Assembly: GCA_008330645.1 (NCBI GenBank)
Contig: VLTN01000002.1
Location: forward strand, 930,001 to 994,000
DNA length: 64,000 bases
Direction: 5' to 3'
From: Cafeteria roenbergensis
Taxonomy: Eukaryota > Sar > Bigyra > Bicosoecida > Cafeteriaceae
This document shows positions 1-64,000 of this stretch, piece after piece. Under the pieces are notes generated by a model, which was not told the DNA's origin, ran no database searches, and saw only the letters and a program-made list of their open reading frames with translations. A program made the translations under genes and the position numbers. The stretch's first letter is position 1; the number at the start of each line of letters is the position of its first letter.

Positions 1-3000
1 GGGGTTGCGGAGGACGTGGGCCTCGTCGAACACGACAACGCGCCACTGCATGTCGCCAAGCCACCCAGCGTCCCTTCGCAGCATTGCAAAGGACGTGACA
101 AAGGCTGCGCCCGGGCAGGTGGCAGCTTGGCTCAGCACCAGGGCCCTGCGCGCCTCGGCACTTCGCCCCACTATTTCAACGACGCGAAGCGGTGGCGCGG
201 CCGCGGCTTCCGGGAAGTGTGCCGCTGCCTCGGCCACCCAGTGACGCACCACGGACGACGGGCACACAATGAGAGACGGCGGTGTCGACTCTGCTCCAGC
301 GTCCGCGCCCTTGGGAAGGCCTGCGGCTCTTGCAGCTCCGCGGCTGGCTTCATGGGCCAGGAGGCACAACGCCTGCACCGTCTTGCCGAGGCCCATCTCG
401 TCGCACAGCAGCGCCCCCATTCCGAGGTCCCGCATTGCCAGGAGCCACTCGACACCTGCTTGCTGGTAGCGGCGGAGCTTCAGCCCAGGCGGCAGAGCGG
501 CGCTCGGGGCCAGGGGGGGAGCGCTCCGAGCGGATTGGCCCTGTGGCGCCCTGGGCATGCCGACCAGCTGCTGGGGAGAGGTTGCTGACGCAGCGACCAC
601 CCTTGCTCGCTGCAGCGCGCTGTCTCCGAGGTCCTCCGCTGAAGCGTGCTTGCGGGCAAGGTCCGCCCGGGCCAAGATCTCCGCCAGCGGGTTCTTTGAC
701 GACGTCGCGAAGCTCAGGGCTCCAGCTGCGATGAGCTCTCCCGCGGCCTGCCCGACCACCTCACGAAGGCCTGCGTCGGAGCTGCCGAGAGCTTTCAGGA
801 CGGGTGCTATGAGCTGCTGGGCAGCGTGTGCCTGGAAATGGGTGAGGTCGTCGCGGAGCTGGCGCCAGCGCGACGCGGCTTGCTGGGCATTTCCTACCAC
901 TTGACGAGCGAGGTCCACGAGACGGCGAAGGCGGGAAGAGGCGGCTTCGTCGGTGCGGGCGGCAGCAGACCCGAGGTCGAGCGCCCCAGCGAGCGATCTG
1001 ACCGTTGCCAGCGCGATCGGGCTGCTGGGGTTCGCAAGCAGCAGGTCCTGCGCAGCACGCCGCCAGGTGGCGGCGCAGCAAGACGCGGCGTCGCGAACGA
1101 CATCGGCGGCTCTGGCAAGCGACACAGATCTACAGGAGTCGCCCGTGATAGACAGAGTCTCGCGCTGCGTGCCCCCAGCTGACTGCAGCCATGCAAGTGG
1201 CAGCGACGACAGGGCGACCAGGTGCTGAACGGTCCTGCCCGACACAGGCTCGTCGGCGGTCGGGGTGCGCCACGAAGTGATGAAGCCCTCAGTCAAGCCA
1301 GTCAACGCGGACGGCGGCCGAAGCAGTGCCGCGCAGCGGACCATGGACACGCTCGCAGATGGAGACGCCCTGTGCGCGGCCCACCACTCGCTGAGCCGGC
1401 CTGCCGCAAACTCGTCGACGTCGCTGGAGCCGCTCCTTTCGACACAAGGAAGCCTGGAGCCAGCAATAGCAGCCAGCGCACCGGCGAGCGCAGACTCGCC
1501 GGCTCCGGCCATGCAGTCAAGGGCCAGAAATATGCTTGCGGCCCCTGGCGCTGGCTCGCTCATGGGTGCCGCGCTCGTCGGGGCGGCGCAAGCCGCGGAA
1601 GCCAGGCCGCATCCCGCCTCTCCCGCGGCCTGCAGCGCGCGTGCCACCTGCGTGCGCAGCGGGTGCTCGCCAGGGAGCCATTGCCCGTCGGTGTCTTCGA
1701 CGCTCGCTGCAGCCTGAAGCCTCCAAGACGCCTCCTCCCCTGTCGGGGCCAGGAAGGGCTCCCCGCCCAACGCATCGGCATGCCCCTCGGGCCCGATCGC
1801 AAGGCCGGGGCCCGCACAGGCCAGTGCCGCGGCCAGCCTGCTCCGGGCTGCAGCCAAGAGCGAAGCGCACTCGCCGCCGCTGGAGCCGCAGACCGCCGGG
1901 TCGACGTGGTCCAGTCCTTGGTCCTGGCTGTCGAGCGCAGCGAAGAACGGCGCGCTCCCGAGAAGCAGCGTGCAGAACAGCAGCGCCACGCCTCGGACGT
2001 CGCCTGCGGGTTCGCCGGCCGCCTCGGATAAGCGGCGCGCAAGCTTGCCGGCAAGGCGGCCGCAATGGCCGGAGGCGCTGCCACCCCGCGTCAGTGCCGC
2101 TGCCGCGCAGATGGTGACGATGCGCGTATCCAAGTCGACTCCGAAGCGGCCGCTCCTCGCGAATGCTCCACACAGCTCCTCGACAGCCGCACCGGGCGCC
2201 AGCGCGCTCACTAGGGCAGGCAGGGCCGCTGGGCACGCGGCGGCGTCGCACATCGGAATACTGCCAGTTGGGGTCGCTGCAGCATGGAGAGCTGCCTCCG
2301 CCGCTCGCGCGCAGGCAGAGTCCCAGTCGTGGCGGAGGGCACTGCTCTTGCCAACGTCGATGCAGCCGCGGAGGACTCTTGCGGCGCTGCACGCGCACTC
2401 AGCCGAATCGTCCACCACAACGGTGCGGATGCAGGTCGCGACGAGAAGCTCCAGCACTGGCAGGGGCGACGGCTCGAGAAGCGGCACAATGTCGAAAGCA
2501 AGGTTTGCCAGCATGGCCCAGCTATGGAGCCGGTCGGTCGCCTGAGGAAGGGCGGAGCCGAGCACGGCGAGCGGGAGCGCTGCGCGGCAGAGCGACGGTG
2601 CCGCCTCATGGGCTGCTCGGTCCCCAGTCGCGGCCTGCGCAGCTGCTTGGCTGATGCAGGCTCCGGCCAGCGGCAGCAGAGCAGGGACCATCGCGTCGGG
2701 ATCGTCGCACGCCTCCAGCGCTTCCCGGAGCACCAGCTCGCACTGGCTCGCCGGCAGTCGCGGAGCCGCCGCCTCGCCTGCCCAGTCCTTCGACGCGGCG
2801 AGGCACGCTGCCACAGCATCAGCCGCCGCCAGTACGACGTGCTCGACGGGGTCTGCGCACAGGGACAGCGCCGTTTCACACAGCTCCGCGACGAACAGCC
2901 GCTGCCAGTCGTTCGCCCGGGGCTGGGCCGCTGCCGCAGGCCCACTCAAAGACGGGGACAGCGCCATACACGAGGACGAGGGTGGCCCCGTGGGCGAAGT

Positions 3001-4361
3001 GAGGAGCGCGGCTTTGGCATCGTCCGACGAACACCACCCGGCGCGAGACGCCTCCGTCGGCCCGGCGCCCGGGCGAGCCGCCAGCGCGGCGGCCACGCTT
3101 CCCAGCGCCAGCCCCGCTCCCTGGCGCGCCTGCCACGCCGCGCTCTCCACTGCAGCACGGAGAGCGGCCAGGATGCGCTTCAAGGAGTCACGCTCCAGCC
3201 GCGGAGCAGCCTGGGCAAGCACTTCGCTGATCGCAATCCTGACGGGAGCAACGGCCGTGCCGCCTGCAAAGTCATCGGCCCTGTCCAGGAGGATCACAGC
3301 GATGCAGCGCGCCGCAATGTCCTCAAGCCGCTTCGAGGTGCCAGGCGTGGCGGTCCACAAATGAGGCGGCGCCGCCCTCACCACCTCGCGCAACGCCAGT
3401 GCCGCTCCGTGACGCGCCTGCCAGCGGGAACGGAACAGCCCGAACAGGAGCTCGTCCACGACGTACCCCCGCGCCAGCTCGTCTGGCCGGCCGTCCCGGA
3501 CGGCGCTCTCAGGGGGCCTTCGCGGGGCAGCGGGCCTGGGAGGAGGTGGGTCAGCAGGGCGGCGTGCAGCGGCTGCTTCTCGCGGGCGGCGGGCTCGCTT
3601 GCCACGGGGCTCCGCCCCCAGCGCCAGAGTGTCAGCTGCGAGCCGGAGCGCGGCGGACACCCCGACGGACCGCTCTGCTGCTGCCTCGGCCCGAAGAAGG
3701 GACCGTACTGCCTGTCGTTGAAGCGACGCTCGCTCGTCAGCGCCGAGGCGGTCCCAGCTTGGCCCGGTGGAGGCAGCCACTCCGCTCTGCGAAGCACACG
3801 GGTCACGCACTAGCCAGCGACCCAAATCTCACAACAAGCCGCGGGTGCCTTGCAATGCCCATGGCTGCTGCTCGCTCGCAGCCCTGGCAACTTTGGGTGC
3901 TTCCTCACTTGTGCTTCGTCGTCGATTCCAAGCTCGACGCCGCGATGCACCAAGTCCAAGCTTGAGACTTCCAACGCTGTCAGGAGGCCCTCCTCGCCCT
4001 CCGCCGCCCACCCCCTGGGAACACCGCCACGCGCAGTCCGCTCCAGCCACGCGATCTCGCCCAGCGCCACCGCGCTCCCGTGCCGCAGTGCCTCGGAATC
4101 ACTCTCCAGCGTGCGCAGTAGCTGAGCGGACGAGGCACCCCGGTTTTCGGGGTCCATCTGCGCCACATTCCTTGCTAGGTCAAGAGCAGCTTCAACCCGC
4201 AGCACGCTTGTGGGTGCGTCTGCGAAGTCGCGCAAAGCAGCAAGGGCAAGCACTGAGTCGCGAGCTTCGTGGGCGCGAGAAGCGCTGAGGGCCAGCACAC
4301 CACAGCCAGGCTGCCTCCACAGGCATCGCTCACGGGTGCAAACGGCGATAAACCTCTCCAT
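1..4361 (-). CDS. MOT1: Mot1/BTAF1-like TBP-removing Swi2/Snf2 ATPase, 3' end cut by window edge
   Basis: Mot1/BTAF1 uses ATP hydrolysis to strip TATA-binding protein from DNA in the nucleus. Exons read 4361-4334, 4219-3909 and 3786 to beyond base 1; introns 4333-4220 (114 bp) and 3908-3787 (122 bp) are GTGAG..GCAG and join in phase. The start ATG at 4361 opens MERFIAVCTHAPTSVLRVEA, which matches the first Mot1 HEAT helix once intron 1 is removed. About 1,375 residues are visible: N-terminal HEAT repeats, a motif SRWQARHGAALALREVV like the Mot1 SWEIRHGA segment, a long alpha-helical array, then the ATPase lobe beginning LRRYQQAGVEWLLAM. Walker A DEMGLGKT lies at 402-379 and the DEAH box at 27-16. 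The third exon is stop-free over 3,786 bases. The remaining helicase lobe lies outside the window. Family assignment is firm; exact intron 1 borders are inferred. Confidence 0.9.
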
Positions 4362-4607
4362 CGCACATGAGTCTGACTGCCCAGGGCGCAGGTGAGGGCC
4401 TCTCCAGCGGCGAGCTGGGCCGGCAGAGCAAAGCTGCAACGTTTTTATCCGTCTCGCTCACAGCTTCCCGTCTCGCTGCACGAGCCCCCAACGCGCAAAA
4501 GTCGTCGTCCGGGAGGCCCTTGTGGTGCCACTGCGGCCTTGGCCCCTCCCGTGAGACTCCAAGCTCGCTAAACAAGCTTTTGTCATCCCAGCGGGAACGA
4601 GAAAAGC

Positions 4608-4612
4608 AAAAA
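4608..4612 (-). terminator. RNA polymerase III terminator of tRNA-Met
   Basis: Reading the minus strand, a run of five T begins eight bases after the tRNA 3' end and is soon followed by a second T4 run. This is the usual Pol III stop signal and supports the tRNA orientation. Confidence 0.75.
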
Positions 4613-4620
4613 GAATCGAG

Positions 4621-4692
4621 AGCGACTGATAGACTCGAACTACCGACTTCCTGGTTATGAGCCAGGCGCGCTACCGGCTGCGCCAAGTCGCT
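4621..4692 (-). tRNA. tRNA-Met (CAT), elongator type, no intron
   Basis: The 72-nt minus-strand sequence folds into a full cloverleaf. The acceptor stem AGCGACT pairs perfectly with AGTCGCT, the D stem is GCGC/GCGC, the anticodon stem CCTGG/CCAGG encloses loop CTCATAA, and the T arm has GGTAG/CTATC around TTCGAGT. The CAT anticodon and the overall resemblance to eukaryotic elongator tRNA-Met favour elongator over initiator. CCA is not encoded, as expected for a nuclear gene. It lies between the MOT1 start (4361) and the plus-strand gene at 4851. Confidence 0.95.
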
Positions 4693-4850
4693 ATGATGAA
4701 AGTAGGTAATTTTGAGGATGTGTAGCTAAGGCAAGAGCGCACCGCAAGCGTTGCGCGGTCCTGGCCCGAGTCACTTTTGTCCCGGCCCCGTCGCAGCGCG
4801 CAAGGCTGCTGTCAGCACAGACAGTCTTCACGTGCTACCTGGCCTTTGCA

Positions 4851-6665
4851 ATGGCTGGGCCCGCGTCTTCGGTTCCCAGGCTCTTCCCGACGGGAGAGAG
4901 CGAGAGGGGTGCAACTGCTGCACCGGGACTGCGCACGGCTCGCACGCTCGCGGACGACCCGGACAGCACGTCCCGAGCCTCTGTTGCCGGGTTTGAGGTT
5001 AGGGCGCTGACGTGCGGCCTGCCTCTCTTTGCCGTGGTCTCCCGGCGCGAGCTGGGGCGGCGGCCCGAGCTGGCGACCAGCCCAAACGCGGTCGCCATTT
5101 TGTGGCGCACTGAGGCGGACGCGCTGAGGGCAGCTGCAGCTGCTGTAGCTGCACCGGCGTTGCCAGAAGAGCAGAAGCAGGAGCACCAGCTCGTTCGCTT
5201 CAAGGTGGTGGCAGACGGCGCGCGAGTTGTGTACGCCAAGGGCGCGGGAGACGCACCGACGCGCATTGCTGCCGAAATGCTGGGGGGCGCGCAGCTCGCC
5301 GGGCGCAAGAAGCACGGGGCATCGGCTGTGGGGTATAAGCTGCCAGGCCGTCCTCTGGAGAGCAGCTGCAGCTTGCAGCACTGCGACCCGCTGCTCGTCG
5401 TGCCCGAGGCTGTGCGAGCGGGAATGCAATCGCCGCGGAACTGGCTGACGATGCGACGCCTTGCGGCCGTGGACTGTTGGGGGATCTACGCGCCGTTCCG
5501 TTTGCCACCTCCAGGAGGAGAGTGGGCATTCGAACAGACTGCAGCTTTGCCGCGGCGAGTGCGCAACCCCAATGGTGCTGGCGCGAGCGCGCAAGCGCCA
5601 CCGCTTGCTGCAGCCGGTGCGGATCGTTCCGGCCCGCTGCGCTCGCGCCATCAGCGCTCTTCAGTCGGACCCGTGGCGAAGCGGGTGGGAGCCTCCGCCT
5701 CTGGGCGATCCGGGGGAGCAACGGCCAGATCCGCGACAGCAGCACCTTTGGCCGAGGCCGAGCCCCCCGAGGTCCTCGGTGGCCCGGCCATGGCCAGACC
5801 GCGTCGCTTCGTTTCAAGGGGCAACGCAGTGGTGCTCGCTGGGGCAGGGCGCTTCGTTAAGATCCACCGCATCACATCCACCGCACAAGGCAGTTCCGGG
5901 GGTCGCGCTCGCCGCGTCTTCGTGTACCCAGTGGTGCTGCAACGGCACACAGTGGGTGGTACACCTCCCGCTGTGACGGACGCCACTGCCCTGCACCTTC
6001 CCGACAAGGCCGTGTGCCTGTGGCCCACTCGGGCCGGCGACGCCGAGGACGTGCTCGACCGCGCCGCTCTCGGAACGGCGCGCTCTGCGCTCGCGCCCGA
6101 GGAGGGACCCAGCGCCCCCAGGACGGGCCTCCCGGGTGACGGAGCCCCAGAACCCCACGAGGCGGCCACCCGCGGCGAGGCTCGCGGTGACGCGTGTGCG
6201 GGTCGCTCGCCAATCCCGGCGGCGGGGCCTCGCCATCATGACTCCACTGCGCCTGCCGACCTGGTCGTGACCACCCCGGTGCTGCTCTGCCCCAGGGTTG
6301 TGACTGAACAAGTGGCGCCCTCCTCGGTCGTTGCAGCGGCGTGGGCCGCCCTAGCGCGCCGCGTGCCTGAAGTGCTCGCGGCTATTGGGATTCCGTCCAA
6401 GGCTCCAGCGATGGCTGCAGCGGGGTCGCCGCTGCGGCGCGCGGAAGGACCGCCTGCTGCATGTGGACCCGCTGCGGCGCTGCACTGTCGGCTGTACTGC
6501 GGAGGGGATGCAATTTGCGGGCCGACTCGCGTGAGCGACAGCGGAGTCGCCAGACCCGACCACAGCCCCGCTGCCGAGGATGCGCCTGGCAGCGGCGGCT
6601 GTTGCAGTGAGCATCGCGACGTTGTCTTGTTTGCCGCCTTTGCGCGCTTCGAGGCCCCGCCCTGA
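4851..6665 (+). CDS. Hypothetical protein, 604 aa, single exon
   Basis: A continuous ATG-to-stop frame. I do not recognise a family. The N-terminal third looks globular: segments such as GLPLFAVVSRRELGRRPEL and HQLVRFKVVADGARVVYAKG have alternating hydrophobic patterns, and LLVVPEAVRAGM and CWGIYAPFRLPPPGGEW look structured. The middle (about residues 245-320) is low-complexity Ala/Gly/Pro/Arg. A later block includes FVKIHRITSTAQ and RRVFVYPVVLQRHTVGG, followed by an Ala/Pro-rich C-terminus with scattered Cys. No signal peptide or membrane helix is evident. It could be a real lineage-specific gene or a gene with unrecognised introns; GC-rich DNA favours long chance frames, so certainty is moderate. 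Confidence 0.55.
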   Translation: MAGPASSVPRLFPTGESERGATAAPGLRTARTLADDPDSTSRASVAGFEVRALTCGLPLFAVVSRRELGRRPELATSPNAVAILWRTEADALRAAAAAVAAPALPEEQKQEHQLVRFKVVADGARVVYAKGAGDAPTRIAAEMLGGAQLAGRKKHGASAVGYKLPGRPLESSCSLQHCDPLLVVPEAVRAGMQSPRNWLTMRRLAAVDCWGIYAPFRLPPPGGEWAFEQTAALPRRVRNPNGAGASAQAPPLAAAGADRSGPLRSRHQRSSVGPVAKRVGASASGRSGGATARSATAAPLAEAEPPEVLGGPAMARPRRFVSRGNAVVLAGAGRFVKIHRITSTAQGSSGGRARRVFVYPVVLQRHTVGGTPPAVTDATALHLPDKAVCLWPTRAGDAEDVLDRAALGTARSALAPEEGPSAPRTGLPGDGAPEPHEAATRGEARGDACAGRSPIPAAGPRHHDSTAPADLVVTTPVLLCPRVVTEQVAPSSVVAAAWAALARRVPEVLAAIGIPSKAPAMAAAGSPLRRAEGPPAACGPAAALHCRLYCGGDAICGPTRVSDSGVARPDHSPAAEDAPGSGGCCSEHRDVVLFAAFARFEAPP

Positions 6666-7301
6666 AGCATAGCCTCGGCCCGGCTTGCAGCAAGTGCAAC
6701 AGAAGTCGCCGCTTCCCTCGCCCCACCCCGCCACGCACGCGCGCGCGCTCAGCCACACGCGGCACCGCGAAAGCTGCGCCAGCGCCACCCTGCGCAACCG
6801 TGCTGAGCATGCAGCGAGTCCAGGACACCACTGCCCAGCGCCACGCGCATGCCTCAGACGCTCGCGCACCCGTCACGACGGGACGCCCAGCAGTCTTGGG
6901 CCGCCGGCAAAGATTGAAGTCGGCGCGCGGCAGCTGCCCCAAGCGGTGGGCCGAGAGGCGCTCTTCGGGGGCAAGCCCGCGGCCCCGCCGCCGGCAGACT
7001 GTGTCCCCGAGTGCGGCAAGGGGCAGGCCGGCAAGGGGAGCCGCGCAGATGCCGCCCGGGACCAGGAACTGGCCACTCGGCTCAGCTCTTGTCGACGCGT
7101 GCCCGTTGCGGGGAGTTGCTCTGTTCTGGTTCGATCGGCACCCCCCGTCAGCAAGGATCGGTGCACTCAGGCCTCTGGTCTCGCCCCTGTGACGCTCTCG
7201 GCTTTGCCCCCGGCAAACGCCCGAGCTCACTACCAAGCGAGAACTCCCGAGGCTGCCCCGCGTCCTGCCCGTGCAGGAGACCAGGTCGCTCGGCCAAAGC
7301 G
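6666..7301. other. Intergenic, 636 bp, upstream of the giant gene
   Basis: Open frames here are short and none resembles a protein. The stretch presumably holds the 3' UTR of the gene at 4851 and the promoter and 5' UTR of the gene at 7302. No TATA box or repeat stood out. Confidence 0.4.
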
Positions 7302-10300
7302 ATGCGCTGCGCTTCGGCTCTTTTCGTCGCCGCCATGGCCGCCTACACGGCCATGGCAGCGCCTTCCACGTCCTCCTTCACCCCAGCCAACGGCGCCACC
7401 TCTGTCCACCCCCTGGCCACTGTGGCAGTCACGTTTGACACCGCCGTCGACGCCGGGCACGCGAAGCTCATTCGCCTGCACCGCAAGGACTCCGGACACG
7501 TGCTGAGCACCGTGGCTGCCGCCTCGTCGTGGGTCACCATCGACGGCGCGACCGCCACGGTTGCCTTCCCCGTCTCGCATGTACTTTCAGGCGAGGTTTA
7601 CGTCACGATTGAGGCTGGTGCCTTCGTGTCCACTGCAGACGAGTCGCCGTTTGCAGGAATTTCTGACAAGTCTTGGTCGTTCGCATTCCAGGGTGAGCCG
7701 ACGCGCCTTCTGTCCGCCTCCGCGCCGCCTCCCCGACGAGCCTCGTGCGCGATGCCGGCCGCCTGGCTGCTGGCATGGCGGCTGCTTTGGCCGCGCGCGC
7801 CTTGCGAGGCGTCCGCCGGCGTCCGTTGGCGACAGGCTGCCAAGATCGAATGGCGACGCGTGGCTGCCGGTGGCCCCGGCGAAGCGCAACTCGGGCGCGC
7901 GCTTCGGCCACCCTTGAGAGTGGCATTGCGGACCGGCTGCGCGTGCTGGGCTTGCCTGCCGCCGTCCCACGGCCTCGGCGGGGCACCGCTGCCGACCAGG
8001 GCGTCGCCACGTCGCCCTGTCGAAGGGCCCAGTGTTCCATCCGCCGAGCAACTTCGACCGCGCGCTTCCTCACGTGATTCTTTCGATTTTCGCTCCATTT
8101 GCAGGTGATCTTGGCTGCGTCGCCCAAGTCCGCGGCAAGGACGAGATGCAGGCGCAGGCCGGCCTCTACTCGGTCAAGCTCAGCTTGTCTGACTCGGCCA
8201 CCACGTTCTGCGACATGCGCGCAGACGGTGAGTCGCCCGGCCTCGGCCTTTGCGTTGTCCTGTGGCATTGAGGCGCCCCACTCGCCTTCCCTGCGTGTGT
8301 GTCACGCTGGAATGCGATTTTCGCTCCCCTTCGCCCCCCCGGCGCGTCCGCGCAGGTGCCTACACCCTGATCGGCTACACCGACTCGGCCATGGGCGGCG
8401 ACCTGACGTCCGCGCGCGGCACGTTCAACGCCAGCATGCGCACCGGGTCCGCCACCGTGGGCGACGCCCGCAACCTGGTTCGCGCCTCGAGCGCGCTCGC
8501 CTTCTCGCTGTCGGCCACCTCGGCCAACAGCGCCTCGTCCGCCATGGGCGGCGGCGTGTCCGACTACTCGCACGCCTTCCGCATGAGCATCCCCAAGCCC
8601 GGCGCCCAGCAGCTGACGCTGTCGGCCACGTGCTCGGCCAACGCCGCGGAGAACGACTCGGACCGCGCTGGCAACGACCTCATGTCCGTCGCCTTCCCCT
8701 CGGACCACAGCGACCCTGCTGGCGCCTGCGCTGCCTCGTGCTGCGGGCACGCGCAGTGCGCTGCGTGGTCCATGTCCACCCGTGAGGACTCGCCCTTTGG
8801 CGCGTGCAAGGTCGGCGACAGGTGCTGCTACCTCAAGAGCACCGCCGGCTCCCCAAGCTACAACGCCGGCGGCAAGTCCGGCACCGTGACGCGCACCAAC
8901 AAGGACTGCTCCGACGCCTCCTTCGCCCCCACCACGGTGGACTGCCTGCCCGGCGCGGACGCCGACCAGTGCGGCGCCGTGTCGCTGCCCCCGCGCATGC
9001 TCACCGGGGCCACAACCATGGCTGTGGCCGGCGGCACCTCCTACGGCGCCGTGGCCCGCGTGTCGGACGCCTCGGCCGCCACCTGCAGCGTGGGCCCGCT
9101 CGGCCTGGACGGCTACGCGGCCCTCATGCTGCGCGCCGACGGCTCGTCCACCCTGCGCTCCGCCATCAGCCCCGCCGGCGGCGGGGGCAGCGCGGCCACC
9201 GTCAACGCCCAGTCGGCCGCGGTGTGGGCCTTCACGGAGCGCCGCTACAAGTCCTGCGCCGACGCGCTGAGCACGGTCCGCTCCGGCGACCTGCTCGGCT
9301 GGTGGTCCATGGCCTCCACCCGCGCCGGGGACGGCAAGATCCGCGACCTGTCGGGCAACGGCCGCGACCTCGTGCCCGCGGACATGGCCCGCACCGCCTC
9401 TGGCGGCCTGGGCGCTCTGTCCCTTGACGGCGCAGCCAGCCGCGCGGACGGCGCGGCCGGCTCCGGCCCCGAGGCCCTCCGCGGCGACAAGGCGTCCACC
9501 GTGTGCGCGTGGGTGCGCTGGGAGGCGTCGTCCTGGGGCACCGCGGCCGCGCCCATCTTCTCGTTCAGCAGCCCGCGCACCGCGCGCACCAACCAGGGCT
9601 TCAGCTTCGTTGCCCCGGGCGGCAGGCCCGGCCTCGGCTTCCAGGGCGTGCGCGTGCTGACGCGCGACTCCGTCCTGTCCCCGCTCACGTGGCACCACGT
9701 GTGCGCGTCCCGCACCGGCTCCGGCGCCAAGCTGGCCAACACTCGCGTGTGGGTGGACGGCGCCATGGTGTCGGCCCTCAAGCTCGACTCGGACGCGGCC
9801 ATCGCGGGCTCGCCGGACGAGACCGCCGCCGTCGACGTGATTCCGGCCCCCGTGGCCGTTGGCGTGCTGGCCAACGCGGCCACCGGCACGGCGGCCTACT
9901 GGAACGGGTTCGTGCGCGACGTGCGCCTGTACTCGCGGTCCCTGTCCACGGCGGAGGTGCGCGACGTGATGACCTTCGACGGCGTGTCCGCCACCGTGAT
10001 GGCCTCCGCCGTGTCGGCCGAGCGCCAGCTCATCGGCGAGTGGGACTTCGACGCCACTGGCGCCACTGATTCCCCTGCTTCAGCCGCCGTCCGCGACGTG
10101 GTTGGCAGCAACGACTGCACGCTCGAGGGCACGGCCAAGGTGGCGGACGGTGCGCTGGTGCTGGACGGGCAAGGCCACGCCAAGTGCGGGGCTGTGCCCA
10201 AGTCGCTGAACTCCTACTCGCTCGAGGTGACCCTGACGCTCTCCGACCTGGTGCAGCGCGGCGGCGGCGCAATGACAATCTCCAACGGCGCGAGCGAGTC

Positions 10301-13300
10301 CGCTTTCGACTCGCTGGTGTACGGCGAGTCCCGCTCCGGCGAGTGGATCGACGGCTCGGACCAGGCGCAGCGCACTTCCAACCTGCAGCCGCCGCCCGAG
10401 ACGGCCTCCCCCACGGACGTGATCCACATGGTGATGACGGTGGCCTCCAACGGCGTCCGCTCCATCTACCGCAACGGCGCCCGCATCACGCAGCACACTG
10501 CCAGCCTTCAGACGTATGCGGCTGGCACTTCCGCCGTGCTCTTCGGCTGCCGCCACGAGGACTGCTCGGCCACGGGCACGGTGACCACACGGCGGCTCAA
10601 GGGCCGCATCCTGCACGCCCGGCTCTACCAGTCGGCGCTCTCGGAGGCCGAGGTGCGCGCCGTGTACGCGACCGGGACCAAGGGCGTGGCGCGCGTGCCC
10701 CCCTCGATGCGGTCGGGCGAGCGCACGCTGGTGCTCCCGCCCGGCGACTCCACCCCTGTGACCGTGACGGCCAAGTGCGACATGGACGCGATGGGGGGCG
10801 GCTGGACCCGCTTCTGGTGGGTCGGCCCCGAGCAGACCTCCTGGCCCTCTGGCGAGAGCGACGTGCTGGGCGGCACCTTCGGCTCCTGCTCCGCCGACGC
10901 CAAGTACTGCTTCGCCAAGATGCCCTCGGACATCCGCGAGGACCGCGCGCAGCTGCTGGCCCGCGACTCCACGGGCACCGCGTACGTGTGGGACTTTGAC
11001 CCCGACAACGAGGTGGCCCATGCGGCCTGGGAGGCGTTCAGCCAGGGCAAGGAAACCGTGTTCGATGGCACCAGCGGCACCGACACCTGGAACCCGTCAG
11101 CCGTCCTTGGCGGCACGTTCCACGGCCGCGACCAGAAGTACTTCATGTACCGCTTCGAGAACGGCGTGCGATCCTTCCTGCTCGACGACGACCAGTGCTC
11201 GTGCTTCAGCACGCTCGAGGCCGGCTTCACGCTGTGCCAGGGATCCTCGGACCCCACCAAGGTTGCAAGCTCCCTCGGCGTGGACAAGCTCAACGGCGAG
11301 GGCTGCACCAGCCCCGGCTTCTCCACCAGCGTGGAGCTCTTCGTGCGCGAGCGGCCCTCCACCGAGTCGGCCGCCGTGGGCGTGCAGCGGGCCGTCGTGT
11401 TCGTGCGCGAGTCTGAGCCCGTGGTCCGCATCCCCGTGGAGCGCACTGGCCCGCTCTCCGACGCGGCCGCCGTCTCGTACATGACCATGGACGGCACCGG
11501 CGTGGCCGGCACCAACTACGTGGCCGCCCGCGGCCGCGTGGCGTGGGCCGCCGGCGAGGGCGGCTCCAAGTCGATCATCGTTCCCATCATGCTCGACTCT
11601 GGGATTGGCGCCTCGGACAAGACCTTCTCCTTGAAGCTGCTCGCGCCCGAGCACGCCTCTCTCTCCACTGCAGCTGACGAGACCAGCGTCACCATCCGCG
11701 TGGAGCGCACCGGCGTGTCCGGCACCCCCGGCCCGCTGTCCTTCAAGCAGGAGGGCGGCTCGACGGACGTGCAGCTGAACATCGCGGCCAAGTCAAAGGG
11801 CGGCATTGCCTTCTCGTCCGGCGCAGACACGTCAGTGGGTTCGTGGTTCTCCGAGGCTAACGCCATCGACGGCGACTACGGCCAGCTGCAGGCGTTCCGC
11901 CCCGACGCGGCCGCGCCCCTCGCAGGTGCCGGCTCCACCGCGTCCCCTAACATGCCGTTCATTGGCGTCAGCTTCCCGGCGCGCATTCTCGTGGACCACG
12001 TGGCCTTTGGGCGGGACAACACTGGCGTGCACGCCAACCACTGGCGCGGCCAGGTGGCGGTGGAGGTGACCACGGTCCCAGCCCCGGACGCCAGCACGCT
12101 GCAGTCGGACTGGACCCTCGTGGACACCGTCACGATGACCACGCCACTGCGCCGCCTGTACGCATTCAACTCCCCCACCGAGGCCACGGCCCTGCGGCTG
12201 CGCCTGATCAACTCCACCAGCGAGGTGATCATCATCGACGAGCTCGAGGTGTACCAGGCGGGCGCGGTGCCCAGCCTGACCTCCGACATGCTGGCCCAGT
12301 ACACGTTCGAGGCCGCCACTGTGTCCGACCCCTCCAAGGTGGTGGACACGTCAGGCAACGGCAACGACGCCCTGGTGAACGGCCTGGTGACCTTCGGCAT
12401 GGAGGGCTCCTTCGCGGCCGCCCGCTTCCCGAAGCGCGCCTCTGACACGGCCGTGCCCGCGTACCTCGAGGTGCCGGCGCTGAAGAACTTCGAGTGGGAC
12501 CAGGCCTTCACCGCCTCGGTGCTCGTGAAGCGCGTGGGCGCTGGCGGGTTCGCTGGCGTGCTCGGCAACGGCCGCGGCGTCGACGGCTCGTTCGAGATCC
12601 GCATGACCCCGTCCAACGGCGGCCAGGAGGTGGGCGTGAGCGTGAACACCGTTGGCGGGCACAACTCGGGCGAGTTCGTGCTTCGCGGCCAGGCCGTCCC
12701 CGTGGGCGACTGGCACCACATCGTGCTGACGTACGGCGACAACGCCACGTCGCTCTGGATCGACGGCGAGGAGCTGATCAAGTCCGTGTCCGGCACCGTG
12801 GTGCGCGTGGACCAGCCGCTCTTCATCGGAGTGTCGGGCAACCCCAACAAGCCCGCTGGCTCGCGGCCCTCAGACTCGTTGCCCGCATCTGCGGCGGAGG
12901 GCCTCGACGGCTTTGTGCACGATGTGCGCATCTACAACAAGACCTTCACTGGCGTGGACGTGGCCGAGCTGTGGCGTGGCTTCGAGCGGACCATCAAGCG
13001 CGAGGGCCTCGCAGCCTGGTGGCGCCTGGCCGAGTCCAGCGGCTCCGTGATCGTCGATGACTCCGGCAAGAGCGTGACCGGCGCCACGTCGCAGTCCGGC
13101 ACCAGCTGGGGCGAGGGCGGCCTCATGCTTGACGGCACTGCGGGGCGCGCCTCGTCCTCCAGCGCCCTTGCGACGCTGCATGGCGACGCCTCCTTCAGTG
13201 TCTGCGCCTGGGTGTATCCCAGCCGCGATGCCTACTCCACGGACTTGGACAACGTAGAGTACGTTGTGGGCCTTGACGGCTCTGGCACGGACACCTGGTT

Positions 13301-16300
13301 CGCGCTCGCGCTCCGCCGCGGCGTGCCCACGCTTGAATTCGGCGGCAAGACCCGCGTCGAGCATCAGAGCGGCACGAAGCTGCCCCTGAGCCAGTGGAGC
13401 CACGTGTGCTTCTCCAAGTCGCCGGGAACCAAGACTGGCACCGGCGGTGCATCGAGCCCCACGCAGCTCTTCGTCAACGGCATGGAGGTTGCCACCCGGC
13501 TCTCCTACGCAGCCCTGGACGGCGTGACGTTTGAGCAGGCCAACACTGCCCCCAACCTCGCGGCCACAAACATGCTAACCGTCGGCGCCATCGGCGGCGC
13601 TGGGTTCTTCAAGGGCGTTGTGGCGGACGTCCGCGTCTTCTCGCTGGCCGTCTCCCTGCGCCAGGCATCCGCTGCCTTCAACGGCGGCCGAGTGCTGGCC
13701 TGGGGCATGCACGAGGGCCAGGGCGAGTCCGTGTACAGCGCCGACGGCGAGGCCACCGGCGTGGCCGGCGCCCTCTCTGGCTCGACCTGGAGCTGGAGCG
13801 GCACCCTCCTGTCCTTCGCCAAACGCGGAGACGGCATCCAGAGCGCCGGCTCGTCCGTGGGCGTCCGTGGCGATGCCGCTCTGTCTGTGTGCGCCTGGGT
13901 GTTCTACACGCCCAAGACTTGGCCGACCGCCTCGGCGGCCACCGGGTCTAACGGCGTCGTCGAGATCGCTGGCTTCGCGCCCGCCGTCGTCTCCGGCGGC
14001 AGCGGCGGGTCCACCGCCGCAAGCATGACGACTCCCAACACCGGATTTGTGCTCTCGGTCGTGAACGGCCTGCCCGCCGTCGACTTTGGCGGCGGCGTGT
14101 TCGTGATTGCGGACGGCGCCGCGTCGGTGAGCCCAAGGCGCTGGTCGCAGGTTTGCGCGGTCAAGTCTCCCGGTGCCAAGTCGACGACCACGAAGTTGTA
14201 CATCGACGGCTCGCTCGTGCCCACGAAGCTCTCAGACATGAGCGGCGTCGAGGGCGGCCTGAGCAGCGCGGTGCTCGACGCCCGGCCAAACATCCAGTCT
14301 GCACCGCTGCGGGTGGCAACCGTGACCCCGAAGGACTCCCTCACCGCCACGATGCGCCCCTCCTTCGTCGGCGTGGTGGACACGGTCAGCCTGTACCGCC
14401 TCGCCCTGGACCAGGCGGGTGTGAGCGCCATCAACTTCGCGTCCAAGTTCGACCACGTCCGCGACTACGCGCTCTCCCTTCACGGCACCGATGAGCACGC
14501 CACTCTCTCGCCTTTCCTGCTCGGAGGTGGCGACGTCACCATTGAGATGTGGGCCTTCTGCCAGGACACGTCCAAGTTCTCGCAGACGCTCTTCGACTTT
14601 GGCAACTCGCCCTCCAGCTCCCGCATCACCGCGTACCTGGCCCCCGAGTACCCGTACAAGCTCCGCGTCTCGGTGCAAAACTCCGCAACGGAAGGAGAGT
14701 CGATGATTGAGACCAACGCGGGCTTCTCGCGCGGCCGCTGGCTGCACGTGGCCTACACGCAGTCGGGCACCACGGGCACCATCTTCCTGGACGGCAAGCC
14801 CGTGCGCTCCGGCACCATGCCGCAGCTGGCGTCGGCCGTGCGCGCCAAGATGCTCCTCGGCAAGTCCATCAGCCCGAGCCAGTCGAGCTTCTACGGCAAG
14901 CTGGACGAGGTGCGCATCTGGTCCGTGGCCCGGACGGCGGCGGAGATCACCGCGGGCATCGCCTTCTTCCCCTTCCCGACGCTCGCCCAGGCGGACGAGA
15001 TGAAGCTGCAGGCGTACATCCCCTTCGACATCATCTTCTCCAGCCCGCACCACGACGAGGTCCTGCTGCAGGGCGCCTCGCCGGCCAAGGACCAGTCCGG
15101 CCACGGCCGCGATGCTACTGTCGTTTGCGAAGACCCCGACGCCGCGTCCTCCGGCGGGTCCTCCTCCGCTCTTCCGGCCGGGCTCCTTGCCCGCACCTGC
15201 GTGGTGGCCTCGCCGCGCTCCGCGACCCGCTCGCTCTGCAACAACGGCTTCCGCGAGGTCGGAGAGGAGTGCGACGACGGCAACACCGTGTCTGGCGACG
15301 GCTGCAGCAGCACGTGCAGCATCGAGTCCGGGTGGGTGTGCGAGCACGAGGACTTCAGCGCTGCGGATGTCTGCGTGGAGGGCACGATCATCGCCATGGA
15401 CGGCTTTGAGAGCGCCGGGAACCCCGCTGGCATGCCCACGGCCCCCGTGTGGAGCCCGTCGCGCGGACACCAGGGCACTTGGACCCTGGGCGGCGCGTAC
15501 GCCTACAGTGGCAGCAGCGGCCTGCGCATCGTGCAGAAGGACTCGTCCACGAGCGCGACGGCGTGGATCACCTTTGGCCAGACCGTGGTTTCGGGTATCA
15601 AGCCGGGCGTCTTCCTGAAGCTCCGCTACAACGTGCGCAAGGCCGACTTCACCAGTGCTGCGGCCCCTCTGGTCGTGCAGCTCACTGACGGGTCCCAGAA
15701 CCCCGCTCCCTCGTCGTGCCTCTCTGCGGACGGCTGCGGCTCTTCGCACGTGTACAGCATCTGCATCAACGCGGGTGCTCTCAGCGGGTGCGACGAGAAG
15801 ATTGCCAACACGGCCATGGCGTGGAAGGCTCTCACTGCCGAGGTGGCCCAGAAGTTCACGGCCAAGTACGGACGCGATGCGGCGCCGTCGAGCGTCCGCG
15901 TTCGGCTCATGGGCGTCGCAGATGACACCGAGACTGAGGTGTGGCTGGACGAGTTCCGAGTGGTTAGCATTGCCAACGTCGAGTCCTGCGGCCGCATCGC
16001 CGCCGTGTCCGCGGGCGCTGGCTCCGGCTCCAGCTCCAGTGGCGGCTATTCGCCGCGGGGCTTCGTCCGCTTCCCGGAAATCGACACCACCAACTCGAAC
16101 ATCTTCCCCAACTGGAACACCGAGTTCACCGACTTCCCGACGGAGCAGTTCACCGTATCGTTCTGGGCCAAGGGCAAGGGCTACTACCACTCCGACAGCA
16201 GTAACAGCTACTACACCCAGTTCTTCCACCTCAAGGGCGAGAACAACTTCCAAATCGCCGCGTTGTACGCGTACACCGACGACCTCTCCCCGACGGTCAT

Positions 16301-19300
16301 GGACTACAGCATCGGAACTTCCTACAACCTTTGGCAGTCCACTTCAACTACGAGCGTCCCAACATGGACGCACATTGCAATGACTTTCTCCACTAAGGAG
16401 AGCTCGTGTTCCGGGAGCGCGAGGCTCTATGTGGATGGCAGTCTGAAGGCCAGCCGCTGCACCAACAGGGGGGCATCCACGTCGACCAAGGTTCGTCTCC
16501 TGCTCAACGGTCGGTTCACCTCTTCGACCTACTCTGACGACCGTGTGTACTACTACTACACCGACACTACGGGCATGTCCATGACGGACTTTGCCATTTT
16601 CAACAAGGCGCTCGATGGCTCGGCGATCTCGGCGCTGGCAGCTGGCTCGCCCTCTGAAAGCGATCCTGCGCTGTACGCCTTGTTCAGTGGCTCCAGCGCG
16701 GTAACGACCGACGGCCGGACGTTTGAGTACTGGAACGACACCATCAGCGGGAGGCAAGTGAAGGACACCCGGTCGACGTACGTGACTGAGGCTTTCGACC
16801 TGTTCCACCCCAAGGAGGGAACTCTTGCGGAGCCTCCACGCGGCGCGACAGGAAAGAGCAACCGCTTCACCAAGATGATCGCCTTCCCCAAGTCTAGCAG
16901 CCGGTACGGGTACGCCTACTGCTACAACGGCAACTTCGGCAGCATGGTGCCGTCCAGTGGGCGCGGTTTCCACATCGCCTTTTGGACGAGGTTCGGCCCC
17001 ACCTCGGAAAGCGGCCGCACTGCCTCGTACCACGTTCTTGGGAGCGCGTATTACAGCTACAACGCTCGCTTCTACGCGTACAAGACGTCCGGAACCAGCA
17101 AGAACTTCTACTTTATGCTGGGTGATCGTTCCGGGACCATGTACAACGGCTGGCAGTTCGACGCCCAGTGGCATCTCTACACAATCGAGTATGCTCACTC
17201 GACCCGGTGCTCGAGCACAAGCTACTGGGCTTCGAGGGCAGCTTTGGACAAGGGCACGGATGTGACGCCGCAAGTTTCCTGCTCGTACTCCAGCTACTAC
17301 AGGTGGACGTTCTCCTATTACTACGACATGGCGATTGGGCGGCTCCTCAGCTCCTCCTACTACAACTCGTACTCGTCAAGCTCGTCGAACCTGTTCATCG
17401 ACATCGCCCACTTTGCAATGTACCAGGGAACCACAAGCTCGTCGTCGAACTACCACTTCACCGACACGGAGCTGGCAACCTTGTTCGATGCCGAGAACCT
17501 GCCAGCCTCCGTCGGCTCAAAGTCTCGCACCCACCTCTTCGGGTACCTCACCACCGACACGGCCTCAGTGGCCAAGTCCTCGACGCGCGGCTCGCTGTAC
17601 TCCTCGGACGAGATCTACTATCTGCGGAGCCACGAGTCTTCGTCTTCCACCTACTATTTCTACTGCGGCTCGTCGAGCTCTTCGAACCATGGCCGGCCCA
17701 AGTACATTGATGATGGCGGTGACGAGGATGGTGGCGACGCTGGAAAGCGTCCGTTTGGGGGCTTCTTCCCGCACTGGGACATTCGCAACGACGAGGGGCT
17801 TTCGTACCTTGTGTCCGAGACTGCGGGCGCTGTGACGAACTGGCCAACCGGTGACTTCAGCGTCAGCCTCTGGGTGCGGATGACAGAGGGCATGGCTCAG
17901 GGAACCAGCACGCACGCGACGTTGGTGTCCTACGCTTCGGCGACTGCCACGCCCGCGTTTGAGCTTCGCGTGGCCAAGAGCGAGACCGGGCCGCTGACGA
18001 TCGTCCTTGAAGGCTCAACTCTGTCCGTGCCCGAGGTGTCGACGGGAGCGCTTGCCGGAGGCTTGTGGCGCCACCTTGTGGTGACGCGTGCGATGGCGTC
18101 GGGCGAGGTCACAGTGTTCATGGAGAAGAACATGACAAGCGCGGGCGCGCTTGCCGCTGGCTCGGCGACGGCTTCGGGCGCTGGCTGCCTCGTCGTCGGC
18201 GCCGGCCAATCCGGCTCTCCGTGCTCGGGCATGGACGCCTCCACCGGATTCCGCGGCAACATCGCCCAGCTCAGCATCTGGTCGCGCGTGCTGTCTGCAA
18301 GCGATGTGGCAGACCTCTGGCTGGCAACGCCCTCCACGTTCCAGTCTGGGCTCGAGATCTCGCTGAACGCTGGCATGAGGACAGGCGACAAGAAGTGGCT
18401 GGACGCGCGCACGTTCACGGAAGGTGCGCCCGCCCTTGTCCCTATGGGCGCTGCCGCGCCGGTGTGGAAGGAGGGCTCGACGACTGGCCAGATTGCTGTT
18501 TGCGCCTATAACACATACCAGGCGTATGGCAGCTACGCTAGCTTCATGTCGCTGTCCGGAAAGGTGCACTCCGCGCAAGTTTCCACGTACATGTACGTCT
18601 ACACGTTCCCTTCGGGCCAAATGGACGACTCCTTCACCTTCGACACCTACTACACCTACCGGACATACTCCAACTCGGCCATTGAGAACAAGATCAAGGA
18701 TGCGAGCGACGACGCGCTGATCATGATCATGTGCCCGTACAACGGGTGCTACCTGGGCGGCTCCGCCTCGTCAAACACCCTGTTCGGGGTCATGAAGAGG
18801 ATTGGTGCGACGGATGCAAACTTCCCGAACGACAACTCGCCGTACCTGCTCATTGGCCGCAAGGGCGACTCGGCAGCGCAAACGAACATCAAGGGCACGT
18901 TTGGGCAGTGCATCGTGGTCCCGCAGACCGACTTTAACAACCTGTACTCGTCCATCACGCTGGAGACAGCGGACGGCAACGTGACGGAGGCGTCGGCCAA
19001 GCAGCCGGGACTGAACTTGGCGCTGCTTGACGAGCGTAAGCGCATTGTCGTTGCGCAGGGCTCGTTCTCGTTGAACGTGGCAGGCATGCAAGGCAGGGCT
19101 GGGCTTGCCAAGTTCCTCAACGACGCTCCCGAGAGCGCTGTGCTGGTCGGCGTTGTCCAGTCGCCGTTTGGGGGCGAGCTGACAACCTCCACGAAGGACG
19201 CTCTGTCGGGAACCTTTGGCGTGAAGCTTCCCTCGCGAACGTCGCTCGGAATGTCCTGGGTGTTCCTGGGGTTGAAGAACGCGCCGCGGTCCTCGATGCC

Positions 19301-22300
19301 GCAGTCCCAGTCCGAGTCTGGCCCCGCCTCGCTCTCGACCAGGCTGTCCTGCATGGTTCAGTCGAACAACATGGTCGCTCCCGAGAACCTTGGCCAGATC
19401 GGAGCGTCCGTCGGGTACCCTCTCGCCCTGCAGCCAGAGGCACGGTCGTACGGATTCTTGCTGGCTCTGGAGTCGCGGTGCGGAGACAAGACCGCCGGTG
19501 CCTTTGACGTTGCTCCGGCCACAGGCTCCATCACCGTGGCCAACCCCGCGAATCTTGATGCTGCAAGCTGCAGCAACCATCGCCTGTTCGTTGGCGCGTT
19601 TTCGGAGCGCTTCGTGACCCCCTGGCACCCCATGGAAGCCTCGGGGAGCTCGGCTCAAACGCTCTGGGAACTGGACCACGGGTTCAACGTCGACCCCGCT
19701 GGGCTCGAGGTCTTCCCTGAGATGCGCTGCAAGTCGTCAAAGAATGCCGGGTTTGTCTTCAAGCCGTCGTCCTCGGTGCCGATCACCGACTACGTGCAAA
19801 GGTACTACTCCTCCACGTACAACCTGCCGTTCGGCGGCTTCGTGTCGTGGTGGAGCACTTCGCAGGTTCGCACAATGGTGTACGCGCCTGGCTACCTGAG
19901 CTCGTCGTCAAGCTACGACTCGTACCGCCCCACTGCATGCTACATCCCTCCCCACTACGGCGGCGGCACCAACGTGATGCCAGCCGACAACAGCGCGGAG
20001 GTGCGCATCCGCATCGACAGGCTGAGCAACTCTCCCAGCTATGACTCTGGCTGGAGCTCCATGACGGCCCGCAACTTTGCCGAGGCGTACCGAGTCTTCC
20101 CCCATGGGCTCGGCAAGATGCCGGATCGCCTCCGCGTGCTCATCCGCTCGGAGGAGACTAGCACCTGGGCGATTGGCATGCACTCCGAGTGTGACCGTGT
20201 CGCTCTCTCCACCGACAACCAGCCATTCTACTGGGCCGGATGCGTGTATGCCTTCGACGAGGTGAACGCGTACGTGTGGCTCCCCACTCGCAACGACGGC
20301 TCCAGCTACATGTACGCCATGTCGTCCTACTACTGGGCGGGCAACCAGCGCGGCATCCGCATCACGTCGGCAAGCGTTCGCGTGCAGGCCTGGTCATCCG
20401 TCCGCCATGCCGACTACGAGTCAGACTGGATGCGGATGGTGTCCGGCGATCCCAGCTCCTCGCTCTCGTACCGCGAGGTGAACCACGGTCTTGCCGCTCT
20501 GCCCGAGCGTGTGGACGTTGCCGTTCGCACCAGCAGCAACGACGCCCCTGGTGGCTACATCCACTTCGGCTCCATGGGCATGTACTCGGGCGCCGGGGCA
20601 GATGACTCTGGCGTCACCTCCGCCTTCAACGAGGAGCAGGTGCGGATGTGGACCTCAACCAAGCTTGGCCGCGCCGCCTTTGTCAAGGACGGCTGGGGAG
20701 GGGAAGAGAACACGTTCGAGTCGGCCACCGTGGACGTGAAGGTCCGCGCGTGGCGCATCAACTACGAGGCCGAGTACTCTGTGGGCATCGTGGACATGCA
20801 GATTCAGGAGATCAACGCTCCGCCCATCGCACCCTCCTCGACCCTGACGGTGGTTGAAGACGCTGCGGAGGGCTCGGTCATCGGAACCTACCGTGCCAGC
20901 GACCCGGACGCCCTCGCCTTCCTGACGTACCGCATCGTCGGCGGCAACGCCGATGGCACGTTCGCAGTGAACCCGGTCACGGGCCAGGTGTCTGTGCCCA
21001 AGCCGTCCACGCTCAACTACGGCCGCCGCCGTCGCTACCTCCTGCTCATTGAGGTCTCCGACGGCGCGCTTGTGGACATTGGCGTGCTGACCATCGACGT
21101 GGCGAACCGCAACTCTGCGCCCAAGCTCTACAGCAGCGAGTTCGAGGTCTACGAGAGCTCCCCGTACGGCTCCCCGGTGGGCGAGGCCATGGTCGCTGTC
21201 GACAGCGATGCCGAAGACACCCTTCTCTTCTCCATCGTCGGCGGAAACATCGGCAACGCCTTCCGCATCGGGGGCTGCTCCGGCGAGCTGCGCGTCAACG
21301 AGCCTCTGATGCTCGACTACGAGACCCGGCAGGCAATCCTGCTCGAGGTTGCCGTGACCGATGACGGCCAGCCGTCGCTCAACGACACGGCTCTGGCTCT
21401 GGTCCACATCCTGGACGTGAACGAGGCGCCGATTTGCTCCTCTGGCATGACCCGCTCCATGTTCGAGAACGAGGCGGCCGGCTTCCCGGCAGGCCAGCCG
21501 CTGACGGCGACGGACCCCGAGAAGCAGAACATCCGCTGGACGATCGAGTTCGGGGACGAGTCGGGCGTGGTGTACATCGACGACGCCGGCTACATCCGCG
21601 TGCAGGAGCAGTCCAAGGTGACGATTCCGGGCTCCAAGATCAACTTCGAGGCCAGGCAGTCGTACCAGCTGGGCGTGCGGGCCACGGACGACGGCGTGCC
21701 GCCGCTCTCGTGCACCACCACCGTGACGCTGAACATCAAGGACAACAACGACGCCCCGGTCAAGCCGGCCATGCCGCCCGTGCTGTTCATCCAGGAGAAC
21801 AGCGACCCGGGCGTGATCGTCGCCCGCTTCCCCCTCGTGGACGAGGACACCATGCTCCCCGGCGCCAACGACACGGTGACCCTCCGCATCCTCCCGGGCA
21901 GCCCTGGCTACGACGAGCTCACCATGACGCACGACCCCCGCACGCAGGAGGCTGTTCTCCGCGCCACGTCAGTCAACCTCGACTACGAAGCTGTCAATCG
22001 CTTCGTGGTGCAGTACTCGGCAACGGACGCTGGCGGCAACTCTGGCCAGACGCCCAAGAGCTTCTCGGCCAACTTCACCGTGCAGCTGATCAACATCAAC
22101 GACCCGCCCATCTTCACGCACCCCAACGCGTCCGTGATCGAGATGACCATTGGCGAGCATGCTGCTATCGGCACACCTTTGCGCCGGTACATGGGCGCCG
22201 GCCAGGAGCCTGGTATGGCGGAGTACGCGTCGGCGTACGACACCGAAGGCGACTCCTTCGCCTTCGACGTGGACGCCTTCTGCACCCTGACGGAGGCCGC

Positions 22301-25300
22301 CTTGCCCCTGGGAGATCCGGCGCGCTGTGACGTCGCCGTGTCTCGCCAGAGGCAGGACACTGACCTCCAGGGCGTGCCACCATTCTCGGCTGACCCGACC
22401 CTGGGCAACCTGACGATGCGCGACAACTCAATGCTCGACTTCGAGACCGACCCCGTGGTCATGCTGTACATCCGGGCTCGCGACACCGGCACGCCTCCCG
22501 TGTCGCAGCACGTCGCGATCAAGGTGCACCTCATCGACGAAAACGACGCGCCTGTGGTGACCTGCCCGACTGGCAATGACGAGAGCAACCGTACCACCGT
22601 CTTCGGTACCCTGACAATTGCTGGCAAGCCGTACAGTGCCTGCCGCACGTTCAAGATGGCCGAGGACGCGGCGGTGGGGTACAAGTTCCCTGGCTTCAAG
22701 CTCACGGGGTCTGACGAAGACGGTGACCCAGTGAACTTCCAGGTTGTGCAGGGCGTCATTGGCGGCGACGAGGCGCTGCCCGCCGGCTACTCCGACGGGT
22801 CCGCGCTCTTTGAAGCAAAGAACTCTGTTGCTGGCGGGTTCCAGCCTGGAGAGCTGGCCGTGAAGGTGGCCGGCAAGTTCGACTTCGAGACCAGGCCCCG
22901 CGTGGCGCTGCTGGTGCGCGCATATGACGTGCCCCGCAACACGGCGTGGTCGTCGAACATGTCCGAGCCGGAGCTCGTCATCGTGGAGCTCACCGACGTG
23001 GACGAGGCGCCGCAATGGCACACCGAAGCCGACGGCAAGGTGCACCGCTTCGTGGCGGAGAACTTTGGCCCTGGCGCGCACGTTGGAAAGGCCCTTCCTG
23101 CCTTCGACCCGGAAGGCGGGTCCGTCACCTTCACGCTGGACGACAGGACCGACCTGTTCGAGGTGAACTCCTCGACCGGCCAGCTGTCTCTCAAGACAGC
23201 CCTGCCCGGCTCTGCGAGCGTCGGCGACACTTTCGAGCTCGACTTTACTCTGTCCGACGGACGCCTCTCGGATCAGTTCGTGGACATCGTCGTCGTGAAG
23301 GTGGTGCCACCCAACAACCCGCCCGTGGTCTCGGACCAGTCGGCCAGCGTTGCGGAAAACAGCCCTGCCGGCACCACGTTCGGCAGCATGCTCACCGCCT
23401 CTGCTGGCGACGCCGGCCAGACCGTGTCGTTCGAGATCGAGTCCAGCGTTCCGGCGTGGGGCGTGGATGCGATCCAGGTGTCCGCCGCGGGGCAGCTGTC
23501 GGTCAAGTCGGACATCCTCGACTTTGAGAACACGACCACGATCACGCTGTCCGCCTACGCCGTGGACGACGACCCTGCCGCCCCCGCCTACACTCCCTTC
23601 ACCATCACGGTGACTGTGACCGACGCCGACGACATGCCCGAGTGCGTGTCCACTGGCCTGACCGTCAGCGAGACTGTCCCTCTGAACGCCAGTCTGAACA
23701 TCGGCGTCATCTTCTGCGCAGACCAGGACCGCGATTCCTTCACGATCGGTGTGCCGGAGGCCCTCGTCGGTAAGTTCTCAGTGGTGAACCAGTCTGGCCC
23801 GCCGGCTGGCTTCGCCTCCCTCGACGGTTGGCTCACAACGTCGTCGAATGAGACGGATTCAGCGACCCTTGCGCTGCGAGATGCTGCCCTGAGCTTCCTG
23901 CTCCGTCACGGAGCCAACGATATCCACCAGCTCTCGGTGTTCGCGTTCGACCAGGCCACTGACCTGATGGACTACGAGAGCAAGACGGCGATGCCGCCGC
24001 ACACGTACCAGCTTGCCATTGAGCGCAGGGACGCCCTCACCCGGCAGGCGGACATGCTTGTGATGCTGGAGGATGCCAACGAGCCGCCCACCATCGTGAC
24101 GCAAGGCTTTACGGTGGCCGAGAACGCGTCCATTGGCTTCGTTGTGGGCACCGTCGAGGCATTCGACCAGGACGTCAACGACACCATCTCCATCTCGGTG
24201 GAGAACACCGACGGCAAGTCCAAGTTCGTGTTCGACGAGGCGACGAATGAGATCCGCGTGAGCGGGGCGCTCGACTACGAGCTGGCCTGGAGCTTCGACA
24301 TCACCATCCTGGCCAAGGAGACGACGGAGACTCGGCCTCTCGGTCAGCGGCTGGAGACCCGTACATCTGTGCCTGTGACGCTGACGGACGTGAACGACCT
24401 CAAGATCGACGGCGTCTCCGGCGACATGCCCTTCGACACGCGCGGCGGTGGGAGGCTTGTGCTGACCGGCCGCAACTTCGGCTTCGCCAGCGGCGAGTTC
24501 AGCCCGTCCGTGGACGTGCGCTTCGGCACGGACGCTGACCCGCACAAGTTCCGCGCCACCGCCTGCTCGGTGAGCAAGCCCAACACGGAGATCACGTGCA
24601 CGATGCCCGAGGGCGCCGGGTCGGGCCTCAAGGTGTGGGCCAGCATCTCGGCCCCGACCGCGCCCAACGGCGGCTACACGCAGAGCGGCTGGGGTGCCAA
24701 CGGCGTGGTGATTGCCTATGCCCCGCCTTCGCTGAACAGCACCGCGCGCGTGGGCGCCGGCATGATGTACACCGACGGCGGCGACGAGTTCGAGGTCCGC
24801 GGCGACATGTTCGGCCCCGTGGGCACCAACGTGACCGTGGAGTACGGGATGGAGGGCGCCTCTGGCGGCGACGGTGAGGCAGGAGAGGCCACCGGATTCG
24901 AGGACGCGTCCACGTTCCGCTTCCAGGCAACGGAGTGCAGCGTGGTCGAGGCGCACGTGGCCATCCGCTGCAAGTCCGCGGCGGGCGTGGGCAGCGGCTT
25001 CGCGGTCCGCGCCAACGCGGCGGGGCAGGACAGCGGGTCGCTGCCGAACGCGCTCTCGTACGATGCCCCCGTGATCACGGGCGTGGAGCTGTACAGCAGC
25101 GCCTCCGCGAGCGGCGACATGCTGCCGGCGCTGAACACGCGCGGCGGAGAGTTCTTCGTGGTGCGCGGGCGCAACCTGGGCTTCTTCGCGGCCACTGGCA
25201 ACGGCGGCGGCGCTCGTAGCGCCCCGTCTGAGGACTGCATGGCGGCAGGCTTCTCCGGGCGCTGCAGCCGCGTGCTGAACAACCACGACAGCGACGAGAG

Positions 25301-28300
25301 CAACGACATCGATTCCTTCCCCTACTCCGTGGCGGTGTGGTACGGCTTCCCGCAGGCCCCCCGCGACGCCGAGGCCGACGCGCTGCGCCCGCCCATCGTG
25401 GTGGCCGCCGAGATCGCGTCGCAGGACCAGCAGCGCCGTCTCTTCCGGCCCACGTGCCAGGTGCTGGAGGCCCACCGCGCCCTCATCTGCAAGGCCGTTC
25501 CCGGCTACGGCGGCAGCCTCGTGCCTGTGGTGCGCGTCGCGGGCCTCGAGTCGGTGTCCGTGGCCCCCACGGCTGTGGTTCCGGCGTCGGCGATGTCCTA
25601 CACGGTGCCCACGGTGGTGGACGTGACCGGCGACGGCTCCTTCAACGCCCTGACCAAGGGCAACCAGGAGGTGTTCCTGGCCGGCGACTTCTTCGGCCTG
25701 ATGCAGCACAACGCCGTCACCAAGGTGACCTACGGCCCGACGGGCACGGAGTACACCGCGGCGTCGTGCCTCGTGACGGCTGACAACATCCAGGTGACCT
25801 GCCGCACCGCGCCGGGCGTGGGCCAGTTCCTTCAGTGGCGCATCCAGATCGGGAACCAGTGGAGCCCGCTCGCCGGCAACACGTCTTACGCGCCGCCCGT
25901 CATTTCCTACTTCTCGGGCGACGGCTCCTCCAGCGCGCAGACCGTGGGTGGCGAGGACGTGTTCGTGCGTGGCGACAACTTCGGCTTCGAGGACAGCAAG
26001 GTGGACTTCGTGGTGTACCGCATCGTCGGCTTCGAGCGCGACGTGCGGTTCGAGGCGGCCAACTGCTTCATCTTCACGGCGCACACGATGCTCAAGTGCC
26101 GCACCGCGCCGGGCGCAGGCAAGGTCCTCGAGTGGCAGGTGTCCATCGCCGGGCAGACGTCGGTGGACCCCGTGACCGGGTACGGCCGCCCCCTGATCGA
26201 GGCGGTGGGCGCCCCGGGCGGAGCCGCGTACGCGCAGAGCCTGTCGACGGACGGCGGCGAGACGATCGAGCTCAGCGGCGCCAACCTGGGCCCCTCGGCG
26301 GACCCCGGGCCCTTCCTGGACTGGGTGCGCTACGGCCCGACCGGCGGGGAGTACATGGCGACGAACTGCAGCCTGGACGGCGCGGGCCACGTCAAGCTGA
26401 CGTGCCGTACCGCTGCAGGCGTGGGCGGCCCGCACGTGTGGAAGGTGAGCGTGGCGGGCTTCGTCTCCGAGATCTCGCCGCTCGTGGGCGGCGTGACCAG
26501 CTACGCAGCTCCCGCCATCTCCCTGCTCCAGGCCAGCGCTGGCTCCGACGCGCCCGTCCCGACGATGGGCGGCACAATGATGACGCTGGTGGGCACCGAC
26601 TTCGGCCTGCGCGACCCGACCGTGACGGTCAAGGTCGAGATGGTGCTGTCGGGCTCCCAGGGCTCGCGCACCATCTCCATCGAGCCCGAGACGCCGACGC
26701 CCGATGCTGGCGCGGACATCGCGCAGGCGATCGCTGGCTCCAGCTTCGCGGCAGCTGGCTTCGCGGGGCCGTTGGAGGTTGTGCCCGGCAAGGGCTGGAC
26801 GACGCGCCGCGGCGCGCCCGGCCACAGCAACGGCCGGCCACTGCAGGCGCTCAAGTTCCGCATCCCGGCAGGCTTCGGCAAGGACGTCCCCGTGCGCGTG
26901 GTGATCCGCTCGACCGCGCCCCTCGACCCGTCGGCCCCTGGCGCGTCCGGCAGCCCGGTGACGATCCGCTCGAGCGCCGCCACCTTCTCGTACGACGCGC
27001 CGGACATCTGGTACGTCAACCCGCGCCTGGCCACGGAGCCCCAGTGGGACGGCTGGTACCAGCTGGACATCATCGGCGAGAACCTGTGCAACGGCGAGCT
27101 CGGCTGCATCGTGGTGAGCGTGAGCGACCGCACGAACACGTCTGCCTTCGGCACCATCGGGTTCGTGAACGACATCAGCGTGGGCCAGAACACCATGCGC
27201 GACGCCGAGAGGCACGACCGCGTGACCATCTTCGTGACGAACAAGCAGGGCGCAGTGCGCATCTCGATCGGCAACCAGAACACCATCGTCAAGGCCTTCT
27301 CCAGGCTGGCACCGGCGCTCGGCCGCGAGCAGGCGTACAGCTCCGAGACCTTTGCTTCCGACGGCTCGGGCGCAACCATCTCGCTGCGCGGCTGCAACTG
27401 GGTGCGCGGCGAGACGCTCGTCAAGGTGGGCGGCTACGACTGCGTGATCCAGTCCTTCACCGACCCCACCAACCAGGCAGAGGACCCCGGGTGCAGCCGC
27501 GAGGAGTCGCAGGCGACCATCGTGTGCGCCCTTCCCGCCGGCGTGGGCAAGGAGAACGCTGTGACCGTGCTGATCCAGTCCGGCGACGGCGACACGCTGT
27601 CCTCGGACGGCGGTTCCAGCCCGACCCCCACCCCGTCGCCGACCCCCGCTGCCGTGTCCCCGTCTTCCTCGCCGGCAGCTGCGGCGTCGGCCTCGCCCTC
27701 TCCCTCGCCGGCGGTTGCTGCGTCTGCGTCGGCCTCGCCGGCTGCCGCTGCGTCGGCGTCTGTCTCGCCGGCAGCTGCTGCGTCGGTGTCGGCCACGCCA
27801 TCCGTCGCCGCCTCCCCTGCGGCGTCCACCAACTCGACTCGTCGCATGCTTGCGGCAGCAGCGCCAGTTGCCGTGGCGGCAGCAGCCCCGGCGGGCCTGC
27901 CGGCCGCAGCAGCGCCCGTCCGCGTGGCCGCCCCGTCTCGCCCCCGCATGCTGCAGGCCTCTCCCACCCCGTTCCCGGCCTCGGACGTGACGCCCGCGCC
28001 CCAGTTCGAGCCGGCCTCGTACTCGGACCAGAACGTCGTGCCCCAGGCCGCGGCGTGCTCTTCCAACTGCATTGAGTTCCGCGCCCCCGTGATCACCAGC
28101 ATTTCGATGCGCGACGGTATCGCGGCGGACCGCGCTGCTGACGGAGGGGAGCGCGAGCTGGTCGCGCTCATCGTCGAAGGCACTCCCTCGGTGTCGATCG
28201 AGCTGCCCACCCACGCGTCGGTGCTCGTGTTCAAGGGCACGGACTTCGGCCTTCGCGGCATGGTGGTGCTCCGGCCGCGCGTTGGCTCCAGCGCCTCGCC

Positions 28301-31300
28301 CATCATCGTGTACCCCGACCCCGCGGCGGGCGACTGGACATCCACGCAGGTGACGGCCCGTCTCCCGGGCAGCGAGGGCCACGGGTGGACCGTGGAGCTC
28401 TGGCAGGGCGTGACCGTTGCGGACGCCAACCGCGGCCCGCAGATGCAGTCCTCGCCCGCGACCATCAGCCTCAGCTACCGCTACCCCACGGTCTCGCTCG
28501 CCACCCCGCTCACCATCGGCACTGCTGGCGGCGAGGTCGTGACGGTTGTGGGGCGGAACTTCGGCGTGAGCGGCCCCAGCCTCTTTGTGCGCTACCCGGG
28601 CAGCTCTTGGGTGCCAGCGCCCCTCGCGATTGCCGACTTCACGTCTTCGGCCGACTTCGGGCACACGCACGCCCGCTTCGTGGCGCCGGAGGGCCAGGGC
28701 GCCGCAGCCGATGTGGAGCTGATGGTCGAGGTGGACGGCCGCCAGATGCCGCTCGCCCTCCGCGGCGTGTTCGGCTACCGCGCCCCCCGCCTGCAGTCGG
28801 TGTGGCCTCGCTCTGCGCCCACGGAGGGCGGCACGGACGTGGTCATCCGCGGCACGGATCTCGGCCGGTTCGGCGACCTGCTGCTGGAGTGGCAGGGCGA
28901 CTTCGGGGCCACGCAGCAGACGAACTGGACCGTGCTGTCGCACAACCACACCGTCATGGTGGCCCGCGTCCGCGCCGGCGCCGGCGTGAACCGGTTCCTG
29001 AAGGCCAGCATCTCGGGGCAGACGAACCCCGACTCGGACCTGCTGTGGAGCTTCTCTCCCCCGCGCATCGACGACATCTCGCCGCGCAGCGGCCCCACGG
29101 TGCCCGATGTGCGCAAGGGCGACGAGACCAGGCTGACCGTGACCGGGTCGTCCTTCGGCGTGCGCGGCGGCAGGCTGACCATCGACGGCAAGCTGTGCGA
29201 GATTGTGTCCCACACCCACACGCAGATCGTGTGCGAGATCCCCAGCGGCATGTTCGCGGAACGCGTGGTGCGCTTCCAGAACGACGACTCGGTGCCGTCC
29301 GGCGTGTCCAACGCGGCCTTCTACCGCGACGCCCGGTGGTCCACGACCAACGCGTCCTTCTCGTACGACCCGCCTGTGGTCACCGGCGTGGACCCCAGCC
29401 GCGCTGATGCCGAGGGCGAGCCGCGCCTTGTCATCTACGGCCGCAACTTCGGCCCGTTCCAGACCGAGGCCGCCGTCAAGATCGGCGCCAAGGTGTGCGT
29501 CAACGCGTCCTGGACGAGCGACGAGCAGATCAGCTGCGCCATGATGCGGGACCGCGCTGGCCGCAAGAACCTGACCGTGGACGTGGCCGGACAGCGCAGC
29601 TACTTCTCCGAAATCGACTTCCGCGTGCGCGTGACGCTGGTGTGCCAGACCTCGTGGTACGGCATGCCGGGAGAGTACTGCCTCAAGTGCCCCGTGGGCG
29701 CCCTTTGCGACCGCGACGAGATCTACACGCCCGTGTCGGAGCCTGGCTTCTGGCGCTTCGACCTGCCAAACGCGCGCCCCAACGCGAGCGCGCAGGCGGA
29801 GAAGGACGCCGGCAAGGAGGTGAGCGACGACTCCCTCTGGGTGTACGACGTGAACGGCGGCAAGGGCAACGAGAACTGCCCCGCTGAGCGCCGCACCACG
29901 CGGCCGTCGTGCCAGGTGTACCTGCCGTGCCAGCCCGCCAAGTCCTGCATCGGCGACAACACGTGCGCTCCCGGCTACACGTCCGAGCGCTGCGCCTTCT
30001 GCGCCAAGGGCTACTACCGCCTGGACGGCGAGTGCGAGGTGTGCCCGGAGAACCCGGAGCTGATCATCCTCGGCTTCATCGGCCTCGGCATCGTCGGCGT
30101 CGCCGCGGCCTACATGGCCCAGCGCAGCAACATCAGCATGTCCATCGGCATCATCGCCGTGGACTTCTTCCAGGTGCTGGCCATCTTCGCGCGCAGCAAG
30201 GTCAACTGGCCCGAGCCCCTCCGCGTGCTCTTCCGCATCCTGTCCGCGTTCAACCTCAACCTTGAGCTCACGGCCCCCGAGTGCCTGGTGGAGAGCTTCG
30301 GCGCCGTGGAGCGCTTCATGGGCACGCTGCTCATCCCGGTCATCGCCGGCAGCATCTTCCTGCTGATCCACCTCGTGAAGCTGGCGTACAAGGTGTGCGT
30401 GAAGCGCGTGGACAAGGAGGCCCGCAACGCGCACCTCCCGACCATGATCGCGGCCTTCATCGCCATGTTCTACTTCCTCTACCTCTTCCTCTCCCGCACC
30501 GTCTTCGAGGTGTTCAACTGCGCGCCGACGGACCCGTCCGACGGCAAGACGTACCTGCAGATGGTGTTCGAGGAGTGCGGCCTGCCCGGCGGCGTCCAGG
30601 AGACGCTCATGCCGTGGGCCGTGCTGGCGCTCATCTTCTACGTGATCGGCTTCCCGATCGTGTCCGGCTACTTCCTGTACAAGCACAAGAACGACATCAA
30701 GAAGGACCAGCTCCTGTACCTGGTGAAGCTGCCCGAGGGCAAGGAGGAGTACGAGCGCGCCGCCCGCGAGCTCAAGGTGTACCGCCTGCGCAAGTACATG
30801 GGCCGCCTGTACCAGTTCTTCGTGCCGGGCAAGGTCTACTGGGTCGAGGTCATCCTTGCTCGCAAGTTCCTCATCGCCATCTCGACGCTGCTGTTCCAGC
30901 AGACGCCCACCTTCCAGTTCGCCATGATGCTGCTGGTGCTCTTCGGCGCCTACGCGCTCCACGTGAAGAACGTGCCGTACCTCAACGCCACCGAGCGCGA
31001 CGACATTCTCGCCAAGTGGCGCGACGAGAAGGGCTCCGCCAAGCAGGAGGAGATCAAGCGCCTGGTTGCCGGCGCCAACCGCAAGGCGACGCGCCGCAGC
31101 TCCATGGCGGCCGAGCGGCCCAAGTCGATGGTGCAGCACACCACGATGGAGGTGCAGAAGTACATCTACAACTACAACACCATCGAGGCGGTGCTGCTCT
31201 TCGTGGCCGTGCTCACCTGCCTCTCCGGCATCATGCTCAACTCGTCCCGGTTCGAGTCCGCCTACTACGCCTCGCAGCGCGACACCATCACCGGCCTCAT

Positions 31301-32033
31301 CATCGCCATCATCACCATCACGCTGCTGTACGTCTTCTCCGTGGTCGTGTTCGAGGTGATCAAGGTGGTGCGCCCCGAGCTGTGCGGCGCAACCGCCATC
31401 CCCAAGAAGGGCAAGAAGGGCGCCGCTGGCAAGGGCGCCGCAGCTGGCGGTAAGGTCTCGCTCGAGGCCGACACCGAGGACAAGATGGACATCATGGCCA
31501 ACCCCATGCACGAGGACAGCACCGCCACCGATGGCGTCTCCCTCGAGTCCATCACCTCGCTCAGGGCCGGCACCGTTACGCAGGAGCAGCTCGACACTCT
31601 TGGCCGCGCCTATGCCGGCCTCCTGGACCGGTACAAGATGCTGGAGAAGCAGACCAGCGATGGCGAGGCAGGCGTTGACGGCGCGGCCTCTCCGGGTGGC
31701 ACGCTCGGCACCTCGCGCAAGCGCATGTCTCGTATGAGCATGGCAAAGGGCAAGACCGGCGGCCGCAACGAGTTCGCCCCGGCAATGGCCTCACCGGCTG
31801 GCTCCGGCGGGTCGAGCGGCGGCGCAGCGGCGGCCAACGCGTCTGGGCTGTACCTCAACCCGACGGCGCGCAAGTCCGTGCGTCGCTCCAGGTCCAAGTC
31901 GACCTTGCTTCGGTCCCCGGGTTCCGGAAAGTCTCCGACTGCCGTTGAGTCCCCACTCCATGTGGCAGGCGACAGCGCTGACGTCCCCGACATGGCCCTT
32001 GGCAAGGGCGCCGGGGCCACGAAGAAGCAGTGA
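7302..32033 (+). CDS. Giant modular multi-pass surface protein, about 8063 aa (LamG/cadherin/IPT-TIG)
   Basis: Exons 7302-7692, 8105-8227 and 8356-32033; both introns (412 and 128 bp) are GTGAG..GCAG, phase 1, and restore one frame. The ATG at 7302 starts a signal peptide (MRCASALFVAAMAAYTAMA). In order, with rough residues: SbsA-type Ig-like domain 22-130; CDM-containing fibrinogen-like start 160-210; Cys-rich PAN-like segment 267-340; LamG-like domains 483-943; fibrinogen-like module with GGGWTRFWW 950-1173; Calx-beta 1180-1287; F5/8C-like 1317-1473; LamG-like series 1483-2373; DUF4215 Cys motif ECDDGNTVSGDGC near 2475; more LamG-like domains to about 3500; a repeated unnamed module to 4320; ten cadherin-type repeats 4327-5520; about fourteen IPT/TIG repeats 5520-7260 split by an Ala/Ser/Pro linker; Cys-rich stalk 7265-7405; 8-9 membrane helices 7406-7843; cytoplasmic tail. 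A role as adhesion molecule or receptor is inferred from architecture only. Confidence 0.9.
9289..18340 (+). other. LamG/concanavalin-like array of the giant protein, with inserted modules
   Basis: About nine concanavalin-type units recur. Typical units open with a phrase such as LLGWWSMASTRAG or GLAAWWRLAES, continue with DxSGNGxD (or a variant), a core like CAWVYPS or VTIEMWAF, then WxHVxxS, an xVDGxxV strand and a closing VRxYSxxLS-type strand. Rough starts are 9289, 10020, 12290, 13000, 13690, 14460, 16050, 16890 and 17760. Fibrinogen-like (10690-11360), Calx-beta (11380-11700), F5/8C-like (11790-12260), DUF4215 (15235-15380) and a possible MAM-like unit (15395-15990) interrupt the array. 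Such domains commonly bind glycans or other surface ligands. Domain borders are by eye. Confidence 0.75.
19617..20770 (+). other. Three copies of an unnamed ~120-aa module in the giant protein
   Basis: Two copies are clear: one centred on HGLGKMPDRLRVLIRSEE (about 20035-20400) and one on HGLAALPERVDVAVRTSS (about 20405-20765). Each starts with a Trp-containing segment (SGWSSM, SDWMRM), then HGL-x-x-x-P-x-R-V/L, and ends in a strand like VRVQAW or VKVRAW. A weaker third copy opens with ELDHGFNVDPAGLEVFPEM (about 19617-20010). H-type-lectin-like beta sandwiches have a similar layout, but I cannot name the family with confidence. Confidence 0.55.
20820..24400 (+). other. Ten cadherin-type repeats of the giant protein
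   Basis: Each repeat is about 100-150 residues and ends with a calcium-linker motif: DVNEAP, DNNDAP, NINDPP, DENDAP, DVDEAP, PPNNPP, DADDMP, DANEPP and DVNDL are seen. Internal motifs LDYETR, LDFETD, FDFETR and LDFENT correspond to the cadherin LDxE strand, and AxDxD motifs precede them. These repeats normally rigidify in calcium and mediate adhesion outside the cell. The first repeat ends in an atypical VANRNSAP linker. Confidence 0.85.
24400..29620 (+). other. About fourteen IPT/TIG Ig-like repeats of the giant protein
   Basis: The recurring pattern is a hydrophobic strand, a proline/glycine turn with GG, then xVxGxNFG: examples are GGRLVLTGRNFGFASG, GGEDVFVRGDNFGFED, GGEVVTVVGRNFGVSG and PRLVIYGRNFGPFQ. 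Most repeats also carry a Cys pair such as ATACSV..ITCTMP or AASCLV..VTCRTAP and a GxG turn (AGSG, PGVG). This is the IPT/TIG fold seen in plexins, Met-type receptors and bacterial surface proteins. Repeats start near 24400, 24725, 25070, 25610, 25896, 26190, 26515, 27000 (degenerate), 27310, 28085, 28480, 28785, 29060 and 29370. Confidence 0.85.
27605..27835 (+). repeat. Ala/Ser/Pro low-complexity linker repeat
   Basis: Short imperfect tandem repeats rich in GCGTCGGCCTCGCCG-like units encode a Pro-Ser-Ala linker (SPTPTPSPTP, then ASASPSPSPAV). It separates TIG repeats 9 and 10 and is probably a flexible, possibly O-glycosylated hinge. Unequal exchange here could change its length between strains. 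Confidence 0.8.
29635..32030 (+). other. Cys-rich stalk, multi-pass membrane domain and cytoplasmic tail of the giant protein
   Basis: After the last TIG repeat comes a Cys-rich ephrin-receptor/GCC-like stalk (YGMPGEYCLKCPVGALC, later CAFCAKGYYRLDGECEVC). Hydrophobic helices follow at about 30057-30120, 30133-30192, 30328-30395, 30441-30513, 30606-30681, 30870-30960 (one or two), 31190-31235 and 31288-31360. The phrase DFFQVLAIFARSKVNWP is of the kind found in large protist surface proteins with the same stalk. The tail is Lys/Gly/Ser-rich with a short coiled coil (AYAGLLDRYKMLEK). No kinase or known channel-pore motif was seen. Confidence 0.75.
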
Positions 32034-32681
32034 TTCTGCGGCTTCTGCCCCGTCCAAGACTTTGCTGCCTCTCTGTGCCTTGACCTCGCTGCAGCCTTTG
32101 TCAGACTGCTGCCTGGGATGATGACGAGTCCAGCGATTCAGCTGGGCCCGAGCCCGTCCCGGTGCGCGTCGACATTGAGCACAAGCTGAGGGCCAGGCAC
32201 GCGGCGCGGCAGTCTTGACTCTTTTTCATTCATTTGCACGTCTTCCATGAGGCAAGCGCTGGCTTGACCTTTTGGTTGTCCTCGGCCAACGCGCACGAGA
32301 GCAGAGGCAAGGTGGGGGCCCTCGCACTGCAGCTAGACCGTGCGGCAATTGAATGCTGCTGGTCTCTGCCGCTGCAGGCCCCTCTCCCACGCCCGGCCAG
32401 CATCTATTTTGCTCGGCATGGGTGGGGGCTCCTTGGCTCGGCTCGGCTGCGCTTGGCCGCTGTGTTTGCATCCGTTCGAGTGGATTGGTTCCTCTTGTTG
32501 CGCTCTCAACTTCCCAGACGCTCCTGCCCGGGTTCAGTCTCGTTGATGAGACTCATACCGCGGCAGGATGCGCATTCCCATTGCGGGGATGGGTTACGAG
32601 AATCAACATGATCGTGATGCGGCTCGCGTTGCGCTCTTGATTAGTCCACCACGCACAGGTCACGCAAAGCAAACACCTCAC
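32034..32681. other. Intergenic, 648 bp, between convergent genes
   Basis: Holds the 3' ends of the giant gene (+) and the gene ending at 32682 (-). It is less GC-rich than the genes. The short frames present overlap on both strands and show no protein-like pattern. I see no repeat or RNA gene. Confidence 0.4.
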
Positions 32682-33371
32682 TCAAGTGCCGTCCGGGAGC
32701 CAACATTGACATTGTCTGCGGAGGGCTGCCGCGATGCTCGAACACTCGGCGAGGAGCCGAGCGGCGCTGACGCTGTCTGCGCCGCTCGCTTCGCCGTTGA
32801 AAGCAGCGGACATGGCCGTCAAGGCTGCGGTGTCGGACTCGCTCCCGACAGACGCGGCCAAAAGCCCGGCTGGCACTCCCTGTCGGCTGGGAATGGCCTT
32901 GCTCTGCACTCGCCGAATGCATTCGGCAGCAGCTGCCTTGACCCCAGGCGCAGGGCCCTCGGCTGTGCGAGACGGGTGGAACAGCAGCGCGGGGCGGAGC
33001 CCCAAGGCCTTGCGCTGCGTCTCGAACAGATTCACAGCGCGCCCGCCGGCCATCAAGCACGCAGAGTTCAGCATCAGGACAAGCCCGCTTCCGTACCGCT
33101 GGGACGCTCCACGCAAGAGATTGGCAGCTCGCTCCGGCGACGCGAGGCGCTCTCTATCGAAAACAACGAGCTTAACCTCGACTGACTCGCCCCCTGTTGA
33201 CACAATTCGGACGATGGCATCGGCAAACGGAAGGCCTCCAGGCTTGACAACCACGGTCGGCGCAGTCTCGCTGCCCAGGCTTGCATGCCAGTCCTTGCTG
33301 TCCTGGCTCAAGTGCTTGCAGCCTCGGCCAATGATGATGCGTGCGGCACGCACCGGCGGAGCATCCGTCAT
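32682..33371 (-). CDS. Hypothetical protein, about 229 aa
   Basis: The first ATG in frame is at 33371 (MTDAPPVRAARIIIG); the frame is also open further upstream. The product looks like a folded protein: VEVKLVVFDRERLASPERAA, SGLVLMLNSACLMAGGRAV and GLRPALLFHPSRTAEG alternate strands and helices, and the C-terminal 70 residues are Ala-rich helix. I do not recognise a family. No signal peptide or membrane span. It faces the gene at 33685 head to head and the giant gene tail to tail. A GTGAG follows directly after the stop codon. Overlapping plus-strand frames (for example 32734-33477) look less protein-like and were not chosen. Confidence 0.5.
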   Translation of the reverse strand: MTDAPPVRAARIIIGRGCKHLSQDSKDWHASLGSETAPTVVVKPGGLPFADAIVRIVSTGGESVEVKLVVFDRERLASPERAANLLRGASQRYGSGLVLMLNSACLMAGGRAVNLFETQRKALGLRPALLFHPSRTAEGPAPGVKAAAAECIRRVQSKAIPSRQGVPAGLLAASVGSESDTAALTAMSAAFNGEASGADSVSAARLLAECSSIAAALRRQCQCWLPDGT

Positions 33372-33684
33372 TGGTCCTGGCCTGCGGCGAAGGCAGCGAC
33401 CGCTCGCCGGGCAACTGCCCGCGCGGTGCGAATCCGTGGCAGTCGGTGCAACCCTGGCAAGCTGTGCAGAGCTGTGATTGCTTGGGCCAACTGCTACGGA
33501 GCCAACAGCGTGTGTTCCGCATCCCAACCGCTGGCGGTCGAAGCCACTGGTTCGGCTCGGGGCCTAGCGAAGTGAAGGTTGCTCGGTTGAGCAGGCCGAT
33601 TTCGGCTCGCCACGGCCTGGAGGTCACGGCGCTGGGGGTAGCCGCAAGCACCTGCCGCGTGCAGCGGTTGCCCCGCCCATAGGA
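33372..33684. promoter_or_regulatory. Putative bidirectional promoter region, 313 bp
   Basis: Separates divergent starts at 33371 (-) and 33685 (+). No TATA box is evident. Position is the only evidence. Confidence 0.35.
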
Positions 33685-36651
33685 ATGGCGCTTGAGCCGG
33701 CCGACGCGCTCGGGCTGCTCTCCGCCAACGCGGCGACGGTGCGCGAGCTGTTTGACCGGCTAGCTGGGGCCTGGGACGTCGTTCCGGCAGGGGAGCACGG
33801 GCCTCAGCAGCGGGCGGTGCCTCTCTCGATGCTGTGCGCCTCGCTGAACGAGTTTGGCCTCGGCAGCGGATGGGGGAGCGGCCTCGCCCCGGCACTCGAC
33901 TTGGAGCGCCGGCTTAGGCCCGTCATAGGTGGAGCAGCCGGCGCTGTGACTTGGTCACAGTTTCAAAGCGCCATTCGAGAGGCAGTCGAGGAGCAGCGGC
34001 GCCGTAACTTGCGGAACGCGCGCGGCCCGCGCAAGAAGGAGAAGTGGAGCGAGGGAAAAGGAGGAGCCACGCCCAGGGGCTGGAGGTGGAGGCCTCCGCA
34101 GGCCATCGAGACAGAGCTCGGAGCGGACGACGAGCAGGCGAGGCCACGCCCCATCCGCGACTTGGGCCCGGCCGCAGGTGTGGTTCGCGAGGGCGGCCTT
34201 GTTGTTGCGATGAGCCCTGTACGCGCACCCGAGCCCGGGCGCCCGTGGGGACAAATGACGCACATTCCCGACGAGAGGCAGGCGCATCGGAAAGGGGGCG
34301 GCAGCGCCTCCGGTGCAGCGGGAACAGCAGCCGCACAAGGGGCCTGTCGCCGTGCCGGCTCTCAAGCTGCGAGTCATGGCGTGGGCAGGGGCAGGGGCAG
34401 GGGCAGGGGCAAGGGAGGAGGCAGGGGCAGGGGCAGAAGTAGGGGCACGGGCCGGGGCAGGGGCCGGGGCCGGGCTGGCGAGCGGGACCCGCCCACGGCT
34501 CGGCCGGCGCGGGCCTCCGCGGCTGCTCATGCGTCCCCCAACGCAGAGCCGCCCTCCGACGCCGCTGCGGTGGGACCAGTCCCGCCGTCGCAGAGCGCGT
34601 CTCCGGTCGACTCCTTGCTTCGGTGGGACAGCGACGGGACCCTGCGCGTGGGAGAGACACTGTCTGGGGCTGATGCCTTTGACTTGTTGGACGGCCAGGG
34701 CTGGCCGGCCGCGGTCCCATCGCACGGGAAGGTCCCCCGTGAGCGCGACGTCTCGGGAGGTGGAAGAGACGACTCTGCTCTCGCTCCGCGGAACGTGGCC
34801 GCTGCTCGCCCGCCGATGGGCAGGGCAGACGCGGTCGGTGGTCAGGCGGCGTTGCAGACGGGCGACGGCGGACGCAGCCCCGTCGGCCGACATCCGGCGG
34901 AGGTGTTTGCGGAGTTCGCTGAGGTCCCTGGTGCGCTGGCGGAGTACCTTCGCGCAGCTTCCCCGCTGCCTGCCGGCTCCCGTGAAGGGCCAGGCTCGCC
35001 TCCCGGCCTGTTGTCCTCGCGCGCGGACGACGCCGCCGCCGTGGACTCGATATCGGACGTGCTGCTGCGCCACACGCTGGGGCTTCGAATTTTGTTTCGT
35101 CTTTACGATGCCACTCCGGCCACAACCCTGCCGGCGGAAGCTGCGGGGCGACGGGCGCGCCGAAGCGGAATCGCGAGGAGCGGGTGGCTGGACCTCTGTG
35201 CTGATATTGGCCTTCTGGGAATCGGGAACCTCGATCGATCACAGGCGTTGGCGCTGCACGAGTGGCACGCCCGCGGAGGTCGGCACGTGCCGCTGGAGTT
35301 CGGGCAGTTCTGCGAGTGCTTCGCGCAAGCTTGCGTCGTGGCCTTTGCAAGTGCGGCCAAGGTCCCCAGCACGGCCGTGGCGCGGCAACGGGGAACCACA
35401 CCGGGCTTGCCGGCCCCGGACCCGAGCGGCGTGGTTGCGGCTGCATTGCGCGCAACGACCCTCGACCGGCCCAACGGCTTGCGGCGTCGGCTGGCTCAGT
35501 GGCGCATCCCTCGCGACACTCGCGGGCTCGCAGCGGGGCCACCGCCCGAGGACGCTCCAAGCGGCGGGGCCCTTGAGTCGCCTCCAGCTGGGAAGCAGTT
35601 CGTTACGGCACGTCGCTCAAGCGGCTTCTCGGGTGGAGGCCGACGCAACGGGGCCGTCGCTGCGTCGCGAGACAACCGGTCGTCTCTCGAGCCCGTGCCC
35701 GACGCTAGGGGGCCGGCCGGCATGCGGGTCGACAAGATCGACTCAGCCAGGCGGCAGCTGCCGTTCGGCAACGCGCCCGGTGGACCTGCCGTGGGCAGCC
35801 CGGCCGATGGCGGGGTCGGCCGGCCCAGCAAGGGGACTTCGCGTGCCCCAGCGTCAGGAACGCCTGGGTGGAGCGGGGCAGCACCTGCCGGAGGGCATAG
35901 CTCCACGCCCGCTCGTTTGGAGGGCGGGAAGAGCAGCATGGCCAGCCCGGGCACTGGGGCGGCGTTGTCGACGTCAAGTGCTGTGATGACCGGGATGGTT
36001 TACGCCCCAATCGCCAGGCCCGACGTTCCAGCGGCGCCCGCGGGCTCTGAGCGGGATCAGCTAGAGAGCGAGAGCTTGGAGCGGAGCGGGCACTCGCACT
36101 CCGGCAGCTGGGCCTCGCCAGTGCTGCTCCAGTCCCCGGCCCACGCGGCGGCGTGGCGAGTGCCTGGGGTGCGCCGCTACGCGTCAAACGAGGGCCACAC
36201 CGCCAGCAACGCCAAGGACCCGGAGCGCAGCAGCCGCGGCGCGCGCGTCGAGGCAGCCTCGGGCCAGCCTTGCGACCGCGCACCCTCGAACTCTCGGGCG
36301 CTCGGGCGCGCGCGGGCGGGAAGGTTGCCAGGCCATCGAGCGCCGCGCACGTTGGACTCGTCTGGCCAGCGCCCCGGCCCCAACCCAACGCAAGCGGCGA
36401 GGCGAGGCGCCGGGAGTGGCCGCGTGGCGGCAAGAGGGGCACGCTCCTTCGCCCGGGCGCCCCCTGCCGCCGATGCCGGGCGGCGGAGGGGGGCTGTGGG
36501 GCGCGCGTCGGGGCACGTTCAGCCTCGTGGAGCATGGAACCGCCCGCCTGCGCAGCCCCGGCGCGTGCTTCTTGGGGACGAGACTCCCGGCTACGCGAGT
36601 GCCTTCGCGGCAGCTCGCGCAAGGAACGCACCGGAGCGGCCCGCCGAGTGA
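33685..36651 (+). CDS. EF-hand-like/disordered protein with RG-rich tract, 988 aa
   Basis: A single-exon frame from ATG 33685. Two structured parts resemble paired helix-loop-helix (EF-hand-like) units that lack clear canonical calcium loops: residues about 1-115 (DALGLLSANAATVRELFDRL, ending AVTWSQFQSAIREAVEEQ) and about 455-560 (VLLRHTLGLRILFRLYD, SGWLDLCADIGLLGIG, LEFGQFCECFAQACVVAF). The phrase xLEFGQFCEC is a typical EF-hand exit helix. Between them is a GRGRGRGK/RGRGRGR tract (34381-34480), which usually binds RNA or is arginine-methylated. The rest is Pro/Ser/Ala/Arg-rich and probably disordered. Function unknown. It converges with CSN4 with only 137 bp between stops. Confidence 0.6.
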   Translation: MALEPADALGLLSANAATVRELFDRLAGAWDVVPAGEHGPQQRAVPLSMLCASLNEFGLGSGWGSGLAPALDLERRLRPVIGGAAGAVTWSQFQSAIREAVEEQRRRNLRNARGPRKKEKWSEGKGGATPRGWRWRPPQAIETELGADDEQARPRPIRDLGPAAGVVREGGLVVAMSPVRAPEPGRPWGQMTHIPDERQAHRKGGGSASGAAGTAAAQGACRRAGSQAASHGVGRGRGRGRGKGGGRGRGRSRGTGRGRGRGRAGERDPPTARPARASAAAHASPNAEPPSDAAAVGPVPPSQSASPVDSLLRWDSDGTLRVGETLSGADAFDLLDGQGWPAAVPSHGKVPRERDVSGGGRDDSALAPRNVAAARPPMGRADAVGGQAALQTGDGGRSPVGRHPAEVFAEFAEVPGALAEYLRAASPLPAGSREGPGSPPGLLSSRADDAAAVDSISDVLLRHTLGLRILFRLYDATPATTLPAEAAGRRARRSGIARSGWLDLCADIGLLGIGNLDRSQALALHEWHARGGRHVPLEFGQFCECFAQACVVAFASAAKVPSTAVARQRGTTPGLPAPDPSGVVAAALRATTLDRPNGLRRRLAQWRIPRDTRGLAAGPPPEDAPSGGALESPPAGKQFVTARRSSGFSGGGRRNGAVAASRDNRSSLEPVPDARGPAGMRVDKIDSARRQLPFGNAPGGPAVGSPADGGVGRPSKGTSRAPASGTPGWSGAAPAGGHSSTPARLEGGKSSMASPGTGAALSTSSAVMTGMVYAPIARPDVPAAPAGSERDQLESESLERSGHSHSGSWASPVLLQSPAHAAAWRVPGVRRYASNEGHTASNAKDPERSSRGARVEAASGQPCDRAPSNSRALGRARAGRLPGHRAPRTLDSSGQRPGPNPTQAARRGAGSGRVAARGARSFARAPPAADAGRRRGAVGRASGHVQPRGAWNRPPAQPRRVLLGDETPGYASAFAAARARNAPERPAE
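34378..34480 (+). repeat. GGGGCA-type minisatellite inside a coding frame
   Basis: Imperfect six-base units (GGGGCA, with GGGCCG and GGGGCC variants) run for about 100 bases. They stay in frame and encode alternating Gly-Arg. A length change in multiples of six would preserve the frame. Confidence 0.8.
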
Positions 36652-36788
36652 GGCGCTCGCACGAGAGCGCGTGGGCGTCGCTTCCGGAGTTCGAAGGGGC
36701 ACGGGCTCGGCAAACGCAGCGCGCTCCGCTCGCAAAATTGGCTGCCCACCGGGCGAGAGCGCACGCACACGCAGCAAGCACACGCTAG

Positions 36789-38293
36789 CTAGCAGTCGAC
36801 AAGGTGGGGATGGGCAGTGGAGATGGCGTCGACGGCAGTGGTCAGCGCGCCGAAGAGGTCCGCCAGCGATGTGTCCCAGGCCGAGAGCTCGTCGGCGGTG
36901 CCGGTTCCGAACTCCAGCACTCCCTGCACCTGATCGATCGTGGCCTGCAGGCGGCCTTCCTCCACCATGCGCGCGGCATACTTCTCGGCCGCGGCGGCGT
37001 CGACCTCCAGTAGGTCGCCCAGGGAGGAGAAGGAGATGGCCGTGAAGACGAGCGACGCTGCAAGCACGTTGTGCTCCCTGACCGCGCGGTCGAACACGGT
37101 GGAGCCGTCGCCCACGGAGGCGAGGTGGTGCGGGCGAAGCGTGGCGCGGAACTCATCGGCTTCCTCCTTGCGCACGAGCTGCTGCCTGCACATCTTCTCG
37201 AGCATCACGAAGGACGGCAGGTCGGCTGCGCGCGGGTCGCGGTAGATCTTGTTGAGGATGCGCTGCCGCTGCGGGCCCGCACGGTCCAGGATGGCACAGA
37301 CGGCAGCGCGATCCAGAAACACCTCCAGCTCTGCCTGCTTGACGTCCCCCTCGAGCTGGCTGAGGCTCGAGTACGTCGCCGCTGCCTGCTTGTAGTTACG
37401 CTGCAGGTCCGCCACCTGCGCGCGGCAGGCCCTGTAGCGCAGCTGGGTTGCCTTGTCGACGGCGTCCTCGTCAGCCATGAGCTCGGCCACCTGGCGCAGC
37501 GCCATCTCGGCCGCGCCTGCGTTGTCGGCCATGAGGAACGCCTGCGCGATCTCCGCGAATGTGGCGGCACGCTGCGCCACTGGCACGGAGACGCACTTGC
37601 TGAGCACCGTTGCGGCTGGCTCAAAGTCCTCGTTGGCCGCGTACAGGTCAAACAGCGCCCGCCGCAGCGTGTAGTCGGCCACCGCCATGGCCTGCCCCTG
37701 CGGGCCCAGGACCTCCAGGAGCGCCTCCCCGATCGGGTCCAGGTCGTCGTAGTCCACCACGTGCTCCGCCACTTGCGATGCTAGGTACTCGCACACGGGG
37801 CGCGCGACGGTCCCCACGACAGTGTTCTCGATTGCTGCGGATGCAGGGCGGGCACGGTCGCGCGCAGGCAGTCGTCGGCGGCGCGCGAGCGACATTGCCG
37901 CAAGCGATGACTGTGCCGGAGAGCGCGCGCCTCCCTGGGGAGCGCGGCGCGAGGGAGGCGCGGCAACTGTGCTCGGGGGGCGAACCAGCTCCGCTGGGGC
38001 GCTCCAGTGCGCCGCGGGGCGCGCCGCGATCCGCTGCTCACCGTGTCGAGCAATGGCCAACAGGCGCGCCTTCTTGTCGCCAGAGCGAACTGCCGAGTCC
38101 ACAAGCTCCCGGTACTTGTCGACCTTGGAGACCTGGTCCTCGGCGGCCGCGGCCTGCGAGTCAGCGGGGGCGGGAGAGGCGTCGCCGCGCCAAGCGTGGA
38201 CCGAGCGCAAGCAAATCACTCCCGCGGCCAAGGGCTGCGGCGGCTAGGCACGCCGGCTGCTCTCACCGCGTCGAGCGCCGAAGCCAGAGCCAT
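36789..38293 (-). CDS. CSN4: COP9 signalosome subunit 4 (PCI domain), 394 aa
   Basis: CSN4 is a PCI-domain subunit of the COP9 signalosome, which removes Nedd8 from cullin ubiquitin ligases. Exons are 38293-38267 (27 bp), 38153-38042 and 37834-36789; the introns (113 and 207 bp) are GTGAG..GCAG. The spliced start is MALASALDA then AAAAEDQVSKVDKYRELVDSA. Removing intron 2 joins RLLAIARH to AIENTVVGTVARP, restoring the alignment with animal CSN4. The TPR-like helical repeats lead to a PCI/winged-helix part at residues about 287-356 (FDRAVREHNVLAASLVFTAI, LEVDAAAAEKYAARMVEEGR), closely matching the CSN4 signature. Length is close to the human 406 aa. The 207-bp intron is a multiple of three without stop. 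The gene is divergent from AP3B with 205 bp between starts. Confidence 0.93.
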
Positions 38294-38498
38294 CGCGCGT
38301 CCCGAGGAGCCGGCCCGTCGGACCGGAGTGGGGTCCGCGGGCCGCCGCGCGATTGGAGTCAGCTCCATTTCGCTTGCCGGAGCGTGGAATTTCGTCCCGC
38401 AGGGCGGCTCTGCCGGCCCGGGGCTCGCAGGCGGCGGGCGATCTCCGACGTCCCGGGCGCCAACTTGCACCCAGACTCGAGGGTCGGAGCCAGGCAAT
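38294..38498. promoter_or_regulatory. Putative bidirectional CSN4/AP3B promoter, 205 bp
   Basis: The ATGs of two well-identified genes, 38293 (-) and 38499 (+), lie 205 bp apart. The short distance leaves room for one shared promoter. No TATA box is seen. Confidence 0.45.
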
Positions 38499-41496
38499 AT
38501 GGCCGCGCTGGGACTCGGCGGCGATGGCAAGCTCTTCGAGGAGACCGTCAACGTGAGCGCGCAGCCGGGGCAGCCACAGGAAGCCGTGGCGGCGCGCGGA
38601 GGGCGTCGAGCGCGCGCCGGAGACGCTGCTTGCCGGCCGTGTCCAACTCGGACGCGAGCCATGCTTGCCCTGTGCCCCGCCCGCCCATTCCGCCCTCCCC
38701 CTTGTGGTCGCCGCTTGCACTGCAGAGCGATCGCATCAAGAAGCTCTTGGACCCGTCGCCGTCGGCGACGGCGGGGCTCAAAGAGAAGATCCAGGGAATG
38801 AAGCATCTCATCGCCGTGAGTTGGCCCACGCACACTCGCGGCGGGACGTGGCGGGCGAGCGCCCAGTACTGGGGCACCCGTGCCGTGGTCCTGCGCGCCT
38901 CCAAGCGCGGCTGGCGCGCGGCTTGTCGCGGAGGCTCCACGATTCCGTGCCGGAGCCGCGGCAGCTTCAATTTGCTCTTCGGGAGCCACTGCAGTCGCGC
39001 CCCGCGGGGCCCTTCCCCCGCCAAGCTGGCTGTCGCTAGTGGAGCGCCGTGGCTGTCGAGGCTGCGCGCGTGGCGGCGGCATGCTTGCGCGAGGGGGGGC
39101 TGCTTCCGCTTCGTTGTTCCCTGGAGCAACCGCCTCGCCCCGCGCCTGCTCTCTGCCTCTTCGTCCGCGACGCGCAGATGATGGCCAAAGGCCGCGACGT
39201 TTCCGAGTTCTACGCGGATGTTGTCCGCAACGTGGTGGTGAGTGTCGGCAGTGAACCGCCTCCCCGGGGCCCGCGGCGCAGTTGCAGCCTCGGCACACAC
39301 ACACAGTCTCGCCTGCCCTCCTGCACTTCTGCCCAAGGCCACCCCCCACCCCCCCCCCCCGTGCGCTTCCTCCCAAGCACCGCGCAGACCAAGGATGTGG
39401 AGCTGAAGAAGCTGGCGTACATGTTCCTGTCTCACTACGCCGACCACAGTGCCCAGTGCCGCGAGCTGGCGCTCATGGCGGTGGCATCGTACCAGAAGGA
39501 CATGGAGCAGCACAACGCGCTGGTCCGCGGCATGGCACTGCGCGTCCTCTGCAGCATCCGTGTGCGGGAGATCGTCCCCATCCAGCTGATCGGCGCCAAG
39601 AAGCTGATGCGCGACATGTCCCCGTACGTCCGCAAGGTGTGCACGCTGGCGCTCACCAAGATTTACTCGCTCGACCCGACCGTGAAGGAGGACCTGGTCG
39701 ACATCCTCGATGTGCTGCTCAACGACAAGGCAGTCGCTGTCCTGTCGTCAGCCATCGCGGCGTACAGCGACGTCTGCCCGGACCGCCCCGAGGTGCTCCA
39801 CCGCCACTACCGCAAGCTCTGCACCGTGGTGGCCGACCTCGACGAGTGGGCGCAAATCACCGCCCTGAACGTCCTCACGCGCTACGCGCGCACACAGTTC
39901 ACGGACCCTCGCCGCACGCTGAGCGACGCGGACAAGGCTGCCCTGGACGCCGCCCGCGCCGCCCGCTCCGCCAAGGCCAAGGCCAAGCCCGCACGCCGCG
40001 CCGGCTTCTACTCGGACGACGAGGACGAGACGGACAGCGCCCCGGAGGACTTTGCCGCCACCGTGGAGGACGACGCCTCGTCGCTGGACGCCGACCACGC
40101 GCTGCTCATCCGCGCGGCCATCCCCCTCCTCAAGTCCCGCAACGCCGGCGTGGTCCTCGCGGTGGCCGGTGTCTACCACTACCTCGCTCCGCGCTCGCGC
40201 GCGCACGCCGAGATGGTCGGCCGTGGCCTTGTGCGTGCCATGCGCGGCCACCGCGAGACGCAGTACATCGTGCTCACCAGCATCGTCAAGCTCGCCGGCG
40301 AGTACCCGGAGATGTTCAACCAGTTCTTGCAGGACTTTTACGTGGCGGCCAGCGAGCCCGCCTCGGTCAAGTTCATGAAGGTGGACGTGCTGGCCTCGCT
40401 CGCCTCTTCCACCAACGCGTCGCTCATCCTGCACGAGTTCACCCGCTACGTGCGCGACACAGACAAGGCCTTCGTCAGCCACTGCATCCGGGCGGTCTCC
40501 CGGGTGGCCGCGATTGTGCCCGATGCTGGCGGCCGCGTGCTGCGAGGCCTCATGGGCCTCGTCAAGACGGAGAACTCCGACGTCGTTGCCGAGTCAGTCG
40601 TTGCCATCCGCCAGCTGTTGCAGCAGGGCGGCGACCTGAACGAGTCCGTCGTGGTGGACCTTGCGCGCATGCTGCCCGGTATCTCCAACCCCACTGCCCG
40701 CGCCGCCATCGTCTGGATCGTGGGGGAGTTCCAGGACAAGGCCGGGATCGCGGCCATGGCTCCCGACACGCTTCGCATGCTGGCAAAGTCGTTCCGCGCC
40801 GAGGACAAGGAGGTGAAGAACCAGGTGCTCAACCTCGCCGTCAAGCTTTCCCTTCGCCAGCCCGAGTCCAAGCCAGTTGCGTTGCTTTGCCAGTACGTCC
40901 TGGAACTGTGCCGCTACGACCTCGACTACGACCTCCGCGACCGGGCTCGCCAGCTTCGCGCCCTCCTGGGCGCTGCCACCTCGGCGGACGGCGCAGCTGC
41001 CGCGTCGGGCGGCAAGGCACGTGCCGCCGCTGTTGTGCTTGTGGCCAAGCCCGCCCCTCAGATGCAGCGCGCTTCGACTGGGGCAGGGTCGACCGACCAC
41101 CAGTTCGGCTCCTTGTCGTTCATGGTCGGCCACACCGCCGCGGGCTACAGCCCCATCGTTGACTGGGCGCTGGAGGCGTCAAGCCCGGACACCCGGGACC
41201 CGTCCAAGCCCAGGCCCGTTCGAGCCCGGGCCAGCGCGACGATGGGACGCGCCGCCGAGTCGGGAAGCGATTCCAGCAGCAGCGAAGACTCCGACTCCGA
41301 CTCCGACTCCGACTCGGACTCGGACTCCGATTCGTCCGGCGGCGGTGCCTCCTCCAGCGAGGAGGGCTCCGAGTCGGACTCCGACAGCGACAGCGACGAT
41401 GACGCAAACGCGGGGGGCGCGTCCCGAGCTGCTGCACCAGGCGGCTCGGCTGCTGTGGACGGCGAGGACGACGAAAGCGAGTCGGAGAGCGACTGA
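38499..41496 (+). CDS. AP3B: AP-3 adaptor complex beta subunit, 770 aa
   Basis: AP-3 sorts cargo from endosomes or Golgi to lysosome-related compartments. Exons are 38499-38552, 38726-38815, 39178-39237 and 39388-41496, all joined at phase 0 with GTGAG..GCAG introns of 173, 362 and 150 bp. The spliced N-terminus is MAALGLGGDGKLFEETVN, then SDRIKKLLDPSPS, MMAKGRDVSEFYADVVRNVV and TKDVELKKLAYMFLSHYA. Adaptin signatures include RVLCSIRVREIVPIQLI, DMSPYVRKVCTLALTKIYSL, CPDRPEVLHRHYRKLC and EWAQITALNVLTRYARTQF; these distinguish beta-3 from beta-1/2. From about residue 690 an acidic Ser/Asp tract forms the hinge typical of AP-3 beta. No C-terminal ear follows: the protein stops at about 770 aa against about 1,090 in human. 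Intron 3 is a multiple of three with no stop. Confidence 0.92.
41275..41400 (+). repeat. Ser-Asp/Ser-Glu hexanucleotide repeat in AP3B hinge
   Basis: Tandem TCCGAC/TCGGAC-type units encode alternating Ser-Asp, then SEEGSESDSDSDSDDD. This is a coding low-complexity tract, a likely casein-kinase substrate in AP-3 hinges. Confidence 0.8.
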
Positions 41497-41772
41497 ACGC
41501 GTCCGTGGCGTGAGCGTGAGAGTTGCAGCCCTGCTTCTCCTGCCCCGCAACCGTGTTCTGTGCGTCGAGCAAGCCGGGCGCTGATCGCTTTGGCAGCAGG
41601 CCTCCCCGCTTCAGGGGGGCCCAACAACTATGTGCGTGGCGCTTTGTTTGCAGCATCTGCAAACAGCGCATGCTTCGGCCCGTCTGCCACACCCTTTCGC
41701 CCACACATGCAGCCTTCCCTCGCGAAGGCTCGATCGCGCACTGAAAGGCCTTCGCCCCGCGGCGAGTGAAGA

Positions 41773-42774
41773 TCAGACAGTGTACACCACGCTTTCATAA
41801 GACGGCACCTGCGGACACGTCGCTTGGGGCGAGGAGCGCCGAGAGAGGCGATCGGAACGAGCCGCCAAGCGCCGCTCTCCGCCCGACAAGCAATGGCGAG
41901 CAAGGACTCACACAGTACCGGAGATTGATGAAGGCGTCAGGTCCCCCGTGGAGCTCCAGAGTCTCAAGCGTTTCTTGCACCAAGTCGCCCATGCTTCGTC
42001 GGAACCGCTGGCCGTAGTCAATAGCATCGCCGAGGTCGTCTGCGGGGCGAGCCGGTGTTGGAAGGGAGCTGCGCGCACTGGATTGAGTGGTGGGGCACAT
42101 CTCCGTGTCACATCCAGCCGCCGCAGCTCCAACTGCTCACCATGCTTGCTCTTGAAAATACTAAGGACAGGCAGGAGTTGGCGATAAAACGGGACCAGTG
42201 CCTCCCCGACCAGGTCGCCACACGTCACCAGGCGCTGCATGACCAGCATCACGCGGCGGACGATCCCAGGGTCTCGCGTGGCCAGCGCCTCGCGCAATGG
42301 TTGCACAAGCTGTGGAACGACGGGCAATAGGCGGTCGCCGCCCACCGCGAGCAAGTCCTGCGTGCCAAATTGCGCAAGGCTCATGTACGGCTCCTCAACC
42401 TCGCGAAGTCCGCTGACGAAGACCGGCAGGAAGTGGTGCAAGTCGACCTTGTCCGCAGGCTTGGTCCAGTCCACTCGAATGCCGCTGCCAGTGTGCTTGA
42501 CCCTGATTGGCAAGTCGCCGCGCTCAAACAGCTTCCGGAAGAACGTGTTGGGCGGGTTGTACCGCTTGGTCGTAGCCTTGACACTCGGGCCAGCGACTGG
42601 CGGCGCGGCCGCGTGCAGGGGCTCAGCACGAGGCTTGCCGACCGTTCCGCCCATGCCGGTTCCGGCGCGCAAGCACTCTGCGAGCCAAGGGGCAGGGGAG
42701 GGAATCGGCCGGGAGCGCTGCGTTGCATTGACGCCCCAAAACGGCGCGGTTTGTTTACGATGGGCTCCTTTCAT
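41773..42774 (-). CDS. PACRG: Parkin co-regulated gene protein (PACRG), ciliary inner-junction protein, 265 aa
   Basis: PACRG sits at the inner junction of axonemal doublet microtubules. Exons are 42774-42141, 42039-41912 and 41808-41773; introns of 101 and 103 bp are GTGAG..GCAG. The conserved core is [58 protein letters not shown] and [19 protein letters not shown]. Exon 2 supplies [20 protein letters not shown] and [13 protein letters not shown]. The 12-codon last exon encodes [11 protein letters not shown], matching the family ending VPTYES. The first about 75 residues are not conserved, so the start at 42774 is the least certain point; the frame stays open further upstream. It converges with AP3B. 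Confidence 0.92.
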
Positions 42775-42829
42775 GGCTGGCTGGAGGCCCCGAGGCGGGC
42801 GAGGCCGCTGCGCGCGCCGTTTACCGGTT

Positions 42830-43168
42830 TCATCTTCGTTGTCGGCTGGCGCCGCCCCTGGCCTCGCCACGCTCACTCTTGGGCTCAGGTTTGGCTGTTT
42901 TCGTATGCTGAGAGAACGCCGCGGCGTCTGACGGACCCAGCTTGCGCGCCTCGTGCTCCCGGACACGCAAGCTCTTTGCTGGCCGGCTCGCATCGAACGC
43001 GCTGCCGGACTCCTTGTGGTGGCGCTCCTTTTGGGTGATTTTGTACGAGCTGTTCCTGGCAAACGCCAAGCCGTTGACGATGGTCTGCTTGGAAGTTCGA
43101 GCAGACCCCGCAGACGACGCGGCTGCAGCGGCCATGGCGGCTGCCTGTGGCGCGCAACTGGAAGACAT
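42830..43168 (-). CDS. Small basic hypothetical protein, about 112 aa
   Basis: ATG at 43168 (MSSSCAPQAAAMAAAAASS). An Ala-rich start is followed by a Lys/Arg/His-rich middle, KQTIVNGLAFARNSSYKITQ then KERHHKESGSAFDASRP and SLRVREHEARKLGPSDA, and a basic tail. The regular charged pattern suggests a real short protein, perhaps binding nucleic acid or microtubules, but I know no family. It lies between the stop of the LYR gene (43292) and the PACRG start (42774), all on one strand. A GTGAG..GCAG pair near its 3' end could give an alternative C-terminus, so its end is uncertain. Confidence 0.45.
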   Translation of the reverse strand: MSSSCAPQAAAMAAAAASSAGSARTSKQTIVNGLAFARNSSYKITQKERHHKESGSAFDASRPAKSLRVREHEARKLGPSDAAAFSQHTKTAKPEPKSERGEARGGASRQRR

Positions 43169-43291
43169 GTTTGTTCCATTCGGCGATTCAACTGACCCGT
43201 CGCCTCGGCAGAGCCACGCCCTGCCGATGGCATCATCGATGTTACGTACATTCAGCAAAACGTGGACACGCGATACTCCCCGCAGCGGTGG

Positions 43292-43882
43292 TCAGTGCCT
43301 CGCCGTGCCGCATCCAGTGCAATAGCGGCCCGTGGGCTCAAATCGAGTGCCACACTCTGGGCAGAAGCGCCACGCTGCCGACTCGACCGTTCCGCAGGGT
43401 GCTGGGGTCTGCGCCGGCGCTGCGTCATCGCTGCAGTGCGGGTCCGCCGCTTCAGCACCGCGCTGCGCTGCTGGCGCGGGTGGTGGACCAGCAAGCGGTG
43501 CCGAATGCTGGTTCTTTGCCTCCCGAGCCCTGTGATAAAAGTCCATCTCCTCCACCTCGCGCCACCCTTCGCTGCGGACACAGTCCCAGCGGTGGAATCC
43601 CAGAGCAACCGCAACAGAGCACTCGTGGACGAGTGGGCGGGCAAGGCACCGCACAACGTTGCAACGCAGGCAGACTGCTGGCGTTCGCGGCCGCTGCAGT
43701 CACACTCACGACAGCAGCGCGGCTGCTTGCTCCCTGGGCGCCGATCTGGCGTCTTCGAAGCGCAGTCGCGAGTAAATGGCCATCTCGGCCGCCTTTGACT
43801 CGCTGGGGCACTTGCGCGCCGATCGCAGGCAAGCCCTGTACAGACTGAGCGCTTCAGCCGACGGCCTGGTCGCTTTGCGCAT
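43292..43882 (-). CDS. LYR-motif protein fused to a C-terminal zinc ribbon, 150 aa
   Basis: Exons 43882-43710 and 43571-43292; the 138-bp intron is GTGAG..GCAG, phase 2. The spliced start is MRKATRPSAEALSLYRACLR; LYR followed by basic helices (SARKCPSESKAAEMAIYSRL, RFEDARSAP) and then LLSEGWREVEEMDFYHRA matches the three-helix Complex1_LYR fold. LYR proteins normally bind acyl carrier protein and assist Fe-S or respiratory-complex assembly in mitochondria. After a Pro/Ala/Gln linker comes CPECGTRFEPTGRYCTGCG, a CxxC..CxxC zinc ribbon that LYR proteins usually lack. No strong mitochondrial presequence is visible at this start. The fusion depends on the single intron, whose phase and borders fit. 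Confidence 0.72.
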
Positions 43883-44173
43883 AGTATGGGCTCTTGGCGT
43901 CGACGAGGCGCCGCACGCAGGCGCAGCCCAGCAAGGCTGCAATCTTGGGGCGAGGAGCCGTGGGGAGTCGCGTGCTGCTGGCGCAGGTCCAAGGAGCGCC
44001 GCGCGCGTTGCGTGTGCTCTGCCGCGCAGCGCCGGACGGGCGAGCGCGCCTGTGGCGGTCCGCATGACAGAGTTGAGTTCGGGGCTTCCACGCAGGTAAC
44101 AACGCATGCACGCCACGCGGGCGAGCTCTGAGCGCGGGCACGCGTGAAGCGCAAGGAGGGGTCGAGCGACACG

Positions 44174-44210
<37 letters not shown>

Positions 44211-44239
44211 ATGGGGGGAGAGGCGGGGGGGGGGAGGAG
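43883..44239. other. Intergenic, 357 bp, between tandem minus-strand genes
   Basis: Holds the 5' side of the LYR gene and the 3' side of PP2C. Apart from the simple repeat at 44174-44211 and a following G-rich tract I see nothing in it. Confidence 0.4.
44174..44211. repeat. (CG)n(AG)n microsatellite
   Basis: Alternating CG for about 15 bases runs directly into about 12 AG units. It lies just 3' of the PP2C stop codon. Confidence 0.9.
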
Positions 44240-45765
44240 TCAGTGCAGGAACACAACCATTGCAGTGATGTTGTCTGTGGAGTTGCGCGCCAGGGCGGCG
44301 TCCACGAGGGCCTGCGCCGCGGACTGTTGGCGGCGAATGCGGCAGCGGGGCTCCTGGAGCGGCTCGCCTGCGGCCTCAGCGGCCTTGAGCTCCTCCTCCA
44401 TGGCCGCGGCGGTGGGCATGTGCCGACTGACCAAGTCCACCGCCTGCTGGTCGGACAGCACGTCCCATACCCCGTCGCACGCCACGATGATGAAGTCCGA
44501 CTGCGCATTCACCTTGGTCGTGGAGGTGTAGGGTTCGCAGGTGACGTACTTTTTGATCGCAAAGTCGCCGAACGAGCGCGCCACGGCCAGCACGCCCATG
44601 ACACGGCCCTTGAGGACGAAGCCACCTGCCCTGGAGATGCGATCGCGCTCGTCGGCGTCCGTGGCCTTGTGGTCGCGAGACAGGCGGACCGCAGTGCCCC
44701 GGTGGCACAGCACTGCTCTTGCGTCGCCGCAGTTTGCCGTGAACACGTAGCGCTTGCGCCCCTGGTGCCGCACGATGCACACGACGGCGGTGGACCCGGC
44801 GGCGGCCTCGCCGGTGTGCGAGCACTCGATGTCGGTGAGGAGGAACGCGCTCTTCAAGCACTCCTCCACGCTGCGAGAGTCCTTCTCGTGCAGCTCCCTG
44901 GCAACGTTGTCGTGGAGGTGGGTGCGCAAGTACTTCGCGACGCCCCGCCCACCGTGGCCGTCGTAGACGCCAAAAAACCCGGTGGAGGGGTCGCCGCCGA
45001 ACTCGTCGACAACCACGTGCTCGTCCTCCATCGTGCTGCGGTGCTCAGGGTTCATGGCCTCAGCCAGTGACACCCTGTGAACCGACTTGAGGTTCACGGG
45101 CAGCGGCTGCGTGGTCAGAGGAGAGGGACAGGGAGGGGAGGGGGTGAGGGAGTGAGTGCTCGGCCTCTGACGACGGTCGTGGAGCCGGCCGGGCCGGGGC
45201 GAAGCATGGGGTCCTGAAGAACGGCAGCAAGCAGCTGCACTGCGCAAGAGCACGCGATGGAGAGTCGATGAGCCGGACCCCGCGGCTGCGAGCAGCCTCG
45301 GGGCGCGCGCACGCATCGCGCAGCGCCGTTGCCGCGAACGGCCGGCAATGGCTGCAACACGGGAAAGCCCTGCGACGGCGGCCCCGGGCGATCCGCTCGC
45401 TCAGCATCCGCACAGCCCCGCACTTGTGCCCGAGAGGCGGGGCGCGGCATGGCACGGGCAGGCCTCACCTCGCCCACGCCCAGCACTCGACCGGAGCTGG
45501 TTGTTGCACCGCCAGGACGCGCCGGCCTCGCCGCCCCTCGGGCAGGGCTTCCTGCGGCAGCCGACGCCGCAAATGCGCCGGGTCGCGGCCCCGCCGCAGA
45601 GGGGCGGGCCGCTGCTGCGCCAGAGGCGCGCAGAGGGGCCGCGGCCGCAGTGGCTCGGGGCAAGGGCGCAGCCCTGTGCGGCCCTCCCGGGCCTCCGGCC
45701 CCCCGGGGAGCGCTTTCGCGCGCCGGAGCTTCGGCGCGCCTCCCAGACGGTCCACTCGCTGCCAT
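44240..45765 (-). CDS. PP2C-family Ser/Thr protein phosphatase, about 387 aa
   Basis: A metal-dependent protein phosphatase. Exon 2 (45106-44240) has the PP2C motifs in order: HRSTMEDEHVV, GFFGVYDGHGG, NCGDARAVL, LSRDHKATDADERDRI, VARSFGDF, IIVACDGVWDVLSD and STDNITAMVV; the metal-binding Asp residues of DGHGG, CDGVWD and the final TDN are kept. Exon 1 is inferred as 45765-45469: it begins MAASGPSGRRAEAPARE, is 99 codons of Ala/Arg/Pro-rich sequence, and joins GRVLGVGE to PLPVNLKSVHRVS in phase across a 362-bp GTGAG..GCAG intron with a strong pyrimidine tract. A competing reading starts at ATG 45316 and runs through unspliced; it would give a presequence-like N-terminus. Phosphatase identity is certain, the N-terminus is not. 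Confidence 0.9.
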
Positions 45766-45922
45766 GCGGGAGGGGCGGGGTCGTCCCCGCGCCGCGAACA
45801 CGCCTGTGTGGGCCGCGCGTGCCTCGGTGCGAGCCCGCTGCGAGTGTCTTGCCGGCCAGGTGCTGGCCAGAACCCGGCTGAGTCGAGCAATCCATTGCCG
45901 CGGGCACACCTGGACTGCTACT
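45766..45922. promoter_or_regulatory. Putative bidirectional PP2C/CDC48 promoter, 157 bp
   Basis: Lies between the inferred PP2C start at 45765 (-) and the CDC48-like start at 45923 (+). Evidence is position only and depends on the spliced PP2C model. Confidence 0.3.
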
Positions 45923-48900
45923 ATGGCAGCCGCAGCCGCAGCGAAGCGCTCGCGCAGGCGCAGGCCGCAGCTCCCCACGTGAGCGCCACCCGCTGGCCGG
46001 CGGGAGCTTTGCGCGCAGCGGCGGCCGAGGCGGCGCTGTCGGCGCGCGAACACACTCTCGGCCTGTCGAGCGAATTCGCTGCCTGGCACTCGGCGTTCGC
46101 GTCCACCCTCCGCGCCCCCGCCCTGCTGTCGTCTCCGCCCCACCGCGCCGCGCAGCGACTTCCTGTCCAAGCGCCTGCAAGTGGATGTGGCCAGCCCCGG
46201 CACCGACATGCACATCATGCAGGCCAGCAGCGCGACCATTGAGCGCATCGATGTGAGATCTGGCCGCGGTGCGCGCCCGCTCGCCTCGCCCTCCCTGCCG
46301 CGCGGCGTGGATGCTCGCGAGCTCGGGTCCTGCTGCCGCTGGGCTGCTGTCCGAACGGAGCCCGAGTGGGGGGTGGGGGGAGGGGACTTGGCTCGACGGA
46401 AGAAGCCGCGACGAGTCCAGCCCTTGCCACGCCGCCACTGCTCGTCGCTGGTCGCCCGCCCGCCCGCCCGCCCGTGGCACCTGTGCAGATGTTCGAGAAC
46501 GACTACATGATCGTGCGTGGCAAGCACCAGAAGCACACGGTCGGCCTCCTGCGCTGCAACGACGAGATGCCCGACGGCGTGGTGGCGCTCTCGGACGAGG
46601 CCCGTGACAACTCTGGGGTGATCGCGATGGACTTTTGCGTTGTCAAGGCGGCGGACATGGCGGACCTTTCCCGTGTGCAGGTGGCTCTGGAGGAGTCGGA
46701 GACTGCCGACCGCATGGCAGGTGACCGGGTGAACACGGTTCTCCGGCCTTTCTTCAGCGACTTTGAGCGGGCCAACGCGTCGGCTCGCCCAGTCCACGTG
46801 GGCGACGTGATCCCCATCAACTTTTCCGGCGTGAATTTCCGTTTCGTCGTGACGGAGGTGGCTGCCGCGGGCGTGGAGACTGACTTCGGCCTCGTCTGCG
46901 CCACGACCGAGCTCCTCATCAGCGAGGAGCGGGTCAAGCCCAGCCGCGACAGCAGCACGGTGCGCTACAGCGACGTTGGCGGCCTGCGGCCGCAGCTCGG
47001 CCTCATCCGCGAGACGATCGAGCTGCCCCTGCGCATGCCCAAGCTCTACTCCACGCTGGGCGTGAAGCCTCCCAAGGGCGTGCTCATGTCCGGGTCGCCC
47101 GGGTGCGGCAAGACGCTCATCGCCAAGGCCATGGCCAGCGAGGCGAACGTGTACTTCTTCGACTGCAACGGCGGCGCGCTCGTGGGTAAGCCGCAGGAGA
47201 CTGAGGCGAACGTGCGCAAGGTGTTCGAGGACTGCGCCAGCAACGCCCCCGCGATCCTCTTCATCGACGAGGTGGACGCCCTCGCGCCCAACCGCGACAA
47301 GGCGGCCTCGGCCTCCGCCCTGGCCGCGACGTCGGCGCTCCTGACGCAGATGGACGGCGTCAAGTCCGAGGCGCGCGTGATGGTCCTGGCCGCCACGAAC
47401 CGCCCCAACTCCCTGGACCCGGCCGTCCGCCGCGCCGGGCGCTTCGACACGGAGGTGGTCATTCCCGTCCCCGACCGCGTCGGCCGCAAGGAGATCCTGG
47501 AGATCTTCATCAAGCGCAAGGGCCTCAAGATCCTCAAGCCGGCGAACAAGGACCGCCCCGAGGAGACGCCCGACGCCGTGGACGTGGACACCCTCGCAGA
47601 GGAGACCCACGGCTACACGGGGAGCGACCTCGCTTCGCTCTGCACCAAGGCCGCGCTCCACGCCATGACCGAGCGCGTGGCAGTGGACATCGACCTCGAG
47701 GCCAAGGAGATTGACGTTGCGGCCCTGGACGCCCACTACGTGGTCATGTCCGACTTCACCGCCGCAATGGTCCACATCACCCCGTCGGGCATGCGCGACG
47801 TGGCCATCCAGAAGCCCAACGTGACCTTCGCCGACATCGGAGGCCTGGAGGGCGTGAAGCAGGAGCTCCGCGAGATGATCGAGATGCCCGTGCGCTTCGC
47901 CGACATGTTCCAGGACATGGGCATCACCCCGCCCAAGGGCGCCTTCCTGTACGGCCCGCCGGGCTGCGGCAAGACCATGATGGCCAAGGCCATCGCGAAC
48001 GAGTGCGGCTGCAACTTCATCGCCGTGAAGGGCCCCCAGCTCCTCTCCAAGTGGGTCGGCGAGTCGGAGGAGAACGTTCGCGACATCTTCTCCAAGGCGC
48101 GCAACTCCTCCCCCTGCGTCATCTTCTTCGACGAGCTGGACTCGGTGGCCGCGAAGCGCGGCAACTCTGACGGTCAAGGCCCCGGCGACAGCGTCGTCAA
48201 CCAGCTCCTCACGGAGATGGACGGCGTGCAGGAGCGCAAGAACGTCTTCGTCATCGGCGCGTCCAACTTCATCGACAGCGTGGACCCGGCCGTGCTCCGG
48301 ACGGGCCGCATGGACCAGTTCATCTACATCGGCCTCCCCGATAGCGCGGAGGCCTGCGAGAAGATCCTGTGGGCCTGCCTGCGCAAGACCCCGCTCGAGG
48401 CCGACAGGATCAACATGGCAGCCGTGTCCGAGTGGTGCTTCAAGCGCGGCCTCTCCCCGGCCGACATCGCAGGCATGTGCAAGATGGCCGCCAAGGACGT
48501 CGTCATCCACCACCTCGACACCCATGGCTTCGGCTTCAACCCCGACGGCTCCCGCAAGGCCACCGATGCCGCCGCTGCAGCCGGCGCGACCGCTGCCGCT
48601 TCGGCCGCTGCCTCGGCCGCAGCTGCAAGCGCTGGTGGAGGTGCTCCGTCCATCGCCGCCCCGGCGAGCCATGGCCTCGCGTCCGTCAAGTCCGAAGTGG
48701 ACGACATGGTGGGAGCCATCGGCAAGCCCCCCGCCATGGGCCCGCAGATCCTCGAGGCCGCGGCGGCGCAGACCAAGCCCTCCGTCAGCGAGATGGACCG
48801 CCAGCGCTACGAGACGGAGCGCGCCAAGTACAAGGTGCAGCTCACCACGGACGCCAGCGCCGGCCCCTACACGGGCATGTTCGTCGTCACCGACCCTGGC

Positions 48901-49035
48901 CGCTTGCGCTTCCAGCCCTACGGGCGCATCGACGCAGTGGAGGCGGAGGAGGAGCGCCCGCCGACCCCGCCCCCGGCGCCGGTGGCCGAGGACGCGCCCA
49001 AGCCCGCAGGCCCCATCCCCGCTGGGGGCGTGTGA
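45923..49035 (+). CDS. Divergent Cdc48/p97-like AAA ATPase, 899 aa
   Basis: Cdc48/p97 extracts ubiquitylated proteins from membranes, chromatin or complexes. Exons 45923-45978, 46156-46252 and 46489-49035; GTGAG..GCAG introns of 177 and 236 bp. The N-terminus carries a basic run KRSRRRRP suggestive of a nuclear signal, then the Cdc48 N-domain (IERIDMFENDYMIVRGKHQK). D1 Walker A is GSPGCGKT (residue about 253) where Cdc48 has GPPGxGKT; D1 Walker B is ILFIDEVDA and the second region of homology ATNRPNSLDPAVRRAGRFD. D2 keeps GPPGCGKTMMAKAIANEC (about 540), FFDELDSVAAKRG and LRTGRMDQFIYIGLPD. An Ala-rich stretch follows D2 (about 48560-48640), and the end (GPIPAGGV) lacks the usual DDLYG-type tail. 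It may be a specialised paralogue rather than the main Cdc48. Confidence 0.9.
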
Positions 49036-49161
49036 CCTGCTCAGCATGCTCGTGTGTGTGTGATAAGGCCGAGAGGGAGGGGCTGCTTGCTGCGTAATTG
49101 TGAGCCGGGCCCCGCCTGTTCCGCGCTTGCGCTCATGCCCGACCTGCCTGCCACGCGCGAC

Positions 49162-49254
<93 letters not shown>

Positions 49255-49465
49255 CACGCTGGCCTGGCCAACGTTGGCAGCTCCTTCCCAGTCTTGCGAG
49301 CTCTGGCTCAACACTGGCTCTGCGAGTTGCGGCGCGGCAGCGTCGACGGGCCACGCTCGGATCGCCGCGCCTGCGCAAGCTCGCGTCGGGCGGCAGCTGC
49401 TAGCTCGTACGCCAGAAAGCCCGGGTCGGGCCGACCAGGGGCGCCTGCCTTCGGCGGCGGCCGGG
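49036..49465. other. Intergenic, 430 bp, with microsatellite
   Basis: Between two plus-strand genes. The first 130 bases are CDC48-like 3' flank, then the dinucleotide tract at 49164-49249. No other feature seen. Confidence 0.4.
49164..49249. repeat. (CT)n(CA)n compound microsatellite
   Basis: About 14 CT units change to about 29 CA units with a single TA interruption. CA tracts of this length can adopt Z-DNA and are usually polymorphic in length. Confidence 0.95.
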
Positions 49466-49846
49466 ATGATCTCGCGAATGGTTCGACAGCTGCCATCGCT
49501 TGTCGGCAGCAGCCATTCGTCCGTCGCAGGCCGCTGCCTCTCGCAGGCCACCACCCCGCCGGTCGCAGCCATCGTGGCTGCTCTATCTGACGCACGGATG
49601 TCGTACTCCGCGGTGGACGATGTCGCGGCTGACACAGCGCGCGCAACCGCCGGAGAGTCGCGCTCCGACATCCGAAAACGCCGGCTTGTCTGCGCCTACG
49701 ACGACCTCGTCGTGGCCATCTCCCAAGCCAATTTGGCCAAGGGCAAGGCCGAGTTCTCAAAGGACCAAGAGGCGGAGCTCGTGCTGGCCCGGGCGGCGCT
49801 GGAAAATGCCGAGGCAGACTTGCGGCGCATGGGATTTCTCTCCTAG
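49466..49846 (+). CDS. Small hypothetical protein, possibly mitochondrial, 126 aa
   Basis: ATG 49466 begins MISRMVRQLPSLVGSSHSSV, an Arg/Ser-rich, acid-poor stretch fitting a mitochondrial presequence. The body is helical: KRRLVCAYDDLVVAISQANL, then SKDQEAELVLARAALENAEA and ADLRRMGFLS. No family recognised. The last 60 residues have a regular heptad-like pattern that could be a helical hairpin. It lies tail to tail with the RSP2-like gene. The frame is short, but the codon pattern and protein-like C-terminus favour a real gene. Confidence 0.5.
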   Translation: MISRMVRQLPSLVGSSHSSVAGRCLSQATTPPVAAIVAALSDARMSYSAVDDVAADTARATAGESRSDIRKRRLVCAYDDLVVAISQANLAKGKAEFSKDQEAELVLARAALENAEADLRRMGFLS

Positions 49847-50107
49847 CACAGTGGAGTGTGGTCATTCAGTTCGCCGTCCCCCCACCCTCCCTCCCTCCCT
49901 CCCCTAGACGGAGGACGGGGGAGGCCCTATTGGTTCCCATCGAAATCCCTGTCAGTTGTGTGCGTGCGGTGTTTGTTGGTCGTCGCGTGGAGCGCAGACC
50001 CGCTTGGATCGCCTTGCAGTCTCGGAGCGACTGCCACACGAAAGCACGTCACGCAATTGCGCACACGCAGGCGCGCCCGCCACATGTGTCCGAGCGCCAC
50101 CCGCATC

Positions 50108-52180
50108 TCACTCGTCGTCCTCGCCGTCCTCGCCCTCTCCTTCCGCCGCGCCCTCGGCGCCTTCGGCTGCAGCTGCCGCGGCTGCCTCTGCAGCAGCGCG
50201 CTGCTCCTCCTCCTCGCGCGCCTGCTTTTGCTTGGCTGCCGCCACGGCCTCTGCGGCGGCACGGCACCACTCGAGCACGAGGAAGAGGGCGACCGAGGCG
50301 CCCTTGACGGCGTCCGAGTCGACGCCCTCCAGGGCAGCAAGAACCGCGTCCGAGTCGGGCGCGGTGCCGGCGGCCGCCGCCTCGGACGCGTTCCACTCCT
50401 TGAGCTTGTCCACCAGGCCGCTCGCGGTGGCCGCAGCCACAGCGGGCCAGTGGGGGCGCGTCTTGACGCGGGCGCCAGCGTCGCCCAGCGACTCCTCCGA
50501 GGCGCCGGTGTACCGCAGCGCGGTGTGGAGGGCGGTGACGGCCCCCTCCCCGGGCGGCACCAGGCGAGCCGCGATGCCCTCGAGCCGCGACTGGGCGCGC
50601 TGGAGCCCCGCCAGGGCCACCGCGGCCCGCTCCTCGGCGCCCAGGAGGGCCTGCACGTCCTCGGGCGCAGCCTCGCCGCCGGCCTCCTCGAGCGCGGCGG
50701 CCTTGGTCTCGGCGGCCGCGGCCGCGTCCTCCTCCTTGCCCTCTTCCACCTCTGCCACTGCGGCCGCCTCCGCCGCCACTGCTGCCTTGTTCGCGCGGAA
50801 CTCCGCCTCGTAGGCGGCCTGCTCCGTGCGCTCCAGCGCGGCCTTGAGCTTGTCCGCCCAGCGCTTCGCCGTGGAGATGTCGGCGGCTCCCACGCGGCGG
50901 TCCTGGCCCAGGGTGTCGAAGCAGATGGCGAGGTCGCGGCTCACGGGCACGCCGGGGGGAACCGGCTCGTCCTCAGGGGCGGGGGCGGCGTCCTTGCCCT
51001 CGGCGGCCCCATCGGCTCCCTCGCCGTCCTCCCCTCCCTCGCCGTCTTCGTCCTCGCCCTCGTCCGCTGCGTCCGCGTCTGCGTCCGCGGCCTCCTCCTC
51101 CTCCCCCTCCTCCTTCTCGGGCTCGGGCGGAATGCAGCCTGGGTGGTCGAGAGAGGCGTACCGAAGGGGCGCCGCGACGTACTCGCCAAGTCTAGGGAGG
51201 TCGTGGAACCGGAGGCGGGGCTCGCGGAGCACGTTGCGCACGTGGACGACGGGGAGCACGGGGGGCGGGGGCGGCTGCCTCTTTGGCTTGGGCTCGCCAT
51301 CCTCCTCCTCCTCCTCCTCCTCCTCCTCTTCCTCCTCATCGCCCTCCTTCTTGGGGAGCTTCCAGGCGTCAAATGTGATGCCGGCGGGCTGCACCACGAA
51401 CTTCGCCTTGAGGGCCTGGGCCGAGCCGCTGGCCCCGACGTAGCGCAGCTGCGAGGCGGCGCCGCCCTCCTCGCCCTCCTCCTCCTCCTCCTCTTCGGCG
51501 CCGTCCTCCCCTGCAGCGCCAGCGGTCGCGTCGGGCCCCTCGGAGGGCTCCTTGCGCACGATGTAAACGGCGTTCACGCCCAGCCTGGCCTGCACCAGGT
51601 CGCAGAGGGCGTCCAGCGTGTCTCCGTCCACGTGCTCCACCGACTCGAGGCGCCGCTCCATCGCCGCATCCTCCGCCGCCGCCTCTTCGGCGCGGCTGCG
51701 GGCGGGGGCCTCGGCCTCGTCCTTTTCGGCTTGCGCGGCCTCCTTGCGCTGGTACAAGGCCTCGAGCTCCGCGCGCTCCGCAGCCTCCTGCGGGGTGATC
51801 GGGGCGCCACCAGCACCAGAGGGCCGGAAGATTTACCAAGCGGAGTCCATGGGCCGCAGTTGAGCAGAGAGCAAGGCCTGGCAGCGTCGCCGCCAGGCCG
51901 CGGGCGATGCGGAAAGCAGTGCGCGACATCCGCCATGGCCATGGCCTCCGTGCCCGCCGCGCGACCAGCGCCCCGGTCGGGCGCAGGAAGCGGGGGTGGC
52001 GGCGGTGCGGCTCGTTGCATCGGCTGGGCTGCTCACCTTCGCCTCCGTCTCGCCGCGCTCCACGAGCTTGAGCAGGTAGCGACCCAGGAAATCGACGGGG
52101 TCGTCTGGCTGGGCGGCCACCGTGGCGGCGACGCCCTCCGTGACCGACGCGGACACCGTTGCAGTGAGGTAGTCTGCCAT
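50108..52180 (-). CDS. Dpy-30/GAF-domain protein, radial spoke protein 2-like, 607 aa
   Basis: Exon 1 (52180-52037, 48 codons) encodes a Dpy-30 dimerisation motif: YLTATVSASVTEGVAATVAA then DPVDFLGRYLLKLVERGE. A 249-bp GTGAG..GCAG intron leads at phase 0 to exon 2 (51787-50108), starting EAAERAELEALYQRKEAAQ, a coiled coil. A GAF-like domain follows (DTLDALCDLVQARLGVNAVY, LRYVGASGSAQALKAKFVV, HDLPRLGEYVAAPLRYASLD), broken by long acidic tracts (poly-Glu near 51296-51345 and 51475-51500). The C-terminal half is Ala/Glu-rich helix. Dpy-30 plus GAF is the architecture of Chlamydomonas RSP2, where Dpy-30 docks on RSP3. With PACRG nearby this supports a motile cilium. Ortholog status rests on architecture. 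Confidence 0.75.
51296..51345. repeat. (CTC)n trinucleotide repeat encoding poly-Glu
   Basis: Nearly pure CTC/CTT triplets on the plus strand, read as GAG/GAA on the minus strand, give about 13 consecutive Glu inside the RSP2-like protein. A similar tract lies near 51475-51500. Confidence 0.9.
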
Positions 52181-52390
52181 CACAGCCTTGGCCTCGGATC
52201 TGCGCCCCGGCGGCGCTGTGAGCTCGCGTCCTCCGCCAGCTCGCGCCGCAACGGCCTGCGCCGCAAACGGCTCTGCCGCGCCCGGTTCCGGGCTCTGCCG
52301 GCCAGGGACGCCGCGAGGGCATCAGGCTGGCTCGCCGTCCTCCGGGCCGCCGCTCACTCGGAACCTGCGGTGGGGCTGCGTTTTCCGGCC
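52181..52390. promoter_or_regulatory. Putative bidirectional RSP2-like/NASP promoter, 210 bp
   Basis: Between divergent ATGs at 52180 (-) and 52391 (+). Position is the only evidence; no TATA box found. Confidence 0.4.
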
Positions 52391-54319
52391 ATGGCTGATG
52401 CTCGTCCCTCGTCTCTGCCTGCGGCGTCGAGTGCGGCCGCCGTTGTGCCGCGAGAGCCCAAGCTGGAGATGCGCTTTCAGCTCATTCTTGAGCGCGGGCA
52501 AAAGCTAGTGCGCGCCAAGGACTTTGAAAAGGCAGGCGAGGTACTGGGGCGGCTGCTGGAGATGTGGTGAGTCCGCAGCGGCGGCTGGGCCCGTGCAACC
52601 CCTGGGTTGCGGCAATTTTGAACGCGCTCTGCTTTGGCTCTCCCTCCCGCTGCGGCACATGAGTCAGAGAGCGCGGCAAGGACGCCCCCCTCCTCTCGCC
52701 CTCGCCCAGTGTTCCTGGTCCCAGCTTCCGCCGCGCTTGTGACCCCCTCGCAGCACCAAGGCGCTCGGGGACCACCTTGCCTTGGACATGGCGCCCGTTT
52801 ACTTCCAGTACGGCGATGCACTCCTCGAGCAAGTCCTGGAGGCAACCATGGGGTCCGCCGAGGAAGTCGACCACGACGAGGCCGAGGCCGAGGCCAAGGC
52901 CAGCACAGCGCAAAGCAGCGCAGCCGCAGCTCCTGCGGGAGCCCCGACGGCCACTGGCGTGGATCTGGAGCAGAGCGACATCGAGGAGCTGCTGGAGATC
53001 AGCTGGGAGTGCCTGGAGCCGGCTCGCATCATCTACGAGAAGTACTCGGCGGGAGACTCTCCCGCTGCGGTGGCGAACCGCTCCCGCCTCGCGAGCGTGC
53101 TCTGCAGGCTCGGGCAGGTGCAGCAGCTCTCCGGTGAGGCAGCGCCGTTGCCGCGCGCCCGCGTCTCGCAGGCCAGCACGGTCGCATGGCCGCTGCCGGC
53201 TGGCTGAGGTCGCCGGGCCGCTGAGCCGTTGTTCTCGCCGCGGCAGACGAGTCTCCCCCCCCGCACTCGGGGTCGTGCGCGCCCTCCACGCACTCATGAC
53301 CGGCTGACCCGCTGCCCTCCGAGGAATCGATGGGCACCCGCTGCCTACGGCCCTCGGCTGCTCAAGCCATCGTCATCCCCCCCGCGCGTTCACAACTCTC
53401 CCTGCCCGCCTCTCTCGCAGGAAAGGCCGAGGACGGCATCAAGGACATGCTGGAGGCGCTGCAGATCCGCAAGGCTCTGCCCGCTCCGGCGCACCGCGAC
53501 CTGGCGGACGTCAACGCGCTGCTGAGCAATGCTTGGCTCACCATTGCCGGCAACGCCACCGACGATACGGCCGCCCCCAAAGTGAGTCTTCGCGTGTGGC
53601 CAGTGCCCAGACGCGGGAGCGCCACTACCTCTGCCGGCCGTCGCCCCGCTCGCGTCGGGCCGCGCCGACCGACTCTGAGCCCATCTCTGACTGCGCTCTT
53701 TGCGACCGCACGCGTCGCAGCTAGTCGTGGCGATGAAGCACCACGTCGACGGCTTCGCGGCGTTGGTGGAGGCCAGCTGCGAGCAGCTGGCGTCGGCGGG
53801 CGAGTCGGCGGCCCCACTGGTCGCGGCTGTGAGGGGCTGGTGGGCTGCGCTTCCCGCGAGCAAGGGCCTTGCCATCGCTGCCGAGGCCGAGGGGTCTGGT
53901 GACGAGGCCAAGCCCTCGATGGCAGCGCTGATGGACGCTGCAACGGCCTCCGGGGCGATGACAGAGGAGGCCCTTGGGGGGGAAGCAGGCCTGCGGAAGG
54001 CAACCCAAGTGCTTCACACTCTTGGCGCGATGCAAGAGCGGGTGAGACGAGTCTGCGGCGGCAGTGCTGGTTGGGGGAGGGGGAGGGGGTCGGCCGCGTT
54101 GTTGTGGGGTGCGCTCTTTGGCGCGCTTGCGATGCCTCCCTCGAGCTTGGCTGCCTCTCTGGTGTATTTGACGAGCAGCTCGAGGAGATTGTGGAGGGAA
54201 ACGAGGACATCGCCCGCGAGCTCGGCAAGCCCCGCCCTTCTCCCGCAAAGCGCCCGCGGGACGAGGGTGATGCAGCAGGAGCGGATGCTGGCTCCAAGCG
54301 CCCCAAAGACACTGAGTGA
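52391..54319 (+). CDS. NASP: NASP/Sim3/Hif1-family histone chaperone (SHNi-TPR), 392 aa
   Basis: NASP-family proteins store and hand over histone H3-H4 dimers. Five exons: 52391-52566, 52754-53133, 53421-53581, 53721-54041 and 54179-54319. Four introns (187, 287, 139 and 137 bp) are all GTGAG..GCAG and all in phase. TPR 1 spans the first splice (LILERGQKLVRAKDFEKAGE, then HLALDMAPVYFQYGDALLEQ), as in NASP. An acidic insert follows (DHDEAEAEAKASTAQ), then LLEISWECLEPARIIYEKY and RLASVLCRLGQVQQLSGKA, the SHNi-TPR part. Helical repeats continue through VVAMKHHVDGFAALVEASC. The C-terminus has a bipartite nuclear signal (AKRPRDEG..KRPKDTE). Length resembles the short somatic NASP forms. Confidence 0.88.
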
Positions 54320-54531
54320 AGCTTGTGCACGACGAAAGCAAGGCTGTACTGTGGCCACCGCGCGAGTGCGCTGGGTCGCCCCCCCGACGCCGCCGCGCGT
54401 TCTAGGTTGTGTGCTTTTGCGTCAGACACGCGCTAGCAGGCCAGCTGTCAGAGTTCGTGTTGGATATGCAGCCGCCCCGCATGCACTCGCGCAGGCCTAG
54501 TAGAGGAAGCACAAGCATGCAGGCGGCCCAC

Positions 54532-56244
54532 CTACGCCGCCGCCTGTGCGCCACGCAGGTGCTTGCCCGCTGCAGAGCTTCCCTGTAGCAGCGACATGAC
54601 GGGGATAGCGGCGGCTGCGGCGTTGGCGGCACCGTTGTCGCTCTCCTCTCCGGCGGCCACGGTGGGCTGAAGCGAGAGGCGCATGGACTTCACCTCGTCG
54701 GCCTGGTTGGCTGCGATGCCAGCCCCCAGGCGACGGATGCGCTCGTCCAGGGCGCCGGACACCTGCTGCACGTTGTTCACTTCGCTCTGGAGCTTCATGC
54801 TGGCGATCTCGAACTGGTGCTTCTGCGCGGCGATCTCGGCTACCTGGCGCTCCTGCTTCAGGCGCTCGATCCTCGCCTCCACAGCCTGGACGTGCGAGCT
54901 CAGGGCTGCAAGCGTGTTCTTGTGCTCGGTCATGTCCAGTCGAAGGAGGCGCTCGCGCTTCTGCAGGCCTTCGAGGAAGTTGTCCTTCTCCACGATCATG
55001 AGGCGCAGCGCCTGAGCCCGGGCTTCGGAGGAATCAAGCTCCTTGACCAGCTCGCGCAGGTCTTCCTGGTAGGAGTGCATGTTGGCGTAGTTGGCCGTGT
55101 TCGCAAGGTTGCCGCCAACCTCATTCAGCGGAAACACATCAACGGCCCTCGCTGAAGCGCCCGGAACCGGTTCCATGCGCAGCAGGTGAGACTCGGGCCC
55201 GTCGGCCCCGGCGGGCCGGCCAGACGCACCATCTGCAGAAGCCACCTCTGGCTCCTGGCTCAGCTGAAGGAGAGCGGCCGGAGCGTCGGCAGCAGGGGCA
55301 GCGTCGGCGGGGGCGGCCGGAGCGGCAGCGGCGGGAGCCGCAGCGGCCCACTCGTCCTTCTTGTAGCTGCTGCGCGTGTTCCAGTTCATCCGGCCGAGCG
55401 CAGCCCGGTGGTCGTCGTACACGGCGTCAAAGGACGCCCTGTCGTCCTCAAGCGCCTGCTTGTCCGTGCTAGGCATCTCCGTAGCGGTGGAGCCCTCGGC
55501 CTTGAGCACGGCGGCTTGACCCTGCATCACGGCGCGGTGGACCGATGAGGCAATGGCCTGCTCAAGCGGCTTCCCGTTCGTGCGGTAGTCGGGACTGGCG
55601 ATCATCTCGGCGCGGGAAGCCGGGCCGGCAGGCTCAACAGGGGCCTTGGCAGGCGCGGTCTTGTCGTCTTGGGAGAGCGAGTGTGTCGCCTGCGCGAAAC
55701 ATCCGAAACACAACGCAAGGCGACAACAGCGGGCACGGCGGGGCTTGGGCGGCTGCGCATGGCACAGCAAAAGGGCAGATTGGCCCATCGAGTCACAAAA
55801 GGAGTCCCCGGGCTCCGCGAGCGCCGAGTTGCCCGGGCTCGGCAGCCGTCGGGAGGCTCAAGACATTGATTCAAGCAGCACGCCGGGCTGGCGCCAGAGG
55901 GTGCTGGGGAGGACGCCACGCAGGCCGGGAACGTCGCAGCCCAACCAAAGGGCGGGGCAATGCAAGCCTCCGGCTTTGCCCCTCCTGTGAAGGCTGCTGC
56001 TTGGGCCCTCGAGGCAGCAGTGCGGCGCGCGCGTGAGCCGAAGCTTCACCGACGCTTGCTGTTCGCAGGGCGCTGCGGGCTGGGGGGCTGGCCCTGGCTC
56101 ATGCGCAAGGCTGCGGCAAGCGCATTGCTGCGCCTGTGCGGTGCCCCCGTGCTGCCCGCAGTTGCGAGCCGGGGCGACCCTGAAACACCTCACTTGGCTA
56201 GCTGACACGGCGGCAACCAAGGCTGCAGCAAGCACGAAGCGCAT
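54532..56244 (-). CDS. Secreted or lumenal coiled-coil protein, 402 aa
   Basis: Exon 1 (56244-56194) encodes a clear signal peptide, MRFVLAAALVAAVSASQ. A 504-bp GTGAG..GCAG intron joins it at phase 0 to exon 2 (55689-54532), which starts ATHSLSQDDKTAPAKAPVEP. An Ala/Pro linker (AAAPAAAAPAAPADAAPAA) follows. The C-terminal half has a long coiled coil at about residues 250-350 (SEARAQALRLMIVEKDNFLE, LRLDMTEHKNTLAALSSHV, IERLKQERQVAEIAAQKHQF). No second membrane span and no ER-retention signal; the end is GKHLRGAQAAA. It could act in the secretory lumen, on the surface or in the extracellular matrix. No family recognised. The signal peptide depends on the splice model, which is strong. Confidence 0.7.
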
Positions 56245-56598
56245 CGCGCCCGAATCGCTGTGTCTGGGCCTGGCGGTACAAAGCCAGGTGTTTGCGGCTG
56301 GACGTTGCCGGTTTCCAGGTCCCGCAGCCCTTCGTCGATCGCCAGTTCATGCAGCGCCTTAAGGGCTCTGCGCTGCTCTTTGCTGCGGGGCCAATATGCC
56401 GGGCTGCTGCAACGCTGCCGCGCTGGCTCTGCCGCCCTCCGGAGTTGAATCGGAAACCGGCGCCCCTGCTGGCTCGGGCCGGCGCAAGCAGTGCAATCGC
56501 GCACCAAACGGCACGGGCGGGCCTCCGGACTGCGCGCGGCCGACCGCGCTGGCGTCTGGGGCAGGGCCGCGGCGATTGGCGGCTTTGGCCCGTTGGCC
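56245..56598. promoter_or_regulatory. Divergent intergenic region, 354 bp, coiled-coil gene/SEC16
   Basis: Lies between ATGs at 56244 (-) and 56599 (+). Frames here are short or extend from neighbours. It probably holds two promoters or one shared promoter; no motif stands out. Confidence 0.35.
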
Positions 56599-59500
56599 AT
56601 GTCCACGCAAAACGCGGAAGCGGGCTCCACGGAGTCAGTTGCCGGCCCAGTCCGGGCTCCCGCCGATCGGGATAGCCCCAGCACCAGCGGCCAAGCCCAG
56701 AGTGCGAATAGGCCCGACGAGGGCGCAGGGACGGCTCCGGAGGGCGACAGCGGCGGCGAGGCCAGCTGTGCCCCGCCACGCCCCGCGGACGCCGGCGAAC
56801 GCCGAGGCTCGGAGCCGTCGCCGCCAGGGCTCAAGGACGGGCTGTCTCGCGGGAGTGGAGATGGCAGCGACGCTGATGAGGGGGCGGGTTCCACGGCCGA
56901 CCTTCGTTCCATGTTTGGCGCGACCGACGACGGCGCAGCCCCTGCAGAGGCTGAGGCGTTTGCGTTCGCGGTCGTCGTGGCCGAGCGGCCGGCAGCTCAG
57001 GCCCCTGATGCTGACGACTCTTGCGGCGTGCAGGGTACGCAGGCGGTGCAGGAGCTGTTCGGCGGCAAAGCTGCTCCCGGCGCGTCCTCCCCCTCCGCGG
57101 CATCAGGCAACAGCCAGGAAGCGCATGCCGAGGAAGCGCTGGAGGCGAGCGCATCTGGCTTCTTCGGTACCGAGGGGGACGAAAAGGGCGGCGTCGGCGG
57201 TTTGGGCGACGCAGCAGCGACGGCTGGAGGGGCCGCACTCTCAGCGGCTTCTCTGTTCGCCCCTGTGGCAGAGCTGGCGTCTCTCCCGGAGACTGGCTCA
57301 TTGCAGAGCCCACCGGCCGGGCCTGGCTCGCCCCGAGCCGCTCCTCCGGCTTCCCCGCCGCTTCCTGCGCTGCCCGTTGCTGCTCCGGCGCCGCCGCGGC
57401 CCTCCTCGCCACCGGCGACTGAGCAGCCCGTGGCGCGCACCACCGAATCCACGCCGGGCGCTCTGTTTGCGACGGAGAGCGAGCCCCGCTCTGCCAAGGG
57501 CGGCCCTGCTGGGGGCGCCGGCTCCTTCTTCGACGAAGCGGTGGCGTCGCCATTTGGGACGCGGCGCCGCCTTGGGGGCTCGCCCAAGTCGTTGCTGGCT
57601 GGCGCAGCTGCGAGGCGGCCGGCCACCCGCCACGTGGCGCACCTAGGGTCGTCCATGCACGGAAGACCCCCGCCGGAGCTGGAGCGGCCGGTCGTGGACC
57701 CGGCACAGCTCTCGCCCGCCCTGGGCAGCGAAGGCGGCTCTGGCGAGGGCAGCGCGGATGCCAGCAGCGACGGCGGCTGTGAGGGAAGCTGCGAAGAGCG
57801 GCAAGATGGCGCCAGCAAGGAAGCGGCGCCAGGCGGTGTCGATGATGGGCGCGACGGCACGCGAGCGGACAGCAACGGAACCGGCAAAGGCGGGAGCGAG
57901 GCGGCAGCTGCCGCGTCTCCAGATGCAGCAGCTGCCTCTGGTGGCGGTGGAGATGGCGGCTGTGACTCACCCGTGGTGGGGGGCGGACTGGCTCCTCCTG
58001 CCGACGGCGCCTCCTCCCCGGGCCCGAAGCAGGCGCCGGCGGCTCAGCTGCCGCCAAGGAAGCGAGCTGGTCCGCTCTCCGCCCTCCGGCCGGCAGCACC
58101 GCACGGCGGGCTGCGAGCGCCAACAGCGGGCCCTGCCCTGCCGGCTCAAGATCCTGCGCACACCTCACGGAGCGCCTCTCCGGCGCAGGGTGAGTCCCGA
58201 GCTGAGGCGGGAGACGCCGACCTCGAAGACGGCGCGGGTCACCGCGAGGCGCCCAGCCCCAGCGCGGCGGAGGACTCTGCGCTGCAGCACGGAGCGACCG
58301 GGGCCGATTCGGCGCTGCCACCGAGCGCACCTGCAAGCCACGGGTCTCACGGCAGGAGTCGGCGTGGGGCGCGCCGCCGAGGCCCTGCTGTGCCGGCGTC
58401 GGCTCTGCCCGCCTCGGTGGAGCCTGACGAGGGCAAGTGTGACGGCCCCACGGTGTGGGCTCCTGGTCTCGGGGAGGGAGGGATGCCGCCGGGAGCTTCG
58501 GCAGGGGCGGCGGGCAGCGCCGAACAGGTTGCTCCTCGGCATCGCAGGCGCGGGAAGCGGTCCAACACGCTGCCCCAATCAGTTCTTGCCCCCGTTGCCA
58601 TGCCCGCCGACCACGGCGAGCCGCCTGGCGGAGACGGGGCGCAGCCCCCCGACGCTGGTGGTGCCGCGCCGCTGGATTCGGCCGAGGCGGGGGCGAGCCA
58701 AGGGCACGACACTGGAGCGGACTCGGCACCGCCAGCTGCTCTGCCCCCATCGTCCACCGGCCGGCACGCCCGGCGAGGGCGCAAGTCCAAGGCAGCCGTT
58801 CCGCCCACCGTGCTGCAAGCAGCGGCAGAGGCGGCGAGCAAGGCAGCCAGCGAGGCTGCCGCCCAGGAGGGCCTCAGACCCGTCGCGCTCTCTGACCCAT
58901 CCGGCCAGCCCCCCGCCGGCCAAAGCGCCGAGGCGGCCACCAGCGCCCCAGAACCTCAGGACTCGCTGCCCGAGTCGCCAGGGGGGACCTGCCGCGCAGA
59001 GTCGGCACCGCTTGACCCTCCGGCAGGGGCAGAGGGGCAGGTGGAGGACACTGCGGCCACGCCGCAGGCGGATGCTGGAGCCACGCTGCCCGAGCACGCG
59101 CCACCGCCCAGCAGCGGCCGAGGACGGCGAGGGCGCAACCGCCGTGCCCTCGCCTCCATGCCTCCCTCGGTGTTGCCCGGGGCCTTTGCCGAGCCAGCGT
59201 CAGACCGCCAGCATGACGGCGGGCCGTCTGCGCCGAGCGGCCAAGGTGGGCCCGCGGCAGCCGCAGATGTGGCTGGTCACGAGTCAGCGGGGGTGGCGCC
59301 CAGTGCGTCCCCCCGCAGCGCGGGCGCCTCGGGCGAGCAGCCGGAAGCGATCGACGAGGCGCCCGGGTCGGCGGCTGCCACGCCCGCCGTCCCAGCGGCG
59401 CGAGGCGACGTCCCAGTCGGCAACGGCGAGCTGGCGGACGGACCGCACGCTGCAGCGGGCGGCGATGGCAGCGGCTGCCCCGCCGAGACAGCGCAAGCCG

Positions 59501-62500
59501 TGGTGTTGCCCTCCCCAGTGAAGCAGACAGCTAGGGCCCGGCGCAGAGGCCGAGGGGGGGCAGCAATGCTGCCCGCCTCTGTGCTCGGAGCCCTGCCAGC
59601 GGAGCCCTTTGCCCCGGCGCTCCAGGCGCCTCCCAGCGGCACCTCCTCGTCGCAGGCTGCCACCGTTCCAACCAGCGGCAGCCACCACGCAGGCGACGCC
59701 TCTCTCGAGGCTGGCTCCCCGCCACCGCATGCCGAAACAGCCGACCTCCCGTCGGCAGCCGCGGCGGACAGGGAGGAGCGCCTCGACGCTGCAGCGCCCC
59801 AGCGAGAATTGCCGCCGCCGCCAACGCCGGGCGAGCAAGAGGAGCCTCCTGCTTCAGCGCCGGGCGCCACGCCGACCGTGTCGGCGGACGCCACGCAACA
59901 GGCCGACGCCCCTGTGCACCAGCCTCCCGGCAGCAGGGGGCGGAGGGGCCGGGCGCGGCATCCTCGCCAAGCAGCTGCAGCGGCGTTTGCCCCGGCTGCA
60001 CTCGCTGCCGCTCCGGCATTCGCTCCTGCTCCGCCGCCAATGCCGCCACAAGAGTCTGTCGCGCCCCCAAGCGGCCTGCCGCATGCAGCGGCTGAGCAGC
60101 TCGCGGCTGGCGACGGAGCCGGCTTAGACCCCACGCGCCCGGTCGCTCCGCCCAGCGCCTCTCAGCCGCCAAGCGAGGGGAGGCACTGGGGCGAGCCAGG
60201 CGTCCCGACCCCCCGCGACGCCTCGCCTCGTCTCGGCGCGGCAGAGGCCACGCCCACCGGTGGCGCTCCGACCCCAGCCAAGCCAGTCCCGCCCATGCCT
60301 TGGGCCGGCCTGGAGAGCGCCGCCAAGGCAGCCCCGCACGAGCTTCGCCCTCGCTGCGCTCTCGCCAGCTTCGGCTTTGGCGGAAGGCTCGTGGTGGTGG
60401 CCCCTCCTCTCGCAGACGACTGCGCTCGCGCGGCCTGCTTTGTGACGGCCAAGGACGACCCCTGGGCCGCCATGGCGACGTCGACCGCCGGGGCGTACGG
60501 GGGCGGAGACCCTTGGGCGGCTTCCGCATCGTCCGCTGAGGCGATGGCCGGAGCTGACGCGTTTGGCTTGGCGGCCGAGTCGGCAGGAGCTGGCGCCGCA
60601 GGGGCAGACCCGTGGGGGTCCCCGGCTGCGGGCTCCTTGCCGGGGGGCCCCGGGGCAAGCGGAGCTGCCAGCGGCCAGAGCCGCGGCGAGCCGCGGCAGC
60701 TCCCCCGGCCCGCGCACCAGCCAGACCGCGTCGCGGAGGGCTCGCGGGTGCCCCCTGCGTGCCTGGTGGACTTGGCAGTGGCGTTGCGCGCCGACGCCCG
60801 CGTCGCAGCCATGCACTCCTTCCCGGGCCCGCTTCACGACCAGGACGACGGCGCTGTCGTTTCCTGGCTGCAGGCTGCCGCGGAGGACGCGCTGTCCGCG
60901 GAGGCGGCTGACGCGGTGTCGCCTGAAGCCGGAGCCGGCTCCGCCTTGGCCGGACGGAAGCTGCTGCACGGCGTGCTGGCGGCAAGGCTGCTCCGCGGAG
61001 GGGCTTTCAACGCGCTGGAGGGCGATGGCGCAGACCTGGCGGCGGTGTGCAGCGCCGAGGCTGAGCTGCGCGCCGGGTCAATGGCCCAGCTGGGTCGCGG
61101 CGGCTGCGGCAGTGACCTATCCGCCGCGCAGGCCCTGCTGCGTGCCGCTGGGGCAGCGGCCGCTGGGGCGGGGGCCCTGCCGGTCGCCCCGCCTGCGGTG
61201 GACAGCGACGCTGTTGCTGTCGCCCGCGCGGAGGCGAGTGACGGCCTGGAGTCTGGAGACGTTGCCGCGGCGTCCATGGCGCTGGCCCGCGGCGGCGACT
61301 GGGCCAGGGCGTTTGCGCTGGCCGCGGCGGCCGGCCCGGCTGCCAGCTCCGCAGTCGCGGCGCTGTTCGCTCAGAGCGCGCTCTCTCCGTCGGACCCCGC
61401 CGGGCTGCTGTTGCGGACTGCGCTCAAGGCAAGCGCCTCATCAACTGCCGCGGACCGCCCACCGAGCCAGGCCGCCGGCGCCGGAGTCAGCCGCGCGTGG
61501 CACGCGCAGGTCCGGGCGCTGATTGCCGCCCGGCCGGCGGAGGCCCGCCCTGCCCTGCTGGAGCTCGCGGGCGGCGTGTGGCGGGAGTGGGGCGACGCGG
61601 CATCGGCGCAAGCCATCCTGCTGCTGGCGGGGGCAGGTCTGCAGCTGGACCACCCCGAGGCGAGGCTCGTGCTTCTGGGGGCCAACCACGTTGCGCAGCG
61701 GCGCGCGTTCAGGCGGGATGTCAGGTCTTGGCAGCTCACTGAGGCCTTCGAGGCAGCTGGGCGGCGCCACCAGGGCGAGGAGGCGCGCCTGTCGCTCCAC
61801 CCGTACCGCCTGCTCTACGCGCTCAGCCTGGCCGACCACGGTCTGCGGCGCGAGGCCCTGGCGTACGCGCTCGACTGCCGCAGCTCCGTGGTCCTGGAGA
61901 CGGCCAGGGCAGCGGGAAGGCTGCCGTTGCACCCGGCCTTTGTCGCCACGCTTGACGAGTTCGTCCACCGCATCGCGGCTGTGTGCGACCACAAGCTCGA
62001 GCACGCCAGCGTGATGCTGGCCGCCCGTGCCCTCGCGGCCTCGGGAGTGCCGGACAGGCCGGCGGCCGGGCGTGCGTCGCAGCCCGCGCCAGCTCCCGCG
62101 CCCTCGCCCGCGTTTGCTCCCCCGGCACTTCCAGGCGCCGGGGCTGGGTCGCTGGGCGTGCATGAGGGGCTTCCTGACGGGGGCAGCGGGGCAGGCTCCG
62201 CTCGCACGGCAGGGAGAGTCCCTCGCCGTGGCCGGGCCGGGCTGCGACCGGGGGCGCCCTCTTCATCGTCGGCACCACCGTTTGCGTCGGCGGCATCAGC
62301 AGCGCCAGCATCGCCAGCAGCAGCTGGCATCGCTCCAGAACCCGCTGACGCGCGAGACTCTGCCGAGTCGAGCGGTCGCGCCCAGGGCGCCGGGCTTCCT
62401 CCCGCCCGAGACTCGCGCCGAGCGGAGGGCGAAGGAGCAGCCGGCGCCGTGCCCGAAGCGCCGGCGGCTCCAAAGCGAATGACCTTTGACGATGGGGATG

Positions 62501-63099
62501 ACGACGCGCGAGGCAAGTCCCTCTCCCTTCCCACAAAGGCCTCGGATGCGGCCGGCCAAGAGGCTCCGGCCTCGCACCGTCGCTCGTCCGAGGGATCCGG
62601 CTCCATGACCTCAGTCTTCGGCATCGGAATGCTCTCCACGGGGCTCAACGGCATCCGCTCGATGTTCCTGCCAAAGAATGCGTCGTTGATCAACTTCGAC
62701 GCCGAGCCGGACGACGAGGCCGACGAGGAGGAGGAGCGGAGAGAGGCCGAGAAGCGCGCGGCAGCGGCCGTACCGCCGCCCATCATCCCGGCATCCGGGC
62801 ACTCGCGGCCTGCCCAAGTCACCCCCGCAGCGGGCCCACCGGGGCCGGCACCGCCTGCTGCGTCGGACAGCCCGCATGTGCCCCCTGCACCAGCTGCTCC
62901 TGCTCCAGGCGGCGCGTCTGCAGCTCCCGGCCCGCCGACGAGCTCCAGGGGGCGCCGGAGCAAGCGCGCGGTCGTGAGCCGCTACGTGAACACCTTTTCG
63001 GGCGCAGGGCCCGGCGCGGGGGCGCCAAGCGGCGCTCCCCTCCCCCCACGGCCCGCAGGCAATCCCAAAGCTGTGTTCAACCCGGCGAGCATGGGGTGA
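56599..63099 (+). CDS. SEC16: Sec16-like COPII scaffold of ER exit sites, about 2166 aa
   Basis: Sec16 organises ER exit sites and regulates COPII coat assembly. A single exon; ATG 56599 (MSTQNAEAGSTESVAG) is chosen because upstream in-frame starts are non-ATG. The N-terminal about 1,200 residues are Pro/Ala/Ser/Gly-rich and contain two motif arrays: [LF]F[GA] motifs (residues about 104-320) and six basic RRGR..PxSVL motifs (about 585-1130). The structured centre runs from about residue 1380 to 1800: PPACLVDLAVALRADARVAA, GRKLLHGVLAARLLRGGAF, HPEARLVLLGANHVAQRRAF, WQLTEAFEAAGRRHQ and LHPYRLLYALSLADHGLRRE. This is the Sec16 central conserved/ACE1 region that binds Sec13. The C-terminus SKRAVVSRYVNTFSGAG then NPKAVFNPASM matches the conserved Sec16 ending. 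The domain order supports Sec16 rather than Sec31. Confidence 0.88.
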   Translation: MSTQNAEAGSTESVAGPVRAPADRDSPSTSGQAQSANRPDEGAGTAPEGDSGGEASCAPPRPADAGERRGSEPSPPGLKDGLSRGSGDGSDADEGAGSTADLRSMFGATDDGAAPAEAEAFAFAVVVAERPAAQAPDADDSCGVQGTQAVQELFGGKAAPGASSPSAASGNSQEAHAEEALEASASGFFGTEGDEKGGVGGLGDAAATAGGAALSAASLFAPVAELASLPETGSLQSPPAGPGSPRAAPPASPPLPALPVAAPAPPRPSSPPATEQPVARTTESTPGALFATESEPRSAKGGPAGGAGSFFDEAVASPFGTRRRLGGSPKSLLAGAAARRPATRHVAHLGSSMHGRPPPELERPVVDPAQLSPALGSEGGSGEGSADASSDGGCEGSCEERQDGASKEAAPGGVDDGRDGTRADSNGTGKGGSEAAAAASPDAAAASGGGGDGGCDSPVVGGGLAPPADGASSPGPKQAPAAQLPPRKRAGPLSALRPAAPHGGLRAPTAGPALPAQDPAHTSRSASPAQGESRAEAGDADLEDGAGHREAPSPSAAEDSALQHGATGADSALPPSAPASHGSHGRSRRGARRRGPAVPASALPASVEPDEGKCDGPTVWAPGLGEGGMPPGASAGAAGSAEQVAPRHRRRGKRSNTLPQSVLAPVAMPADHGEPPGGDGAQPPDAGGAAPLDSAEAGASQGHDTGADSAPPAALPPSSTGRHARRGRKSKAAVPPTVLQAAAEAASKAASEAAAQEGLRPVALSDPSGQPPAGQSAEAATSAPEPQDSLPESPGGTCRAESAPLDPPAGAEGQVEDTAATPQADAGATLPEHAPPPSSGRGRRGRNRRALASMPPSVLPGAFAEPASDRQHDGGPSAPSGQGGPAAAADVAGHESAGVAPSASPRSAGASGEQPEAIDEAPGSAAATPAVPAARGDVPVGNGELADGPHAAAGGDGSGCPAETAQAVVLPSPVKQTARARRRGRGGAAMLPASVLGALPAEPFAPALQAPPSGTSSSQAATVPTSGSHHAGDASLEAGSPPPHAETADLPSAAAADREERLDAAAPQRELPPPPTPGEQEEPPASAPGATPTVSADATQQADAPVHQPPGSRGRRGRARHPRQAAAAAFAPAALAAAPAFAPAPPPMPPQESVAPPSGLPHAAAEQLAAGDGAGLDPTRPVAPPSASQPPSEGRHWGEPGVPTPRDASPRLGAAEATPTGGAPTPAKPVPPMPWAGLESAAKAAPHELRPRCALASFGFGGRLVVVAPPLADDCARAACFVTAKDDPWAAMATSTAGAYGGGDPWAASASSAEAMAGADAFGLAAESAGAGAAGADPWGSPAAGSLPGGPGASGAASGQSRGEPRQLPRPAHQPDRVAEGSRVPPACLVDLAVALRADARVAAMHSFPGPLHDQDDGAVVSWLQAAAEDALSAEAADAVSPEAGAGSALAGRKLLHGVLAARLLRGGAFNALEGDGADLAAVCSAEAELRAGSMAQLGRGGCGSDLSAAQALLRAAGAAAAGAGALPVAPPAVDSDAVAVARAEASDGLESGDVAAASMALARGGDWARAFALAAAAGPAASSAVAALFAQSALSPSDPAGLLLRTALKASASSTAADRPPSQAAGAGVSRAWHAQVRALIAARPAEARPALLELAGGVWREWGDAASAQAILLLAGAGLQLDHPEARLVLLGANHVAQRRAFRRDVRSWQLTEAFEAAGRRHQGEEARLSLHPYRLLYALSLADHGLRREALAYALDCRSSVVLETARAAGRLPLHPAFVATLDEFVHRIAAVCDHKLEHASVMLAARALAASGVPDRPAAGRASQPAPAPAPSPAFAPPALPGAGAGSLGVHEGLPDGGSGAGSARTAGRVPRRGRAGLRPGAPSSSSAPPFASAASAAPASPAAAGIAPEPADARDSAESSGRAQGAGLPPARDSRRAEGEGAAGAVPEAPAAPKRMTFDDGDDDARGKSLSLPTKASDAAGQEAPASHRRSSEGSGSMTSVFGIGMLSTGLNGIRSMFLPKNASLINFDAEPDDEADEEEERREAEKRAAAAVPPPIIPASGHSRPAQVTPAAGPPGPAPPAASDSPHVPPAPAAPAPGGASAAPGPPTSSRGRRSKRAVVSRYVNTFSGAGPGAGAPSGAPLPPRPAGNPKAVFNPASMG
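58345..60010 (+). repeat. Six spaced copies of a basic RRGR..PxSVL motif within SEC16
   Basis: Copies lie near 58350 (SRRGARRRGPAVPASALPAS), 58537 (RHRRRGKRSNTLPQSVLAP), 58759 (RHARRGRKSKAAVPPTVL), 59113 (SGRGRRGRNRRALASMPPSV), 59530 (ARARRRGRGGAAMLPASVL) and 59929 (GSRGRRGRARHPRQ). They are 190-420 bases apart in otherwise disordered sequence. The conserved part is short, which suggests selection on a linear motif rather than recent duplication. Confidence 0.75.
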
Positions 63100-63298
63100 G
63101 CAGCGCCGGCTGGGCGGCCGTCGCGCTGGTTCGCGAGCGCAAGGCTGCGTGGGTGCAACAATATGACACGACCGGCCATGATCAAGGTTGCAGCAGGCGC
63201 AAAAAGGCTTCCAGCCACGTGACACACACTGAGACACATGCATGCGTGAGCGCCGGCGCAAACACGCGTTTTGGTTCCGCGAGGCGCGGCTGCGAGGC

Positions 63299-64000
63299 TC
63301 AACGCACGTGGCGGGCCTTGGCGAACAGGCCGTCCATGACGCTGCCAAGCTTGTCCAGCACGCCCAGGGCCCCGTCGTAGGCCTCGTCAACGTCTGCGTC
63401 CTCATACAGGACCAGCTGCCCCCTGCCCTGGTCCAAGGTGCCCAGGAGGCGCCCGTCCAGAATCATCTGCGACAGCTTGGCCTCCACGACGGGCTCCGGC
63501 AGCCCGATGAGCGACGCCACGTGCGAAAGTTCCACGCACGAGAAGGGCTCCACCAAACGGGCCAAGTTGGCCTCGAGCATGCGCTGGTAGAGGCGCTGCA
63601 GGTGCCTGCTGATGAACGCGTCATCCACGATTTCCTCCTTGAAGTCGGCCAGCGCAGCCTGGAACGCGGCCAGCGACCGATCGGCGTACGCCTCCACAAC
63701 GGCGCGCATGGCGTCCACCGAGACGCCCGCGTACTCGACGCCCTGCTTGCCCGAGATGAGGCCGCGGGCTTCCTCGACGGACCCGGTCATGATCTGCACG
63801 AGGATCATGTACTTGAGGCAGCGCGTGGCCATGGCGCGCTGCTTCAGCGACCCATGGCCCTCGAAGGCCTCGTAAAAGTACGAGAAGGCCGTCTTGTAGT
63901 CCTCGTCCTCCGACGCCAGAGTGCCGGCCTGGATGTCGATGTCGGCCTGCGTCTCCGGGGACACGTAGATGGCGTTGGCGGCGGCACGGGCGGAGGTCAG
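63299..64000 (-). CDS. RPN6: 26S proteasome lid subunit Rpn6/PSMD11, 5' part cut by window edge
   Basis: Rpn6 clamps the proteasome lid to the core particle. The frame is open to the right edge, and the visible 233 residues are the C-terminal part: LTSARAAANAIYVSPETQA, TAFSYFYEAFEGHGSLKQRA, RCLKYMILVQIMTGSVEEAR and LISGKQGVEYAGVSVDAMRA. The PCI domain follows (RLYQRMLEANLARLVEPFSC, VELSHVASLIGLPEPVVEAK, LSQMILDGRLLGTLDQGRG) and ends AYDGALGVLDKLGSVMDGLF. These phrases match animal and yeast Rpn6 closely, including EPFSxVxxxHxxSLIxL. It converges with SEC16 with 199 bp between stops. No intron in the visible part. Confidence 0.95.
   Translation of the reverse strand: MTSARAAANAIYVSPETQADIDIQAGTLASEDEDYKTAFSYFYEAFEGHGSLKQRAMATRCLKYMILVQIMTGSVEEARGLISGKQGVEYAGVSVDAMRAVVEAYADRSLAAFQAALADFKEEIVDDAFISRHLQRLYQRMLEANLARLVEPFSCVELSHVASLIGLPEPVVEAKLSQMILDGRLLGTLDQGRGQLVLYEDADVDEAYDGALGVLDKLGSVMDGLFAKARHVR

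Follow-up and report, generated by a model that had tools for sequence, protein, structure and literature searches.

To our knowledge, the way in which bacterivorous flagellates discriminate among particles is largely unexplained at the gene level. A 64,000-nucleotide stretch of a Cafeteria roenbergensis contig (VLTN01000002.1; hereafter the window) carries a very long open frame with lectin-like, cadherin, and TIG modules, and raises the question of whether this is one giant gene, how it compares with its copies in the genome, and what its product may recognize.

Gene model and copies in the genome

An open frame of 7933 codons spans positions 8232–32033 of the window, on the forward strand like all features described below. 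Enumeration of GT and AG sites within the ranges tried left two splicings free of stop codons, one of them 8 residues shorter than the other. The longer one encodes 8063 residues in exon 1 (7302–7692), exon 2 (8105–8227), and exon 3 (8356–32033; 23.7 kb, ending at the stop codon), separated by GT-AG introns at 7693–8104 and 8228–8355. This is the splicing that an earlier, sequence-only reading had put forward (about 8063 residues, three exons, the last 23.7 kb intronless), and its frame is conserved among copies.

The gene is not a lone oddity. It belongs to a set of six or seven close loci within a larger group that has a common anchor, and family members are located on different contigs of one genome. 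Four other copies (C83, C8, C51, and C67) can be aligned with most of exon 3. The alignments extend over about 7900 residues for C83 and C8 and are shorter for C51 and C67, which contain frame breaks. The dN/dS ratio between the window and each of these four is 0.28–0.40, and together with the colinear alignment this indicates that the frame acts as a single coding unit under purifying selection. It is very improbable that the frame is an artefact, i.e. several genes or a chance product of high GC. Long shadow frames are present (e.g. 2643 codons antisense at 23859–31790) and three copies are interrupted (C51, and C67 and C21 with pieces in different frames), but 7933 codons are colinearly conserved at the ratios above, and C83 and C8 carry frames of 7959 and 7937 codons. 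The breaks in C51, C67, and C21 reflect assembly error, introns, or decay.

Domain architecture

A profile search, the check proposed in the sequence-only reading, finds the LamG_3, Cadherin, TIG, and Calx-beta families that it had named. The protein begins with a hydrophobic, signal-like stretch by hydropathy, at the place of the proposed signal peptide. Exon 1 also encodes a Big_5 (bacterial Ig-like) domain (about 7356–7682; Pfam), previously overlooked. Ahead of the core described below, a genome-wide Pfam search places LamG_3 domains at 9477–9959, 10170–10655, 12459–12962, 13146–13658, and 14484–14948, the last also found in the protein scan, and a Calx-beta domain lies at 11370–11696 (Pfam, E 1.6e-10). 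The LamG family is therefore as proposed, while the suggested number of about nine becomes 8 stretches in the protein scan and 7 genome-wide. A Cys-rich repeat at 15234–15341 scores below the Pfam cut-off for the proposed DUF4215 module (22.8 vs 27 bits), but NCBIfam myxo_disulf_rpt matches at the same place (46.7 vs 20.8). Two further proposals found no support: a fibrinogen-like module has no Pfam match at E up to 1, with ficolins reaching E 0.16 over 34 residues only, and a discoidin-like module is without a Pfam match. PDB candidates for the latter were designed propellers only (26 residues, best E 0.0044), judged to be chance.

The core, defined by divergence between copies, covers residues 2650–4300 (15789–20741). 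It holds two Pfam LamG_3 domains, one at 16128–16619 and one pentaxin-like at 17835–18311, and perhaps a third. These are followed by an ILEI-like domain at 18591–18869 (Pfam E 1.1e-5; 26.2 vs 27 bits when scanned alone), an ILEI domain at 19008–19280 (E 5.5e-10), and three tandem modules of about 120–130 residues each at 19638–20768. Units 2 and 3 of these modules have no Pfam match, and near unit 1 there is only a cadherin match below the cut-off (E 0.057); unit 2 is predicted to fold as a beta sandwich.

A cadherin array follows at residues 4334–5514 (20841–24383), recognized by Pfam, iterated profiles, and calcium motifs. PF00028 matches 7 stretches (E 5.5e-58), and iterating profiles with domains taken from the family itself yields 10 cadherin and 12 TIG stretches, counts that are biased upward by the feeding back of the window's own matches. 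Ten cadherin repeats had been claimed; one of the 10 iterated stretches (residues 3844–3938) falls inside the lectin-like core and is doubtful. Regular expressions locate LDxE-like motifs at 6 places in the array, including one FDFE, and DxNDxP-like motifs at 5. A seventh LDxE-like match, FNEE at 4262, lies outside the array. With EC repeats identified by profile and calcium motifs, the window protein belongs to the cadherin superfamily. The TIG array, with a Pro/Ser/Ala-rich linker and a tandem repeat at 27663–27799, occupies 24399–29624; the family is the one expected, and the number, previously put at about fourteen, is 5 by Pfam and 12 by iterated profiles.

Toward the C-terminus, a Cys-rich segment resembling DUF7630 (29922–30044; below cut-off) precedes a membrane module at residues 7403–7845 (30048–31376). 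Hydropathy resolves nine hydrophobic segments here once overlapping rows are merged, in line with the 8–9 helices claimed, and five weaker ones upstream, one of which is the signal-like start. The structure model of the module has a pLDDT of 40. The remaining tail (31377–32033) is presumed cytoplasmic and varies between copies. No cadherin C-terminal family, i.e. catenin-binding tail, scores above cut-off: Cadherin_C_2 reaches E 0.46 in the window protein; of the 12 members compared, four show this family, with a lowest E of 0.091.

The multi-pass end had been taken to set the protein apart from animal cadherins, a view that does not hold. CELSR/Flamingo proteins, the cadherin EGF LAG seven-pass receptors, likewise join a cadherin array and LamG domains to a multi-pass membrane end. 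In the PDB, the C-terminal half of the window protein is matched best by CELSR1. A multi-pass end is thus already known in animals alongside cadherin and LamG, and is not in itself new. What distinguishes the window protein from CELSR is its TIG array, its Cys-rich and nine-segment anchor, its domain order, and the lack of 7tm and GPS profile matches (EGF, GPS/GAIN, and 7tm families: none at E up to 1, by profiles only). The proposed difference from plexins stands: TIG domains are present, but there is no Sema match at E up to 1, and nine hydrophobic segments replace a single span.

A divergence mosaic along exon 3

The close loci have a constant–variable–constant plan, with dS of 0.05–0.12 in the arms against 0.88–1.63 in the core in every pair compared. 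The constant N-terminal arm covers about residues 173–1700 (8358–12941), with dS of 0.07–0.12 over residues 172–1750 (six pairs), and 8400–13000 recurs at five other places in the genome with 91–95% DNA identity. The constant C-terminal arm covers residues 5450–7750 (24189–31091; dS 0.05–0.10, ten pairs), and 25950–29500 recurs at four other places with 94–97% DNA identity. By contrast, amino acid identity in the core is 42–64% (residues 2650–4150, ten pairs). The blocks are not entirely uniform: residues of about 1750–1900 are diverged within the N-terminal part, and the window and C83 have an identical 313-nt run within the cadherins. High similarity between copies starts near the 3' end of intron 2, at 8327 for C51 and C83 and at 8351 for C8; upstream, exon 1 (44–58% amino acid identity in the 3 copies where it was found) and intron 1 are diverged too. 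The flanks compared (1.9–4.1 kb each; downstream only for C67) yield a single 86-base match at E 1e-5 and are nearly unalignable, which argues that the arms are not leftovers of a recent whole-locus duplication.

Copies on different contigs have identical runs of up to 478 nt. The favored pairing changes along the gene. Raw counts of informative sites in the quartet of the window, C83, C51, and C8 favor window plus C51 in the N-terminal arm (37 vs 20 and 15) and C83 plus C51 in the core (223 vs 166 and 149). Window plus C83 is favored at 1700–2500 (44/28/22), in the cadherins (61/49/35), and in the TIGs (34/19/14), i.e. in 3 of 5 segments. GC3 is lower where silent divergence is higher (Spearman −0.89, 79 windows), the direction expected from GC-biased conversion. 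From these sequence patterns we strongly infer that ectopic gene conversion homogenises both ends of exon 3 around a variable middle. Codon bias could reduce dS in the arms, which are rich in GC3, but a tenfold effect within one exon is hardly to be expected. Assembly polishing could have slightly raised the likeness of the arms.

Proposed function and rival explanations

The best explanation overall, which we favor with some reserve, is that the gene belongs to a small family of giant receptors for adhesion or recognition at the cell surface, in which members have the stalk and the anchor in common and the binding region has diversified. The giant modular protein is probably located at the cell surface, with a secreted N-terminal lectin-like arm, the variable core, a calcium-stiffened cadherin stalk, a TIG stalk, the Cys-rich nine-segment module, and the tail. 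Inter-locus conversion would keep exon 3 near-identical over approximately its first 1500 residues and over the third that comprises TIGs and anchor, and copies therefore alike in architecture, while the core (LamG_3, ILEI-like, and three tandem beta modules) would have diverged to a distinct version at each locus. Copies would then have anchoring and assembly in common but probably different ligands, of which glycans on bacterial prey or on surfaces encountered in starvation are the most likely. Lectin activity, ligands, and role are what we infer from binding-type folds (profile matches to LamG_3, pentaxin, and ILEI). In C. burkhardae E4-10, the genes upregulated in stationary phase are described as enriched in laminin G and IPT domains, and they include a named cadherin gene (PMC7852580).

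It is possible, though we lean against it, that the middle simply escaped: conversion needs similarity, and a middle that had drifted or been replaced past the threshold would diverge freely in a plain structural adhesin, with no selected variety. The ratio dN/dS is below 1 in every region for every pair compared, and divergence is not limited to binding modules, as the cadherins (dS 0.29–1.28) and the tail (residues 7850–8063; 39–74% identity, dS 0.65–1.93, six pairs) have largely escaped conversion too, and exon 1, intron 1, and the flanks are likewise diverged. Against this, dN/dS in the core (0.24–0.42) exceeds that of the adjoining cadherins (0.17–0.26), and in 8 of 10 pairs zero lies outside the bootstrap interval of the difference (300 resamplings); the interval touches zero for C51–C67 and includes it for window–C67. 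Relaxed constraint could also explain the excess. A scan for dN>dS (at least 6 non-synonymous differences) returned 17 of at most about 3900 window-pairs, uncorrected and either low-count or saturated; with regional ratios below 1, positive selection for diversity is not demonstrated. A stronger version of the receptor reading is speculative and rather unlikely, namely a germline repertoire in which ectopic conversion would maintain the common ends, a lectin-like core selected for variety would decide which prey, kin, or virus-bearing surfaces are bound, and inter-locus conversion would make new combinations.

We consider two other roles improbable. One is a tethered channel or sensor, whose stalk would pull on a nine-segment channel or signalling unit. 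Matches to the anchor region occur at 34 places in the genome, window included, and many membrane-module residues are invariant among 12 aligned members; however, no Pfam channel family scores above cut-off (a single member of the 12 gives TRP PF06011, at E 0.45), and a PDB profile search up to E 10 gives 7 matches, the strongest of which (0.01, 44 residues) is to a photosystem subunit and judged to be chance. The other, about equally doubtful, is self/non-self or mating recognition, in which locus or allele would specify cell type, on the model of Dictyostelium Tgr or Tetrahymena MTA/MTB. Dictyostelium Tgr (tiger) proteins have a single membrane span. They are described as a large transmembrane TIG family in which TgrB1 and TgrC1 are polymorphic, a description that names no cadherin or LamG modules (PMC12324515). 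Compared by description, Tetrahymena MTA/MTB have a terminal exon common to versions (Cys-rich plus five transmembrane helices), a type-specific extracellular region, and recombination and conversion observed in shared exons, but they measure 161–194 kDa and arise at one locus by DNA joining (PMC3608545, PMC10901506), whereas the window family has about 8000 residues, dispersed loci on different contigs, and no switching array in view. Among the roles proposed earlier, adhesion and prey recognition stay plausible, and mating is less so given that the genome paper refers to no known sexual cycle (PMC6972860). Within stramenopiles, the four cadherin genes of the oomycete Pythium ultimum also encode repeats with calcium motifs, in an account that mentions no TIG or LamG arrays (PMC2926784).

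The gene seems a clear example of concerted evolution that affects two blocks within one exon and largely spares the intervening block. In a single-celled marine predator, near-identical ends and a far-diverged lectin-like middle would be fitting for a few receptors that have an anchor in common and differ in their targets. C. roenbergensis is described as culturable and has four sequenced strains (PMC6972860), and if the receptor reading is true, this small set of giant proteins, alike in anchor and distinct in lectin-like core, would supply named candidates for the recognition of prey or surfaces.

Gene model and module order

The genome searched is an assembly of 36.30 Mb in 167 contigs, and the window has a G+C of about 60-76% in 2-kb steps. 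The coordinates claimed for the gene in the sequence-only reading were borne out, with exons at 7302-7692, 8105-8227, and 8356-32033 encoding 8063 residues; this is the longer of two versions with an uninterrupted frame among the GT/AG combinations tried. Blocks of 500 codons within the gene have 78-96% GC at their third positions, as expected for a coding frame at such composition, and an overlapping antisense frame of 2643 codons (23859-31790) is read as its shadow.

The protein opens with a signal-like start and Big_5, followed by PAN_4 (weak, below cut-off), LamG_3 domains, a possible fibrinogen-like start, and Calx-beta. A fibrinogen-like module had been claimed, but the possible start of one shows only weak ficolin similarity (E 0.16); the stretch after Calx-beta, previously named discoidin-like, found no support in the searches made. 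Further LamG_3 domains and a Cys-rich repeat lie ahead of the variable core, which holds LamG_3/pentaxin and ILEI domains and then three tandem modules of no assigned family. After the core come cadherin repeats carrying calcium motifs, then TIG repeats whose array includes a linker rich in Pro, Ser, and Ala. A Cys-rich segment resembling DUF7630, at a score below cut-off, precedes nine hydrophobic segments and a tail at the C-terminal end. Pfam by itself finds 8 LamG_3, 7 cadherin, and 5 TIG stretches, the higher repeat counts deriving from self-trained profiles.

Elsewhere in the window, the frame at 46243-49032 (+) matches AAA in two stretches and, at borderline strength, CDC48 domain 2, and is a predicted Cdc48/p97-like ATPase, with a 1526-codon antisense frame (45115-49695) that is probably its shadow. 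A 2216-codon frame at 56449-63096 (+) contains a Sec16 Sec23-binding domain and likely encodes a Sec16 homologue. Of 10 long window frames that were scanned, nine lack any Pfam match at E 0.001, namely 2215-3810, 4716-6662, 33568-36648, 37604-39178, 39255-41159, and 49847-52567 (+), and 43255-44508, 53365-54432, and 54535-55857 (-); some may be shadows of opposite-strand genes.

Related loci in the genome

The membrane region has at least 51 matches at 34 or more places, window included; the places are our own grouping of match rows (weakest E near 1e-3), and both counts are lower bounds. In this region the window shares 90-97% identity with four other copies; the next long matches are at 35-40%, with short pieces up to 49%. 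Full-length counterparts are frames of 7959 codons (contig C83) and 7937 codons (C8). The C51 frame (6783 + 1007 codons) is interrupted by four single-base length differences, which could be assembly error or decay, and the C67 copy starts within the core at a contig edge, its first piece in a different frame from the remainder. The N-terminal arm is also present on C21 and C80. The C21 core, in pieces, shares 53-62% identity with the C67 core, which makes the two different genes, giving six or seven close loci, with C80 and C67 possibly one locus. By our count, this group holds 42 of the 56 LamG_3 matches genome-wide. In a second group (C95 twice, C106), the membrane module is 96-98% identical, and similarity stops about 260-330 bases downstream of the matched region.

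Larger open frames with TIG or LamG matches are found at C8:604033, C3:687783-712196, C1:800995, and C10:653999-671410 (16961, 13593, 11064, and 8336 codons, respectively). The LamG match of the 11064-codon frame is below cut-off, and the C10 frame has several TIG repeats with equal scores and regular spacing. Cadherin arrays on several contigs (C23, C35, C59, C92, C95, and C106) show identical or near-identical repeat-by-repeat scores, suggesting further homogenised giant genes.

Divergence along exon 3 and proposed gene conversion

Exon 3 was aligned across the window, C83, C8, the first open part of C51, and the long frame of C67, revealing a diverged middle between two near-identical blocks. 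Specifically, dS is 0.073-0.115 at residues 172-1750 (six pairs) and 0.049-0.099 at 5450-7750 (ten pairs), against 0.88-1.63 at 2650-4150, where identity is 42-64% (ten pairs). The cadherins (4200-5400) have a dS of 0.29-1.28 and a dN/dS of 0.17-0.26, and the tail a dS of 0.65-1.93 (six pairs). Block borders are unclean, with a diverged island at about 1750-1900 and intermediate values at 1900-2500. Exon 1 was recovered in three copies, at 44-58% identity, and the locus flanks have a single 86-base match in common. Because silent divergence varies roughly tenfold inside one exon, protein constraint cannot account for the mosaic.

Ectopic gene conversion fits this pattern as its cause, judging from the aligned copies. 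In the quartet window/C83/C51/C8, informative sites prefer one pairing in the N arm, another in the core, and a third elsewhere, with the stretch 1700-2500, cadherins, and TIGs in mutual agreement. When C67 replaces C51, window+C67 is preferred in the core (141 vs 120 and 65), and window+C83 in the cadherins (119/44/31), TIG plus membrane (50/25/19), and tail (20/17/11). Copies on different contigs also have stretches of up to 478 nt without a single difference, and one of 313 nt links the window and C83 inside the cadherins. GC3 is higher where divergence is lower (rho -0.89 over 79 windows, which lie along one gene and are not independent, so that the p-value is given no weight), the direction that GC-biased conversion, a link we infer, would give.

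The core and comparable systems

The LamG, pentaxin, and ILEI families are established as binding folds, and for this reason ligand choice is proposed to lie in the core. A strong rival is that the core passively escaped conversion, in keeping with a regional dN/dS below 1; against this, core dN/dS exceeds the cadherin ratio, clearly so in 8 of 10 pairs (the interval of the difference touches zero in one and includes zero in another), and this is the sole sign of difference.

The gene resembles CELSR/Flamingo in its cadherins, LamG domains, and multi-pass end, but differs in that the GPS/7tm end is absent here, by profile. Cafeteria roenbergensis strains of this kind, E4-10 among them, are now named C. 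burkhardae, and in E4-10 laminin G and IPT domains are reported as enriched, as domain classes, among genes upregulated in stationary phase, with one cadherin gene named among them (PMC7852580). Tetrahymena MTA/MTB follow the same logic as the gene, with a common Cys-rich multi-pass end and a variable outer part, and Dictyostelium Tgr, a family with polymorphic members, has TIG domains in common with it. The gene is filed as a variant among modular adhesion receptors, an already known kind, and by analogy it may work like MTA/MTB and Tgr, with membership in neither claimed.
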